From Tribonema minus (lineage: Eukaryota > Sar > Xanthophyceae > Tribonematales > Tribonemataceae): a stretch of 64,000 nucleotides of DNA. Made by a program: the position numbers and the translations under genes. The DNA is taken from the NCBI GenBank assembly GCA_017506865.1, contig JAFCMP010000018.1:248001-312000 (forward strand). Reading direction: 5' to 3'. How positions within the stretch are numbered: position 1 is the stretch's first letter; every line of letters begins with the position of its first letter. The notes beneath the pieces were generated by a model. That model saw only the letters and a program-made list of their open reading frames with translations, did no database searches and was not told the origin of the DNA. Below are positions 1-64,000 of this stretch, piece after piece.

Positions 1-2241
1 TGAGCGGCGGCGCTCTTGCGGGCGTGTGCTGCGCAGCGGCGGCGGCGGCGGCGCCGGGTTCGGCAGCGGCAGCGGCGGCGGCGGCGGCAGCAGCGGCGCA
101 CGCGCGCAGGACGTCGCAGAGGCGCGATGGCACGCCCGCGGAGAGCAGCGCTGCGGCGTTGGAGGGCTCCGCCGCCAGTCCCGCTACCGACCTGCACGGC
201 TCAGCACCCGTGCGCGAACCGTTTTTCAATGATGTTGAGCGGGTCTTCTATGCCGTGCAGTTGTTTTATAAATGCGTGTGGCGATTGCGAGGCGAATGAA
301 TTCATTGTGGCATGGTGTCTGTCACGAGAAACGTGTTGATGTCTCTCGCTGAAATTGACATACCTGGGGCACATGACAGTACGGCTCAAAGGCCAAATAT
401 CTTAGCGTCCAACGTTTCACTGTAGCACTTAAAGTTTCACATGAACTAAGATGACCTGCGCTAACAAACGAAAACCACATACGCACCTGACGTACCAGCG
501 CAGGGCGCATGTCCACGCTCCAACTTCAACCAACATGACCTTCGTGATGGTGAATTGTAGCAAAAAGTAGCACCTCAATCTCCAACTTCAACTCAAATGA
601 CCTACGCTCAAGCAAACGTACCTGAGGCACCAGTGCAGCGCGCATGTCCATGCTGCAGCCCATACAAAAACGACCTGTGCTCATGCAACCGACATGTTGT
701 TGTAGCACAATATATAGCATCTGAAGCTTCAACATCGACTATGACCTCTGTCCAAGCAAACATACCTGAGGCACCAGTGCAGCGCGCACGTCCATGCTCC
801 AACCTCAACAAAAATGACCTATGCTCATGCAAACAACATTCTGTTGTAGCATAGTAACAAGCACCTGTTGAAGCTCTAACTTCAGCTATGACCTCTGTTC
901 AAGCTACATACCTGAGGCACCAGTGCAGGGCGCACGTTAACGCTCCAACCTCAACAAAAACGACCTGCACTCGTGCAACCAAAGTTTTACTGCAGCATAA
1001 TAGCACTGAAGCTCCAACTTCAACTCAAACTTCAACAAAAATGACCTGCGTTCAAGCATGCATACCTGAGGCACCAGTGCAGCGCGCACGTCCATGCTCC
1101 GGCCCCCCCCGCAGCGCCCTCTTTTGCCAGCGCCACCGGCAGGATGCCCGACAGCATTACTGCCATGCCCCCGCCGCCAATTTCGACGCGACCGGCGGGC
1201 TGCAATTGCACAGAGAACGGGTCAGCATTGCTCAGCGCATAAACGCGCGTGTGATGGTGCAGTTGCAGGTGAAGTTACAGTGCTTAGTACAGCTTGTTTC
1301 GGTGACCTGAACGCTTGATGGGGCTTCTCCATGCTTGCCCTATAACCTTAGGGTTAGGGTTTCGTTATCCGGTGACCCGTGCCAGCAAGCGTTGCAGCGG
1401 ACCTGTGCCCCGATAGAAGCATTGAGTATGCCACAATCAGGCTCAAGCTCCATGAGGTGAAACGCACAGCGCTCTGTTGCTGGGCGCAGTAAGCGAGCAA
1501 GTGACACAGTGCAGCCATGTAGTCATCGCTACAGTACAACAGCTGGTTCAAGTTGGGATGTGGAAGGTGCTTCAAGATCGGCCATCTACGAGGTGCATGC
1601 AACAAATTGCGTTATGCGCGGAGCGTACACCTTGAGCTGAGGTCGAAGTTGGAGCGAGCGCCACTTTGCACACGCCTCCGCGGATGCCAAGGGCAGCCAT
1701 TAGCAAGCAACGACGAGTCGAACTGGGCGTGCACAGAGCGTTCAGAAACCCAAGACGCGCAAGGCAGCACTGCAGCACGCAAGCCAGCGTACAGCATGCA
1801 CTGTGCTAACGGAGCCGCCAGCAGCGCATTCCGCACGCGACCCGCCACGCGCCACACAAACGCCAAATCACCACCCTAAAACATACGGACGCTGGCGCAC
1901 AGTGCCGCGCTGTCAGCGCCCCTAAATGCGCTCACGACCAACACGCAACGACACGTGGCTATCGCCGGTCCGGTCGTCAGGTTCAACTCTTGCGCACACG
2001 CTTGAAGCATCTACATGGTCACCACGCGCGCCGAGCGCACCTCCGCCACCAGATGCGACACGGCGCGCAGCGCCGCGCACACGAGCTGAGCGCTGCTGTC
2101 ATCGCCGCCGCCGCCGACAGCGCCGCCGCTGCTGCTGACGCTGCTCTCGCCGACGGACTCCGCATCCGTGACGCTGCTGCTGTCGCTGCCGACGCGCCGC
2201 CGCCGCCACTCCCGCGGGCTGCCGCTGGCCTCGCTGCCGCC

Positions 2242-2272
<31 letters not shown>

Positions 2273-5200
2273 TAGCTGTGGCGCAGCCGCGCCGACGTGG
2301 CGGCGGCGGAGCGCAGCGCGGGGACAAGGACGGCGGCGACGCCTGCGGCGCGTAGGCGCGCGCAGTTGTGCGCGCAGTCTTCCGCGAGGGCCGCGATGGC
2401 GCGGCACGCGGCCTGGTGCGTTGTGTGTCAGGTTTGAGAGAGGGGTTGGGGAGGGGTGACGGGGTGGTGACGTTAGGGTTAGCGTTAGGGTTGGGGTTCA
2501 GATAGGGTTGTGCGCGCAGCTCTGTGCGTGCTGGGTTAGGGTTAAATCAGGGTGGTGCACAAACCTCTATGCGTGCGGGGGTGGTTGTATGTATGCATCT
2601 GACTGCTGTTGTTACCGCCGCTGCCGTGCTGTGAGATGGAGCAGCGTGCCATCGGTACTGCGAAGCTCTGCTGCGCGCCGCCGCTCTGTGGAGCCGGTGC
2701 ACATGCATGCATAGCGTGCGGCCGGTGCGGCGTCGAAGGCAGAGGGCAGCGAGCCTTCCGAACATCCGAAAGCAGGGATCCGAGAGGTGCACAGGGGCGT
2801 AGCATTGCGTGCCCCATGTGACCGCAAATGAGGTGAGTTGCGCGTACGGTGGCAGCGCCGCTGCGCGTTGCGTATCGCCGAGCCGCAGAACGGCGTTGAG
2901 CCGTGCCACTCATGCAGCCGCAGCATGTGCGACGCCACCGCCGTCCAGCCTTGTGTACTGTAGATGCACGGCGTCGCTGTCTATGGTTCGATGCCTGCGC
3001 GCCTTTGAGTTGCAGCACTGCAACACAGCCTGTCCGAGGCTACCGCGGTAGTGAGGACGCAGCATCGTCGCTGAACGTGCAATGCCTGCGCACGCGTCCA
3101 CTGTCACCGCGCTTGAAGGTGCCTGATGTTGAAGTTTGCCGCAGCGTCCTAAGTGGACGCCAGTCGAAGAAGCGTCACGCGTATTGACTGCGGACACCGT
3201 AGTCTTTGTGACCTCACAGCGCACGCCAGCGCCGAAAGCTCTGCCGCAGCGCCACTCTGCGCCTCTAGGTCTTTCTAATGTTGAAGTATAGACCGCGGGG
3301 TGTGGGGGCCACCAAGAGTCGCTCAAGTGAACATGCACGCGCACGCTCACCAGCTTCAGCGTCAGGTCCAGCGGCGCTTTTGCATTGGCCACCTTGATGT
3401 CTACCTCTGTCACTGCGAAGCAACAGGCTAGTGAGCAGCAGCTAGCTCTCTTCTTTGCAACACCATCATTGAAGTATCAACGGCGGGATGTAGACTACCA
3501 AGTCGCCCAAATGAACATGCACATACGCGCTCACCAGCGTCGAAAGCTCCGCGCTACTTGGCGCCTGTGGGGCTATACTACCTAATGTTCAAGTATTAAC
3601 CGTGGGTGTGGGGAGCCACCAAGTTGCTCAAGTGAACCTGCACACACACACACACTTGCTCACCAGCTGCAGTGTCAGATCCAGCGGCGCTATTGCATTG
3701 GCCACCTTGATGTATCAACGGCGGGGTTTAGACCACCAAGTCGTTCAAGTAAACTTGCACACTCACACATCTTCACCAGCTGCAGCGTCAGATCCAGCTG
3801 CGCCGCTCGCGCCGCAGACACCTGTAGGGCTGTTATAATGTTAAAGTATGAACTGTGAGTGGGGGACTACCAGGAATCGCTCAGATTCCCCCTGAACGCA
3901 CGCTCACCAGTTGCAGCGTCAGATCTAGCGGTGCCGCGCGCGCCGCCGCCACCACCGCCTCCACCACGCCCGCGTCCGCCAGCGCCGCGCGCTGCGCAGC
4001 GTCGCTCGCCAGCAGCAGCACCGCTGCGCACCACGCCACCACCACGCCGCGCATGGCGCCCTCCCAGCAGTTCCGGCGCAGCGCCTGAATGCGGGAGGGG
4101 GTGGAGGGGGGTGGATTACACTGGAAGTGGAGGGGGACATGTGCCGGCGGCATTGTGGGGGGGCGGGGGGGGGGGGGGGGGAGGGTCACACTTGAAGTAG
4201 TAGTGGGCGTGTGATGCCAGCAGCAGCGTCGCCTTGCACCACGCCACCACCACGTCGCGCATGGCACCCTCCCAGCAGTTTTGTCTCAGCGCCTGAACGC
4301 GCGGCGTGGGGGGCGTGAGGGGGGGGGTCACACTTTAAGTGGAGGGGGACGTGTGCTGGCGGCAACGCAGGTGGGTCACACTTGAAGTGGTGGGGGGGGT
4401 GCCGGCGGCAATGCGGAGGTGGGGGGGGGGGAGGCGGGGGGGGGGGGGGTCACGCTTGAAGTATTGGGAGGTGCATGTGCCGACGGCAGGCGTGACACAC
4501 ACAACCAGCTTCGCTGTGCATTAACCGCCATCCACAGCTGAATGCCCGAGGATTGCTTGACTTGAACAACACTACAGAGGCCAGCGGCAATCTTGTCAAT
4601 GTGAAACGCGACAGACCTTTCTGCTACGCCTGCACACCGTTTCAGACGCATGCGCACATACGATCATTGAAGGAGGCGGAGCGTGCAAGCTGATGACGGC
4701 CTGCGCACACAGTGGCGCTCACGCACACCAGCTGCTCTACTCACGCCCTTCCATCGCGCAGCGAGCGAGCATCTCCGATCGCGCGTTCCCTCTGCAGCAG
4801 CACTCACCGCCGCCACCGCGTCGCACTCGCGTGCCGCGCCCAGCGCCGCGAGCAGCTCTTCTGCAACGCCACGCAGCTCCGCCGCCTCCTCTGCCGGCGC
4901 GCGCTGCTGCTGCTGTGGCGCCGGCACCGCCGCCATCGGCCGCGGCCCCCCCGGTCCCCCCTGCGCCAGCCCCCGCGCCACCACCGCGCCGCCGCCGCAG
5001 GCGCGCAGCCGCCGCGCATTGGCGGCGACGCCGCGAGCGAGCGCGCACACCGCTGCCGCGCACTCCCAGATGCCGCCGCCGCCGCCGCCGGTGCCGCTGT
5101 TGCTGCCGCCTGCGGCGCGGAGAGAGGAGCGAGCGTGTGAGGTGCGGAAGGGCAGCCGGACACAAGCCTGGACGCATGCGCACTCATCAGGTACGATGGC

Positions 5201-8200
5201 CACATATAGTGGAATGCAGGCTGCGGTATCGCAGCCGAGAGACCCCATCTGCCACGTACTGCAGTCAACGCAGCTACATACTACGAGCCGCCGCTGCGCT
5301 CACCTGCGCCGCTGCCTGCGCAGATGCCAATGGCGGTGCTGCTGCTGCCGCCGCTGCCGCCGCCCACCGCCGCCGCGGCGGTGGCGGCGCGGCACAGCGC
5401 CTCGCATGCGCCCGCTGCGCCCAGCGCTACGCGCAGCTGCACAGGGCTTGCGGCAGCGAGCAGTCCTGCTAGCGCAACCGCCGGCGGCGGCTGCGGCGGC
5501 GCCGCTGCGTTGGGCGGAGTCTCCGCGGTGGCGGCGCGCGCGCTGGCGGCCTCCAGCATACGCGCCACCTGTTGAAGTTCGGCGCGGGGGGGCGGGGGCA
5601 GGCGTATTAGCGGAGTGTGTCTGTGGTAAATGCGGGGGGGGCACATAGCAGTGAGTGTGCGTGGGTAGGGCAGCGCGAAGGGACGACGGTCACTACGGCG
5701 CGTCGCGTCGGCAGCACCTGGACGCACAGCGCGCGCGCGCGAGCACACAAGGCAGCAGCTAACAAAATCATTTGTGGCTGAGCGCTGCGGAGGATAGCGC
5801 CCCCCCCCCCCCCCCCTCCCTCCCCCCCTTGCCTGACCGCAACGCGCGCCATCTTTGTCCGCCATCTCCGCGGGCGCCGCCAAATGTGTACCGTACCCTA
5901 CAGCTGCGTCGGCAACACCTGGCGCGCACAGCGTGCAAGCAAGCACCCAAGGCAGCAGCAGCTAGAGAAACCGCTTGTGACTGAGCGCTGCTGCCTCACC
6001 GCAGCGCACGCCATCTCGTCCGCCATCTCCGCGCGCGCCGCCGCTGCCGCCTCCGCCTCCGCCGTGCCGCCGCGCCCCCCGCGCCGCAGCAGCGCCCACA
6101 GCGCCGCCGCCGCCGCGCGCTGCAGCGGCGCCGAGCGCCAGTGCACGTCCGACGCCGTCACGAGCGCGTGCGCGGCAGCAGCGCGGCAGCGCGCGTTCAG
6201 CGCAGCGCCGCCCACCGCTGCCGCTGCCGCGAGCCCTTCACACGCGGTAAGCGCCGCCGTGTCGCTGGGGCCGGCAGCTGCGGCGGCGGCGGCGTGGGAG
6301 GGCGTGGCGTCGACCATGTGCTCGAGGACCGCGCAGAGCAGCGCCACCGACTGCACCACAGCGGAGGGGTGTGATGTGGGGGAGGGGGGGGGGCGTGTCG
6401 GTGTCTGTCTGATGCCGCGAACGTGAACAGGGCAAAGAACGCGTGATCGTGAACAGGGCAAGGAGCGCGAGCTCGAGGGTATATGTGTATCAGGTATGGC
6501 GGCGGCAGGCAATACATGAACTGCCCCTCTCGCAACACGGGGGCCAGGCGGCCCTCCTGGGGACGATGCAAGGTCGGGCACGCCGCTGCCCAGCTCGCCA
6601 TGCGGAACCTAGCCCCGTAATCGTCATCACGCCACTGCGCATAGCACGCGCAGCGCGCACAACAGACGCCCCTTAGCGCACGCAGCGCGACGCGCCGCAA
6701 GCGCGCAAGCACAGCTCACGTCGGCGTCGGGCCGCCGCCGCGCTATCGCGCCGCCCGCCGCCGCCGCGCGCTGCAGCGTGGCGCGCACGTGTCGCGGCGG
6801 CGCGCCGGCCCCGCTGAGCACCGCCACTGCGCCGCCCGCCGCCGCCGCCGCGCCCGCCGCCGCCAGCGCGTCCGTCGCCGCGTCGCCGCAGCGGCACAGC
6901 GCCTCCAGCGCGCCGAGGGCGTGGAACTGTATGCCCGGCGCCGCGGGGTGCGCGTTCATGACGTGGACCACCTGCGCGGCGGTTCGTAAAGACAAATCGT
7001 TTTATAGGTTGCTGAAGCCACTTAATTTGTAATGTTCACATTGTGCTTCCCGTAGGAGTTGAAACCGTGTTCAAGGTGGCGGCGGGCACCACGGAGTTAT
7101 GCATTTTATAGCGCTTGGGTATGTGTGAATGTGTGTGTGACGTTGCGCAGGGCGGGGCGGCAGCGGCGGGCACCGCGGAGTTGCGCGTGTTATAGCACTT
7201 ACATATGAGCGAGTGTGTGTGACGTTGCGAGCAGTGCACTGTGCGCATGGTTATGCTCGCGAGACCGGCACCGCTGTCACATACGGCCGCCGCCGCAACG
7301 CGACAGCCGAGCGTCATATTGCAACATGGCACCTGCACGGCAGCCTTGCAGCGTGTGGCGCCACGTCAGCGCCATCAACACGCTACTGAGCACTGCTGCT
7401 CACCGCGTACAGCGCACGCATGTGCACGACCTTTTGTGCAGTGCAGTGTGCGTGTTTAGTTGTTGCAGGCGCCGTCCATAGCGACGGCAGAAACGCGACA
7501 GCCGAGCGGCGCAGTCCCGCGTGGTCCTTGCATGACCAGCTTGCGGCGTGGCATGGCATCATGTTTACGCGCCTGCAGCACAACTGAGCTTTGCTGCTTA
7601 CCGCTGCAGGCGCGCCCGCCGCCAGCAGCGGCGCGCAGTGCCGGCACGTCGCCAGCGTCTCTATCAGCGCGCACGCGCGCCGCTGCAGCGCCGCGCTGCG
7701 TGACCGCGCCGTCGCGCACGCCACCGCCGCCTCCGACAGCGCCTCCGCGGCAGCGGCGGCGGCGGCGCCTCCGGCGTGCCGCTCATCGCCGCCGCCGCTG
7801 CCGCCACCGCGGATCGCCGCCACGGCGCACTCCAGCGCTGCTGCCTGCGAATTGCGCGAGTGCGTGAAATCTGGTGAGCGCTGCTGCACGTGCTTTGATT
7901 TGTGCAGAGCGCAGTGGATTGATGGTGCGCAGATTGCGTACGGGGCTGAGCTGCTGCTGCCGCTGCGGCCGCGCAGTGCAACGCTGGACGTGGCGGCAGC
8001 TGCGGGGCCATCGGTCAGGGGAGTAGCCGTTGTGGATAGTGCAGTGCTCTGCACGGCGCTGCAGCGCATGCCAGCCATCTCAAGAGCCTGGGCATCGTGG
8101 CGCCGTTTGGATGCACGATGCAGAAGGCTGCAGCCAGCCTCACACAACGTCCCACTCGCTGCTATGTGCACAAGCTAAACGTCGGGAGAAGGCAGCACAT

Positions 8201-11200
8201 CATGGATGTGGCCTTCGCCTACGTCCCTGGACACACATGGCCAGGTGTGCAATGACTGCTGCTGGCGCGGCGCCGCCACCACCAGTTGCGGCAGCAGCGC
8301 CGCAGTCTCGTCGCTTCTGCGCCTAACACATTAGCGGATGTACTGCGTTCGCAGTGACCTGCACATGCTGCCGTCACATTGCCGGCGCCCCATGTCGCCG
8401 CCGCATCGCGTCCGCCGCTGCGCTGCCGCTGCCGCCGCCGCGTCGTCACGCTCCTCAGCGAGCGTCGCTGCATGCGCGTCACCGCAGCGTGCCACACATA
8501 CACGCGTGTGCCGCTCTACTCGCCGTCGCTGCATCATGCTGCTACCAAGAGCGCTCCTGCCGCAGGAGGTTGACATTGAGGGTCGCAGCATCGCTGCTCT
8601 ACACAGCGCTGCTGCATCCTGCTGCAACTCAAAGCGCCCCCGCCGCAGCAGATCGACATCGACTGTTACAGCATCAATCCACAGCGCCTCACCAGGATAG
8701 CCTCGGACCCGCCCGCGCCGAGCTGCGCGATGACCGCCGCCGCCGCCACGCCGCCTCCCTCCTCCGCCAGCGCCGCCGCATTATCATCATCCTCCGTCGC
8801 CAGCGCCGTCAGCGCCAGCAGCGCCGCCTCCATCACCGCGTCCCCGCCGCCGCCGCCGCCGCCCTGCTGCAGCGCGCCGAGCGCTGCCTCGATGCAGCCC
8901 GCGGCGCCGAGGCGCGCGCGCGCATCCGCACTGTCGCGCGCGAGGCACGCCGCCGCGAGCAGCCCCTGCCGCAGCGCCTCGGCGGCAGCGGTGGCGGCGG
9001 CGCCGGCGGACTGGGCGCAGCAGCTCTTGTCGGAGGCGGAGGCGGCAGCAGCGGCGGCGGCGGCGGCGTTCAAAGCCCCTGGCAGCGCCTCGCAGGTGCC
9101 TGCGTGTGCGCAAGTGCGGTGAGCGCGATTGCAGTTGGATAACTGCGGTGGAATGGAATGCCACGTTCAGGGGTCATGGCAGGGAGCAGGGGAATGAGGC
9201 GGGCCTGCTGCACTGCCGCCGCCGCCGTTGTTGCCGGCACTGCAGTTGCGGACAGTGAGGGCAGCAGCCATTGTTGATGGCTGCAGCGGCACAGTTGTAA
9301 CAGCTGTGAGGCGACATACATGGTGCAGACGCGTCTGCTATAGTGGCGCCTATATGGCATGGGCGTGTTCCAGGCTTACCACCTAGGAAGGCGGCACACG
9401 TGAGCATCACGTGCAAATGACTCCCATAACTCCCAATCGGCACCTGCAAGCTAAGCACCTGCGCCAGGCAGCATGTGTTTCAAGCACGCGCGAGGCAGCG
9501 CTTGAAGGTACTCGGACAAGGCACTCAACCCATGACACCACAGGCGATGGCAGCCGCGTGCCTCTACTCGCGGCGCAGCAAACATGGACACAGAGCACCG
9601 GGCGTTGGGCGCGTCCCCCCAAGCGAGCTGCGGCGCCAGCAGCGCTGCGCAGTCGTACTGCTCCACTGAACCCACGCACCTCATGCTACACTATTTACAT
9701 ACAAAGAGCCGTCTGGCCAAACTTCAACTTGTATATGCTGCGTGTCCGTGCCAATCGCGCACCTGCCGCAATGAGCCGCGCCCTGCACTCCGTGGAGCCG
9801 AACGCCAGCTGCGCCGCCGCCATGCACGCGCGCCGCTGCACCTCCGCCATGCCCTCCGCCGCCAGCGCCTCCGCCACCTCCTCCGCGGCGCCCTCCGCGG
9901 CCATCACGGCGCACGCGCCGCCGCCGCTGCCGCCGCCGCCGCCGTCAGCGCTCGCCGCCGCCGCCACCGCCGCCAGCGCCGGCGCGCGCCCCTCGCCGTC
10001 GCAGCTCGCGTGCAGCGCCGCCGCCGCCGCCGCCGCCACCGCGCTGATCGCGTCGCCGCCGCCGCAGACCGGCGCCACCGCCGCCAGCACGTCGCAGCCG
10101 TGGCAGCGCACGGCCGCAGAGGCGGCGTGCGCGCGGACGGCGGTGGCAGCAGCGCTCGGCAGACCCGCCGATACAAAGTGCTCGAGGGACGCGGGCGCGC
10201 CGGCGGTGGTGGCGGCGGCGGCGGCGAGGGCGGCGGCGGCGACGGGCGCGCTGCGCGAGTGGGCGGTGAGCGCCGCGCAGATGACGTCGCAGCCGCCTGT
10301 TTGTTGCGTTCAGTGGGGCGAGCGCAAAACAGGCAGCGGGTGAGGTGCTGTCGGAGGTTGAGGAATCGGCGGCCGAGGAGCCTAGATCAGTGTCCAATTG
10401 GCCCTGCGGGGGAGGCAACTTAAGGGTATGCATGGAGTTGCAGCGTAATTGCATCCCATCTCATCCTGAAAAGGGCATTGGTGCTGGCAGATGCCGCCGC
10501 CGCCGCCGCCGCGGACACCCTCGTGGGACACGGTGTTGCACGCGCGCAGTCCTGCAGCGCTGCACGTCCGCAGCAACATCCTTCTCCCGCACAGCACCGC
10601 GATCGATCGGCCACAGCTATGGGAGCCCGTCTAAACACTGTGCCAGCCAGGCCAGCTCAAATATGAAGCGCCGCTGCTGCTCGTGGTTCGCTTTTAGCGA
10701 CCGCGACCTGCGGTGATAAGTGGCGTGGCGGCGCGCGCACCTGCTTCAAGGATGCTCGTCGCAGCGCCGGCGCGCGCCAGCGCCGCCAAGGCGGCGCACC
10801 CAAGCTCCTGCGCGCCGCGCGACGCCGCCGACCGCCGCAGCGCCGCCACCACCTCCACCGCCGCCTCCGCCGCCTCCGCCGCCGCCATTCCGCCGCCGCC
10901 GCCGCCGCCACCGCGCGCCGCCACGGCGGCGAGGCACGCGCACGCGCTGCGCTGCACGCCCTCGTCGCCCGGAAATGTGCACATGGCGGCAGCGGCGGCG
11001 GCGGCAGTGGCGCCGCAGTCCAGCGCGTCGTCATTGTCCGTGGCGGCGGCGGGGGCGAGCGCTGCCACGGCAGCGAGCGCGGCGGCGGTGGTGGCGGCGG
11101 CGGAAGTGTCGTCGTCGAGGGGCGCGAAGAGCGCTGCCGTCACCGGCTGCAGCGCTCCGGCGTCTACAAGGGCCTGTGAGGTTTAGGGTTAGGGTTAGGG

Positions 11201-12881
11201 TTAGGGTTAGGGCTGGCGCTTTTGTGTGGTGTTGCAGCCCCGAGGAGCGTAACTGTCAGCACTGTGGCACGGCAGCAGTGCAGGCTTGGAGGTTTCAGGC
11301 ACTGCAGCAGTGCAGCAACGCCTCTGTGGCAGGCGGCAGCCCAAGACAGTGATTTGTGGCGTCGCTTGGTCGTAGCGAGAGAGCACCGCTGCGGGGCGGC
11401 GCGACGCAGCTGTGCAGAATCACGCCGGCGCATTGCGGTGCGATGCAAGGCGCCGTTGGTTCGCGCAGCGGCGCTTGCCCATGTGGAGAAGCAATACAGC
11501 CCTCACCACTCGTACGACACATTAGCTCCTGACCTTAGGCCCAATATCGATGCCGAGCATGTCAGTGTCCACTGCGAACAGCGTTCGTGAGCGTTGTCGC
11601 ATGCACCTCAGCGCTATGGTTGACAGCGCCGCCGCCGCTGCTGCCGACATTGCTCCATCAACGACAGGCAGGCAAGCAAGCCTTGCGTGCTGCACACGGC
11701 CGTCGCATCACGCTCCTCTCATCTCGGCCACTGCTTACAACCCCCGCATCCAAATGGCTTAACCCAAGCCTGCTTCAGATGAGCTCAGGCGCTCATCCAC
11801 CCCCCCCCCCCCCCCTCTTGCAGTACACAAGCGCGCCAGTGCGCTGCACTGCGAAGGCTCAACCCCCACAACGCCCGCTTCCCCCCCCCCAACATCCTCC
11901 TGTACGTACACCATGCGCGACTAAACTACTGCTAGAAGACCCATGGGAAAGCGCGCGCACCTGCGCGTTGGCAGCGCACGCCGCGTCCGCCGCCGCCGCG
12001 CCGTCCAGCACGTCGCCGCACAGCGCCGCCGCCGCCGCGCAGCCCGCGCGCCGCACGCCGCGCTGCGCCGGCCACGCGCTAAGCGCCGCCACGACTGCCG
12101 CGGCAGCGCCGGCGGCGCCCATGGCAGCGCGCGTCGCGCGCGACCGCACGCAGAGCGCTGATGCAGCCGCGAGCGCGGCCTCGGCGGCGGCGGGATCGCC
12201 GTGGCGCGCGCGCAGCGCGGCGACGACGGCGCGGCACGCGTGCGCATTGCACAGCGCCTGCGCGGGCAGCGGCGGCGGCGGCGCGAGGTGCTGATGCATG
12301 AGACCGAGTGCAATTCGCCGTGAACTGCCGCCGCACTCTCGCGGACAAAGTGGGTTTCGAAGCACTCAGGACACACAGCATTGTTTACACACTCAGGCAG
12401 CTTCACATTTGAAATAGGACACTCACGTAGAGCATCTCATCGTCAACGACGAGCACCGATGGCAAGAGCGCGCTCTTTTGAGCCATGTCATCAAGACACG
12501 GCTCAAAGGTCTTACATGCCACGCTGGCCCATGATCCCAAATGGCTCTAGACCTGAGGGGCGGCTCTCTGAGGTCCTCAAGATCACACAGCGCTGAGCAA
12601 GGTGAATGCGTGCTGAAGTGAGCGACTCAGCAAATACAGCACCGCCATCACTGTTGAGCATCATCACATACCTCTCGCGCCTGCGCTCCCTCCGCCGCAA
12701 GCCCCTGCACTTCCTCGAGCCACTTGCGCAGCGCCACCGCGTCAACTTCGCCGCCGCCATCGCCGCCGCCACTGCCGCCGTCGCAGCCACTGCCGCCCTC
12801 CCTCTCCTTGGAGAAGGGATGCGAGAACGCAGGCTGCAGATCATCAGCGCCGCCGTAGCTGTCGCCGATGCCGCTGTAACC

Positions 12882-12912
<31 letters not shown>

Positions 12913-15900
12913 CTGCTGCTGCCGCCCTGCGCCGCGCGCTGCAGCGCCTGCACCAGCGCTGCCGCCAGCGCCTCCAGCGAGTAGCCCGCTGCCTCATCGC
13001 GCCCGGCGGCGGCGGCGGCGCTGCTGCCGCCGTGCGGGTGCGCGCCCGTGCTGCTGAACGCTGTGGCGGCGGAGCGCTGCGACTCGCCGAGTGCCGACGC
13101 CGTCGCCACGGAGAGCGCGCCGCCGCCGCGCGACTGGCTCGAGTACGACGTGTTGAGCGGCGTCGTGTTCATGCTCGTGACCTGCATGCGAATGATGCAT
13201 TGGCGATATGCGCGCGTCGTGTATTCTTCAGTAGGCGACTCTCACACTATCGAGCGAAGACCCTGCGATCGATGCGTGTCGCAAGCGGGGCGCGCTCACC
13301 GCCCAGTGTACTTGCGTGGCATCATGGCCCGCAGTGCGCGACGCATAGCACCCCCATAAAGCCGCCCTGTGGCCACTTCAACATCATCTTCTTTCTTGCG
13401 CTTGCGCGCCATGCGCCAGGGCGTCCAAACATGGGCGCATCCGACCGCAACATCAACTTTACAGCTGTCCCACAAAGCCCCCCCGCACCCATTCCCCTCC
13501 CCCCTCCCCTCGCCGCCTCCCCGCAAGCGCGCCCGACCCCCCACGCACCTGCGTGAACTCCTCGCCTGCCAACGGCCACAAATCTGCCGCGCCGCTGCCG
13601 CCGCCGCCGCCGCCGCCGCCGCCGTCGCCGCCGCCGCCCGCACCGCCGCCCGCCGCCGCCTGCTGCAGCGGCGGCCGTATGATCAGCGACGAGCTAAAGT
13701 GCTGCAGGCCGCGCGCCGCCGCCCCCACGTGCTCCCCCTGGTCGTCCTTCTGCTCGTCGTCCGCCGCGCCGCGCGGCAGCGGCAGCGGCGCGCCGCTGTA
13801 GAACGGCAGCGGCGGCGGCTGCGCGCCGCCGCCGCCGGGCTGCGGCGGCGGCCCGAAGTGGTAGCTGCCCGCGGAGTCGGGGCTGTCGGGGCCCTCTGCT
13901 AGTGCTGCAAACCTGGTGTTGCGGCACGCAGGGGCGGCGGAACGGCGCCGGCAAGAGTTGAAGGCGAGTCTTCAGCGGAGCTGTTGGAGCTGATGTGGGC
14001 AGCGCTGTGGGGCTGCGCGGCTGCTTGTGCGCTCTCGCTGCTGCGGCGTGCATCCAGGTGACGCAGTGCGCGCGTAAACGCTCCCGGAGAAATGCCCCGA
14101 GATGTGGGTTTCGTGGCGTCGGATTCATCAGTTTCGCTCCGCGGCGTTCCTCTGAGCCACACTGCCGGGCCCGCACTGGAACGCGCAGAGAGAGCGGTGC
14201 GCGGCCCGTTCAGCGGACATCGTGTGGCGGCACACCTCAGAGTGCTGGCGGCGAACAGAGTGGCGATGGCTTGGGCACGCCTGCGATGCACGTGCGGTGT
14301 CAAGCGCGCGCGCCGCGTGCAGGCCCCGAGCCTGAGAACGCGCACTCCTTGAAGACGCCGGACTACTTGAAGTTGAAGTTTGTGGAGGACGTGCGTGACG
14401 CCAGCGTTACACTTGTGCCTGCGAGTGCTGGCTGGAAGTTCACTGAACGGAGGCGCTCCGTGTGAGCCGACGCCGACCAGAGTGTTGACGCCACCGCGCC
14501 AACTGGCACGCATCTCCCTATTCACGCTCGGGCCGCGGCGCATGACACAGGCATCATGTCGGCACTGCTGATGCGAGCTGCACTTCCCAACACGGCGCAG
14601 GTGGCTATAGCTATGATAGGGGCACTACGAGTCACGATTTGCCGCACAGCTGCGTGAACAGCTGTAAGCGCAGCAAGTTGGCGCGCTGCCGTACGTGGCC
14701 TTGACGTTCTGCCGCACAGCAGAGTGAATAGAGGTAACTGTAGCAAGGCGGAGCGCTGCCATACCGTACCTGGCCTTGACCGCGTCCCGCTGCGCCGGAT
14801 CCGTAACCTCCAGCACATCCAGCACCAGCTTGGTCATCTCCTCATCATCGGCGAGCGCTGCCACGACCTGAAGACGACACAGGGATGCGGCCCGCGCCGC
14901 ACGCAGGTGTTGAAGTAAGGGGAGGGGAGCCTGTGATGTGGATTGACACTGTGTAGAAGCAGCGCCGCTGCGTGCATGAGGCGCTTTCGATTAGGTGGTC
15001 AGCAGTTGCCTTTACCGTTACTTTAGTAGTATGAATGTGCACGATGGCAAGCGCTGCTACCAAGCGAGCGTCCAGGATTACGAGAGCGAGAGCAAATGAA
15101 CAAGCGTCAAATCGGGCGACAGGCTTTACGGAAGCTCGCTTGCATGACCGGCACCATTAGATGGTTGCTGCACAGGCGGATTTGCTGTCGGCACGCAAGG
15201 GCGAACTTGAGTACTACCATAAGCGGCTGCTGCTGAGTGTGACGCGCGTCACAGAGAGTAGTGTAACCAGCAAGCACGGAAACTCCGATGGCGGCACAAC
15301 TAACCAAAAGGCATGAGGTGACCTGCTAAGGTGATGCCGGTTGCAACAGGCACTGTTTGTTTGCAGGACAGCGTCATCGGCGGGCGCAGCCAGCACCTGA
15401 CAGTGACAGCATCATGTTGGATGTGCAACAAGCGCGCGTCACGACTGTTGTCAAAGGAGACGCACCGCTGCATATGATGGTGTGTGATATGATATCAGGT
15501 ATGACACTTGTGTCAGCGCAAACCGCGTGATGACCACCATTCCATGACAGCAGCACTCTCATAGCAGCAGCTACTGGATCAGACAGATGCTGACTACACC
15601 TCCAGGAATCACAGCGGTTTTGCTGCGCATGTACGCGGCGACTGTATAGCAGCACCTTGAACTCACCAGGCGCACCACTCAATGCGAGAGCAGCTGACTG
15701 CTGCTTGCCCATCACTTGCAAGTAGATTATACCATTTCATGCCAGTTCATCTGCGAAAACTAGAAAAGGCGCGTGAGCCACACCACTGGTGCTCGCTAGA
15801 CCGAGGTTGAAGCACCATGCCGTAACATCAGGGTGTTCGTCAGACTGATGGAGGCCAATGTTTGCCGCTGCAGCACCGCGACGCTAAATGTACCGCGGTC

Positions 15901-16310
15901 ATCTGGTGCGTGCGGTGTGAGGCTGCGTTCTCGCTTTTAACAACACAGTTGCCTGCGGGCAAAAAACAGGCAAGAGCCTGCCGGTAACGACAGGCGCCGC
16001 TGGTGCCGTGCCAACATGCAGGGAACGGCCGCGCTTCGGCATTTTGTGAGGCTGCTCTGGCGAGCAAACAGGCAACACAAGTGCAAGCGGTGCCAAGTGT
16101 GTGCGAAGCAGCAATCATCGGCCTATCGCAAAAAGCTGCTTCTGCACCACCTAGTTTCTGTCAGCTCACCTCGCCGCCTAGGTCGTGCTCCTGCACTCCT
16201 GTCGCAATGGCAGCGTACTCCGCCCCCATCTCTGCCACATACTGCGCCACCTGCTTGGCGGACCACCTTGGCAGCAGCCCCGCCTCCAAGCTCGATGTGG
16301 TCACTCCCAT
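1..16310 (-). CDS. SAM domain plus Armadillo-like repeat protein (17 exons, 3' partial)
   Basis: Exons in coding order: 16310-16170, 14867-14770, 13912-13549, 13181-12672, 12290-11961, 11173-10741, 10296-9763, 9099-8693, 7844-7602, 6971-6720, 6350-6000, 5568-5304, 5109-4808, 4084-3908, 2412-2023, 1199-1066 and 191-1, where it leaves the window. All junctions are GT-AG and phases match throughout, giving about 1,707 codons. Residues about 13-80 form a SAM domain (WSAKQVAQYV in exon 1, LVLDVLEVTDPAQRDAV in exon 2), split by an intron. A Gly/Pro/Ser-rich linker follows, then from about residue 370 many Ala-rich helical repeats of Armadillo type, with recurring motifs such as ALVDAGALQPV, LIAAG, LLAAGAPAA and NAAALLSAGVPSRL, interrupted by poly-Ala and poly-Gly. 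SAM and ARM modules bind proteins, so a scaffold role is inferred; no catalytic domain is visible. It is not SARM1, which has the order ARM-SAM-TIR. The start is the first ATG in phase with the SAM domain. The donor of exon 2412-2023 could equally lie 3 bases earlier. Confidence 0.85.
483..1110 (-). repeat. Four 3'-edge copies of SAM-ARM exon 16
   Basis: The end of exon 1199-1066 with its GTATGC donor (plus-strand core CCTGAGGCACCAGTGCAG) recurs at about 911, 769, 627 and 485, spacing about 142-155 bases, separated by TTCAACAAAAA- and CTCCAACTTCAAC-type spacers. Confidence 0.92.
3270..3935 (-). repeat. Four 3'-edge copies of SAM-ARM exon 14
   Basis: Units at about 3277-3380, 3465-3560, 3583-3700 and 3706-3800 repeat the exon end and donor (coding APLDLTLQL, then GTGAGC), intact at 3836-3935. 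Each unit begins on the plus strand with a GTTGAAGTAT-like motif. The copy at 3350-3452 is fused to an inverted piece of dispersed family 2. Confidence 0.9.
4107..4500 (-). repeat. 5'-edge copy of SAM-ARM exon 14 and G-rich units
   Basis: 4190-4300 copies the acceptor and the first 35 or so codons (minus-strand peptide QALRQNCWEGAMRDVVVAWC). G-rich units at about 4113, 4183, 4327, 4374 and 4450 share GTCACACTTGAAGTGG-like and GCCGGCGGCAATG-like cores. Confidence 0.9.
5690..5999 (-). repeat. Tandem duplication in the SAM-ARM intron after exon 11
   Basis: About 5705-5790 and 5908-5990 share GCGTCGGCARCACCTGG, AAGGCAGCAGC and CTGAGCGCTGC. The second ends at the donor of exon 6350-6000. Confidence 0.8.
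7040..7610 (-). repeat. Two tandem duplications in the SAM-ARM intron after exon 9
   Basis: 7070-7150 and 7160-7235 share GGCGGGCACCRCGGAGTT and GTGTGTGTGACGTTGCG. 7270-7410 and 7475-7610 share AACGCGACAGCCGAGCG and a diverged copy of the exon 9 donor region (genuine at 7602). Confidence 0.75.
11181..11213. repeat. Interstitial TTAGGG tract beside an acceptor
   Basis: Five TTAGGG units on the plus strand. On the coding minus strand they form the CCCTAA tract immediately before the acceptor of SAM-ARM exon 11173-10741. Confidence 0.9.
14620..14775 (-). repeat. 3'-edge copy of SAM-ARM exon 2
   Basis: 14640-14705 and 14715-14780 share GTAASYGYAGCAAG, GCGCTGCCRTAC and TGGCCTTGAC. The second spans the genuine donor at 14770. 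Confidence 0.7.
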
Positions 16311-17229
16311 CGCGGGTGGCCACTCTCGCGGCCAGAGCGCTGCTCTCAGTTGCTAGTTAGAGGAAGCGCTCTGGCTTAACACCGCGCAGCGGTCATCTCT
16401 CGCCGCCCCCCTCGACCAAGCTGCAGGATCTTGTTGCGGGATGTGATTTGCTGCACAGCTTGCACGTCAACCGCGCTGCGAGCAGCGACCACGCTCGCAA
16501 AGCAGCGACTTCCAAGTTCCAACTTCTGCGCACGCAACCTTGGCATGTCTGCAGACGTGGAGGGACTTCACAAGTTTTTTGCATCGTGCCGCCGAGTCAC
16601 TCGAAGTGCTTTCATCTTCAAGGGGGCATCCCCCCACTCATATTCAAGTTGGCACCGAGGTGGAAGGCATGCATGCACACGACCGCATCAAGGCAGAACA
16701 GTCACATCAGCAGTGCTGTCAGCAATGTCAGCGTTTTAGGACGCAGCATGAGCGTCAGGGCTGAACTGCTATGGTCCAAAGTGACTTGAACATCATGCCT
16801 GGGACAAGCACCTTTCTTCATATGATTAGTCTGTTTTTCAGGTTGCCTGAGGTCCAATGAGATGATTACTGATCCATGTATGCCAACCGAGGTCACAGCA
16901 CACAGGCCATCAACATTCGGCTGCTGGAAGTGCGGAGTAGATCTACAACTGCTGCCGGCACCAGAGCGTAATGAGTGCTGCGTGCCATTCCTATGTTTGA
17001 GCCCTGCACCAGCACACCAATGACATCATTCATACATCATCATCAATGAATTCGTCAACTCAACTGCAACTTCACCTTGGCGACGCGCGAAAAAGCTTGA
17101 AAAAAGTCAGAGAGGGAAAGGCGAAAGCAAGCACCAGCCTGCGACTGAGTGCACGCCAGACAGAGCAGGTGAATCTAGGCGTGCCGCAGTTGCAGTTAAT
17201 CCGGTTCCCGCACGCTTCTCCCACACGCC
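16311..17229. promoter_or_regulatory. Divergent intergenic region, SAM-ARM gene / F-box gene
   Basis: About 0.9 kb separates the start codons of two genes transcribed away from each other, so it should hold both promoters and 5' UTRs. I see no clear TATA box at a sensible distance and no coding exon. The composition is more even than in the flanking coding exons. Confidence 0.45.
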
Positions 17230-20200
17230 ATGCGGCAAACACGGCGTCGTTCACAGCTTCAGGTCGAAGCCAAGACTTTCCTGCCAGACGAGGTGGTGGC
17301 CAGGGTGTCTTCGTTCCTGCCCCTGCGGTCCGTGCTGAGAGCTGGTCTAGCGTGCAAGCGCTGGAGGGCGGCGATCAGCCACCGCTCGGTCTCGTGGACC
17401 ACGGCCATGTGGGAGCTGGATCCATTCGCTGTCATGGGCCCAGCCGGAGTCATTCAGGTGTGTGTGCGCTGGCAATCCTCACCTCCGGCTCGCTTGCCGG
17501 AACTGGCATCGGCCTCCTTCACAAAGTCGCTTCACCTCTTGTTCGAGCCGACAACTCCACTGTGCAGGATCCGATGCAAAGCGGCGGGTCGCATCTTGTC
17601 TAATGCACAGTGTATGCCCGATCCACGGCGAAGTGGGTGAAACAGTCACTGAGACGGCACTGGCCGTGTGACTGGTTCTGCTGCTGTTGAGAGCATTGAG
17701 CAGTGCAGCTCATGCAGGCGCAAAAGGCATGACCTGCAGCACTCAATTGAATCATCGAATAAGAGCTGCTTTGGGTCATCCCCTCTGTGCAGGATCCTAG
17801 CAGCTGCAGGGCAGAGTTGTGGTGTATTGCTGCCTCTGCTACAGGTGCCAAGCAGGCTATGTGATGTCCATAACAAAGCTTCTCAAATTGTGAATCATGC
17901 AGTGGAGGTAGCAGGCAGCATCGCAGTAACGACACCTCTCCGCTCAAAGTTTTCGGGTGTAAATGAAGTAGATTCATCACTCCTGTGCCCCTGCAAGCCA
18001 CGCGTGCATTCCCACTCATTGTGTCCTGCAATTCCCTTCATGAACACTGCAGGCAGCCGCGCACCTGTCAGGATCTTGGCTGCAGCTGGCACGCCGCCTG
18101 GGCAATCCAACATGCCGGGATGCGTGGCGCTGCCCCAACAAGGCGTTCTACTTCAACAAGAAGACGCTGCTGCGGGCCTGCAGGCAACACCGGCAGGGCG
18201 ACCATGAAATGTTGATGAACGACTTTCTCTATGACACCAAGCCCAGCTTCTGCGTCAACAGGTGAGCTGGCGCACGCAAACACTCCAGTTTCATTGCACA
18301 TCAGAGGTCTCTGAACTGATCTAGACTACCTGCAACTGTATTGATTCAGGCTCTCGTTACGCCTTTGCGGAGAGTCGACTGCCAGTGTGGCGCTGAACCA
18401 AGTAGAGCCCATAAACCTCACCAAGTCCCTGCTAGCACAACGCCAGCGCTCAGCTCTTGACGCCCACTCGCTGCTGCGCGCCCCGCCGCCATCACGATAG
18501 TGACACTACAGCTCCAAGGCCCTGCTCGCGGCGCTGGCGGCGTGCCACGACGGCGCGTGCATCCGCGTCGCCGCCCCCATCTCCGTCGGCGAGACCCTGT
18601 ACGTGCGGCTGTGCCGCCTGCAGGGGCACCCCCCCGTGGAGCGCTGCTGCAATGAGGGGGCGCCCTGCAACCGCGGAGCGAAGCCCACGCTACACCTGAA
18701 GCATGGGTCGCTGGCGCCGCTGTGCGCCATAGTGGAGGGGCTGCGGATCGAGGCGGGAAGCAGGTGGCTGAACGGCGAAAGCTGGGGGCCAGGCGCGTTC
18801 TTCCCGGCCGTGAGCGCCGCGATACCCAATGGCGGGCTGCTGAGGCGCTGCGACGTCGTCTCCTACCAGGTCAGAGTCTGAGTCAGGACTGCTGCGGGGG
18901 AGAAGAACTGGTGTGATGAGTGATGGCGGGCTTCTAGATGACACAGGTTAATGTGCACACTGCTGCAGCCACAACTCCTTGTGAGAGTGCAGCGCTTCTG
19001 TAGAAGCTGTTGTGAGGCACTGCAATATCATCTCAGACTAAGGAAGAGGTGGTGCGAGTGTTCAATATCATTGAGGAATGGTATGTAACTTGCGCCCTTC
19101 GATGCAGCCCTTTGTTACGACTGTGCGCCCAGGTTTTGTCGATACAACGCAGGTACCGAGATGCTTACCGAGATGCGAGATGCGTTGTATCGACAAAACC
19201 TGGGCGCACGACTTCTGTTGCCACTGTAAAAATTTACTACAGAGTATACTGTTCAAGTACCTAGTGTGAGGCGGACATGGCGCTGCTGCTTGTAGGGTTG
19301 GTTTAGTCTTTGTTTCTGTGTGGCTACCGGGTGAGTCTGAGCATTGTGCGCCATGCATGACTAGTGAGATCAAGGGCATATCTGCTTGTGTTCAGTTGCA
19401 CATACATGCAAGCCATCCCACACACGACTATTGAAATAAGCATCTCAGCCGAGGTGGCGGCTGGTATGTTATAAATGTCAAGTGAGATCAAAAGCAGGCT
19501 ACTTCTGTTTAGTTGCACTTACATATACGCCACCCCATACATGCCAGTTGAAATCACCATCTGAGCCGTGGTGGCCGCTGCGTGCACTGCAGGGAAGTGC
19601 CCTGGTGGCAAACAGCGGCGGCATTGTAGCGGAGCACTGCACTCTGTCCACCGATGGCGTCTTCCTTGGTGAGTACAGTAGTTCTTCATACTGTCCAAGT
19701 GCACACAGGCCCCATGTCAATGGCAATAGGCCGGTAAAAGCGTATCAAGGCGCTGATGGGCTCTCGCCGCCGCCGCCGCCACCCTCGCGGCAGCAGCAGC
19801 AGCGGCAGCAGCAGCAGCCGCAGTAGCGGCGGCGTAATTGATCTGCCATGATGCGAGTGATCGCCTGACGCGCTTGTCGCTGCGGGAAGGGAGCACAAAT
19901 GCCATTTAACAAGCTGCGCACCGTTTACAGCGTATGACATCCTGGTGTGATGACCATATACAAACAGACTGCCCTCGATGACGCGCGTTCGCACGCCATC
20001 CTGTCCAGGCGCGGTGGTGCGCAACGCGGAGGATGAGAAGCGCCCAGCGATCGGCGGCGCGGGGACGCTGAGCATGCGTGGCTGCAGCGTGATGGACAAC
20101 CAGTGGGGCGCGTTTTTGGGGAAAGACGCGCCAGCGGATGTCACGCGCGCAGTGCTCGCCGCAAACACTTTTGGGTGAGCCCGTTTACAATAAATTTAGT

Positions 20201-20590
20201 TCGTGTTTTGGGCGCCAAATCCCAGATAGTGGATGCCTAGCTTGCTACCGGAATTCACACACGCATCTTGTGAAAACTTGACAGTGTCTCAATGCGCACT
20301 GACGATCACTTCTGAATCACATCGCCAAATGACATTAAGCCCTTGTACTTTGACACGAATCTCGATGCGTTTGAAACCCCGCTCCTCTTGTCAACATCAA
20401 AGAACCCTCGTGGACACACAATGACTCATCCGACTCTGCGACTCTATGGGCCCTGCATCTCAAGTGCTTCGCTGGCGGCTGTTCTCGGCACCACAGGCAC
20501 AATAGGCACGAGGACATCGCGGAGTTGTACCACTATGCCGGGCAGCGCGTGCAGCCGTGGCGCAGGGGGTGGGACGATGGCAAGCCCTAG
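17230..20590 (+). CDS. F-box protein with probable beta-helix repeats
   Basis: Exons 17230-17457, 18086-18261, 18512-18869, 19566-19668, 20009-20174 and 20497-20590 (TAG stop) join in phase to give about 374 aa. Residues about 15-55 are an F-box (FLPDEVVARVSSFLPLRSVL, then AGLACKRWRAA), the Skp1-binding module of SCF ubiquitin ligases. Downstream are strands of parallel beta-helix type (GACIRVAAPISVGETL, GSALVANSGGIVAEHCTLS, GTLSMRGCSVMDNQWGAFLG), as in the FBXO10/FBXO11 family, where the helix recognises substrate. Role as an SCF substrate receptor is inferred. The start ATG sits 14 codons before the F-box. The 5' boundary of exon 4 is least certain: 19593 is an alternative acceptor in the same phase. 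The gene is convergent with the CCT-domain gene. Introns 1 and 3 hold copies of the following exon starts. Confidence 0.8.
17562..18090 (+). repeat. Copies of the 5' edge of F-box exon 2
   Basis: Segments near 17570 and 17795 repeat the acceptor region found at 18066-18090 (core GTGCAGGATCC and CAGCTGCAGG). They lie in intron 1 upstream of the intact exon and carry acceptor-like CAG. Confidence 0.55.
19123..19209. repeat. Perfect 29-bp inverted repeat (hairpin)
   Basis: Arms at 19123-19151 and 19181-19209 are exact reverse complements of 29 bases with a 29-base spacer, inside intron 3 of the F-box gene. The arm core (GCGCCCAGGTTTTGTCGATA) recurs in diverged form at about 32655, 32765, 32820 and 32980, so this looks like a small inverted-repeat element or the terminus of a mobile element. 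Confidence 0.8.
19363..19590 (+). repeat. Tandem copies before F-box exon 4
   Basis: Two units of about 118 bases (19363-19466 and 19481-19582) each run from a GTGAGATCAA-like start to a CATCTSAGCCGWGGTGGC end. The second unit leads into the intact exon, so the first is a decayed copy of intron end plus exon start. Confidence 0.65.
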
Positions 20591-22691
20591 GTGCAAGCCC
20601 TCGGCGCCCGCTCGCACGATGCGAAACCCACAGGTCAGAACAGCTGGCACGCGGGGCAGCGGCCATGACAGAAAGCGCAGCACACTCAATCAGATGCTCA
20701 GCAGTTGCAGCACTGCTCAGCAGCAGAAGCTACACGTGTGTGTGCGTCAGGTGCGCATCAGTCACGATGATGAGACAGCGCTCGGTCCGGCCAGCACGCA
20801 GATCGGCGGCTGCGCGTGGCGAGCGATGGCGCACGAGCTGAGCGCGCCGCGCTGCGCTGTGCGGACGTGATATGCACGATTGGCGCCAGCAGCGCATGGC
20901 CCATGGGGAACGAAAGTTGAGGGCGTCAAGTGACTCGGACGGCTGCAGCGTACCGTCTCCAGTGCATTGCAACAGAGAGCAGCCGACGGCCTGCACAGCA
21001 GCGTCATCCTTGCTGGCAGAAGTGAGATTCATTGACGCGGAGGGAGAACGGGGTGGAGGTACATACTTCGGGAGAGGGAGGGGGGTGTAGTCTGGTGGGC
21101 ACATTGTGGTACAAATGATTGGAGCAGCATGTTTCGGGCTAGAAGTTTGATGTTTGAGGCAAAGCAACCGATTTCAGACCATGGCAGGAATTGTCCCTAA
21201 GGCTATGGCAGGAATCGTCCCAATGCTCTGAAGTGGGCGATGCTGAAAACGGCATCTTTGAAGTATTGTGAGGCTTCTTGTTGTGAAGTGATTGCAGAGT
21301 ACATGGGCGCTACGTGCGTCAAGCCACGGCAGAGTCACGGTAAAACAATATGTTTGCGCATACGAAGGCTGGGCTTAGCGAGGCCGGGCTTAGCGTTCAG
21401 CATTTGTGTACACACATTACTGTATGTCCGCTGTAATGCCGAAGTGCGCCGCCTGCTGCTTTGAGACCACAACGCAATGCAATGCAACAATATACTTCAA
21501 CGTATGCAACAACAGGTTGAGCGCTGTCGCCTGATGCTGCTCAGTGAGCTCTGCCCATGATGATGTCAGCATGCAACACTGCGGCAATAACACGCGCTCA
21601 GAATGTGATGAGAGAGTGATTTACAATGCGTTGGCTGAGTCTCTGTGTGGTGAACGAACAAAAGGCGCGCGCAGACACCCATTCCCCAAAAAACTCCTGA
21701 AGCCGGCTGTCCTCCCCCCCCCCCCTCCCCTCCCTTTTGTGTACTCTTATCTCTTTGATCTAAGGACACCCCCTTCATGCAGACATAGAGCCACGTCCCA
21801 CCACATGTACACAATCCGGTATAATGTGCGCAGGCGGGCGCGGGCGATTAAAGCCCCATAGGGGGGCGGGGGGGTTGCACGGTGACCTCAAGAGTCAGCT
21901 CGCCCGCCCCCCCAGTCCCCCCCTCCCTTTCCCTCTGTTGTTTTTTTCCCTTGTGCATTTTGTTCAATGGTTCGTCTGCCCCCCTCAACACACACCACCC
22001 TTGGTATGGGGCGAGAGGGGAGGAAATCACAGCCAGAGTACTGTCATTAGCAAGTCAAGATAACCATGACGACGGATGAAAGGGGCGATCTCTCTCTGCG
22101 CCACCGCCAGTGCAGCTCCTGCCTTCCCCTTCACTGCTGCCCCCCCCCCCCCCCCTCCCCCGGTGCCCCTACCTAGCACCCTGTTGCCCCCCACCCGACC
22201 AATCTGTTGCGCCCCTTACAAAACTCACCACTAACCGTCCGCGCAGTGCTATGCCCCATGGCTGCCTGGCACGCGCTGCTGAGCAGCGCTGCGGCGACGG
22301 CGGGGCACGCAGGCGCGCCAATGTACAGGTTGTCGAAAAACCCCAATTCCCCGCAGCGCGCAGCGGCGGAAGGGCAAGCGCGCGCTGCCGCCGCCAGCCG
22401 TGCGCCGCTTGCCCCCGCACTGCTTCTTGCTTGCAAAGGCGCGGCACGAAGGTACAGGCATCCCCATTCTGCAAGCGCTGTGTGCTCCAGGAGCAGCTGC
22501 AGCGGCGGCAGCGGCCTTGCAGAAGCCCGTACGAGCTTGCGCGCGCCGCCGCGGCAGCCCCTCGACCGGCGCGGCAGCGCTCTGCGCCACCAATTGCCGC
22601 AGCGCGCGGCAGAGAGGCGCAGCGCTCGCTCGCGTCAGTGCTCGGCAGCGGCGGGCGGCAGCGGCGCGCGGCGGCAGCAGCAGCAGCGCGC
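20591..22691. other. Convergent intergenic region, no supported gene
   Basis: It holds the 3' UTRs of the F-box gene (plus) and CCT gene (minus). A 20-base direct repeat with core GGCAGGAATYGTCCC lies at about 21182 and 21208. C-rich tracts lie at about 21715, 21905 and 22140. GC-rich open frames at 22170-22690 on both strands resemble coding DNA (on the minus strand a frame reads ELGFFDNLYIGAPACPAVA near 22340), but I cannot tie them to a start or to a neighbouring exon. Confidence 0.35.
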
Positions 22692-25600
22692 CTAGTAGGC
22701 GATGCTGTGCCGGCGCACACGCTTGAGCGTCTCCGGCGGCTCCTCCGTTGAGTCCTCGTCTTCGTAATCCTGCACGCAAGCGTCAACGATGACACATGCA
22801 GGCAGCGGCGTCAGCGGCGGAAAGCCTCGGCGATGAGCGCTTTGGTTCAGCGATGGCCCACGCACCTGCGAGCTGACGTCATGGAAGTGGTCAGCAGGAA
22901 CTGCTTGCTTGGCCATACACATCGAGTGCATACATACATATACATGCCCAATGTCGCCACTTCCAGGCCAGTCCTGGTCACGACAGGGGTAGAGCAGTCA
23001 TACACGGCAGCCTCCGCTGCCTGGTCGTCATGGTGCGCGAAGTGTCAGATGGCTCAATGTGTATGCATACATGTTACATGCCATGATGATAATATAGTAT
23101 GGCCAAGGTGGCTGCGCTCTGACGTCATGGTCAGCAGCTGCCGCTTGCAGTCGCCACACACATCGGGTGCATACACATGTACATGCATACCATGCGACGT
23201 ACCTCCTCCTCCGCCGCAACTTCAACCATGGCGTCGTCTGCGGCAACCGGCGACGCTCTGCTGGCGCCATCTTCGTGCTGCGATAAAAACAACTCATCAA
23301 TAATAGGATCGCCGGCGTGCCTGCGCTCTGACATCACGTGACGTACCTCCTCCTCCGCCGCAACTTCAACCATGGCGTCGTCTGCGGCAACCGGTGATGC
23401 TCCATTGGCGCCGTCTTCGGCGGCGCGCTGCAGCTGCAGCGCCGCGCGCTGCGCCGGCGTCATCTTGACGAAGCGCCCCTTGATGCGCAGGCGCTTGTCT
23501 GCGAGGTTCTTGCGGCAGTTGTAACGGATCTGCAAGAAGGGGGGCCAGGGGGGGGGGGGGGGGGCGGGGCAGCGCAGCGTATGCGGCTGAGTGAGTTCGA
23601 CATCACACACACATACGCATATCACGGCAAAACCGCGTGCGGGTGCGGTGTAGAGGCTGAGCGGGACTTCGCGACAACAGTTGCCGCTGCTGTATGCTGG
23701 TCAGTGCAGCATGCGGCGCATGGCGGCGCAGCGCGCGCGGGCGGGAATGCGCTGAGCGCTGCTGCTGCGCATGGGAGACGCCTCCACTCAAACGCAACTG
23801 AGCGTGCGCGCACACACACTTAGGGGCAAGGTTAGGATTAAGCACGACCCTTGTGAAAGCTACCACTGCAGTGCTGAGCCACGGCGGCCTGGCCGCCAGG
23901 AAAGCTTTGCAAAGCCTGCAGTTCGAAACACGCCTATAAAATGCATTGATTGAAACGCAGCCGGGGCATGTCCACTCTTGCCGACATCCTGCACCTTGCA
24001 TCCTCGTCATCAGTGTCAGTTTCGCATGTAACCGCTGGGTGGCTGGCCACGCACCCTAGCCGGTGCTCAATGCTCAGCCTGCGGCACAGGCGCCGAATGA
24101 CAGCGCACGCACGCGCGCGCACTGACGGAAACAATGCACATCAGTGTGAAAATGTGAAGATGGATGGCAATGGGACGAGATGACTTGCGGCCGACCACTC
24201 CTTGTCACCTAGAGCTCTGCGATCCTTTTGATTTGTTTCCATACAACGACAAAAACTAGAGGCACCACCCGCCCACCTTTTTCCGCCACACGCGCCTCAG
24301 CAGCCTTGAAGCGCGCGATGATCTTGAAGGTTAATTCTGAGTTCAAGTGCCCCCATTGTGGTGGACTGTAAGCTCGGTATCGAGCAGACTCGCGCGCTGA
24401 CAGAAATCATGCATGAAGGTGAAAAAAATATCTTCAAAAATATGAGTATGGATGGTAATGCGACGAGACGTAACTGCAATACTTAGAGGTACATACCCAC
24501 CCACCTTCTTCCGCCACACGCGCCGCAGCCGCTTCGCCTAGAAGCGCGCGATGATCCGGCGCATGCATGCATGCACGGAGCGCTGCTGCACATGAACGCG
24601 AGACGCCCATCTCAAGAATTCGCCCCCACACAAGCATGTGCCTAGGCGCAGAGCACCGCTGCACTCTGTATGATAGTTTACATGCGCAATCCTCTCACCA
24701 TGATTTGGGTAGATAAAGTACAAGAGATGTGCAGCACATAATAGCGTAGGATCTGTCGCAGGATCTAGGCCCGTGTGAGGGATGTGTTGCATGCTCAAGG
24801 GCTTAGTTTAGGTCGTCGTTCGCTACCTTCTTCCGCCACACGCGCCGCAGCCGCTTCGCCTTGAAGCGCGCAATGATCGCCTCGCGCTCCTGCGCCGTGT
24901 AGATGCCGATGCGCCCGTTGCGGTTGTACACATCCGTGTACTTGCTCAGCAGGTGCGGGAGCGTCACCGCCGTCGCCGCGCTGCCGGCGGCGTCGTCGCC
25001 GTCGGCGATGGCGGGCCGCGCCGGCAGCGCCGCCGCTGCTGCCGCCGCGATGCACGCCACCGCCGCCGCTGCCGCTGATGCGGATCGATCGCAGTCTTCA
25101 TCGCCCTCTTCCTTTATGGCCTGTTGAAGTGTAGAGTGCATTGCGGTTTTTCTAGTGCTTTGTTCTCATTTTTTGGTGACTTCATTTATAGATGCAAATA
25201 TGCTGCTGCTGCTGCGATGCACGCCACCGCCGCCGCTGTCGCAGATGCGGATCGGTCGCAGTCTTCGTCACCCTCCTCCTTTATCGCCTGTTGCAGTGGA
25301 GACCAGAGGGAGGTGACGTTGCGGTTTCTTGGGAACTGCGCATGCATTGCAGCTTTTTGAGTACTTTTACTTATTTTGCGGTGATTTCATTTGAAGATGA
25401 ATATGCAAATATGCTGCCGCCGCCACTGCGATGCACGCCACCGCCGCCGCTGCTGCGGACGCCGACCTGTCGCACTTCTCGTCGCCCTCCTCCTTTATGG
25501 CTTGTTGAAGGCGGGGTCGCGTGCAGGTTGCCGCTTCAGATCGATTGCAATCACCGCTGCACTTAGAGGCTCCAGTGAGCCGTGTCAGCGCACCAGTTTC

Positions 25601-26873
25601 TGAAGTTGAAGTTGCCGTTGCGGCAGCGCTCACTGATGTCAGCACCTCTGCAAAGCGCTCGCGATGGTCGCACTGTTATAGGCAGCCTGTTGATACAAGT
25701 GAAGAAGCTGTTGAACGTTGGAAGAATCAGCCTGCGGCGCGCAGGCACATGAGAACCTTGACGGGAAAGAACAAATGCGTTCGCCTGATCGTCCATGACC
25801 ACACTTTTGCAATGCTGCACTCAGGGGTCTCCGGTGAGACTTACAGGCGCCAACATTGGAGTTCATTGAAGTTGAAGTTGCACCACACCGCCCATTGTGC
25901 AGCACTGCGACCTTGCAATGCCGGAGGCTTCACCTGCAGGCACAACTGCAGACGGTGCTATGCGGCGCTTCATTCTTGTTACCTGTCATCGTCTTGCTAT
26001 TTCTGTTGCTATCGAGTGCTTCCCCGTCAAACTTGGTCATCGCCTTCAGTGTTGATGACTTCTCTCAGCGCTCCACGCTGCCCTACCTACAACGCTCGCG
26101 ACAGCCCCTTTTAACCCGCAGCCAAACGACACACATCAGCGAAGCTCACCAACCAACCTTCAACATTGACACAACTCGCTTACCTCAATGTCCGGGCTGC
26201 GCCGCCCCGCCCCCAGGTACAACCCCCCCCCCAGCTCCCCCGTCCCCCTCCCGCGCCACCCCGCCGATCGCTCCATACCCTCCGGGTTTGACTGACTGCG
26301 CGGCCGCGCGCGTCGCGTGCGCGGCAGCGGCGACGCCTCCTCGGGCCCCGAGCACGCCGCGCCGCCACCGCCGCCGCTGCTGCTGCTGCGCAGGCTCATG
26401 AGCTCCGCGCTGGCGAGGTCCGCCAGGCTGTCTAGCAGGCCGCACAGGTGCGGCTTGCTGGCGCTGCTGCTGCCGGCGCTGCTGCCGCTGGCACTTTCCG
26501 GCGGCACGCTGCTGTCGCCCGGCGCGGCAGCGGCAGCGGCGGCGGGGGCAGCGGGCTGCTGGGCCAGCAAGGCTACGGCGGCGGCGGCGACGGCGACGTC
26601 GGCAGCTCGGTCGTTGTCGACGGCTGCGGCTCCTGGTGCCAGCGCTGTTTCCGGTTCCCGTAGCTTCGCTACGGCAGGCTCCTGCTGTTGGTGCTGCTGC
26701 AGGCTGCTGCCTGTGAAGGGTGCATGAGCTTCCCCAGCTTCAACTTTTACGTTAGGGTCCGCCTTGAGAGCCTGGCCGCGGCAGAGGAACCCCTGGACGG
26801 TATTCTCATCATGTGCGTCGCACCACTGGCTGGCGTGCAACAGCACGCTGGCCTTGGAAAAGGCGGTGACCAT
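22692..26873 (-). CDS. CCT-domain transcription regulator
   Basis: Exons 26873-26184, 25120-24827, 23529-23347 and 22769-22692 (TAG stop) join in phase to about 413 aa. The CCT domain spans the exon 2/3 junction, about residues 290-350: YTAQEREAIIARFKAKR and RVWRKK in exon 2, then IRYNCRKNLADKRLRIKGRF in exon 3. This is a hallmark of CONSTANS-like, PRR and related nuclear regulators that bind NF-Y partners or DNA. The rest is low complexity (poly-Ala, poly-Gly, Ser, Gln), as is common in algal members, and the C-terminus is acidic then basic. A Cys/His cluster just upstream (RCGIC, WCDAHDE) is at best a degenerate B-box. The 5' end is uncertain: the frame is open beyond 26873 and further 5' exons may exist up to about 27700. 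Introns contain copies of adjacent exon edges. Confidence 0.8.
23200..23290 (-). repeat. Copy of the 3' edge of CCT exon 3
   Basis: About 80 bases repeat 23340-23420 (peptide ASPVAADDAMVEVAAEEE with its GTACGT donor) almost exactly, about 135 bases downstream of the genuine exon end on the minus strand. Confidence 0.85.
24280..24570 (-). repeat. Two copies of the 3' edge of CCT exon 2
   Basis: Segments at about 24283-24328 and 24503-24555 repeat the end of exon 2 (RVWRKK-coding plus a GTGGGTGG donor) found intact at 24821-24885. Both lie downstream of the exon on the coding strand. Confidence 0.8.
25170..25512 (-). repeat. Two copies of the 5' edge of CCT exon 2
   Basis: Copies at about 25175-25295 and 25385-25510 contain the acceptor and the AIKEEGDEDCDRSAS-coding start of exon 2 (intact from 25120), then diverge into a shared ending with a GCATATTTGCAT core. 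Confidence 0.85.
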
Positions 26874-27803
26874 GCTGCCTGCGCCACCCCCGCCCACCGG
26901 CGGCGCTTGTAACTGCGGGCTGCCGTTGGAGGCACAGCAGATCCCGCACCTTGAGGAGGGACACCAAATTGACAATCAAAACATTATGAAGGTTTGGTGT
27001 GGCGAGCGCACATGCATAAAGCTGGTTGACGGCGCGCTGCTGCTACACCACCACAAGCATCGCGGTCGGCGTCCACACACACACGCACGCGCACGTACCA
27101 CCTCGAACAGAGTTTTGCACACCTGCATGGCTTGAATGACGATCAGGCATGCGCGCAAGTTGCAAGTGCTGCGTTGCCCATTCGCGCTGCAGTTGGCGGT
27201 GTGAGCACCGTCGGGTAGCTCCGCACACGCTGGCACAATGCGCGCCTCACAAGCTGTGCGTGTTCGAAAAGTTTCGTGTTGATGAGATTCGAAAGGCACA
27301 CTGCTGCTTGCAGGCAAACGACATCTAACACGCGTAAAGCGGATTCATTGTGGCAGGCACAGCCTTGCAGCAGCGTATGCCGCAGGCACAGTGTCAGTAC
27401 CCTGCCGTTCGTGTGTTGGTGCTTGCTGCTTCTAGCACTTCTTTTTCCCAGAGTGCTAGTGCTATGCCACACACATTGCCGACGGCGCAACGCTCACCTT
27501 GTGCACTACGCTCGGCCGCCTCTTGCGCGTTCCTGCTTTCACTCCTTGCTTGGCTCCTCCTTTCCACTTGGTCAAGGTTAGGGTTGGAGCCAAGGTGCAG
27601 ATTTATGTAGGGTTTGCTGGCCAGGCCTGAAGGTGAGCTTTGCAAAGGGAGAGAAGTGAGTGAGCTTTGCAAGGAGGAGCCCGAGAAGGAGAGCTGCTGA
27701 AGTCAAGTGCGCCGGACTCACTGTTCACAGGCGCCGCAAAGCAGCCGTCAGCGTCGCAGTCGCGCGGAAAGGAGCCCACTTCTCGACAGCAGCGAAAGCA
27801 GCC
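26874..27803. promoter_or_regulatory. Divergent region, CCT gene / SmD2 gene, with exon-like minus segments
   Basis: This interval should contain both promoters. On the minus strand two segments look like exons: about 27240-27105 (CNLRACLIVIQAMQV, donor GTACGT) and about 27590-27498 (basic TRKRRPSVVHK, donor GTGAGC). They may be 5' exons of the CCT gene, but I could not join them in phase with certainty. Confidence 0.35.
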
Positions 27804-29908
27804 ATGTAAGCTTCAATACTAAACAAAACACACTTTGAGGAACGAAGCATCCGCTTGCTTGCTTCGCCTACAGGTGCACCTGAATGTTCATTGCTGCTGC
27901 TTTGTGTGTACCAATCCTCTCTGTACACCCATCACAGGGCGGATCTAGGTGTGCCCACGGCGCTGGATAAGGAGCGAGAAGAGGAGTTCGCATCCGGACC
28001 GCTGAGCTTATTAATGCAGAGCGTCAAAAACAACAATCAGGTGCGTGCAGCAGCAGCAACAGGGGCTAGCAATGGCTTGAAGTTCGCTGGAGAGTGTTTT
28101 GCTGCGATGATTGGGATTCCCGATTGTTGCCCGTAGAGATGTATCCTGGCCCGTGCTTGATTCGAGAAGACTGCTGCGCAGCGATGCACAAATGACGCTA
28201 ACTATAGTGGTTCAGAGTATACTTGGCAGAACATATGTTCGATGTCATATCGTTTTTCTGATATGCCTACTGCAGCAACATGTACACTTCTATACAAGCA
28301 TGCCGAGTTGAGGCATCATTTATGGACTGTTTGCCTGTCATTCCTTATGGCGGTTGGACGTTACAATTGATCCAGGTATATACTCTGCACCGGTTTAAGC
28401 GGCACTGCCTCCCCCCCCTACTCTGCATAAATGCCTCAAGACAAGCTTGAGCTAATACGCTTCTGTAGATGAGGAAGATGAGAAGTGAGGTCGCCACCAG
28501 GCGGTGCGAGTACGGCGCAGTCGCGCACCCGGCGCTGCGCCACTGCGCTCGCTGAATGTCCAGCTGCCGGCTGCTGACTGACGCTTCTTCCTAACCCTTA
28601 CCCTGACCCTAACCCTAAACGCCGCAGGTGCTGATCAACGTGCGGAACAACCACAAGCTGCTGGCGCGGGTCAAGGCGTTCGACCGGCATTGCAACATGT
28701 GAGTTCGTCGAGGTGGCGCGGGCCGCATGCAACATGCACTGCGCGGAGCACTGCTTTGGATGACGATCTCACAGCGTAGTATCACTGGAGCGTAGTGTGT
28801 GAAACCAACTTCTTCTGTGGTGTGCAACGGGTGTGGCAATGTCAGGCTGTCGAGCAACCTGCACCAACATGCAGCTGTACATGTGCTAGTTCTTCTATGA
28901 TATGGTCACTAGCTGCTGAACCTCTGTGTTGGGCTGCCGGCTGGAGCTGGCGTACCGAACACGTGAGACCTTTCCAATCTGAACACCCATGCTTTGAACG
29001 CTAAAAGCTCGCACACAGAAGTCTTTTTGACTGGTGGATACGGTGTTACTGTTTGACTCGTGGCCAATTGCTGCAGCAGCGGCGACCACGGTAATTGGTG
29101 GAAGGCACTTGCGGCTAACCATCCCTTGTCACCTAGAGCTCTACGATCTTTTGATTCGTCACCTAGAGCTCTACGATCTTTTGATTCGTTTCCATAGTTC
29201 TTCTATGATATGGTCCTATGCGTGGTGCATACCCTAGGGGTAGGGCATGCTCCAGTTTCAAGGGCTTGGTACATGAAACTTGTGCTGTCATGCTGCTCTG
29301 CTGCTGCTATTGCTGATGGACAAACCGGGTGACATTTCGACACAGACGCTGACTTGAACCGAGCGCGCTACGCCACTTCAAACGTTTGTTAGCGTTAGCG
29401 GGCCCCCCCATCACAAACACACAGCGCTCAATCAAGTAGACTGTAATCAGTGCAGGGGTTTGTGAATGGCGCAGGCACCTTGCGCAGGGCATGCACCCCA
29501 TGAACTGCGTCGATGACATTGCATTCTGTATGGCGGCAGAACCTCCGGCGCCCGCGACTGGGGCATTCCATTTGCATCCCCCCATTCCCGCGGTCAGTTG
29601 GCATTGCATTGCACCTGACATCCTCTAATGTCCACGACCCCTGATTTACTGATTCCTGCAGTATGTTGGCTTTGTGTATGTCAACTGTTGTATGTTGGCA
29701 TTGTATGTCAATCGACATGAGCCATCCTTCCCCGTCCCCCTCTCCCCCCTCCCCCAGGGTACTGACGGACGTGAAGGAGATGTGGACGGACGTCCCCAAG
29801 AAGGGCAAGGGGCAGAAGAAGGCGCACCCCGTTAACAAGGACCGCTACGTCAGCAAGATGTTTCTGCGCGGTGACTCCGTCATACTGGTCCTCAAGAACC
29901 CCAACTAA
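27804..29908 (+). CDS. SNRPD2: Small nuclear ribonucleoprotein Sm D2
   Basis: Coding parts are 27804-27805, 27938-28040, 28628-28698 and 29758-29908 (TAA), giving about 108 aa. The initiator ATG is split: AT ends exon 1 just before GTAAGC, and G opens exon 2. The protein starts [18 protein letters not shown] and matches SmD2 along its length: [39 protein letters not shown] (Sm1), [17 protein letters not shown], and [20 protein letters not shown] (Sm2). SmD2 is a core subunit of the heptameric Sm ring on U1, U2, U4 and U5 snRNAs, paired with SmD1. Human SmD2 is 118 aa, so the length is normal. Intron 2 ends in a short CCCTAA-type tract, and intron 3 carries a dispersed repeat (28997-29202). 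Confidence 0.95.
28590..28619. repeat. Interstitial telomere-like tract (CCCTAA)
   Basis: Degenerate CCCTAA/CCCTTA units lie directly before the acceptor of SmD2 exon 3, where they form part of the pyrimidine tract. Confidence 0.7.
28997..29202 (+). repeat. Dispersed repeat family 1, copy in SmD2 intron 3
   Basis: About 200 bases. The core GTCACCTAGAGCTCTACGAT is duplicated in tandem at 29128-29190. The longest similar copy is at 36545-36718 in paralogue A. Shorter copies lie at about 24183-24243 (plus), 33150-33241 (minus) and 52650-52735 (minus). Confidence 0.8.
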
Positions 29909-30535
29909 AGCGCGCGCGTTGAGTCGTGCGCAGTTTTTGCTACAGGACGGGGGGGGGGGGGGGGGGGGGGGGCTGCACCATGCAGCTACAGGGGGCAATG
30001 CAGCGCGCGTTGAGTCGTGCGCAGCCTTTGCCAAGGGGGGAGGGGGGGGGGGGCTGCACTTGCAGTTACAGGGCAGCGCGCGCCAACAGTGCAGTTGAAG
30101 TTTCACGCTGCAGTGGCGCTGCCATTTGCCGGGGCCATGGATTGGTGCCTCGGCGCAAGCATTCAGCGAAGCAGAGCGCGCCGTGCGCACAGCGGTGCGA
30201 CTGGCTGCAAATTGCTGTCGATCAGTGCAATAGCGGTTTGTGACAGGACCGCGCATGCACTTCGGGAAACTGCACTGCTGACGCGGGCGGCAGGGAAGGG
30301 AGCACCCACAAATCAAATAAATGCTGTCACGATCATGAGCGCGCGCGTGTGATGTGCGATTTGCTCCAACTTCAACGCTGGCGCGTCCACACGTAACGTT
30401 GTTCTCCGTCTCCTCGGTTGATTTTTGGGAGATGTCTCAGTCGAGCTTTCTCAGCTGTGTGCGCATGTTCGCTGCATGCAACAGGCTGGAAGCAGGCAGT
30501 GGCTACTGGCCTAAAGTGGACTGTCTCCGCGCACC
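29909..30535. other. Intergenic region, SmD2 / channel paralogue A
   Basis: It contains the SmD2 3' UTR and the promoter of paralogue A. Two duplicated G-tract units (about 29925-29990 and 30003-30060) each follow a GCGCGCGTTGAGTCGTGCGC-like core and end in a run of ten or more G followed by CTGCAC. No gene is seen. Confidence 0.6.
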
Positions 30536-33500
30536 ATGAGCGAAACTGCAAGCAAAGATGGGGTAAGGCTGTCAGCAGAACACATTCTGCTGTCCGAACA
30601 TGTCCCAAATTGCTGACTTTGCTGTGTTGTGTACTGTCTGCAGCCGTCCTGGAGTGGCGTGCTCACTACACTGACCATCACTGCCATTCAGGGCGGAGCA
30701 GTGTACATCATCTTTGAGCTCTACAGGCGCACCTCGAGGAGCAAAAGGTGACAACATCGGAAGTATGTAGGCATGCTGCGCTGACCGCGGACCTCGAGCT
30801 GCGCCTAGTTTGTAAGCCCACTGTACAAATCTTTGTGTCGGCCTTCAGGAACCTTGTCCACTTGTGCCAAGAGGTGCTCAAGGAAAAGTGAACAAACAAA
30901 ACTCGACGATGGCAACAGCCCAGCAGGCTCGTGTTCGTGGCAGGAGGAGGCATGGTCTACTCTCTCCTTGCATCAACAATGGTTGCCTCTTCGAACTTAT
31001 GGGTGCCAGTATCCACCATCCATGAACACGAGGTTTCCTGTACGTTCCTGTGCTTGGTCTTTAAGCTGCTGCGAACAGTCATCTTGAACTAGCAAAGAAA
31101 TAGACAGCAGCCTAGGTGCGCCAAGCAGCAGCCAGGGCTCTAGCTGTGGGTCCAGCACGCCTGAAGCTGTGAAGCACCGTTTGATCATCTGCTGCCAGGG
31201 TGTGTCGACCAGCATGGGCCCCCCACCCTTGACTCGACGTACCTTCGATGCACTAGTACATACCTGCTGCCACCGAAGCGCAAACCTGACGCTGCTGCTG
31301 CGCTCGCGTCCCCGCCTTTTCAGCGCATATGAGACGCGGCGAATCACGCGGCCGGAGCGGTCTCCGCCGGAGGCGAGCACGGCGCTGCTGGGATGGGTGA
31401 GCTCCGTGCTCGCGGTGAGCGACGAGGAGACGCACCGCTGCGTGGGGCTGGACACGTTCATGTTCATCAGGTGACGCCCCCGCCCCCGCTGAACTTCAAG
31501 TGATAGGCGTAGTGTCAAGGGACGCGCCGCTGCCTGGGGCTGGACACCTTCTCATGTTCATCAGGTGACACACCCCTGTTGAACACCTTCAAGTGATAGG
31601 CGTAGTGTCAAGGCACTTGCATTTGGGCCTGTAGGCGTCAAGTAGTGCGAGGAGATGTGCTGTTGCGTAAGGCTGGATGCTTTCTCGCATTCATCAGGTG
31701 ACGCCCCCCCCCCCCTCCCCAGCTTCAAGTAGGATGTGCAACGTCAAAGGCACTCGCAGTCGGGCCTGTAGTAACTTTAAGTGAAATGCGCAAGTGAAGC
31801 CCTTGCGTTCGGGCTGTAGGCGTCAACTAGGCGGTGGCGAGGAGACGCATTGCTGCGCGGCTGGACACCTTCGTGTTCATCAGGTGACGCTCCTGCCCAA
31901 CTTCAAGTGGGATGTGCAGTGCCCCCAAGGCATTTTATGTTCAGGCTGTACACGTCAAGTAAGCGGTGACTGGGCGATACGCCGCTGCGCAGTGCTGACA
32001 CCTTCATGTTCAATAGGTGACGCCCCTGTCCAACTTCAAGTGAAATGCGCAGCGTCACTTGCGTTGGTGACGAGGAGACGCGCTTCAACGCAGGGCTGCA
32101 CGCTTTCTAATATTTATTACGGTATGCCCCGACTGAACTTCAAGTGGTATGCGCAGTCAAGGCAGTTACGTTCAGGCTGTAGGCGTCACGTAGGCGGTGG
32201 CGAGGCGAGGCGCTGCTGCATGAGGTTGGACACCTCCTGTGCATCAGGTGACGCCCCTGCTGAACTTCAAGTGATGTGCGCAACGTCAAGGCAGTCACGC
32301 TCGGGCTGTTCGCATCAAGTGGGCGTTGCAAGGAAACGCGCCGCAGCATAATGCCGGGCGCTTTCTCGTATTCATCAAGTGACGCCCGCCCCCGCTGAAC
32401 TTCAAGTGAAATCAGCAGCGTCACGGCATCACGCTCAGGCTGCACGTGCCAAGCAGACGACGATGGAGGGATCGGTAGCGCGCTGCGCAGCGCTGAACAA
32501 ATTTCACCCTGATTAGTGAAACCCCTTGTTAGTGAAACCCCTTGCCCGCACCACTGGCTCATCTACATCTCCGCCGCCGCTCTTGTATGCATGCGCACAC
32601 GCTCGCCGTCTCGCAGCGCATACTTGTGTGTGTAGTTACGAACTCTATGCGTGTGCGCCCAGGTGTTGTCGATACAGCGCATCGCATTTCCCGTACGGTG
32701 CTGTATGTGCATGCGCCGTCTCACAGCGTATACTTCTATGTAGTTACGCACCCTGTGTGCGAGCGCCCAGGTGTTGTAGACGCTGTCACTGTACTGCTAG
32801 TTACGCACTCTGTGTGTGCGCGCCCGGGTGGTGTTGATAAAGCGCATCTCAATACCCGCACGGCGCTGTATGTGCATGCGGCGTCTCACAGCGTAGGTAT
32901 ACTTCTATGTAAGTAGTTGCGCACTCTGCGTGTTGAACTTGAAGTTGTTCAAAAGCCCTGTGTCCGTTGCGCTTGTGCGCCCAGTTGTTGTCGATACAAC
33001 GCAGTGCATACCTGTACGCCGCTGTATTGACAACACTTGTGCGGTGTTCGTGCTACAATTATGGTATCATTCACTTTTTCTCTTTCGCTTGTTGTTTGGG
33101 GTCGAAACGGATCTTAATGTATTTATTTATATATATCGTCAGAACAGTTTCATGGAAATTGATCAAAAGATGGTAGAGCTCTTGGAGACAAGGTGTGGTC
33201 AGCCATCAAACTGAATGCCGAATGCCTTCCACCATCGACCGTGTTTTTAATCTACCCCCGGCTGCGCTGCGTGCGTGCGCCGCAGGTTCCTGCGCATGTG
33301 CTTCTTCATCACGGGCGTCTCGTCGGCGTTCGCGCTCGTATTTCTCATACCCATCTATGCGACAGGGGGGGAGCGCAGCAGCGCTTCCACGGGTGCGTAA
33401 TGAAGCAGCTTGTCGCTTCTACGGTCGTGCAACCTTGCCCTTCATAGGCCGCTTGTAACTCCTACAGTCGTACAATCTTGCTCAAAAACTGCCCTTAATA

Positions 33501-36500
33501 GGCTGCTTGTAGCTTCTACAGTCGTGCAATCTTTCTTGGAAAATGCCTTTGACAGGCTGCTTGTAGCTTCTACAGTTGTGCAGTCCTGCTTGTAATAGCC
33601 TCAAATGCGTCTGTGCCATGTCCCAGCATGCCAACACTATGAAAGACGCACTGCACGGCCCGCGCTCGGCCCCCGCTGCACTATCATGACAGATGCCTCA
33701 GTACACAGCATCACATAAGCACCTCAGCACCACCTGACTCTGCTACTTGCACGCCTCCTTTTTTAGCTTCACCGATCGCTGTTTTTAGAATTGCTTCAAG
33801 TTCAGGGCTTAATGTTTTACCTGATTGAATACCTGAAAAAACAGGCCTCGTTGGAGTCCTCTTCACTGTCAGTTTGAGCGAAGAAGCAGATGATGTCACC
33901 GCAGCGGGCCTGGTACAACCTGCTGCCTATCACCCATCAACCCTAGCTAGTGGACAGTGCGAGGCACGTTGCTGCTACTGCTGACGAGCATCGTCTCTGC
34001 CACCGCAGCCGCGCAGACTACAACAGCATGATGTAGAAAAACATGTACTTCAAAGTATCCAATTATAACTATATAGCATACATGTCCATGTATAGAAGGG
34101 CGAACGTGAACGCAAATGCAAACCGAACATCAGATGCTTGCGCCGGATCAATGACACCCGGACAATTGAAGTCCAACTGGAAGTAGAGAGCTCCGAAATT
34201 GGTCGTGCGACGCTTACGCTTAGTCCATCACGCCGGGAAGTCTCTCACAATGTACTTTGCATCAACTCGCTCAGGGCGCGAAAAAGCCCGAATGATTGAT
34301 ATCAAAGCTTATAGCACAAATTTACGTAATTCATGTGACGATCTGAAAGTGTCACAGCGTACTTCAAACGAGGAAACGCGCAAAGGTCGTGAGGCGTCGC
34401 GCAACGTATCGCTATCGACGCGCGCAGGCTTCAGCAGCATCAACATGGCAAAAGTCATCAACGGGATGCTTGCGCCAAATCAATGACCCCCGGACACAAA
34501 AACTCTACCTTGAAATGGAGTATCCACAAAGGTCGTGCGACGCTTACGCTAAGTCGGTCATGCCGGAAAGTCTCTCTCAATGTGCTTTGAATGATAATGC
34601 ATGCCAAGGTCGTGAGACGGCGTGCAACGTATCGCCATTGCTACAACAGCATCAACATGGCAAATGTCGTGAACGGGTCGCACTTATTTATTAAGCTTGT
34701 GGCACACATCTACTGTACGTGTCACGTGACGATCTGAAAATGTCACAGCGTACTTCAAACGAGGAAATGCGCAAAGGTCGTGAGACGTCGTGCAACGTAT
34801 CGCTACTGACGTGCAGGCTACAACAGCATCAACATGGCAAATGTCATCAACGGGTCGCACCGCCTCTGGGCGACGCTGGTGTTCTGGTACGGCTTCGTCG
34901 CCCTCGTCCTGCACTGCTTCTGGCGCGAGTGGCTAGTGTACCTGCCGCTGCGCCAGCGCTACCTCGTGGAGGGCGACGTGGACACACCACAGGAGTACAG
35001 GTGAACCGCGGGCATCTGTGTGTGCCCAGTGTGTACTGCTGTCGCTAGCGTGCATCTTCTATGTATTACGGTTTTGGTATATATACATCTCAGTACCTGA
35101 GGTACACTGTACGCCGCAGGAGTACAGGTGAACTGCAGGTTTTTCGTGTGTACCGGGTCTGTACTGCTGTCATAATGGACTTGTGGATTCCATACGGGGC
35201 TTGCATGACAGCTTGAGTACGTAAGGGACACTGTACGCCGCAGGAGTACAGGTGAACCGCAGGGTGTGTGTACCCGGTGTGTACTGCTGTCACACTGGAC
35301 TGATGAATTGCGTGTATTAGTGCTTGTACTGTATGACAGCATCAGTATATTGAGTTATGCGTTTGTATGCTGCAAACGCTTATCGCGCGTGCAGGCACAC
35401 ATCGGCGCAGGTCAAGCAGTCCATCCCCATGATGGAGCACACGTATGGGCGCACATCTTTTTTTGTTTGGCACACATCGAATAATACATGGAGAAGGCCA
35501 GCTCATTACTCCATATTGGCATGCGCACCCAGTGCAACTCGCTCCGCCTTCACTGCGGTGGACCAGAACTCAAATGTGACGCCCATGTAATCAATTTCAC
35601 TGAGCGCTGCTGCTCTCTCGCGCGCGCGCAGGTACACGCTGCAAGTCGAGTCCATCCCCATGATGGAGCGCAAGCCGGAGCGCCTGTACCGCTACTTCGA
35701 TGAGCTCTTCCCCGGCGGCGTCGTCAAGGTCAACCTGTGCCTCAACACGGAGGAGCTGGAGGCGACGCTCGCGGCGCAGCACGCCGCGCGCAACGCTTAC
35801 GAGGCCGCCGTGGCAGGTACTGACAAATACGCTATCCTTCTATATATATAGAGAGAGAGAAGTATGTACTGTTCGTGTTCTGATTCTGTGCGCTCGTTCT
35901 GATTCTGTGCGCTCAATGTATATATAGATTCAGAGAAGCATAATACTGTTCTTGTTTTAATTCCGCTACGCACAAGCGGAGCCTGCGCCCTGTGCGCCAA
36001 AGCTCGCGATGCAACACGCCTCGTAGGCGCCGCGTACGCGCAGCGCGTACGAGGCCGCCGCAGCAGGTGCGTCACACTCGTTTTCGGTGTGAAGTTGGCA
36101 CGTCGCTCGTACTGTGTGTGAAGTTGTAGCAGTTGAAATGCAGCACTTTGACGAGCTCTTCGCGGGCGGCGGCGTCAAGGTCAACCTATGCCTCAACACG
36201 GAGGAGCTGGCGCAGCACGCGGCCCGCAACGCGAATGAAGCTGCAGTGGCAGGTATGAAGAGCGTAAGGCATTCTCTCCGGCAGGTTCCGGGTGCAGCGC
36301 AGAATGTGTGCTGGAAGGGTGCCGTCATGGCCGGTACATCGCACTCGTATTTCGTGAAGTTGTAGCACTTCAAGTGCAGCACCTGGCTCACCGCCGTTAT
36401 TGGTCGCGCGCGCTGCTTGCTGTGCCCAGTCCAGGATGTCATCGGCAGCGCGCAGCCACAGCGTATGGACCTCTGCGTACGCATGGACAGGCCCTTGGAG

Positions 36501-39500
36501 CGTGCTGACAGAATCTGACACTTTTCTTATTGCTGCTCACTAGCCTCGAATGCTAAAAAGCTTGCACACAGATGTCTTATCGACTACTGTGGGTATGATG
36601 GCACTGTTTGACTCGTGGCCAATGACTGCAGCAGCGGCGACCAATTATTGATGGAAGGCACTTGCGGCTAACCATCCCTTGTCACCTAGAGCTCTACGAT
36701 CTTTTGATTCGTTTCTATGCTGTGTTCCAATGTAGAGAGCTGCTGCGCACTACCCTGTTGCTCCACACCGACAGAGGTAGACATCAAGGTGGCCAATGAC
36801 ACAGAAGACAGACGCCAGTGGTGTGCTGCTAGAAGTGATTGTATTGTGGTCTGTGCACCGGCAGGTGCAAATGCCGTGACCGCCAAGCGTGCAAACGGCA
36901 ATGAGCATGTAACTGCCATGTGCTCCAACACTTAGGGTCAGGCTTCCGGTTAGGGCTCAGCACCGTACCTGCGCGCCAAAGCACTACGCCACGGGCTCAC
37001 TGTTGTTACTGTTTGCTGCATGCGCGCGCTGCCGCAGTCCGCGAGGCGAGCGGTGGCAGCGTTCAGCCGCAGAAGCGACTCGGAGGCTTCCTGTGCTGTG
37101 GCGGCCGGAAAGTGAACGCGATACCCTACTATGAGGTCAGTCGATCGCGCCCCCGTTCGCACTGCTGCCGCCAACACTAAGGCCACCACCGCGTGCTTCC
37201 GTTGCGTTTTGTTGCTTTGGCTTGTTTCCCCCCCCTCGTGTTGCTATCAATCTACCGCTATTGCCATCGCATACTCGGGCATTTGGCTGCCGCCACCTCC
37301 ACCACCGCGCCTGCCGCTGTTGCCAACTTCGGCGCTGCCGTTGCTGCGCCTGCCGCCGCTGACCGCTGCGGACGCCGCATACTCTGGTTGCGTGTTTGTT
37401 GCTTTAGCTGGCTTTTCTCACGTTGCTTTCAATGCCAATACTGCTTATGCACGTTCATCTGGCCACCGCCACCACCACTACTGCCGCCGCTGCCGCTGCC
37501 GCAGCTGCATACTTTGGTTGCGTTTTTCTTGTTGTTGCTTCGGCTTGCCTTCTCACGTTGCTATTTTTATCACATACTGGAAGTACCTTCTAAGTACCAA
37601 TATTGCCAATGCAAGTTCGGTATCTCCACCACACCGCTCCCGCCGCTGTTGCCAACATCGGTGCGCCCGCTGCCGCCGCCGCCGCTGCGCTGCAGAAAGA
37701 GATGGCGCGCCTGACGGCGGAGGCGGAGGCGGCGCACGCGGAGCTTGCATGCTTCTCGCAGGAGCTCGCCGAGTCCGACACGGCTCAGCTGACGCGCGCG
37801 ATGCGCAAGGGCATCAGCATCAAGGGCGGCGTGGACCTCGGCATGGAGGTCGTCGGCATACACGCTAAGGTGGGCGCACTGTGCATGTATGTGTACATGT
37901 AAATAGGGCATCCGCGCCAAGGGTAGGTACCTATCTACACCATGGGTAGGTATGTGTCATGAGAGAGGGCATCAGCATCAAGGGCGGCGGCGACCTCGGC
38001 ATGGAGGTTGTCGGCATACACGCCAAGGTACGTGCGAGGGGGGGGGAGGGGGTATGCATGTATATGTGTATGGAGGGGCATCGACATCCGCCCAACCAGC
38101 AATTTGGGGGAGCACGGACCTGTGACCATGGTGTCGTGGCAGATCTTGCCCTTGAAGTGCAGGCATGCTTGGCCCTAGGGGGAGGGGGGGGGGGGGCGTA
38201 TGCATGTATGTATGCATGTAAACAGGGCACCTACGCCAAGGGTAGTTGTTCGCACCAGGGGCAGGTATGCATGTGTTTGGGCGGATGCGTCAAGGGCGGA
38301 GTTGACCTCGGCTTGGAGGTCGTTGGCATACACGTCAAGGGATGGGGGGGGAAGGTGGAGGGGTATGCATGTATGCATGTATGGTATACACAGCTTTCCT
38401 GTTCCCGAACGCCAACCCCTCCCCCCCCCCCTCCCCTCTCGAGCACGTACCTCCTTACACAGTGGAAGCACAGACTAGGGGATGAGGAATCCCCCGGAAA
38501 AAGCCAATGCACACTACCATCCCCTTCCCCCCCCCGGTCCCGCCGCCCTGAGCACTCCGGTTTCCTTCACCCTAACACCAACCCCCCCCCCCCCAAAAAA
38601 AACACACACACACACAGCTTTCCTTTGCCCTTACCCCCCCCTCACCCCCCCCTTACCCCGCCCCGTGTGCAGTTCCACTCGATAGACGGCGAGCCGCGCG
38701 AGCTCGCGCTCGCGCGCCGCTGGCGCCACGTCACCAGCGCCACCGCCTTCGTTACGCTCAACTCGCTCGTCGCCAAGCAGGCTGCCGTGCAGTGCGAGGT
38801 GTCGGGCGACGCGTTCGCGTTCGCGACGCGCCCCGCGCCGGAGCCGCACGACGTGCTGTGGGCCAACGTGACGGTGCCGGCGGCGATGCAGCGCAACAAG
38901 AGGACGCTCGCCAACTGCCTGTGGGCGGCGGGGGTCGGGTTCTGGGCGATCCCTGTGGCGTTCACGCAGACCATCTCGAACCTGGATGAGCTCAAGAAAC
39001 TGGCGCCGTGGTGAGTTGCGCGACGCATGCGACTCTCACCAGTGAGTGAGTGAGTGAGTGAGTTTTGGGTACTTGGCGCGAGCCCCGTCACGTTCACGCA
39101 GACGATCTCGAACCTCGATGAACTCAAGAAGCTGGCGCCGTGGTGAGTCACGAGTGAGTGAGTGAGTCAGCGAGCAAGTGAGTAGTGGGTTCTGGGCGAT
39201 CCCCGTGGCGTTCACGCAGACGATCTCAAACCTGGACGAGCTCGAGAAGCTGGCGCCGTGGTGCGTTGCGCGACGCATGCGACTCTCACCAGTGAGTGAG
39301 TGAGTGAGTGAGCATTGGGTACTTGGCACAATCCCCATCGCGTTCGCGCAGGCGATTTCGAACCTGGACGAGCTTGAGAAGCTGGCGCCGGGGTGAGTCA
39401 CCAGTGATTGAGTCAGTGAGTGGGTACTGGGCGATCCCGGTGGCATTTACACAGACGAGTCCGAACCTGGACGACCTTAAGAAGCAGGCGTTGTGGTGAG

Positions 39501-42500
39501 TCGCCATGGTACCTTAGGAATGTAAATGAGTGAGTGAGTAAGTGAGTATTAGGTTCTGGGCGATCCCCGTCGCGTTCACGCAGACGATTTTGAATCTGCA
39601 CGAGCTCGAGAAGCAGGCGCCGTGGTGAGTTGCGTGATGCACGAGTCACCAGCAAGTGAACGAGTGAGTGGGTGAGTGGGTGTGTACCTTACGTTGTGCA
39701 GCGGCGTGGGCTGCGGGCGTGCCGCTGTCTAGCCGACTGTGCGTCGAGTATTCCCGTGGCATGTCAACTTGAAGTGCAGTTTGAAGTACGCGCCCTGTGG
39801 CACGCGCCCGGACGAATGCAGACTGCGCGCGCCCCTGATGTGGCCCTGGGTCTTGGGTTAGGACTGCGGTAAGAGTCAGGGTTGGGGTGAGGGTGAGGGT
39901 TAAGGTTTGGGACTGCTTGCGGCACACATTTCTGATCTGCACTTTGCCCCTGCCCCCCCCCGTTCCCCCCCCCCCCTGTTTGTCCAGGCTGTGGATACCG
40001 GCTCCGGGCACCTTGTTCTATGAGATCCTGAGCAGTTATTTGCCGGTGAGCCCTGCTCGCGGCAGCTGTGAAGACAGTCTTGCTGAGCGTTTACTCTAGC
40101 AGGGGGGGCAAGGGTCAGGGGGCAGTCAAGGTGGTGCTCACCGCATTGAAAGAACGGCGCCTGTGACTTGCCAACTTCAAGTACTCAGGGGTAGTCAAGG
40201 TGGTGCTCACCGCCTTGAAGAACGGCGACTGTGACTTGCCAACTTGAAGTACGCGTGCTGCGTTTTGCCCTGCTTGTCAGTGTAGCAACGCTCGAACCAC
40301 ATACCTCATCTGAAATCCCGATCACGCAGGTCATCGCGCTGATGCTGCTCATGATGCTGGTGCCGCGGGCCATCGCCAAGCCCACAAACTTCAATTTGAA
40401 GTATCTTGATCCCCGCACCGCAGTTCGTCGCGCTGATGCTGCTCATGATGCTGGTGCCCTGGGCCATCGCCAAGTCCACAAGCTTCAACTTGAAGTATCT
40501 CGATCCCTGCACTGCAGGTCAGCGCGCTCATGCCGCTTATGATGTTGTTACCGCGGGCCATCACAAAGTCCGCCGTGTTCTTGCAAGTACGCGCTTTGCG
40601 CTCCGCCCTGCTCCCTCGCCAGTGCGGCGCCTCCAACCACAAACTTCAACTTGAAGTATCTCAAACCCCGATCACGCAGGTCATGGCGCTCATGCTGCCC
40701 CATGATGCTGGTGCTTGATTCCCTTCGCATTGGTTCAAAGACATCTGAGTGCCAATGCTGCACCCCGATCATAGATGTCCGTCGGACTGTTTGAACTATG
40801 GTCGATGTTAAGACCGCGAGGTGATCGCTGCCACTGCTCGCAGGTCATCGCGCTGATGCTGCTCATGATTCTGGCACCGCGGGCCATCACCAAGACCGCC
40901 GTGTTTTTGCCGTACGAGCGTTGCGCTTGTTGCCCGGCTCCCACGTCAGTGCAGCGCTGCCTCGAGCCACATACCTCAACTTGAAGTATCTTAAATCCCG
41001 ATCATGCAGGTCATCGCGCTCATGCTGCTCATGATGCTGGTGCCGTGGGCCATCACCAAGTCGGCGGTGTCGTTCATGAGGCTCAAGTCGGCATCGGCCG
41101 TTGACCTCTACGTCTTCAAGTGGCACTTCGGCTTCCAGCTCGCCAACCTGTGGCTCGGTGAGACTTCAATTCCATTTCTGCATGGGCAGGGCAGGGACTT
41201 GCGAGGTTGTAGCGTCAGCGCTCGTTCTCTGCGTGTAGTGTGAACAATCCGCGACAAATCTACATAGTAGAATTAATGATATTTTTCTTCACAGCGTCAA
41301 GCCTGCGCTCAAGTCGGCGTCTGCCGTTGACCTCTACGTGTTCAAGTGGCACTTCGGCTTCCAGCTCGCCAACCTGTTGCTTGGTATGGCGGCTGAGTTC
41401 TTTGTACTGTAAAACTTCAAGTCCAGAAAGGTTTTAGCTCAACTTCATACAATACTTCGCGGTCAACCTTAAGTTTGGCCGCTGTCGCGTGCCCGCAGTG
41501 CTCATCGGCGGCAGCATCTTCGAGCAGTTTGGCGCCCTCAACACCGTCCCGCCAGTGTCATGAATCACGACTCTTGATCGCGGTCGTCTCCGAGTATACA
41601 CCATGAGTTGAAGTATACAACTCCTCAACTTCAAGTAGAAAACTTCCAAGTTAAACTTCAAGCACAAAACATCATGTATAAACTCATATTCGACACACCG
41701 TGAGTTGAATGAAGTCTACACATCTGATATGTGAATCTGACCGCCGCGCCATTGCGCACCCGCAGTGCTCATCGGCGGGAGCATCTTTGAGCAGTTCGGC
41801 GCCCTCAACGCCGACCCTGCGAGCGTGGTCACCACCGTCGCCTCCAAGCATGAACCTCAAACGAAGCACGACTGGACGTCCGAAACCTCCCGCACCATCA
41901 AGTTCAAAACTCCACGTTGTAATTGAGGTTTGACCATTGTTGCTTTATTCGCAGTTCTCATTGGCGGCAGCATCTTCGAGCAGTTCGGCGCCCTCAAGAA
42001 GAACCCCGCGAGCGTCGTCACCACGGTCGCCTCCAGCATCCCCGGCGCGTCGCAGTTCTTCCTCAACATGGTCACACTGGAAGTTACTAAACTGCTACTC
42101 AAATGCCGCTGTCGTGTACACGCAGTGCTCATTGGCGGCAGCATCTTTGAGCAGTTTGGCGCCCTCAAGAAGAACCCCGCGAGCGTCGTCACCACCGTCG
42201 CCTCCAAGCATGAACCTCAGAGCAAGCATGGCTTGAGGGTATAAAACCTCAGTTTTGACGCTTAATGTACTAAAGATAAATTTTTATTTCACCGCTGCTG
42301 CGTGCCCGCAGTGCTCATCGGCGGCAGCATCTTCGAGCAATTCGGCGCCCTGAAGAAGAACCCCGCGAGCGTCGTCACCACCGTCGCCTCCAGCATCCCC
42401 GGCGTGTCGCAGTTCTTCCTCAACATGGTCATCACGTCCACGTACGCGGGACTGTTCATGGAGCTGAGCAGGGTGGTGACCATCGCCGTCAACGCGCTGC

Positions 42501-42517
42501 TGGGCGGGGTGAGGAGC

Positions 42518-42568
<51 letters not shown>

Positions 42569-45500
42569 GCGCAAATAATACTTTGTTTGCTTCGCTGAGG
42601 GGAGAGCAGGCAGGGCATGCGCTGCAACTTGCATGCACACAGAGCGATGATGGATGAATGTATGTGTGGTCTACAAAACCATCGCCGTCAACGCGCCGCT
42701 GGGCGGGGTGAGGAGCGCTGCTGCTGCGCGTAAATAGACCCGTTTACTTTCTAGAAATGTTTTCATTTTCTTCCTCAACATAGTCATCACATCCACGTAC
42801 GCGGGACTGTTCATGGAGCAGAGCAGAGTGGTCACCATCGCCGTCAACGCGCTGCTGGGCGAGGTGAGGAGCGCTGCTGCTGCGCGTAAATAGAACCGTT
42901 TACTTTCTAGAAATGTACTTCGAACTATATATATTTTTTCTCGGCATAGTCATCACATCCACGTACGCGGGACTGTTCATGGAGCTGAGCAGAGTGGTCA
43001 CCATCGCGGTCAACGCGCCGCTGGGTGGGGTGAGGAGCGCTGCTGCCGCGCGAATTGTTTCTGCTTAGCATTGGAAAGCAGGCAGGGCAGGCACAACAAC
43101 ACCGTGCATGTACACAGAGCGATAAACTGTTGTTCACGAATCAACAGAAAACTGTATTTATTTATTTTTTAAGTTTTTGACCGAGGTCTACGCGTCAAGT
43201 GCCCTCGCCGCACCTTGCGCAGCGGCCCGTGCTCAGCGCACCTAGCCGTTGAATTGATTGGTCTAGACGCTACACACCACTCAAACCGCTTCTCACGCAT
43301 GCACACCTGCATACATATAGACATCGGTGCCACTCACGCTGCTCCCCGCGCTTGCCGCCGCCGCTGCGTGCACCCTCACGCACAGTCATTCTTGCATCTG
43401 CTGTAGCAGTTCTCGCATCTAGCCATTGGCGCCACTCAAGCTGCTTCTCACGCATGCATGCGCTGCCGCCGCCGCTGCAGCTGCGTGCACCCTCACGTGC
43501 AGTTCTCCTCAATTCTAGCAGTTCTTGCATCTAGCCGGACCTCGCATCTACTTGACATTTCTCACATCTAGCCATCCGCGCATCCAGCAGTGCTCAAATC
43601 TAGCCAGTGGTGCCACTCACGCCGCTCCTCCCGCATGCAGACATGCCCTGCTGCCGCCGCCGCCGCGTGCGCGCGCATGCGCGCAATTCTCCTCGCATTC
43701 AGCAGTTTTTGCATCCAGCAATTCTCACAGTTTTTGCATCCAGCAATTCTCACATCTAACCGTCGGCGCAACTTGCTGCTCGTAATTGCATGCGCTGCTG
43801 CCACCGCCGCTGCTGCGTGCGCCTCGCGTGCGCAGTTCTTCTCGGACAAGAAGAAGTCGCAGCGGATGCTCAACGCGCGCAGCGACCCGCCGTCGTTTGA
43901 CTGGGGCGGCACTTTCCCGCCGATCATCTTCATCTTGCTGGTACGTACGTACGCCGCCCGTGGCGTGACGTGACGCTCCGACACAAGTGTGTTCAACTTC
44001 CTGTACAGTAACTTCAGAAAAGTACTCCACCGGGGACTTTAATTCCCCACTCAAAGTCGCAGTGGGCATGCCGCGTCCACCCGCAAAAGCTCCTGCGACT
44101 ACACTGGTAGCCTGCTCTCACATGCTCCTGCTATCTTGGGAGTATGCGAGGTCGGGGTCCGGGTTCAGGTTAGGATTAGGGTTCGGGTTAGAGTTAGGGT
44201 CAGGAACTGCCAGCGCAACGACGCACCAGCGTCATGATCAAGTACTCTCCACGCTGATGATGAGCTGTGCAACTTGGGGTTGGGGTTAGGGTTTGGGTTA
44301 GGTTCCACAAGCACCCGTCGCACACACGTTTGCGCGTGCAAGCGGTCCCCCCCCCCCCCTCTCGCCGTCTCGTCCTGCATGCGCGGTTAGCTGCAACACA
44401 GGCTTTAACAGGTCGTGCCTGTCGTCGTCTGACGTGCTGAACGCTTCATCAAACTGCATGCTCTAATATTGTGCAGCATTGCTCCACACGTACACGTGCA
44501 TGCAGCAGCGCTCGCCGCCCCTCGCCCATTGACGCTCCGCCTCTACTGTAACTTTGTATGGCGCCAACTTCAACTCTCGTCCCGCGAAAAACTGCGCAGA
44601 AGCGCTCCACGCAACGTCCCCACGCAGCAGTTCCCGCCGTCCCTCACACTCACGCTCGTCGACGCTCCGCCCCTAACTTTAACTTGCACCAACTTCAACT
44701 TTTGCGCGTCACCTCTCTACCTCTTACTTCGTCTTGATGCCAACTTAAACCTTTGCCCGTCAAATGCTCCGCCTGTTGCCTGGCGTGTAACACAAATATC
44801 AACTTCAACTCTTGCTCTCCTGGGGCGTACGTCAGCCTGGTGTATGTGTGCATTGTGCCGGTCATCCCAGCCCTTCTGCGCGGTCTTCTTCGGCCTGACA
44901 CCAGCTTCAAATTAAAATTTCGCCCGTCGAAACGCTCCGCCTCTTACCTCGTGTGTAACACCAACTTCAACTTTAACTGTTGCTTTCTCCGCGCGTGCGC
45001 ACGCAGGTCGGCTTGGTGTATGTGTGCATCGTGCCCATCATCCAGCCCTTCTGCGCGGTCTTCTTCGGCCTTGCGTACGTCGTCTACAAGCACCAGGCGC
45101 TGCACGTCTACGCGCGGCCCGCGGAGGGGGGCGCTGCGTACTTCCCCCTGGTGAGTCTTGGAGTAGTTAACATGTGTTGCGTACGCAGACTTTGGGGGGG
45201 GGGCGTGGTGCTACCGAGTTGCATCCACTCCGTCCTCTCATTGCGGATGTGTATCGATTGTCTTGTACGACTGCTTTCCAAGCTAGAATACCAGCTGGTA
45301 CTCCGCTGCAGCCGCTTGGCTGTCCTTGCTGGTCGGTGCCATGCAAGGAGCACTGCACACGCTGCTGCCTCTCGGCCTTGCATATGTTGTCTACACGCAC
45401 CAGGCGCTGCACGTCCACGCACAGCCTGCGGAAGGGGGCGCCGCGTATTTCCCCCTGGTGAGTCTCACGGTGACAATGAGCATTCAAACTAGGGGGTACC

Positions 45501-48500
45501 ACTGGGGGGGAGAGAGGGGAAAGGGCAGACGAGGCGGTAGGGGTAAGGGTAGGGGTAGGGGTAGGGGTAGGGTTCAGCTTCAGGTATATGCACATCTGTG
45601 GCGGGAGGTGCCGTGTACTTCCCGCTGGTGAGCCTCAGGGACAGACGTAGGTTTAGAACGCCACAAGGGCTTCAGATAGGCTGTAGGGGGGGGGGGGGGA
45701 GGGGGGCAATGGGGTATAGCTAGAATGTCCTTAGGGTTTCAGGTTCGGGATAAATGTGGGGGCAGGCGTAGGGGCAAGGGTAGGGGGTGGTGCTAGTGGT
45801 AGGCATAGGATAGAAAGATCCTAAGGGGTGAGTCTTGTGGTCAGAGGTGGGGTTGGGGTTAGAATTAGGGTTCAAATAGGAGTGCACGGGTGTGGTTGCT
45901 GGAGCTATGTATGCGTTGATGATTTCGACAAAGAATCGACCTTGAGTCTGACTTGACTCCTCAACAGCATCAACTCACGACTCTGACTGACTTGCCCCCG
46001 CCGCTGCTGCGGTTAGGGTTGGGGTTGGTCCTACATGTAAGTGGTTGATCTGTGGATCAATGATAATCACGCCTCATGATGCGCCAAGATGCTGACAATT
46101 TTTTCTTCTGGTCTCCTCGCTTTCAATACGCTTTACACGCTCACGATCAATTGACGACTCTGACTTGACTTGCCCCCGCCGCAGTTGTACACCCTTATGA
46201 TGTCGTTCTTGTACACGGCGGAGGTGGTCATGATGTATACGTTCATGACTTGGACAAAAGCGTCGACTCGTGAGTCTGACTTGACTCCTCAACGGCATCA
46301 ACTCACGACTCTGACTTGACTTGCCCCCGCCACAGCTGTACACCCTCATGGTTTCGTGCTTGTACACGGCGGATGTGGTCATGATGTACACGTCAACAAA
46401 AGCGTCGAGTCGTGAGTCTGACTTGACTTCTCAACAGCATCAACTTACGACTCTGACATGACTTGCCGCTGCCGCAGTTGTACACCCTCACGATGTCGTG
46501 CTTGTACACGGCGGAGGTGGTCATGATGTAAACGTTTACAAACTTTGAAAGCGTTGACTCGTGAGTCTGACTTGACTTCTCAACAGCATCAACTCACGAC
46601 ACCGACTTGACCTGCCGCTGCCGCAGTTGTCAACTCACGACTCTGACTTGACCTGCCGCTGCCGCAGTTGTACACCCTCATGATGTCGTGCCTGTACACG
46701 GCGGAGGTGGTCATGATGGTCTACTTTGGCATCAAGGAGGGGACCAGGCAGACGCCCATGGCGTTCGTCGTTATCGTCGTCACCGCCCTTTACGATACGT
46801 ACGTACAATATGTTAACTTCAATGTTGTAACTGGGTAGTGTATGTGCTGATACGTATACTCTACATTGTGCATGATGTGTCGCCTTGAAAGAAGACGGGC
46901 GCGCATTACGCTTTTACATGGGATTGTTTCTGTACTTCGAGTTGAAGTATGATGGATGGTAGGTCACCAGGCAGCCAGCCGCCCACGGCGTTCGTCGTCA
47001 TCGTCGGCACCGCCCTATACGACACGTACGTATTATATGTGTACGTACGCATGCATGATGATTGTGTACTTGCGTGTAAGTATGGTACTTGAGTAGTGCT
47101 GTAACGATGCGCGCATGCTACGGAAGGTGAGTATGACGTGCCGCCTTCAAGATGCAGCATCGCTAAGTTTCCTCTGCGACGGCCGCCTATAATGATTTAT
47201 GTACACACTTGAAGGTACTATGAAGTTTGACTTGTAGTTGTGCTTCACGTTGAAGTGACATCATCGTGCATGACACGTGAGTGCTGTTGCGCAGGTATTT
47301 CATTTTGCTTTGCCGCCTTCACTATTCGAAGCTCAGCACATGAACTGCCTGGTTGCACTGTTTGTCGTCCCTTCACAACGACCCCTGGAGTCAGCTTCAA
47401 CTTGAAGTTGACATCAAGGGGTTGGGCTTAGGACCACGGGGTTAGAAACGCGCCGCCCCCCTCGGTGACGTACCCCCCAATCCGCCTGCGCCGCAAACAT
47501 GCATGCAGCGGAGCCCGACACGCGTATGCAAGCGTTTAGGCTGAGGCCCCTACTTCTAGGAAGTGTCAAGTAGAGAGTAAGATTTCAGGTTAGGGTTGGG
47601 GCTAGGGGCTAGGAGGGCTGGGTCTTCCTGGTCCCCGTCTCACGCCCCCCCAATCCCCCTACCCCGCTCAGGCACCTGCGCAGGAACCTGGCGCACGTGG
47701 GCAAGACGCTGCCGCTGCGCGCCACGCGCAATAGTTTAGGCTGAGGCTTCTACTGTACCTTGAAGAAGTGGCAGGTTGAAGGTAGCGTTGAGGTTCGGTC
47801 TAGGGCTAGGGCTATCTGCTTTCATCCCCCTTGCTCACCCCCCCCCCCCCAATCCCTCAGTCATCTGCGCAGGAACCTGGCGCGCGTGGGCAAGACGCTG
47901 CCGCTGCGCGCAGCGCGCGCCGCAGATGTAACTGCTGCCGCCAACGCCGCCGCCGCCAATGGCGCTGCTGCGCCGGATGAGCTCACCAAGGATCTGGAGT
48001 CGGTGCCGCTGCGCAGCCGCATCGGGTCGCACGACATATTCGCCGAGATGGTGAGTCACGAGTTGTGAGTCATGAGTCATTGCTACAAATATTTTGAGTG
48101 CGTCTCGCGAGTCACGGCTGCGCAGGCGTACCGGGTCGCATGACATAATTCGCTGGGACGTTGAGTCATAAGTTTTAAGGCAGGAGTCATGAGTCATTGC
48201 TGAGTGTGGCTCGCGGCTGCGCAGCCGCGTCAGGTCGCACGACATATTTGCCGAGATGGTGAGTTACGAGTTGTGAGTCATGATTCAAGAGTCATGACTC
48301 ATTGTGAGGAACCATTGCTGAGTGCGTCTCAAGAGTCATGGCCGCACAGGCACACGTTAGTCATGAGTCATGATTCATTGTCATGAGTCATTGCTGAGCG
48401 CGTCTCACAAGTCACTGCTGCGCAGCCGCATCAGATCGCACAACATATTCGCCGAGATGGTGAGTCGCGGGTTGCGTGTGATGAGTTGCGAGTCATTGTG

Positions 48501-50091
48501 AGGAGTCGTTGCCGAGTGCGTCTTGCGAATCGTGGCTATGCCGGCACATCGGGCCGCACGACGTGCCGCTGCGCAGCCGCATCGGGTCGCACGACATATT
48601 CGCCGAAATGGTGAGTCCTGAGTCATGAGTCACTGTGACGATTCATTGCCGAGTGCGTCTCGCGAGTCATGACGGCGCTGGCGCATCATGGTCGCATGAC
48701 TACATACTCAAGATGGTGAGTCGCAAGTTGCGAGTAATGAGAAATGAGTCATTGTGACGAGTCATTGCCGAGTGCGTCTCGCGAGTCTCGGCGGTGCTGG
48801 CGCATCATGGTCGCACGTATTCGCCGAGATGGTGAATTGTGAGGTTGTGAGTCATGAGTCATCAGTAATCTGTGAGGACTCATTGCTGACTGTGTCTTGC
48901 GAGTCACGGCTGTGCCGGCACATCGGGTTGCTCAACACATATTCGCCGAGATGGTAAATTTGAGTTGTGAGTCACGAATCGTTGCTGAGTGTCTCTGCTG
49001 CTGGCAGACGCCCGTGGGGCAAGCGTTACGCGGTGGGATGCATTGGTGACATGTGATGATCATGCGGGCGTGAGCAACGAAACCGCACCGCAGCAACGAC
49101 GGGAGCCTGGCGATCCGAGTGTGACTTGCTGTGGCTGTAGTGCAACGTGTGTGCTGGTGGCATGTTCCTCAACTCATTCGTGCAAGTGTAGGGCGAGCAG
49201 CACCATAGCAATGTGCTCTTGAACTCAGAATACTTGAAGTATGCGCTCTGCAGTGCTACTTCCAGCGCACTCACAGTTTGTCAGCCTGAGCAGACCGACC
49301 AAAATTTGGTGACATAAGAGCTGATGAACCCGGACTCAAGCGTACAGAACAGGCTCCATCTACACTAAAATCGGAGATCTGAAGCTTCCGATCATTTCTT
49401 TTACCCAACGAAAGTTTTGGGTGTTTTGAATTGTTGGTCCCACTGCGGCAGCGCACCCGCTTGGCGCTTACATGTCGCTCGTAATGCCCCCCGAGACGAA
49501 CCGCATACTTCGAAGTACAAACCTGCGTGATGCATACCTCCGTGACTCTGACCCTGACTCGCGCCATTGCGCCCGCCGTCCGCGCGCGTGCACGCGCTCG
49601 CGCGCTGACAAACTCACAGCAGCGCGCGCGGGTGACCGGGCCTGTGCCGCGGTGACTCTGACTCTGGATCGCCTCACTGTTCCCACTTACCTAGTCTACC
49701 GCTCAACACCCCCCACACACACACACATACACGCAGATAGAGTACGTGCAGCCAAACCCGCACCGCTGTGACTCTGACTCTGACTCGCTCCATTTCTATA
49801 TACCTACCGCTTGCATGCGCATCCGCGCGAGATGGACTCCCAGGAGTACGTGCAGCCGAGCCTGCGCCGCTGTGACTCTCACTCTTACTCGGCCCGTTAC
49901 TAACTACCGGTTGCTCCCCCCCCCCCCCCCCCCCGCAGATTGACTCCCAGGAGTATGCACAGCCGAGCCTGCGGCGCGCCACGTGGGAGACGGACCCCCT
50001 GCCGTACCGCACATCCACTGCTCAGCACGTCAACACGGCTCAGCCGTCGGCGCGCGGCGGCAGCGGCGGCAGCGGCGGTCCCGCTGTGTAG
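30536..50091 (+). CDS. OSCA/CSC1/TMEM63-like channel, paralogue A (complete)
   Basis: Exons 30536-30562, 30644-30747, 31324-31470, 33286-33392, 34817-35000, 35632-35816, 37038-37135, 37696-37869, 38673-39010, 39988-40045, 41010-41157, 42312-42508, 43836-43940, 45007-45150, 46668-46798, 47861-48050 and 49939-50091 (TAG) join in phase to 829 aa. Order: short N-terminus (MSETASKDG), TM0 (LTTLTITAIQGGAVYIIF), TM1 (FFITGVSSAFALVFLIP), TM2 (LVFWYGFVALVLHCFW), cytosolic PHM7-type domain (about residues 190-400), then the RSN1-7TM block from about residue 425. Diagnostic motifs are PAPEPHDVLWANV and IPVAFTQTISNLDELKKL. The family forms hyperosmolality- or mechanically gated cation channels (OSCA) or lipid scramblases; ion conduction here is inferred. 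The C-terminus is a Gly/Ser-rich tail. About 2.5 kb of coding sequence is spread over 19.6 kb because most introns are filled with copies of exon edges. Confidence 0.92.
31440..32410 (+). repeat. Array of 3'-edge copies of channel A exon 3 (about 8 units)
   Basis: Units of about 125 bases repeat the exon end (coding GLDTFMFI, then the GTGACG donor). Copies of the end lie near 31545, 31680, 31868, 31998, 32100, 32230 and 32355 after the intact edge at 31470. Most units continue into ACTTCAAGT (31493, 31908, 32033, 32136, 32263, 32398). Confidence 0.9.
32605..33050 (+). repeat. Tandem array related to the 19.1 kb inverted repeat
   Basis: About four diverged units of roughly 100 bases carry a GCGCCCAGGTGTTGTCGATA-like core, then a GCGCTGTATGTGCATGCG-like core and GTAGTTRCGCACTCTG. 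The first core matches the arm of the 19123-19209 hairpin. It lies in intron 3 of paralogue A. Confidence 0.75.
33150..33241 (-). repeat. Dispersed repeat family 1, inverted diverged copy
   Basis: Read on the minus strand, this matches the 3' half of the 28997-29202 repeat (TGGTGGAAGGC, then CTTGTC, AGAGCTCTAC and ATCTTTTGAT). It sits just before channel A exon 4. Confidence 0.65.
33405..33602 (+). repeat. Four tandem units of about 60 bases
   Basis: The core GGCTGCTTGTAGCTTCTACA recurs with GTCGTGCAATCTT-like continuations. The array starts right after the donor of channel A exon 4. The repeat keeps an open frame on the plus strand, probably because the unit is near a multiple of three. Confidence 0.8.
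33711..33899 (-). other. Unrecognised 62-codon open frame of lower GC, inside an intron
   Basis: In intron 4 of paralogue A, on the opposite strand, a frame reads KRTPTRPVFSGIQSG and then ELEAILKTAIGEAKKGGVQV. Its mixed codon use and balanced amino acids differ from the Ala/Arg-rich shadow frames around it. I do not recognise the protein and see no flanking exon. It could be a remnant of inserted DNA. Confidence 0.25.
34199..34860 (+). repeat. Tandem copies of the 5' edge of channel A exon 5
   Basis: Copies near 34432 and 34645 repeat the start of exon 5 (CAGCATCAACATGGCAAA core, intact at 34825). A longer upstream block (GTCACAGCGTACTTCAAACG to CGTATCGCTA) occurs at about 34352-34415 and 34741-34806, so several hundred bases duplicated together. 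Confidence 0.85.
34981..35290 (+). repeat. Three 3'-edge copies of channel A exon 5
   Basis: The exon end with its donor (CAGGAGTACAGGTGAAC) recurs at about 35000 (genuine), 35120 and 35246, each followed by a GTGTGTACTGCTGTC-like segment; spacing is about 122 bases. Confidence 0.9.
35390..35450 (+). repeat. Copy of the 5' edge of channel A exon 6
   Basis: A degenerate copy of acceptor plus exon start, with GTCCATCCCCATGATGGAGC shared with 35650-35669. Confidence 0.8.
35990..36260 (+). repeat. Two 3'-edge copies of channel A exon 6
   Basis: A short copy near 36040-36070 and a long one at about 36140-36256 (coding FDELFAGGGVKVNLCLNTEE and the GTATGA donor) follow the intact exon end at 35816. 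Confidence 0.9.
36545..36935 (+). repeat. Dispersed repeat families 1 and 2 side by side
   Basis: 36545-36718 matches 28997-29202 (family 1). 36733-36935 matches 56408-56600 (family 2; core GACATCAAGGTG, and GTAACTGCCAYRTGCTCCAA at its end). Family 2 also occurs inverted at 3381-3452. Both lie in intron 6 of paralogue A. Confidence 0.8.
37170..37695 (+). repeat. Tandem units before channel A exon 8
   Basis: About three units of roughly 170 bases share CGCATACT, GGTTGCGT and TTCTCACGTTGCT landmarks and CCGCCGCTGCCGCTG-type pyrimidine tracts that resemble the genuine acceptor region ending at 37695. Confidence 0.6.
37940..38345 (+). repeat. 3'-edge copies of channel A exon 8
   Basis: Copies at about 37962-38030 (near exact, coding GISIKGGGDLGMEVVGIHAK) and 38285-38340 (diverged) follow the intact end at 37869, with G-rich spacers and repeated GTATGCATGTATG. 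Confidence 0.9.
39050..39640 (+). repeat. Five 3'-edge copies of channel A exon 9
   Basis: Copies of the last 70 or so exon bases (coding WAIPVAFTQTISNLDELKKL, then the TGGTGAGT donor) lie at about 39078-39145, 39187-39262, 39318-39393, 39425-39497 and 39552-39627, separated by GTGAGTGAGTGA tracts derived from the donor. Several still encode the peptide with few changes. Confidence 0.95.
40120..41009 (+). repeat. Five 5'-edge copies of channel A exon 11
   Basis: Copies of acceptor plus exon start (core GCTGATGCTGCTCATGATGC) at about 40330-40385, 40432-40480, 40518-40562, 40678-40714 and 40842-40905 precede the intact start at 41010. Several end in AACTTGAAGTATCT. A separate two-unit repeat (GGTGGTGCTCACCGC) lies at 40120-40255. 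Confidence 0.9.
41290..41390 (+). repeat. 3'-edge copy of channel A exon 11
   Basis: About 90 bases repeat the exon end (coding VDLYVFKWHFGFQLANL, then a GGTATGG donor) after the intact end at 41157. Confidence 0.9.
41495..42311 (+). repeat. Four 5'-edge copies of channel A exon 12
   Basis: Copies at about 41497-41565, 41766-41850, 41956-42075 and 42126-42212 repeat acceptor plus exon start (coding VLIGGSIFEQFGALKKNPAS), before the intact exon at 42312. The third copy is about 120 bases long and still reads in frame. Confidence 0.95.
42670..43060 (+). repeat. Three 3'-edge copies of channel A exon 12
   Basis: Copies at about 42678-42720, 42775-42875 and 42945-43045 repeat the end of exon 12 (coding TSTYAGLFMELSRVVTIAVN) and the GTGAGGAGCGCTGCTG intron start. 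Confidence 0.95.
43335..43835 (+). repeat. 5'-edge copies of channel A exon 13
   Basis: At least three copies of the acceptor region (CCGCCGCTG, GTGCACCCTCACGTGCAGTT-like) near 43360-43395, 43462-43510 and 43650-43695 precede the intact acceptor at 43835, separated by TCTAGCC and GCATCCAGC spacers. Confidence 0.8.
44515..45006 (+). repeat. 5'-edge copies before channel A exon 14
   Basis: Intron-end units with ACGCTCCGCC and ACCAACTTCAAC cores occur about five times from 44530. One extends into the exon (about 44826-44895, coding SLVYVCIVPVI), then breaks at a TTCAAATTAAAATTT segment. The intact exon starts at 45007. Confidence 0.85.
45360..45645 (+). repeat. Two 3'-edge copies of channel A exon 14
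   Basis: Copies at about 45368-45470 (coding HQALHVHAQPAEGGAAYFPL plus donor) and 45598-45635 follow the intact end at 45150. Confidence 0.9.
45950..46667 (+). repeat. Four 5'-edge copies of channel A exon 15
   Basis: Units of about 145 bases, each with CAACAGCATCAACTCACGAC, a CCGCAG acceptor and the start of exon 15 (coding LYTLMMSCLYTAEVVMM). Exon copies lie at about 46184-46238, 46336-46392 and 46477-46532, plus a truncated unit at about 46621-46630. Confidence 0.95.
46960..47040 (+). repeat. 3'-edge copy of channel A exon 15
   Basis: It repeats the exon end (coding TAFVVIVGTALYDT, then GTACGT) after the intact end at 46798. Confidence 0.9.
47630..47760 (+). repeat. 5'-edge copy of channel A exon 16
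   Basis: It repeats a CCTACCCCGCTCAG-type acceptor plus the exon start (coding HLRRNLAHVGKTLPLRA) before the intact exon at 47861. Confidence 0.9.
48055..48965 (+). repeat. Array of 3'-edge copies of channel A exon 16 (about 8)
   Basis: Diverged copies of the exon end (CGCACGACATATTCGCCGAG, then ATGGTGAGT) near 48140, 48240, 48355, 48440, 48595, 48700, 48815 and 48935, separated by GAGTCATGAGTCATTG spacers that derive from the donor side. Confidence 0.9.
49550..49938 (+). repeat. 5'-edge copies before channel A exon 17
   Basis: Units ending in GTGACTCTGACTCTGACTCG recur near 49545, 49650, 49770 and 49880. Copies near 49736-49770 and 49828-49875 include exon sequence (coding QEYVQPSLRRC). 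Confidence 0.85.
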
Positions 50092-51459
50092 CGTCGCATC
50101 CGCGGCACAGCACGTCCACACGTCTCAGCCGTCAGCGCGCAGCAGGGGCGGCGGTGGCAGCGGCGGCGGCGGCGGCGGTCCCGCTGTGTAGCGTCGCGTG
50201 CTGCGCCGGCCGGCGGCGCGGCTGCGCATGGTGCACGGTCGTGCGCGGTGCGCCTTGCGCGCAAGCGTCTTGAAGTTGCTGCGGCGCGCCCGCCTCATGG
50301 GGGTTCATGCGCTGTGAGTGAGCGAGCGCTGTTGCGCCGCCGCCGCGCGATGCCAGCAGTAGTTGCGTGCGCGGCAGTGCTGCAGAGCGGCAGCGGCGCG
50401 GCAGCGGTGGCCGAGACGGATGGGGAAACAGGCGCCGCCATGACGGCGTCAGGTGCTGCAAAAAGTAGGCGCGCGAATGGCGAAGCGAAGGCACGTCATG
50501 TGGCGGGTCCGATGGGACGGCATACGCTGAGGCGTGTTGAAGAACGGTTGAGCGCTGCCGCACGAAGGCGCAGCAGCAGTTGGGGGGGGGGCAAGGATCA
50601 GATGCTGATTCTCGAGCTTGGTATGCCTCCTGCTTTCGCGTACTTCACGGTTGAAGTTTTCACGGGTTTACGCCGCGTGCGGTGACTCTCCCGCCCTTGG
50701 GCGCGTGTGTGGCCGCGTGCAGTAACAAGTCACCCTGGCGAAACGTGCAGCGGCGGAGTCGGCCCTCCTGGGGAAGTACACAACGTTGTTTCGCGGTGCT
50801 TTTGCCTCGTTTGCAATAGTTTTTGCTGCCAGACTTATCTGGTACACTGGTTCTCATTGGAAATGGCTCCCGGACGAATTGACGTTGCGACAAAGGACGG
50901 TCTGCCGCTCTACTGCGCGCACTGGCTGCGCTTTTATTTCTGCGCTGCTTGCATGCCGTGTGCTGCTTGCAGCTGTGCTGTGTGCTGCTTGCATGCTGTG
51001 CGAAGCGCTTACAGTACCTACAACTAGTAGATGACATCAGCCGTGGAAGTCTCATTCGTGTTGGCACAATGACATGCCTTGCTCGGAGCATCCCATCCTG
51101 TGCATTGACCCATCGTGCAGTGCCTGAAGAAGCGCGTTTGTAGGGGCGTTGTATACACAGCAATAGATTTGAGTGCACCCCACTCATTTCTATGGGCTGA
51201 AGCTCCTTCGACAGAGGGTCAAAGGGCCATGGTGCTCAAGCAACCAGTGCGTGTGAGCGGCGCGAATCATGTGCAGGGAGCCCTTTCACCTCGATTTCAA
51301 GCCACTTGAACTTGAACGTTTGATGTTGTCTCAGCTTGAGCTTGAGGGGTGACGCTCTTCAGTGGGAGAGGTCATCATCACCGACAAAAAGACGTTGCGG
51401 CTGTCGTCCAGAGGGGGTTGACGCAACGCTCTCCAGGCACTGGTGCGATCGAGTAAGCA
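50092..51459. other. Intergenic region, channel A / channel B
   Basis: 50100-50195 is a copy of the end of channel A exon 17, including GGTCCCGCTGTGTAG with the stop codon. The rest should hold the 3' UTR of A and the promoter of B. I see no convincing exon in it. Confidence 0.7.
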
Positions 51460-54400
51460 ATGACGGAGCAGGCGTCGCCTGATTCGGTAAGCCTGGCTCT
51501 CCATATTGTCAGATGATGAATTCTGTGTTATATTCTAAGTGGACCATAGCGACAGGCGGATCGGCAGCGGCAGGCTGCAGTCGCTTCGATAGGCTACAGT
51601 CGAGACCTGCCGCAGCTCGGCGCTATCTACTCGTCTTGCGTGTATGTGTAGCCCAGCGGTGCTCAAGCACTTCAAGTCAGAATGTTTCATTTCTATCACG
51701 ATCTTTAGCGCCATTCGTTATGTAGAGCTGTGGCTCTACATGCGACCTGCTTGCCATCGCTTGCCGCGATGCCTGAACTCGTTGGTGCTACGCCGACATA
51801 CGCCGCACTGCAGCTGTTTGGGCAGGGACAGAGTAACCCCACTTTCACGTAGACCACCCCAGGGCACGCACCCCACACAATGCGCTGTTGCTGCTTGCAC
51901 GGTGTGTCATTCCTGCCTGCTCGCTGCAGCCATCATGGAGCCCTATTGTCACCACGCTGGTTATTGGCGTGGTGGAGGGAGCAGTGCTTTATGGGGTGTA
52001 TGAGTGCCTTCGGACCAGAGACATCAATCAGAGGTACATACCTTGTCGATCATGCCGTTGTGCGCCGTCGGGTATATCTGTGGAACTCACTATGAAATTA
52101 TCAACGATCAGAGCTATCTACCTTGTTGACCATGTTGCGCCATGCCGCTGTGCGCCGTCGGATGTATCTGTGGAACTCACTCAAAACATTTCAACGAGAG
52201 CAGTCGTGCAGCAAGCGCGTCAAGCAGCGATTGTGCACGCCCTCAGCCGAGCTGATACGAAGACCAGCTCTGGTGCAAACCTGCCTACTTAGGTGCACGT
52301 GGATGAGAGTAGCATCTTGTTGTGAGGTTGCTCTAGAAGATGTGTCCCCACACCCATCAGCTGACTGTTATCGTGTGCGCATGGGCTGAGGCTTCGCAAG
52401 TTGGATTCGTGACAAGAGGCGCCATCGCGAGCCCTCACTGTTCCTCTTGTGCATGCCCCGCGGCAAGCAACCAACCAAGTAACATCACAGTAGCATAAGA
52501 GACAAGCTGGCCTTGAAGAGTGTTAAGTTTTTGCAAAGAGACGGGGAGAGACTGCGGCATGTACAGCACTGCTTGCTTAACCCTAACCTTAACCCTAACC
52601 CTAACCCTGAGGCACCGACCAGCACCACTAGGCGCACACCTGACAGTGTAACAGAATGAAAAACGAATAAAAAGATCGTAGAGCTCTATGTGACAAGGGA
52701 TGGTTAGCTGCAAGTGCCTTCCACCAATAACCGCGGTCAGAATAGTAGCTGGTAGGCTAGCATAGAAAGTGGATGCTTGTCACCGCCGCAGATTGTGGCG
52801 GCCGCAACGGTGCATACTGCATCCGTGCCCGAGCTGCACGCTTGGGCGCTAGAGTTATGGGCTGGGATGCAGCCGAGCACCTATGTACCACAGCCTTCTA
52901 CCATTTTGTATTCGGCCGCCATGGTCTAAACCCTCTACAGACGCATGGTGCTTTTCTACTGCGCGACAGTGTGTATGGTGGCAAGGCTGCTATCGCGCAC
53001 GGTCGCTGGCGAGCGCTGTTGTACCCACATTTTTTTATTATTCCAAATAGACAAAAGATGAAGTATATCATGTGTCATGCGATGGGTGGGTTTGTGCACC
53101 CTCTTGGTTACAACAGCGCGCACTTCATAGTCTATGATACGATGTGATTCATATGTGTATGTAATTTGGAAGTATATGACATGTGTAAGGTGACAACGTC
53201 ATGTGCTTTTTGCGTGCAAAAGCGCATACAGGGCGCGGCCTTGGGGTTAGGGTTAGGGTTAGGGGTAGGGTTAGGATTAGGGTTAGGGTTTGGGTTTGGG
53301 TTAGGGCTAGGGCTAGGGCTAGGGCTTGTACGCAGTCGGGTGCTAAAGTTCCCTGTACACCTCCATCGTTCTTGACCCCAACTATAATAACTCACCCGTG
53401 TCGTGGATACGAGCGTGGGGTTTGAAACTGGCATCTCATGCGCGCTTTGGCCGCGCAGCGCATCGGCCGCTGTCGCGCGCTTGGGTGCCACAGCTCACGC
53501 TGTGCAGCACGAAAATACCCATGAACCTCCACCATTATCATCACCAGCTGCCAAATTAACAAGGTTACATATTGAATAAACAAACACATGTGAGCATGAT
53601 GATTGATGTGTGAAAGTGACAACAGGTTGTTCAGCTTCACTTTTCTTTGTTTGCTTTTTGACTGCAACAGCGCATGTGAAGCGCGGCCGTTATCGCGCCC
53701 CCGCCGCGCGCCCGGGCGCACACGGGCGGCATCATACTCTACACCAACTACAATCAATACTGTAATGAAAATGATGTGTGAAAGTGACAATATCGTGTGC
53801 TTTCTTGCCATGACAGCGCATATGAAGCGCGGCCGCTGTCGCGCCCCCGCCGCGCCCCCGGGCGCACGCGGCGCGGCATCATGGGCTGGGTGAAGGACGC
53901 CAACGCGGTCGACGACCAGCAGACAGTCGACATGATAGGCCTGGATACCATGGTGTTCTTGCGGTGAGTGCAGTAGCGGTGTTCACCAAGTAGGTGTCTA
54001 GTGGATGAGGGAGGGCATAATTGTTCAGGTGAGCCGTTGACCCCCCCCCCCCACACACACACACACTAGGTGTGCTGCACGCCGCCAGCACACATCAATG
54101 CATGTTGAGATGGTCGACATGATTGGCCTCGACACCATGGTGTTCCTGCAGTGAGTAACGTGCGTCTGGGCGTGCCACTGGAGGTGGCTAGTAAACGAGA
54201 AAGGGCAGAATGGTTCAAGTAACACAAGTCTTTTAAGGGGAAGGGTTGGGCTAAGGGTACCATGGTGTTCTTGCGGTGGGAAGTCATTGGAGGGCTGTAG
54301 TGGACAAGAAGGGGCAGAATGGTTCGATTGAGCCATTGTCTCCGCCCCCTCCTTAGGCGTGCTGCGTGCTGCCAACACACACCTTGAGGGTTTAGAGTTA

Positions 54401-57400
54401 TGGTTAGGCCTCGACAAACATGGTATTCTTGCGGTGACTTGTTTAAATTGTTGCTTGTAATTAGGGGCTGGTCACATGCGATGTGTTGCATGTGGGGCAG
54501 GAGCGGCTACTAGATGGGCGACGACATGTCGCCATGGTGTGCAGTACAATAGGCCTCGACACTGTGGTATCATTGCGGTGAGTAGCGGCGTTGACTGGAG
54601 GTGAGTAGCGGACAAATACGGGCACAGCCGCCGATCGAGCGCCTGCCACCCCCAGGCGTGCTGCATGCAGCTGCATGCTGCCGACACACGTCTCCATGCA
54701 GCAGCAAAACCTACCACGGGTTGTTCAAGTCAAAGTTGAAGTTGCTGGGACGGGCCTCCGCATCGCATCGACAACACGTGGGCGCACGCTGATAGGCTGT
54801 GCAGGGGCGAACGGGTCTGGGCTGTGCGTTTCATGAGACAAAACTTGCAGGGAGGGTTGGTGAGGGTTGGGTTAGGGTTAGGGTCAGCGAACGCATGTTT
54901 CCTTGGCCTGGCGCGGCAGCCTCAAGTAGGGTTAGGTTTAAGTTGGGGTCTGGTTTTCAAGCCTGCCAAGAAAATATAATCCGCCTCCAGCTTCTGTGTG
55001 ATTATTATTATGCACACTTCAAGTTTATAATCCGCCCTCCAGCTGTCTGTGTGCGTGCCCCTTTTGGTGCATCGAAACAAGATTGACGCCATAGCATTCA
55101 TGTTCCCAATGCTTTCACACAGCAAATCCTCGTGATACCGCTGCTGATCAACTTCTTCAACTTCACGCTTTGCCCCCTCTGCTGTGTGTGTGTGCACAGG
55201 TTCCTGCGCATGGGCTTCAAGATCACCGCCATATCATCCATCTTCGCGCTAGTCGTGCTGCTGCCGGTGTATGGCACCGGGGACAATCCAGACCCGGCAG
55301 CGGCAGGTGAGGTTGAAACTTCAAGTGCAAGTGTTCTTGGAGAAGCGTTTTGGATCACCCGGGACAATCAGACTTTGACAAGTGCAACTCAATGTTCAAA
55401 TACCAAGCAGAGTGCTTTCTGGGCTGCAGAGTAGATGAGAACAGCATTGCCCAGGTAGCTCATGCAGCGCTAGCCAATCACTGCATGCGATCTGTCCAGA
55501 AGCAACGCAGGCGAACGCACACAATAACGGCGAATTGTAGAGATTTATGTTGCAATTGCGATTGCATCCTTGCGCACATACTCAAGCGGTATAGCATGCT
55601 CAGTGCGCTGCAAATCCCTGCGAGCGATTCCCATAGATTGTGATTAAACCTACTTCAAACCCTATGCCCTAACTGTAACCCTAACCCCAAGATTGCAACT
55701 GCTCAGCATTGCACGTTTGCCTGTACGCACTGCTCAGCTGAGGGCAGCACTGTTCAGCATCAGTGCCCTCCACTCTGCATGCGGCATCACAACTTCAACT
55801 TCGGCTACCCGGCTTTCCATTCGCTTCGAACACCCTCCGTGCCTCACTTTGTGCCCTCGCGCCTCTACCCCCCACCCTTCCGTTCTCACAGGGTACAACA
55901 GGATCACCATGGCCAACATCACGGACGGGGGGTCGCGGCTGTGGGCCTCTCTCATCTTCTGGTGGATCTTTGTGGCGTTGGTGCTCTACTTCTTCTGGAA
56001 GGAGTGGCAGGCATACATACCGCTGCGGCGGCGGTTCCTCATGGAGGGCGACAGCGACACGCCTGACGAGTACAGGTGCGCTGCCGCTGATGTGCTCTTG
56101 TGAACTCTGACATGAACTGATGTACTCTTTTGAACCCCCCGAACTCCCACGTGAGTACTTGTGGATTGTTGTACAGGTGTGCCGCCCTCGTGTACTCTGG
56201 TGAACTCCCACAATGAGTATACTAGGTGAACTGTAGTGCTTTCGAGGTATATACCTCTCTGGCGCAAGGTGGAGGGCGACAGGGGCACGCCCAACAAGTA
56301 CAGGGTGTACTGCTGGTGTATCCATGATCTCCTGCATGAGTACACAACGTGGTTTGTCACCACACAGGCCCATCGTGGCGTAAAGGAAGCAGGACACTAG
56401 TGTGGCAACCTAGAGAGCTGTTGCTCACTGCCCTGTTGCACGACACCGGCAGAGGCAGACATCAAGGTGACCAATGCAACAGAAGACCGACACCAGTCGT
56501 GTGCTGCTAGAAGTGAATGTATTGTAGTCTGTCTGGAAGTACGTACCTAACCTTAACCCTAGTAATGAACATGTAACTGCCACATGCTCCAACAACTAGC
56601 ATTGATGAATGAAACAGAGACGTGCGCAATGAGTGTACGTGCTTGCCCCCCCCCCCCCCCCCCCCAACCCCTCTTGTTGCGACAGCTGTTCGCGTACCGA
56701 AAAGCACTTCTGCATCTCTTCGGTGCGAGTGACTCAGTCATGGTCACGATGACAGTCACTGTTGAAGTTGAAGCTGAGCTTGAGCGACAGACTGTCCGGC
56801 CGCCATGACCGCGACAGTTATCCTGGGGGCTGTGGCGCGCTGACGATGCGAATGTGGCACGTTACCAGTTGCAATTGCATTTGGAACTGGCGCAGGCTAA
56901 CCCAGCAGCATCACGCAACCGCCAACGCCACATTTCCCGCCTCTTCTCTCCCCGTGTCTCTCTTCTTTTTTTTTTACGATCGTCACTTCAGGTACACGGT
57001 CATGGTGGAGGGGGTGCCCCCCGAGCACCGTTCCTCGCACGTTCTGCGCCACTTCTTCGAGAGAATGTTCCCCAGCGCCGTCGCCTCCGCGCACCTGTGC
57101 GTCGAGACTGAGGAAATCGAGAAGGTCATCAAGGAGCAGCACAAGGCGCGCGACAACTACGAGAAGGCCGTCGCAAGTGAGTATGAGTCCGAGTCATTTG
57201 CCTAACCCTAATGCTGCCTAGTCCCAGCCGTTGACCGCACGTCAAGAACCAGCCCTTGACCTTCACGTCAAAAACCAGCACAAAGGCGCGCCGACAATGC
57301 CGTTGTGTGTCTGAGTCCGAGTCCTTAGCCTAACCCTAACTACGCCTAATCCCAGCCTTAACCCTCACATCAAGGATCAGCATGCGACAACTATGAGAAG

Positions 57401-60400
57401 GCCGCCGAATGTAAGGCTCGAGCTGTGAAGCTCATCTTCAACCCTAACCCTGACACCTATATAAACCCTACGCTTAACATACTAGAGCAGCCTGTTGGTA
57501 CCCCCCCTGGCCATGACCCTAACCCTAATTCTGATCCAATTTCCGACAGCATGGAGCAGCACAAGGTGCACGACAGTAAGCTGGCCGTCGCAAGTGAGCT
57601 GATCCATGTGATTCAACCACAACCCATACCCCAAGTCGGTGCAGCTCAAGACTAATACTGCACACTGACCTACATGGTCTCCGCACCGAACCCCAGTTCA
57701 CCCTGATCCTGCACCTGTCCCTGGTCCCAGTGGCAATGTTATTGAGGCAGGAGTGTGCAAATGTCCATGACCGCAGTTGTTTGCCCGGCGGGAGGGGCAA
57801 GGTTTGCTGGTAGGAAGTAATGTGTTCATTCTGCGCTGTTTTTGTGCCCCGCTGTAAGCGGCGATCAACGGATGGTGCGAGCGTGCATGTACTTGGAAGT
57901 ACGTATGCATTGGGGCGTGGTCGTGGGGAGCACCTCTTGAAGTGTAAACGCGCAGACCTGTACATGCAGCTGCAGATGTCTGTATTTGCAGCCGTCTGGT
58001 CAACCAACCCTAACCCTAACCCTTATGTGCGCCGCCGTGCGTCATCGTGCATCTGCCGTGTCGAGCGCAGTCTAGTGATCACCTCAGCAATCACTCGAAG
58101 AAGGTTAAGTAAGCGCACTCTACGGCTTCCCTCAGCGCCAACTTCACAAAATTGAAGTAAGTACATGCGCAGTCGCGCACAACGCATTTGCCGCAGCTCA
58201 GCTGTCTACACAACAACAACTTCAACAACGACCGCAATGCTGACGTGCCATTCGCGTGCGTTTCCGCGTCGCCGCAGCCTTCTCCGGGGGTAAGAAGCAC
58301 AAGAAGAAGCAGGTCAAGGTCGGCGGCAAGATGTGCTGCGGCGGCCACAAGGTGGATGCTATGGAGCACTACGAGGTGAGGCAATGACTCAAGCGTCACA
58401 CTTCAACAGTTACAGAAGACTTCAAATATGTAGTTGCCATGGAGCACTACGAGTTGAGTTGACGATTGGGGCGTCATACTTCAACACTTGATGTAGACTT
58501 CAACGTGACATTGCATACTTCAACAGACACAGACTTCGATGTCAATTCGCATCCCAAAACTGCGGCAGCGGCAACGTATGAGTGCCAGCAAAGGCCAATA
58601 CTTGTGTATTTGTTTTTTTTGGCGGAGCAATGGCACAATTATGAGTACTGAAAGCACACCAAACAATTGCTATCGCCAGATCTCTGAGCGTTTGCGTATC
58701 CACAGAGGCTTTGAATGGCGCTGGCCGTCTGGCCCTTACTTGCAGCCAGGGTTCGCAGTCACATCATGTGAATTTGCCTTGGCTCATAGGTTGGCAAACA
58801 GCAATTCGGCTGCGCCGCATACACAGCATATGCTGCCACACATTTCTTACATGGGTAATGGGCACAGCTCGAGGTGTCTATTCAATCATCTCCCAATAAA
58901 GTACTGAACTATACATGAAGTATTAAATGAACTTGTATTCATAAAGGCCCCAGGGGAGGCCGATATATATTTAGGGGTTTACTCCAGGGCAGGCCGGGTG
59001 TTTTATGCATTCCTAGGGTTCACACTCCTGTGCAACAGCCGTGAAGTACAATCTATGTTTCCATCAAAATGAAATGACCACTTCCTTTTTTATATGAAAA
59101 GCCGTCACAGTTACAGCAGTGCTGCCGGCACGCACATCCTTAATTGGTACGCCGTGGGAAGTAAACATGCCTCAATGTAGGGCAAGGACAGCTGGAATGT
59201 ATTGCCGTTGTGCAGCGGCAGTGGCAGTGCTGCCGCAGAACACAAGCGCTGTCGCAGCGCGCGTCGCTGCCGGTGCTCTGTGCAGCAACGAATGCGCTGA
59301 CAACTGCTGCTTGCATCCGCAAACATGCTGAAAACAACTGCTCGCAAGAAGATCAACTGCCGTTATACTATAACTCTGTAAAACGTTAAAGCAAGGTTTT
59401 CTAAGCTTTTAACACAGGTTCGACTCCTATTAGATGTAATATGTACTTATTCACAATGAATAACAAAGTTGCTGAACAAGTTCAACTCATTGTTGAATTC
59501 AAATGCTTAAAAAATATACAAATTAACAAACATCACGGGATGCGCGCGAAAAGCACCATGACCGTCTCTCCGCGGCGGCGGCGGCGCCTCCGCAGCAGCG
59601 GCTGCCGCTGCTGCCGCGCACAAACGGCACTGACGCGCAGCGCGCCGCTGCCGTCGCCGCCGCCCCCCTCCCCCCCCGCGCATTGCACCTGCAGGCCGAG
59701 GCTTCGCGCCTTGCGCACGAGGGGGAACTGAAGCGACGCGACGTGACAGGGTTTCAGCAGGAGATGGATGCGCGGAGCGACGATGCGCTGCGCCGTGACG
59801 CGCGCGCACTCAGCGACAGCGGCGGCAGCGGCGGCGGCGGCGGCGGCGGCGCGGGCGGCAAGGCAGAGGGCGGGCTGAAGCACGTGGTGTCCAAGGTCAC
59901 GGGACATGTAAGCGCTGCGATATGCGTTACGTCTTCTGCTTGCAAATAGATAAGAGTGGCCCGGAATCGCATCGCCTGGAAGCCTTTGGCATGTGGCAAG
60001 TGAGCCTATTATTGTGATGGATGTTGGTGACGGCGGCGCGAGCAGCAAGCTAAAGGGCGGGCTGAAGAACGTGGTGGTAAAGGTCACAGGACATGTCAGC
60101 GACAGCACTGTGAATACATTCGTTGATATATTGTAAAGCAGGATTACCTCCCCCAGAAGCCTTTTCATGTGGCAATTGAGCCTGCAGATAGTAATTGATG
60201 TCGGCAGCGCTGGTGGCAAGGCGAAGGGCGGGCTGAAGAACGTGGTGGGCAAGGTCACGGGGCATGTGAGTGGCGGCACCGTGATACTTGGAAGTATGCG
60301 TCCACAAGGGTGACGCAAAGCACGGTTAGGCATCAATCAGAGTGACACAGAGCTTGACACAGAAACATCTTCAGCCTGTTGCGGTGCGGTGATTGAGCCT

Positions 60401-63400
60401 GTAGATAGTGATTCACGTCGGCAGCGGCGCGGGCGGCAAGGCAAAGGGGCTGAAGAACGTAGTGTCTAAGGTGACGGAACATGTATGCGAGCGCGAGTTG
60501 GCCGACATGTGTTCTTTCATCACCAGCATACTACGCCAACAAAATTTGCATCAGAGCCAGCGCGCCTGCCCTGCCCTGATCGACCGCCGCAATTCAATGA
60601 CCTGACAGTTTTGCTTTCTGAAACGCCGCTGCAAACAAAGTCAGTTTCGCACTCTGAAACGCGCCCCCCCCCCCCCAATTCCCCCCGGTCGCGTCAGGAC
60701 GACGACGAAGAGGCTCTGCCGGCCCGCGAGCGCGAGTTCGCGAACAGGTGGCAACACGTCGCCAGCTCCACGGGCTTTGTGACGCTGGCGTCTCTCGTCG
60801 CAAAGCAGGCCGCCGTGCAGTGCGACATTGCGGGGAGGCCGGGCGCGTACGAGGTGCTGCCCGCGCCGGAGCCGCGCGATGTCATCTGGGAAAACGTCAC
60901 GACGTGAGTTTTGTGAAGTTGAACTTTGAAGTTTGATCTGGTTGCAAGCTGGACCTCCACCATCTGGGTTTTTTTGCGCTCTGAGCGAGAATCAATGAAA
61001 ATTGCATGCTTGACGTGCCGCTTGCTAGTGAGTGTCGACAAGGTCCCGCCCGCGCCATGTCATGGGAGTGTTGAAGTTGAAGTTAAAGCCTGGTGCGGTT
61101 GTGCCAACGTCAAAACCACATGTTGTCACCTGGAGAAGGACGCGAAACATCATTAGTACTTGAGGTCTACGTACTGTACAAGCTTATGAGGCATGTTGCA
61201 TGTTTGTTTCGTTTTTTCACATTGCTCCGCAGTGGAGCTGCGCTGCTTTTTCTGGCACTCCCGGGAGCCCAGAGCAATCATGCCAGGAGTTCACACGTAC
61301 ACATGTGTCGCCTGTCATCGGCGCTGCATGACTGCCGTCCGAAGGCGTAGAGTAACACAGCATAAGGAGCACTGCAGCTGGTCGATGTTGCCGTACTTGC
61401 AGCAACGGCTACGCCAAGGTCCAGCACGGCTCAGCACTGGCACGCGCAATCCAATCCACATCTCTCAAAGGCGCTGACGTGTCGCTCTCCTAGTGATGCC
61501 GCCCACGCATGGCCTGTTTCATGTACGCAAGCGCGCGCAACCCGCTAACTGCATTGGATCGTTCTCGCATTGCGGTTCTCTCCGCGCACAGGCCCGCCGC
61601 CGCGCAGAAGAAGAAGAAGAGCATCTGCAATGCGTTCTGGATACTCGGCATACTGTTCTGGGTGAGACAACGTCAACTTGAAGTGCACCAAGGGATGGCT
61701 TGTCTTTAGGTCTCTCTCCCTGTGACAGTCCATGCTCTGTATAATATTCTTTGTGGCGATGGCGAGCTGTGTGCTTCAACTTGGGGTTTACCGTGATGGA
61801 GGTGCTTGTTGCTGTTCCTACGGGATGTTTCACCTTCCAACTCCAGTGCTGCACTGCAATATGGAGTAGCGCAGCTAGCAGCAGGGCCTGAAGGGCTCCA
61901 GTACGTTTGACCGAAAAGCATCATGGTGTTTAACCTTGGGCACTTTCCAGGTCACGGCCTGACAACTTCAACTGCAAGTATGTGACGCGCCACAGACAAC
62001 GGTCTAATGAGCCATGCCTGCCCCTGTTGCGCTGCCCGCTGCCAGGCCATACCAGTGGCGTTCACGCAGGCGGTCGCCAACTTGCAGGGGCTCAAGCAGA
62101 AGCTGCCGTGGTGAGCATATATGTGCGCTCACACCCTAACCCGAACCCTAATCCTAGACCTAGCCCTAGGCGAGTATGTATGCGCTCACACCTGGGTGAG
62201 CGCATGTCATTTGGCTGGAAATGCGGTGTTGCTCCTGGCAAAGGCAGCAGTGGGGGCTGAGAGGCATCACGACATTCTGATTGTAACCTGAAGACTCGCT
62301 GCCCACCTCTCAGCTTAATGTGACGCAAATCTTGGCCAGGCCTCACAGCTACCAGCCCCAACACTAACCCTCACTTGGAGAAAAATAACAGTAGGACACG
62401 CTGCTTGCTGCTCAGCATCGTGTCATGCAAATTGTGGGACAGGTATATGTGCCAGCCCTTCTCAGCGGCGCACCTGCGGCCAAATGTGACAGCCTTCAGC
62501 CGAGACTGCTCCCCATGTTCACCGGCCTGACCCACTCCTGGCATTCAGCCCATGTCATTTGGTTGGAAATGCGGTGTTGCACACTAGCAGAGGCAGCGCA
62601 GGAGGGAAAGAGGCATCGCCCGACCGTAGGTGCTGGGCTTACAAGAGTGAACACTACCAAAGCACACACAAGCAAAATGCAATTGTTGTATGGTAGACAC
62701 TGACAGTCATAACGCACGTTCCCTGAGAGCACGCTTAATGCTTAGTACGACAGTGTAGGGCCTGGCCCTTCTCGTACCAGATGAACGTCACTGAAGCAGG
62801 AATTGTCTATACTCCAACAATTGGAATCAGCTGTCCACAATATTGCCATGGTCACCACCATGGTGGACAAGATGCTGCTTGTCACAAGCAGTGTACAGCA
62901 TCTGAAGTGCGCGTGAAAATTGACGTTCATTCTTAGGATCAGGGTTGGTTCTATAAGTGGCTGCTTCTAGGCGCCAATACAGCGGTTTCTCAGCATACCT
63001 CAATATTAACTTTGTGCACCGACCGCTAATGACAGTTATTTTACAAACTCAGTTTGCGCGCTCGCGCGTGTGGTCGCATTCTATAGGCAGCAGTGCACAG
63101 TGACCTTCTCCATCCTGCGCGTGTTGCCTCTGATTAGAACCAGTCCACCAACTCTGTTGCGGTTTCCAAGGTCGCCAAACCCTTGTACGTTCATATCGCT
63201 GGCGCGGGAGTTGGCAGAGTGCGTCATGGCGTACACCCGCGGAGTGCGAATGCTGGGCTTTGTTGCAGCGCCGGTATCCAAGCTCCTAGGGCACAGCGCA
63301 GACTAGGCTGCTGCGTTGACGCAAGCTTTTCGATTGCATAGGCCACCCGGCCTCCCTTGGGCCTTTATAAATACAAGTCCATATGTACGTTCATGCACCC

Positions 63401-64000
63401 CATTGGAGCTGCATCCTCGCCTACTGCAAGTCTAGGAGCGTCACTCCTTACAGAGCACTCTATCTGCTCTTCACAAACTGTGTCACGCTCCTGCAAGCCT
63501 GTTTTCCGTTTCCATTGTGGCCTTGCAGACTCTGAATACCCCCTACAAACAGCTCTCAACCTGTTCCGTTCCCCATTTTCATTGCGCTCTCGGAGACAGT
63601 GGCTACCCCCTACGAACAGCTCTGAACCTGTTTGCCATTTTCATTGCGCCCTTGCAGACGGTGGCTACCACCTATGAATAGCTCTTAACCTGTTCCCCAT
63701 CTGCATTGATCTCTTGCAGGCTGTGGATACCCCCTACAAACAGCTCTTACCCTATTCCCCATTTTCATTGCGCCCTTGCAAGCTTTAAATACTCCTCACA
63801 TACAGCTCTTAACCTGTTCCCCATTTTCAATGATATCTGGGGGGCTGTGAATACTCCCTACGAACAGCTCTCAACGTGTCCCCCATTTGCATTGCGCTCT
63901 TGCAGGCTGTGGATACCCCCTACAAACAGCGTTCTCTACGGCCTCATCTCCGGTTACCTGCCAGTGATTCTCTTCCTGGCGCTCATGGCGCTGATCCCCG
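51460..64000 (+). CDS. OSCA/CSC1/TMEM63-like channel, paralogue B (3' partial)
   Basis: Exons 51460-51486, 51930-52033, 53817-53963, 55200-55306, 55892-56075, 56992-57176, 58278-58375, 59695-59907, 60698-60903, 61592-61661, 62046-62110 and 63906 to the window end join in phase, about 500 codons so far. The order mirrors paralogue A: MTEQASPDS, TM0 (TLVIGVVEGAVLYGVYEC), TM1 (ITAISSIFALVVLLPVY), TM2 (LIFWWIFVALVLYFFWKEW), cytosolic domain beginning YTVMVEGVPPEH, a Lys-rich and then Gly-rich loop (residues about 285-390), the diagnostic PAPEPRDVIWENV, and IPVAFTQAVANLQGLKQKL. Lengths of exons 1-7 equal those of A exactly (27, 104, 147, 107, 184, 185, 98). The region matching A exon 9 is split into three exons, and the junction between A exons 10 and 11 has no intron here. 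Same inferred role as A, in tandem and in the same orientation. Confidence 0.92.
52577..52608. repeat. Interstitial CCCTAA tract
   Basis: Four to five CCCTAA-type units in intron 2 of paralogue B, in the orientation opposite to the 53243 tract. Confidence 0.85.
52650..52735 (-). repeat. Dispersed repeat family 1, inverted copy
   Basis: Read on the minus strand it matches the 3' half of family 1 (TATTGGTGGAAGGCACTTGC, then AACCATCCCTTGTCAC, AGAGCTCTACGATCTTTT). Confidence 0.8.
53200..53816 (+). repeat. Three 5'-edge copies of channel B exon 3
   Basis: Copies near 53215-53242, 53440-53485 and 53668-53735 repeat the acceptor and exon start (core AGCGCATATGAAGCGCGGCC, with variants) before the intact exon at 53817. 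Confidence 0.85.
53243..53326. repeat. Longest interstitial TTAGGG tract
   Basis: About 84 bases of TTAGGG with TTGGGG, TTTGGG and CTAGGG variants, in intron 2 of paralogue B, directly after an exon-edge copy. Confidence 0.9.
54080..54590 (+). repeat. Four 3'-edge copies of channel B exon 3
   Basis: Copies near 54108-54155, 54255-54280, 54405-54437 and 54548-54582 repeat the exon end (GGCCTCGACACCATGGTGTT, then CTTGCGGTGAG), each about 145 bases apart. Confidence 0.9.
56408..56600 (+). repeat. Dispersed repeat family 2 copy
   Basis: It matches 36733-36935: shared AGAGGCAGACATCAAGGTG-like core, GTGTGCTGCTAGAAGTGA, and CATGTAACTGCCACATGCTC at the end. It lies in intron 5 of paralogue B. Confidence 0.8.
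57255..57605 (+). repeat. Three 3'-edge copies of channel B exon 6
   Basis: Copies near 57275-57300, 57372-57412 and 57548-57600 repeat the exon end (AGCAGCACAAGG, GACAACTACGAGAAGGCCG, GTCGCAAGTGAG). CCCTAA-type tracts separate them. Confidence 0.85.
58430..58460 (+). repeat. Short 3'-edge copy of channel B exon 7
   Basis: CCATGGAGCACTACGAGTTG repeats the exon end at 58360-58378, with the donor changed from GTGAGG to TTGAGT. Confidence 0.75.
59340..59545. other. AT-rich island with a tRNA-like segment (possible organelle-derived insert)
   Basis: About 200 bases of strongly AT-rich DNA sit in a GC-rich intron of paralogue B. Within it 59363-59437 resembles a tRNA: T arm with GGTTCGACTCC at 59417-59427, and a seven-base TTTCTAA loop at 59398-59404 that would give anticodon TCT (Arg). 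The acceptor and D arms pair poorly, so it is at best a decayed tRNA. A short AT-rich open frame follows (59441 onward). Confidence 0.35.
59998..60490 (+). repeat. Three 3'-edge copies of channel B exon 8
   Basis: Copies near 60025-60095, 60190-60268 and 60412-60485 repeat the exon end (GGCGGGCTGAAG, then GTGGTGTCCAAGGTCACGGG and the donor) after the intact end at 59907. Confidence 0.92.
62205..62620 (+). repeat. Two-copy repeat in intron 11 of channel B
   Basis: 62207-62275 and 62550-62620 share CATGTCATTTGG, GGAAATGCGGTGTTGC and GAGGCATCRCSCGAC-like ends. Confidence 0.8.
63480..63905 (+). repeat. Six 5'-edge copies of channel B exon 12
   Basis: Units of about 65 bases: TTGCAG acceptor, then GCTGTGGATACCCCCTACAA (exon start), a CAGCTCTYAACCTGTTCCCC spacer and CATTTTCATTGCGC. 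They lead into the intact exon at 63906, which continues instead into CAGCGTTCTC. Confidence 0.95.

Follow-up and report, generated by a model that had tools for sequence, protein, structure and literature searches.

Tandem duplication across an intron-exon boundary is known as a single event which yields a new intron, whose splice signals are taken over from the parental boundary. The signals are passed on in the same way in the genes of the yellow-green alga Tribonema minus described here, but the outcome is a repeated lengthening of introns in many of the genes sampled. In Drosophila, exon tandem duplication with proto-splice sites likewise alters gene structure by local duplication of coding sequence; according to the excerpted account (PMC2891723), these duplications lie inside the reading frame, with 5 of 31 novel intron positions, whereas the units in the alga straddle existing junctions. 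Short head-to-tail duplications are also produced by CST/Pol alpha-primase fill-in at breaks with 3'-overhangs, a candidate initiating mechanism, and according to the excerpt of that report (PMC8355091) small tandem duplications are the most frequent of the short (<100 bp) insertions in humans. In contrast to these, copy-to-source offsets at exon edges in the alga have a median of 157 bp, and many young pairs contain spacers. Direct repeats at intron/exon borders have been described as well, in the excerpted source (PMC11782384) as 4-30 bp repeats taken as marks of insertion, whereas in the alga mostly 17-87 nt of exon together with the splice site are repeated, often as arrays within introns.

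Competition between duplicated splice sites, decided by proximity, was demonstrated by Reed and Maniatis in 1986, as summarized in part of PMC9225289. Those were in vitro constructs, whereas the alga offers a natural series within one genome. Intron growth is often ascribed to transposons, and transposable elements make up 20.1% of the intronic sequence of the brown alga Ectocarpus in the excerpt of PMC12477816; here adjacent exon edges supply intron sequence. Judged by titles and the openings of abstracts, no report of pervasive exon-edge copies in introns was found among the papers listed by literature searches.

Exon-edge copies in the introns of two paralogous channel genes

The window, i.e. 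the 64,000-nucleotide stretch analysed, harbors a complete gene A and most of its paralogue B, which overruns the window end by 6.9 kb. Both models were assembled exon by exon, guided by homology and open frames; splice-site usage was thus read from protein homology and is putative, and all 33 introns, chosen during this assembly, are of the GT-AG type. The protein of gene A matches RSN1_TM, PHM7_cyt and RSN1_7TM above the curated cut-offs, which places it among the CSC1/OSCA (TMEM63-like) channels, and gene B is assigned to the same family by 50% amino acid identity to A and by the same three precomputed domains in P0002. The genes and their copies are as follows (window coordinates, strand, description).

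30536..50091, +, gene A, complete CSC1/OSCA-like channel gene, 17 exons, 829 aa
31531..32409, +, A intron 3, six donor-edge copies of exon 3
34366..34683, +, A intron 4, two acceptor-edge copies of exon 5
35111..35441, +, A intron 5, two donor-edge copies of exon 5, then one acceptor-edge copy of exon 6
36037..36255, +, A intron 6, two donor-edge copies of exon 6
37966..38340, +, A intron 8, region with a donor-edge copy of exon 8 at 37966-38029
38287-38340, +, A intron 8, second copy of exon 8, ending one base past the exon
39078..39677, +, A intron 9, five donor-edge copies of exon 9
40291..40904, +, A intron 10, five acceptor-edge copies of exon 11
41307..42211, +, A intron 11, one donor-edge copy of exon 11, then four acceptor-edge copies of exon 12
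42678..43695, +, A intron 12, three donor-edge copies of exon 12 followed by two acceptor-edge copies of exon 13
44779..44896, +, A intron 13, acceptor-edge copy of exon 14
45372..46528, +, A intron 14, one donor-edge copy of exon 14 followed by three acceptor-edge copies of exon 15
46972..47729, +, A intron 15, one donor-edge copy of exon 15 followed by one acceptor-edge copy of exon 16
48117..49870, +, A intron 16, seven donor-edge copies of exon 16 followed by one acceptor-edge copy of exon 17
50156..50197, +, copy of the last coding bases and stop codon of A past the real stop, no splice site involved
51460..64000, +, gene B, complete paralogue, 18 exons, 878 aa, continuing to L007:6892 (window-equivalent 70892)
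53667..53735, +, B intron 2, acceptor-edge copy of exon 3
54113..54156, +, B intron 3, donor-edge copy of exon 3
57268..57598, +, B intron 6, two donor-edge copies of exon 6
58436..58503, +, B intron 7, donor-edge copy of exon 7
60031..60489, +, B intron 8, three donor-edge copies of exon 8
63506..63806, +, B intron 11, five acceptor-edge copies of exon 12, in steps of mostly 62 bp

Each exon with 60 bp on either side was aligned to both neighbouring introns, terminal exons to 1.5 kb beyond, and matches scoring at least 44 were retained. This yielded 80 direct matches in A and B, no inverted ones in either adjacent intron and none in 20 shuffles. A boundary is crossed by 72 of the 80, while six are confined to intron sequence and two stop one base past the exon. 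Relative to their exon, the 31 acceptor-edge copies are without exception upstream and the 41 donor-side copies without exception downstream, among the latter the one across the stop codon of A; the geometry of the original prediction, with 5'-edge copies upstream and 3'-edge copies downstream, thus holds for every boundary-spanning copy. Its statement that most introns contain one to eight edge copies agrees with the 24 of 33 introns (13/16 in A, 11/17 in B) that carry them, in just these numbers. Identity to the source ranges from 70 to 98%. In the seven introns with both kinds, donor copies always precede acceptor copies, and therefore the copies do not flank pseudo-exons. Intron length correlates with copy number (rho 0.71 in A, 0.60 in B), and array spans cover 50% of the intron bases in A and 21% in B. 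Gene A is an extreme case of local-repeat content: local direct repeats occupy 53% of its region, whereas the range is 0-30% for the 23 anchored loci and 0-26% for 11 random tiles.

Lengthening of existing introns and occurrence at other loci

The original prediction also described the introns as built from copies; taken to mean that the copies created them, this part is not supported. Thirteen of the 16 introns of A have a counterpart in B with the same phase and within three alignment columns; these 13, all but introns 10, 11 and 14 of A, show no new intron position arisen by tandem duplication. Moreover, copies differ from their source by only about 8% at constrained codon positions, whereas the paralogues are just 50% identical in protein. 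Existing introns are lengthened by the copies; creation of introns is unsupported.

The phenomenon is not limited to the two genes; such a restriction, named by the original prediction as refuting it, was not seen at the loci sampled. In 30 other stretches of the genome junction copies occur on 54 of 139 predicted exons, and 113 of 114 one-edged matches show the same geometry as in A and B. Among Pfam-anchored exons elsewhere, 10 of 23 have copies once their edges are placed and 6 of 23 if only the Pfam-domain part is considered. A repeated domain match had already been noticed when one of these loci, L029, was picked; without L029 the counts are 9 of 22 anchored and 50 of 133 predicted exons. 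In random tiles copies are few (2 of 20 exons).

Origin, flanks and drift of the copies

In the explanation that we consider probable, local direct duplication is frequent, edge copies are tolerated, introns lengthen and the copies drift. Short direct duplications would arise frequently in the genes of this alga, presumably by repair of staggered breaks or by slippage. A unit across an exon edge would add to the intron another such edge together with its splice site, and the intact exon would still be spliced by exon definition, the site closest across the exon being used, so that the intron would merely be lengthened. Such a preference for the nearest site across the exon is described in the excerpt of PMC9225289. 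The copy would then drift as non-functional DNA next to a constrained source exon, and repeated rounds would give rise to arrays. The decoy splice sites in the introns are apparently ignored by the cell. Repeated duplication across splice junctions, with copies of different age and only one intact exon retained, as proposed from the sequence, is supported. If the explanation is true, the copies are near-neutral, roughly datable and accompanied by an internal control, the constrained source, and they provide a natural series for splice-site choice as well as a limit, open to testing, on how much exon sequence is tolerated.

The proposed tandem nature of the duplications holds only in part. Among 183 copies from A, B and the other loci, 134 have intron flanks homologous to those of the source, 38 have unrelated flanks and 11 are ambiguous. 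Plain tandem duplication does not account for the 38, which count against the favoured explanation. For this fifth of the copies, gene conversion of old copies by the exon or filler DNA between source and copy has about an even chance of being the cause. Among the 16 youngest copies, six have unrelated flanks, with 95-99% exon identity directly beside unalignable sequence, e.g. the copy of B exon 16 at window-equivalent 68316-68402. Nearest offsets have matching medians (155 bp for flank-unrelated copies vs 156 bp for the rest), as would be expected if conversion had renewed old tandem units, but the blocks of 45-120 bp are short for this process; for filler, the two spacers searched gave no second genome match (the search skips very common words) and hence no known source. 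The flanks could also have been replaced by later rearrangement. The aligned length reaches at least 85% of the offset at 39 of 99 edges and exceeds 90% in only 4 of 36 young pairs; the latter figure and the six youngest copies with unrelated flanks also count against the favoured explanation. Two motifs were rejected as breakpoint marks, namely the telomere-like TTAGGG (45/1261 block ends vs 43/1736 controls) and ACTTCAA (54/1261 vs 64/1737).

Limit on the copied exon part and alternative explanations

The exon part of the copies is confined to a narrow range (median 51 nt, CV 0.43; 17-87 nt from the 5th to the 95th percentile), whereas the intron part is variable (CV 1.16). It exceeds 88 nt at 5 of 99 edges vs 36.9 expected, a cut picked post hoc with regard to the percentiles and to the work of Reed and Maniatis; a threshold-free KS test gives p=3.8e-15. 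These figures include the nearest 60 bp of intron. The exon sequence attached to the competing sites reportedly also affects their competition. Since the exon part is shortened, selection or a mechanism governs where surviving duplications fall. The shortness suggests that only duplications whose decoy stays ignored survive, and we infer selection by splicing, in which decoys carrying longer exon parts would be spliced. A tentative extension, to which we give somewhat less than even weight, is an intron ratchet gated by splicing: under exon definition, edge duplications with an exon part below about 90 nt would be neutral, and introns would keep growing. If so, extrapolation from the sample would give thousands of natural experiments on duplicated splice sites in this genome, and the exon-part cut-off would represent the threshold beyond which the decoy is chosen by the spliceosome in vivo.

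It is unlikely that, instead of a general process followed by selection, duplication is targeted to splice junctions, e.g. by transcription- or R-loop-linked breaks. The tight exon part and loose intron part would fit such targeting, as would the greater content of local repeats at most anchored gene loci than in most random tiles. In A and B there are 32 boundary arrays but only 9 intron-only clusters, which by our own arithmetic exceeds random placement unless introns began at about 500 bp and junction copies remain recognisable twice as long. This excess and the scarcity of copies in random tiles count against the favoured explanation. On the other hand, a constrained source does keep junction copies visible for longer, the span of the exon part leaves no fixed breakpoint, and there are both the stop-codon copy and near head-to-tail pairs in stretches that appear non-coding by eye.

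The copies drift about as neutral copies of a constrained source would. Mismatches at codon positions 1, 2 and 3 of flank-homologous copies amount to 7.8, 7.5 and 16.3%, a ratio of about 1:2 as expected if the copy alone drifts at positions 1 and 2 and copy and source both drift at position 3. GT/AG is kept in 161 of 184 copies vs 0.854 expected under neutrality, i.e. it is lost no faster than neutral, and purging of decoy splice sites was consequently rejected. Selection on the copies as functional alternative exons or splice sites is improbable: 23 of 31 exon-part indels in A and B are frameshifting, nearest offsets follow no multiple-of-three rule (27, 42 and 26 for remainders 0, 1 and 2; p=0.08), and in the 183-copy set codon-position mismatch is equal in both flank classes and near the neutral expectation. 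Nevertheless, the scores of 91 of 105 donor copies reach at least the 5th percentile of those of true donors, and several copies are included in P0001, the public model of gene A. In A and B the ratio of non-synonymous to synonymous changes is 0.72 (38 copies) and 0.51 (12 copies) without frameshift or stop vs 2.04 for the 19 broken copies, an example of synonymous excess being 36145-36255 (nine synonymous, one non-synonymous). Either some copies may have been under constraint, or the broken class may be distorted by gaps; the ratios count against the favoured explanation. A hand-picked "sharp" class of 14 also looked constrained, but formal classes on the 183 copies did not reproduce this.

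The source-spacer-copy layout of many young pairs recalls an introner, i.e. a mobile intron-like element, or a transposon with long target-site duplications. This origin is very improbable, as the spacers are mutually unrelated by eye, the two searched gave no second match by which to assign them to a repeat family in that search, and the duplicated blocks measure 40-120 bp; ordinary target-site duplications are far shorter. An assembly artefact can practically be dismissed, since the copies, although such arrays are difficult to assemble, diverge by 2-30% with codon-position structure.

Compared with the new model of gene A, P0001 contains seven inserts, five of which carry copied exon sequence, which would call for caution in gene prediction if the favoured explanation is true. 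The second donor-edge copy of A intron 6, with 123 bp of exon and an open frame, lies in one of these inserts.

Exon-edge copies in genes A and B

Gene A, located within positions 248001-312000 of contig C18 (497,121 bp; genome 158 Mb), was modelled with 17 exons encoding 829 amino acids, and its protein matches RSN1_TM, PHM7_cyt and RSN1_7TM. The model of its paralogue, gene B, comprises 18 exons and 878 amino acids, its end lying 6.9 kb beyond the window, and all 33 modelled introns of the two genes are GT-AG. A search with the gene A protein, in which the 8000 candidates with the most shared words were scored, retrieved a Tribonema minus protein that aligns with 67% of the query at 72% identity, as well as P0002, a public protein marked as encoded by the window. 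Because 13 of the 16 gene A introns have a gene B counterpart of the same phase at most three alignment columns apart, while 50% of the aligned residues of the two proteins are identical, the introns are, judged from these alignments, older than the copies. Introns 10, 11 and 14 of gene A and 9, 10, 12 and 13 of gene B have no same-position counterpart in the other paralogue.

Comparison of every exon, extended by 60 bp of flank, with both adjacent introns (score cut-off at least 44) gave 80 direct and no inverted matches, and none in 20 shuffled controls. Seventy-two span an exon boundary, namely 31 at acceptor edges and 41 on the donor side, one of the latter consisting of the last codons and stop codon of gene A and located past the real stop. 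The other eight comprise six intron-only matches and two ending one base past the exon. The original prediction that most introns hold one to eight copies is borne out (13/16 introns in gene A, 11/17 in gene B), as is the polarity it described, with all 31 acceptor-edge copies upstream and all 41 donor-side copies downstream of the exon. From the exon edge to the furthest copy, the arrays span 50% of the intron bases of gene A and 21% of those of gene B, and intron length correlates with copy number (rho 0.71 and 0.60, respectively).

In both genes together, 32 boundary arrays stand against nine intron-only clusters. By our own arithmetic, random placement of 170-bp units in 1-kb introns would put about 29% at junctions. 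The share rises to 45% if copies stay visible twice as long because their source is constrained, and to about two thirds if the original introns were also near 500 bp. The observed 78% is thus high, yet not decisive for a preference for junctions.

Copies at other loci

The copies are not confined to genes A and B. Of 108 planned, 23 exons were sampled from Pfam matches: 18 at the best Helicase_C loci ranked by E-value, excluding open frames of at least 400 aa as likely intronless, and the remainder at two Mito_carr, two AAA and one ABC_tran loci. Their edges were set by codon and splice-site score, which in leave-one-gene-out trials was exact for 27/31 acceptors and 27/29 donors. Junction copies occur at 10/23 of these anchored exons and inverted copies at none; the count becomes 9/22 without the AAA locus L029 (contig C124), picked after a repeated domain match there had been noticed, and 8/21 without also L017 (C157), where repeated matches had likewise been noticed although the locus entered by rank.

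A small exon finder, biased toward long exons, made 12 predictions in the gene A region, all exact (gene A being part of its training), and none in one shuffled sequence. On 23 anchored stretches and 11 randomly placed tiles of the 158 Mb it yielded 139 usable exons from 30 of the 34 stretches, 54 of them, on 19 stretches, with junction copies. All 48 acceptor-edge matches lie upstream, and donor-edge matches lie downstream in 65 cases and upstream in one; three whole-exon, 11 within-exon and 16 intron-only matches complete the set, with no inverted or shuffled match. Copies were found at 52/119 predicted exons of anchored loci versus 2/20 of the tiles; therefore, genes differ in copy content. 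In the 11 tiles, about 5% of the sequence consists of local direct repeats; at the anchored loci the share is 0-30%.

Introns of the sampled loci also harbor short interstitial telomere-like (TTAGGG)n stretches (gene B holds 76 matches, gene A 24), whose 9-mers are about 95- to 320-fold over expectation and present in up to 23/35 sequences, and a motif family AACTTCAAC / CAACTTCAA / ACTTCAAGT, about 11- to 19-fold over expectation and present in up to 26/35 sequences; neither occurs within exons of A or B. The window further contains the following features, the first three being located outside both genes in its first 30 kb.

Further features of the window
580-1100: 144-bp array
23196-23275 and 23340-23419: young local direct pair
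24503-24556 and 24825-24878: young local direct pair
17200-17637: open frame encoding an F-box-like domain

Duplication and the limit on the copied exon part

Tandem duplication, the origin proposed in the original prediction, accounts for part of the material. Among 183 copies analysed, the intron sequence beside the copy matches that beside the source edge in 134 (flank-homologous), is unrelated in 38 and is ambiguous in 11. Against a plain tandem duplication stand these 38 copies and the young pairs (at least 90% identity over at least 40 bp), only 4/36 of which align over 90% of their offset. Even of 16 young junction copies (at least 95% over at least 40 exon bp), ten are flank-homologous and six flank-unrelated. 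Nested later duplications disrupt certain alignments, as in the arrays at 46146-46671, but none is seen at the donor copy of gene B exon 16 (87 bp, 97.7% identity), whose 100-bp spacer is unrelated to the sequence following the copy. Possibly, such spacers are filler DNA added during duplication; two spacers searched against the genome had no second match. Conversion of old copies by their exon is another possible source of unrelated flanks.

Taking one nearest copy per edge within the whole intron or 2 kb, 99/346 edges have a copy, with a median offset of 157 and a median exon part of 51 nt (5th-95th percentile 17-87). In 2000 simulations placing the duplicated unit randomly across the edge, more than 88 exon nt are expected at 36.9 edges (minimum 19) versus five observed. 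The hand-modelled genes A and B have none versus 11.7 expected (minimum 4), and where the alignment covers at least 85% of the offset (39 edges), there are three versus 12.0 (minimum 4). For all edges, the exon part departs from random placement (KS test, p=3.8e-15), and only 10/183 of all copies exceed 88 exon nt. In our reading, copies that carry a long exon part are selected against; a targeted mechanism could yield the same limit.

Decay of the copies and their splice sites

Exon-part differences from the source at codon positions 1, 2 and 3 are 7.8, 7.5 and 16.3% for flank-homologous, 7.8, 7.2 and 16.6% for flank-unrelated and 9.3, 10.1 and 21.8% for ambiguous copies. This about matches the mismatch ratio near 1:2 that would arise if the copy drifts freely and the source exon varies only at silent sites. 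In A and B, 23/31 exon-part indels are frameshifting, and nearest-copy offsets modulo 3 (0, 1, 2) number 27, 42 and 26. A wholly neutral reading is opposed by the ratio of non-synonymous to synonymous differences in these two genes, which is 0.72 (38 copies) and 0.51 (12 copies) where neither a frameshift nor a stop is present, as compared to 2.04 in 19 broken copies and 0.18 in two more; certain copies may have been temporarily constrained.

Both splice letters are retained in 161/184 copies (expectation 0.854 at 7.6% divergence), and 91/105 donor and 54/79 acceptor sites reach at least the 5th percentile of true-site scores. The introns are thus rich in good decoys that have not been purged and are not evidently in use. 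In the Reed and Maniatis constructs, duplicated splice sites reportedly switched with the length of the attached exon. Since the intact exon's splice site is the outer one in all arrays, these would be tolerated most easily under exon definition. For human alternative splice sites, PMC9225289 describes a preference for the site closest across the exon under exon definition and closest across the intron under intron definition.

Decoy sites seem to mislead annotation, judged from P0001, the publicly deposited gene A protein of T. minus. It is devoid of the first two exons of our model, ends C-terminally in a copy of the exon 16 start and carries seven inserts of 14-65 aa, five of them with copied exon sequence. 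P0001 also uses in frame the AG upstream of 36145-36255, an exon 6 copy with open frame and donor, whose single-base codon differences are synonymous in nine cases and non-synonymous in one; this segment is the strongest candidate for a genuine additional exon.
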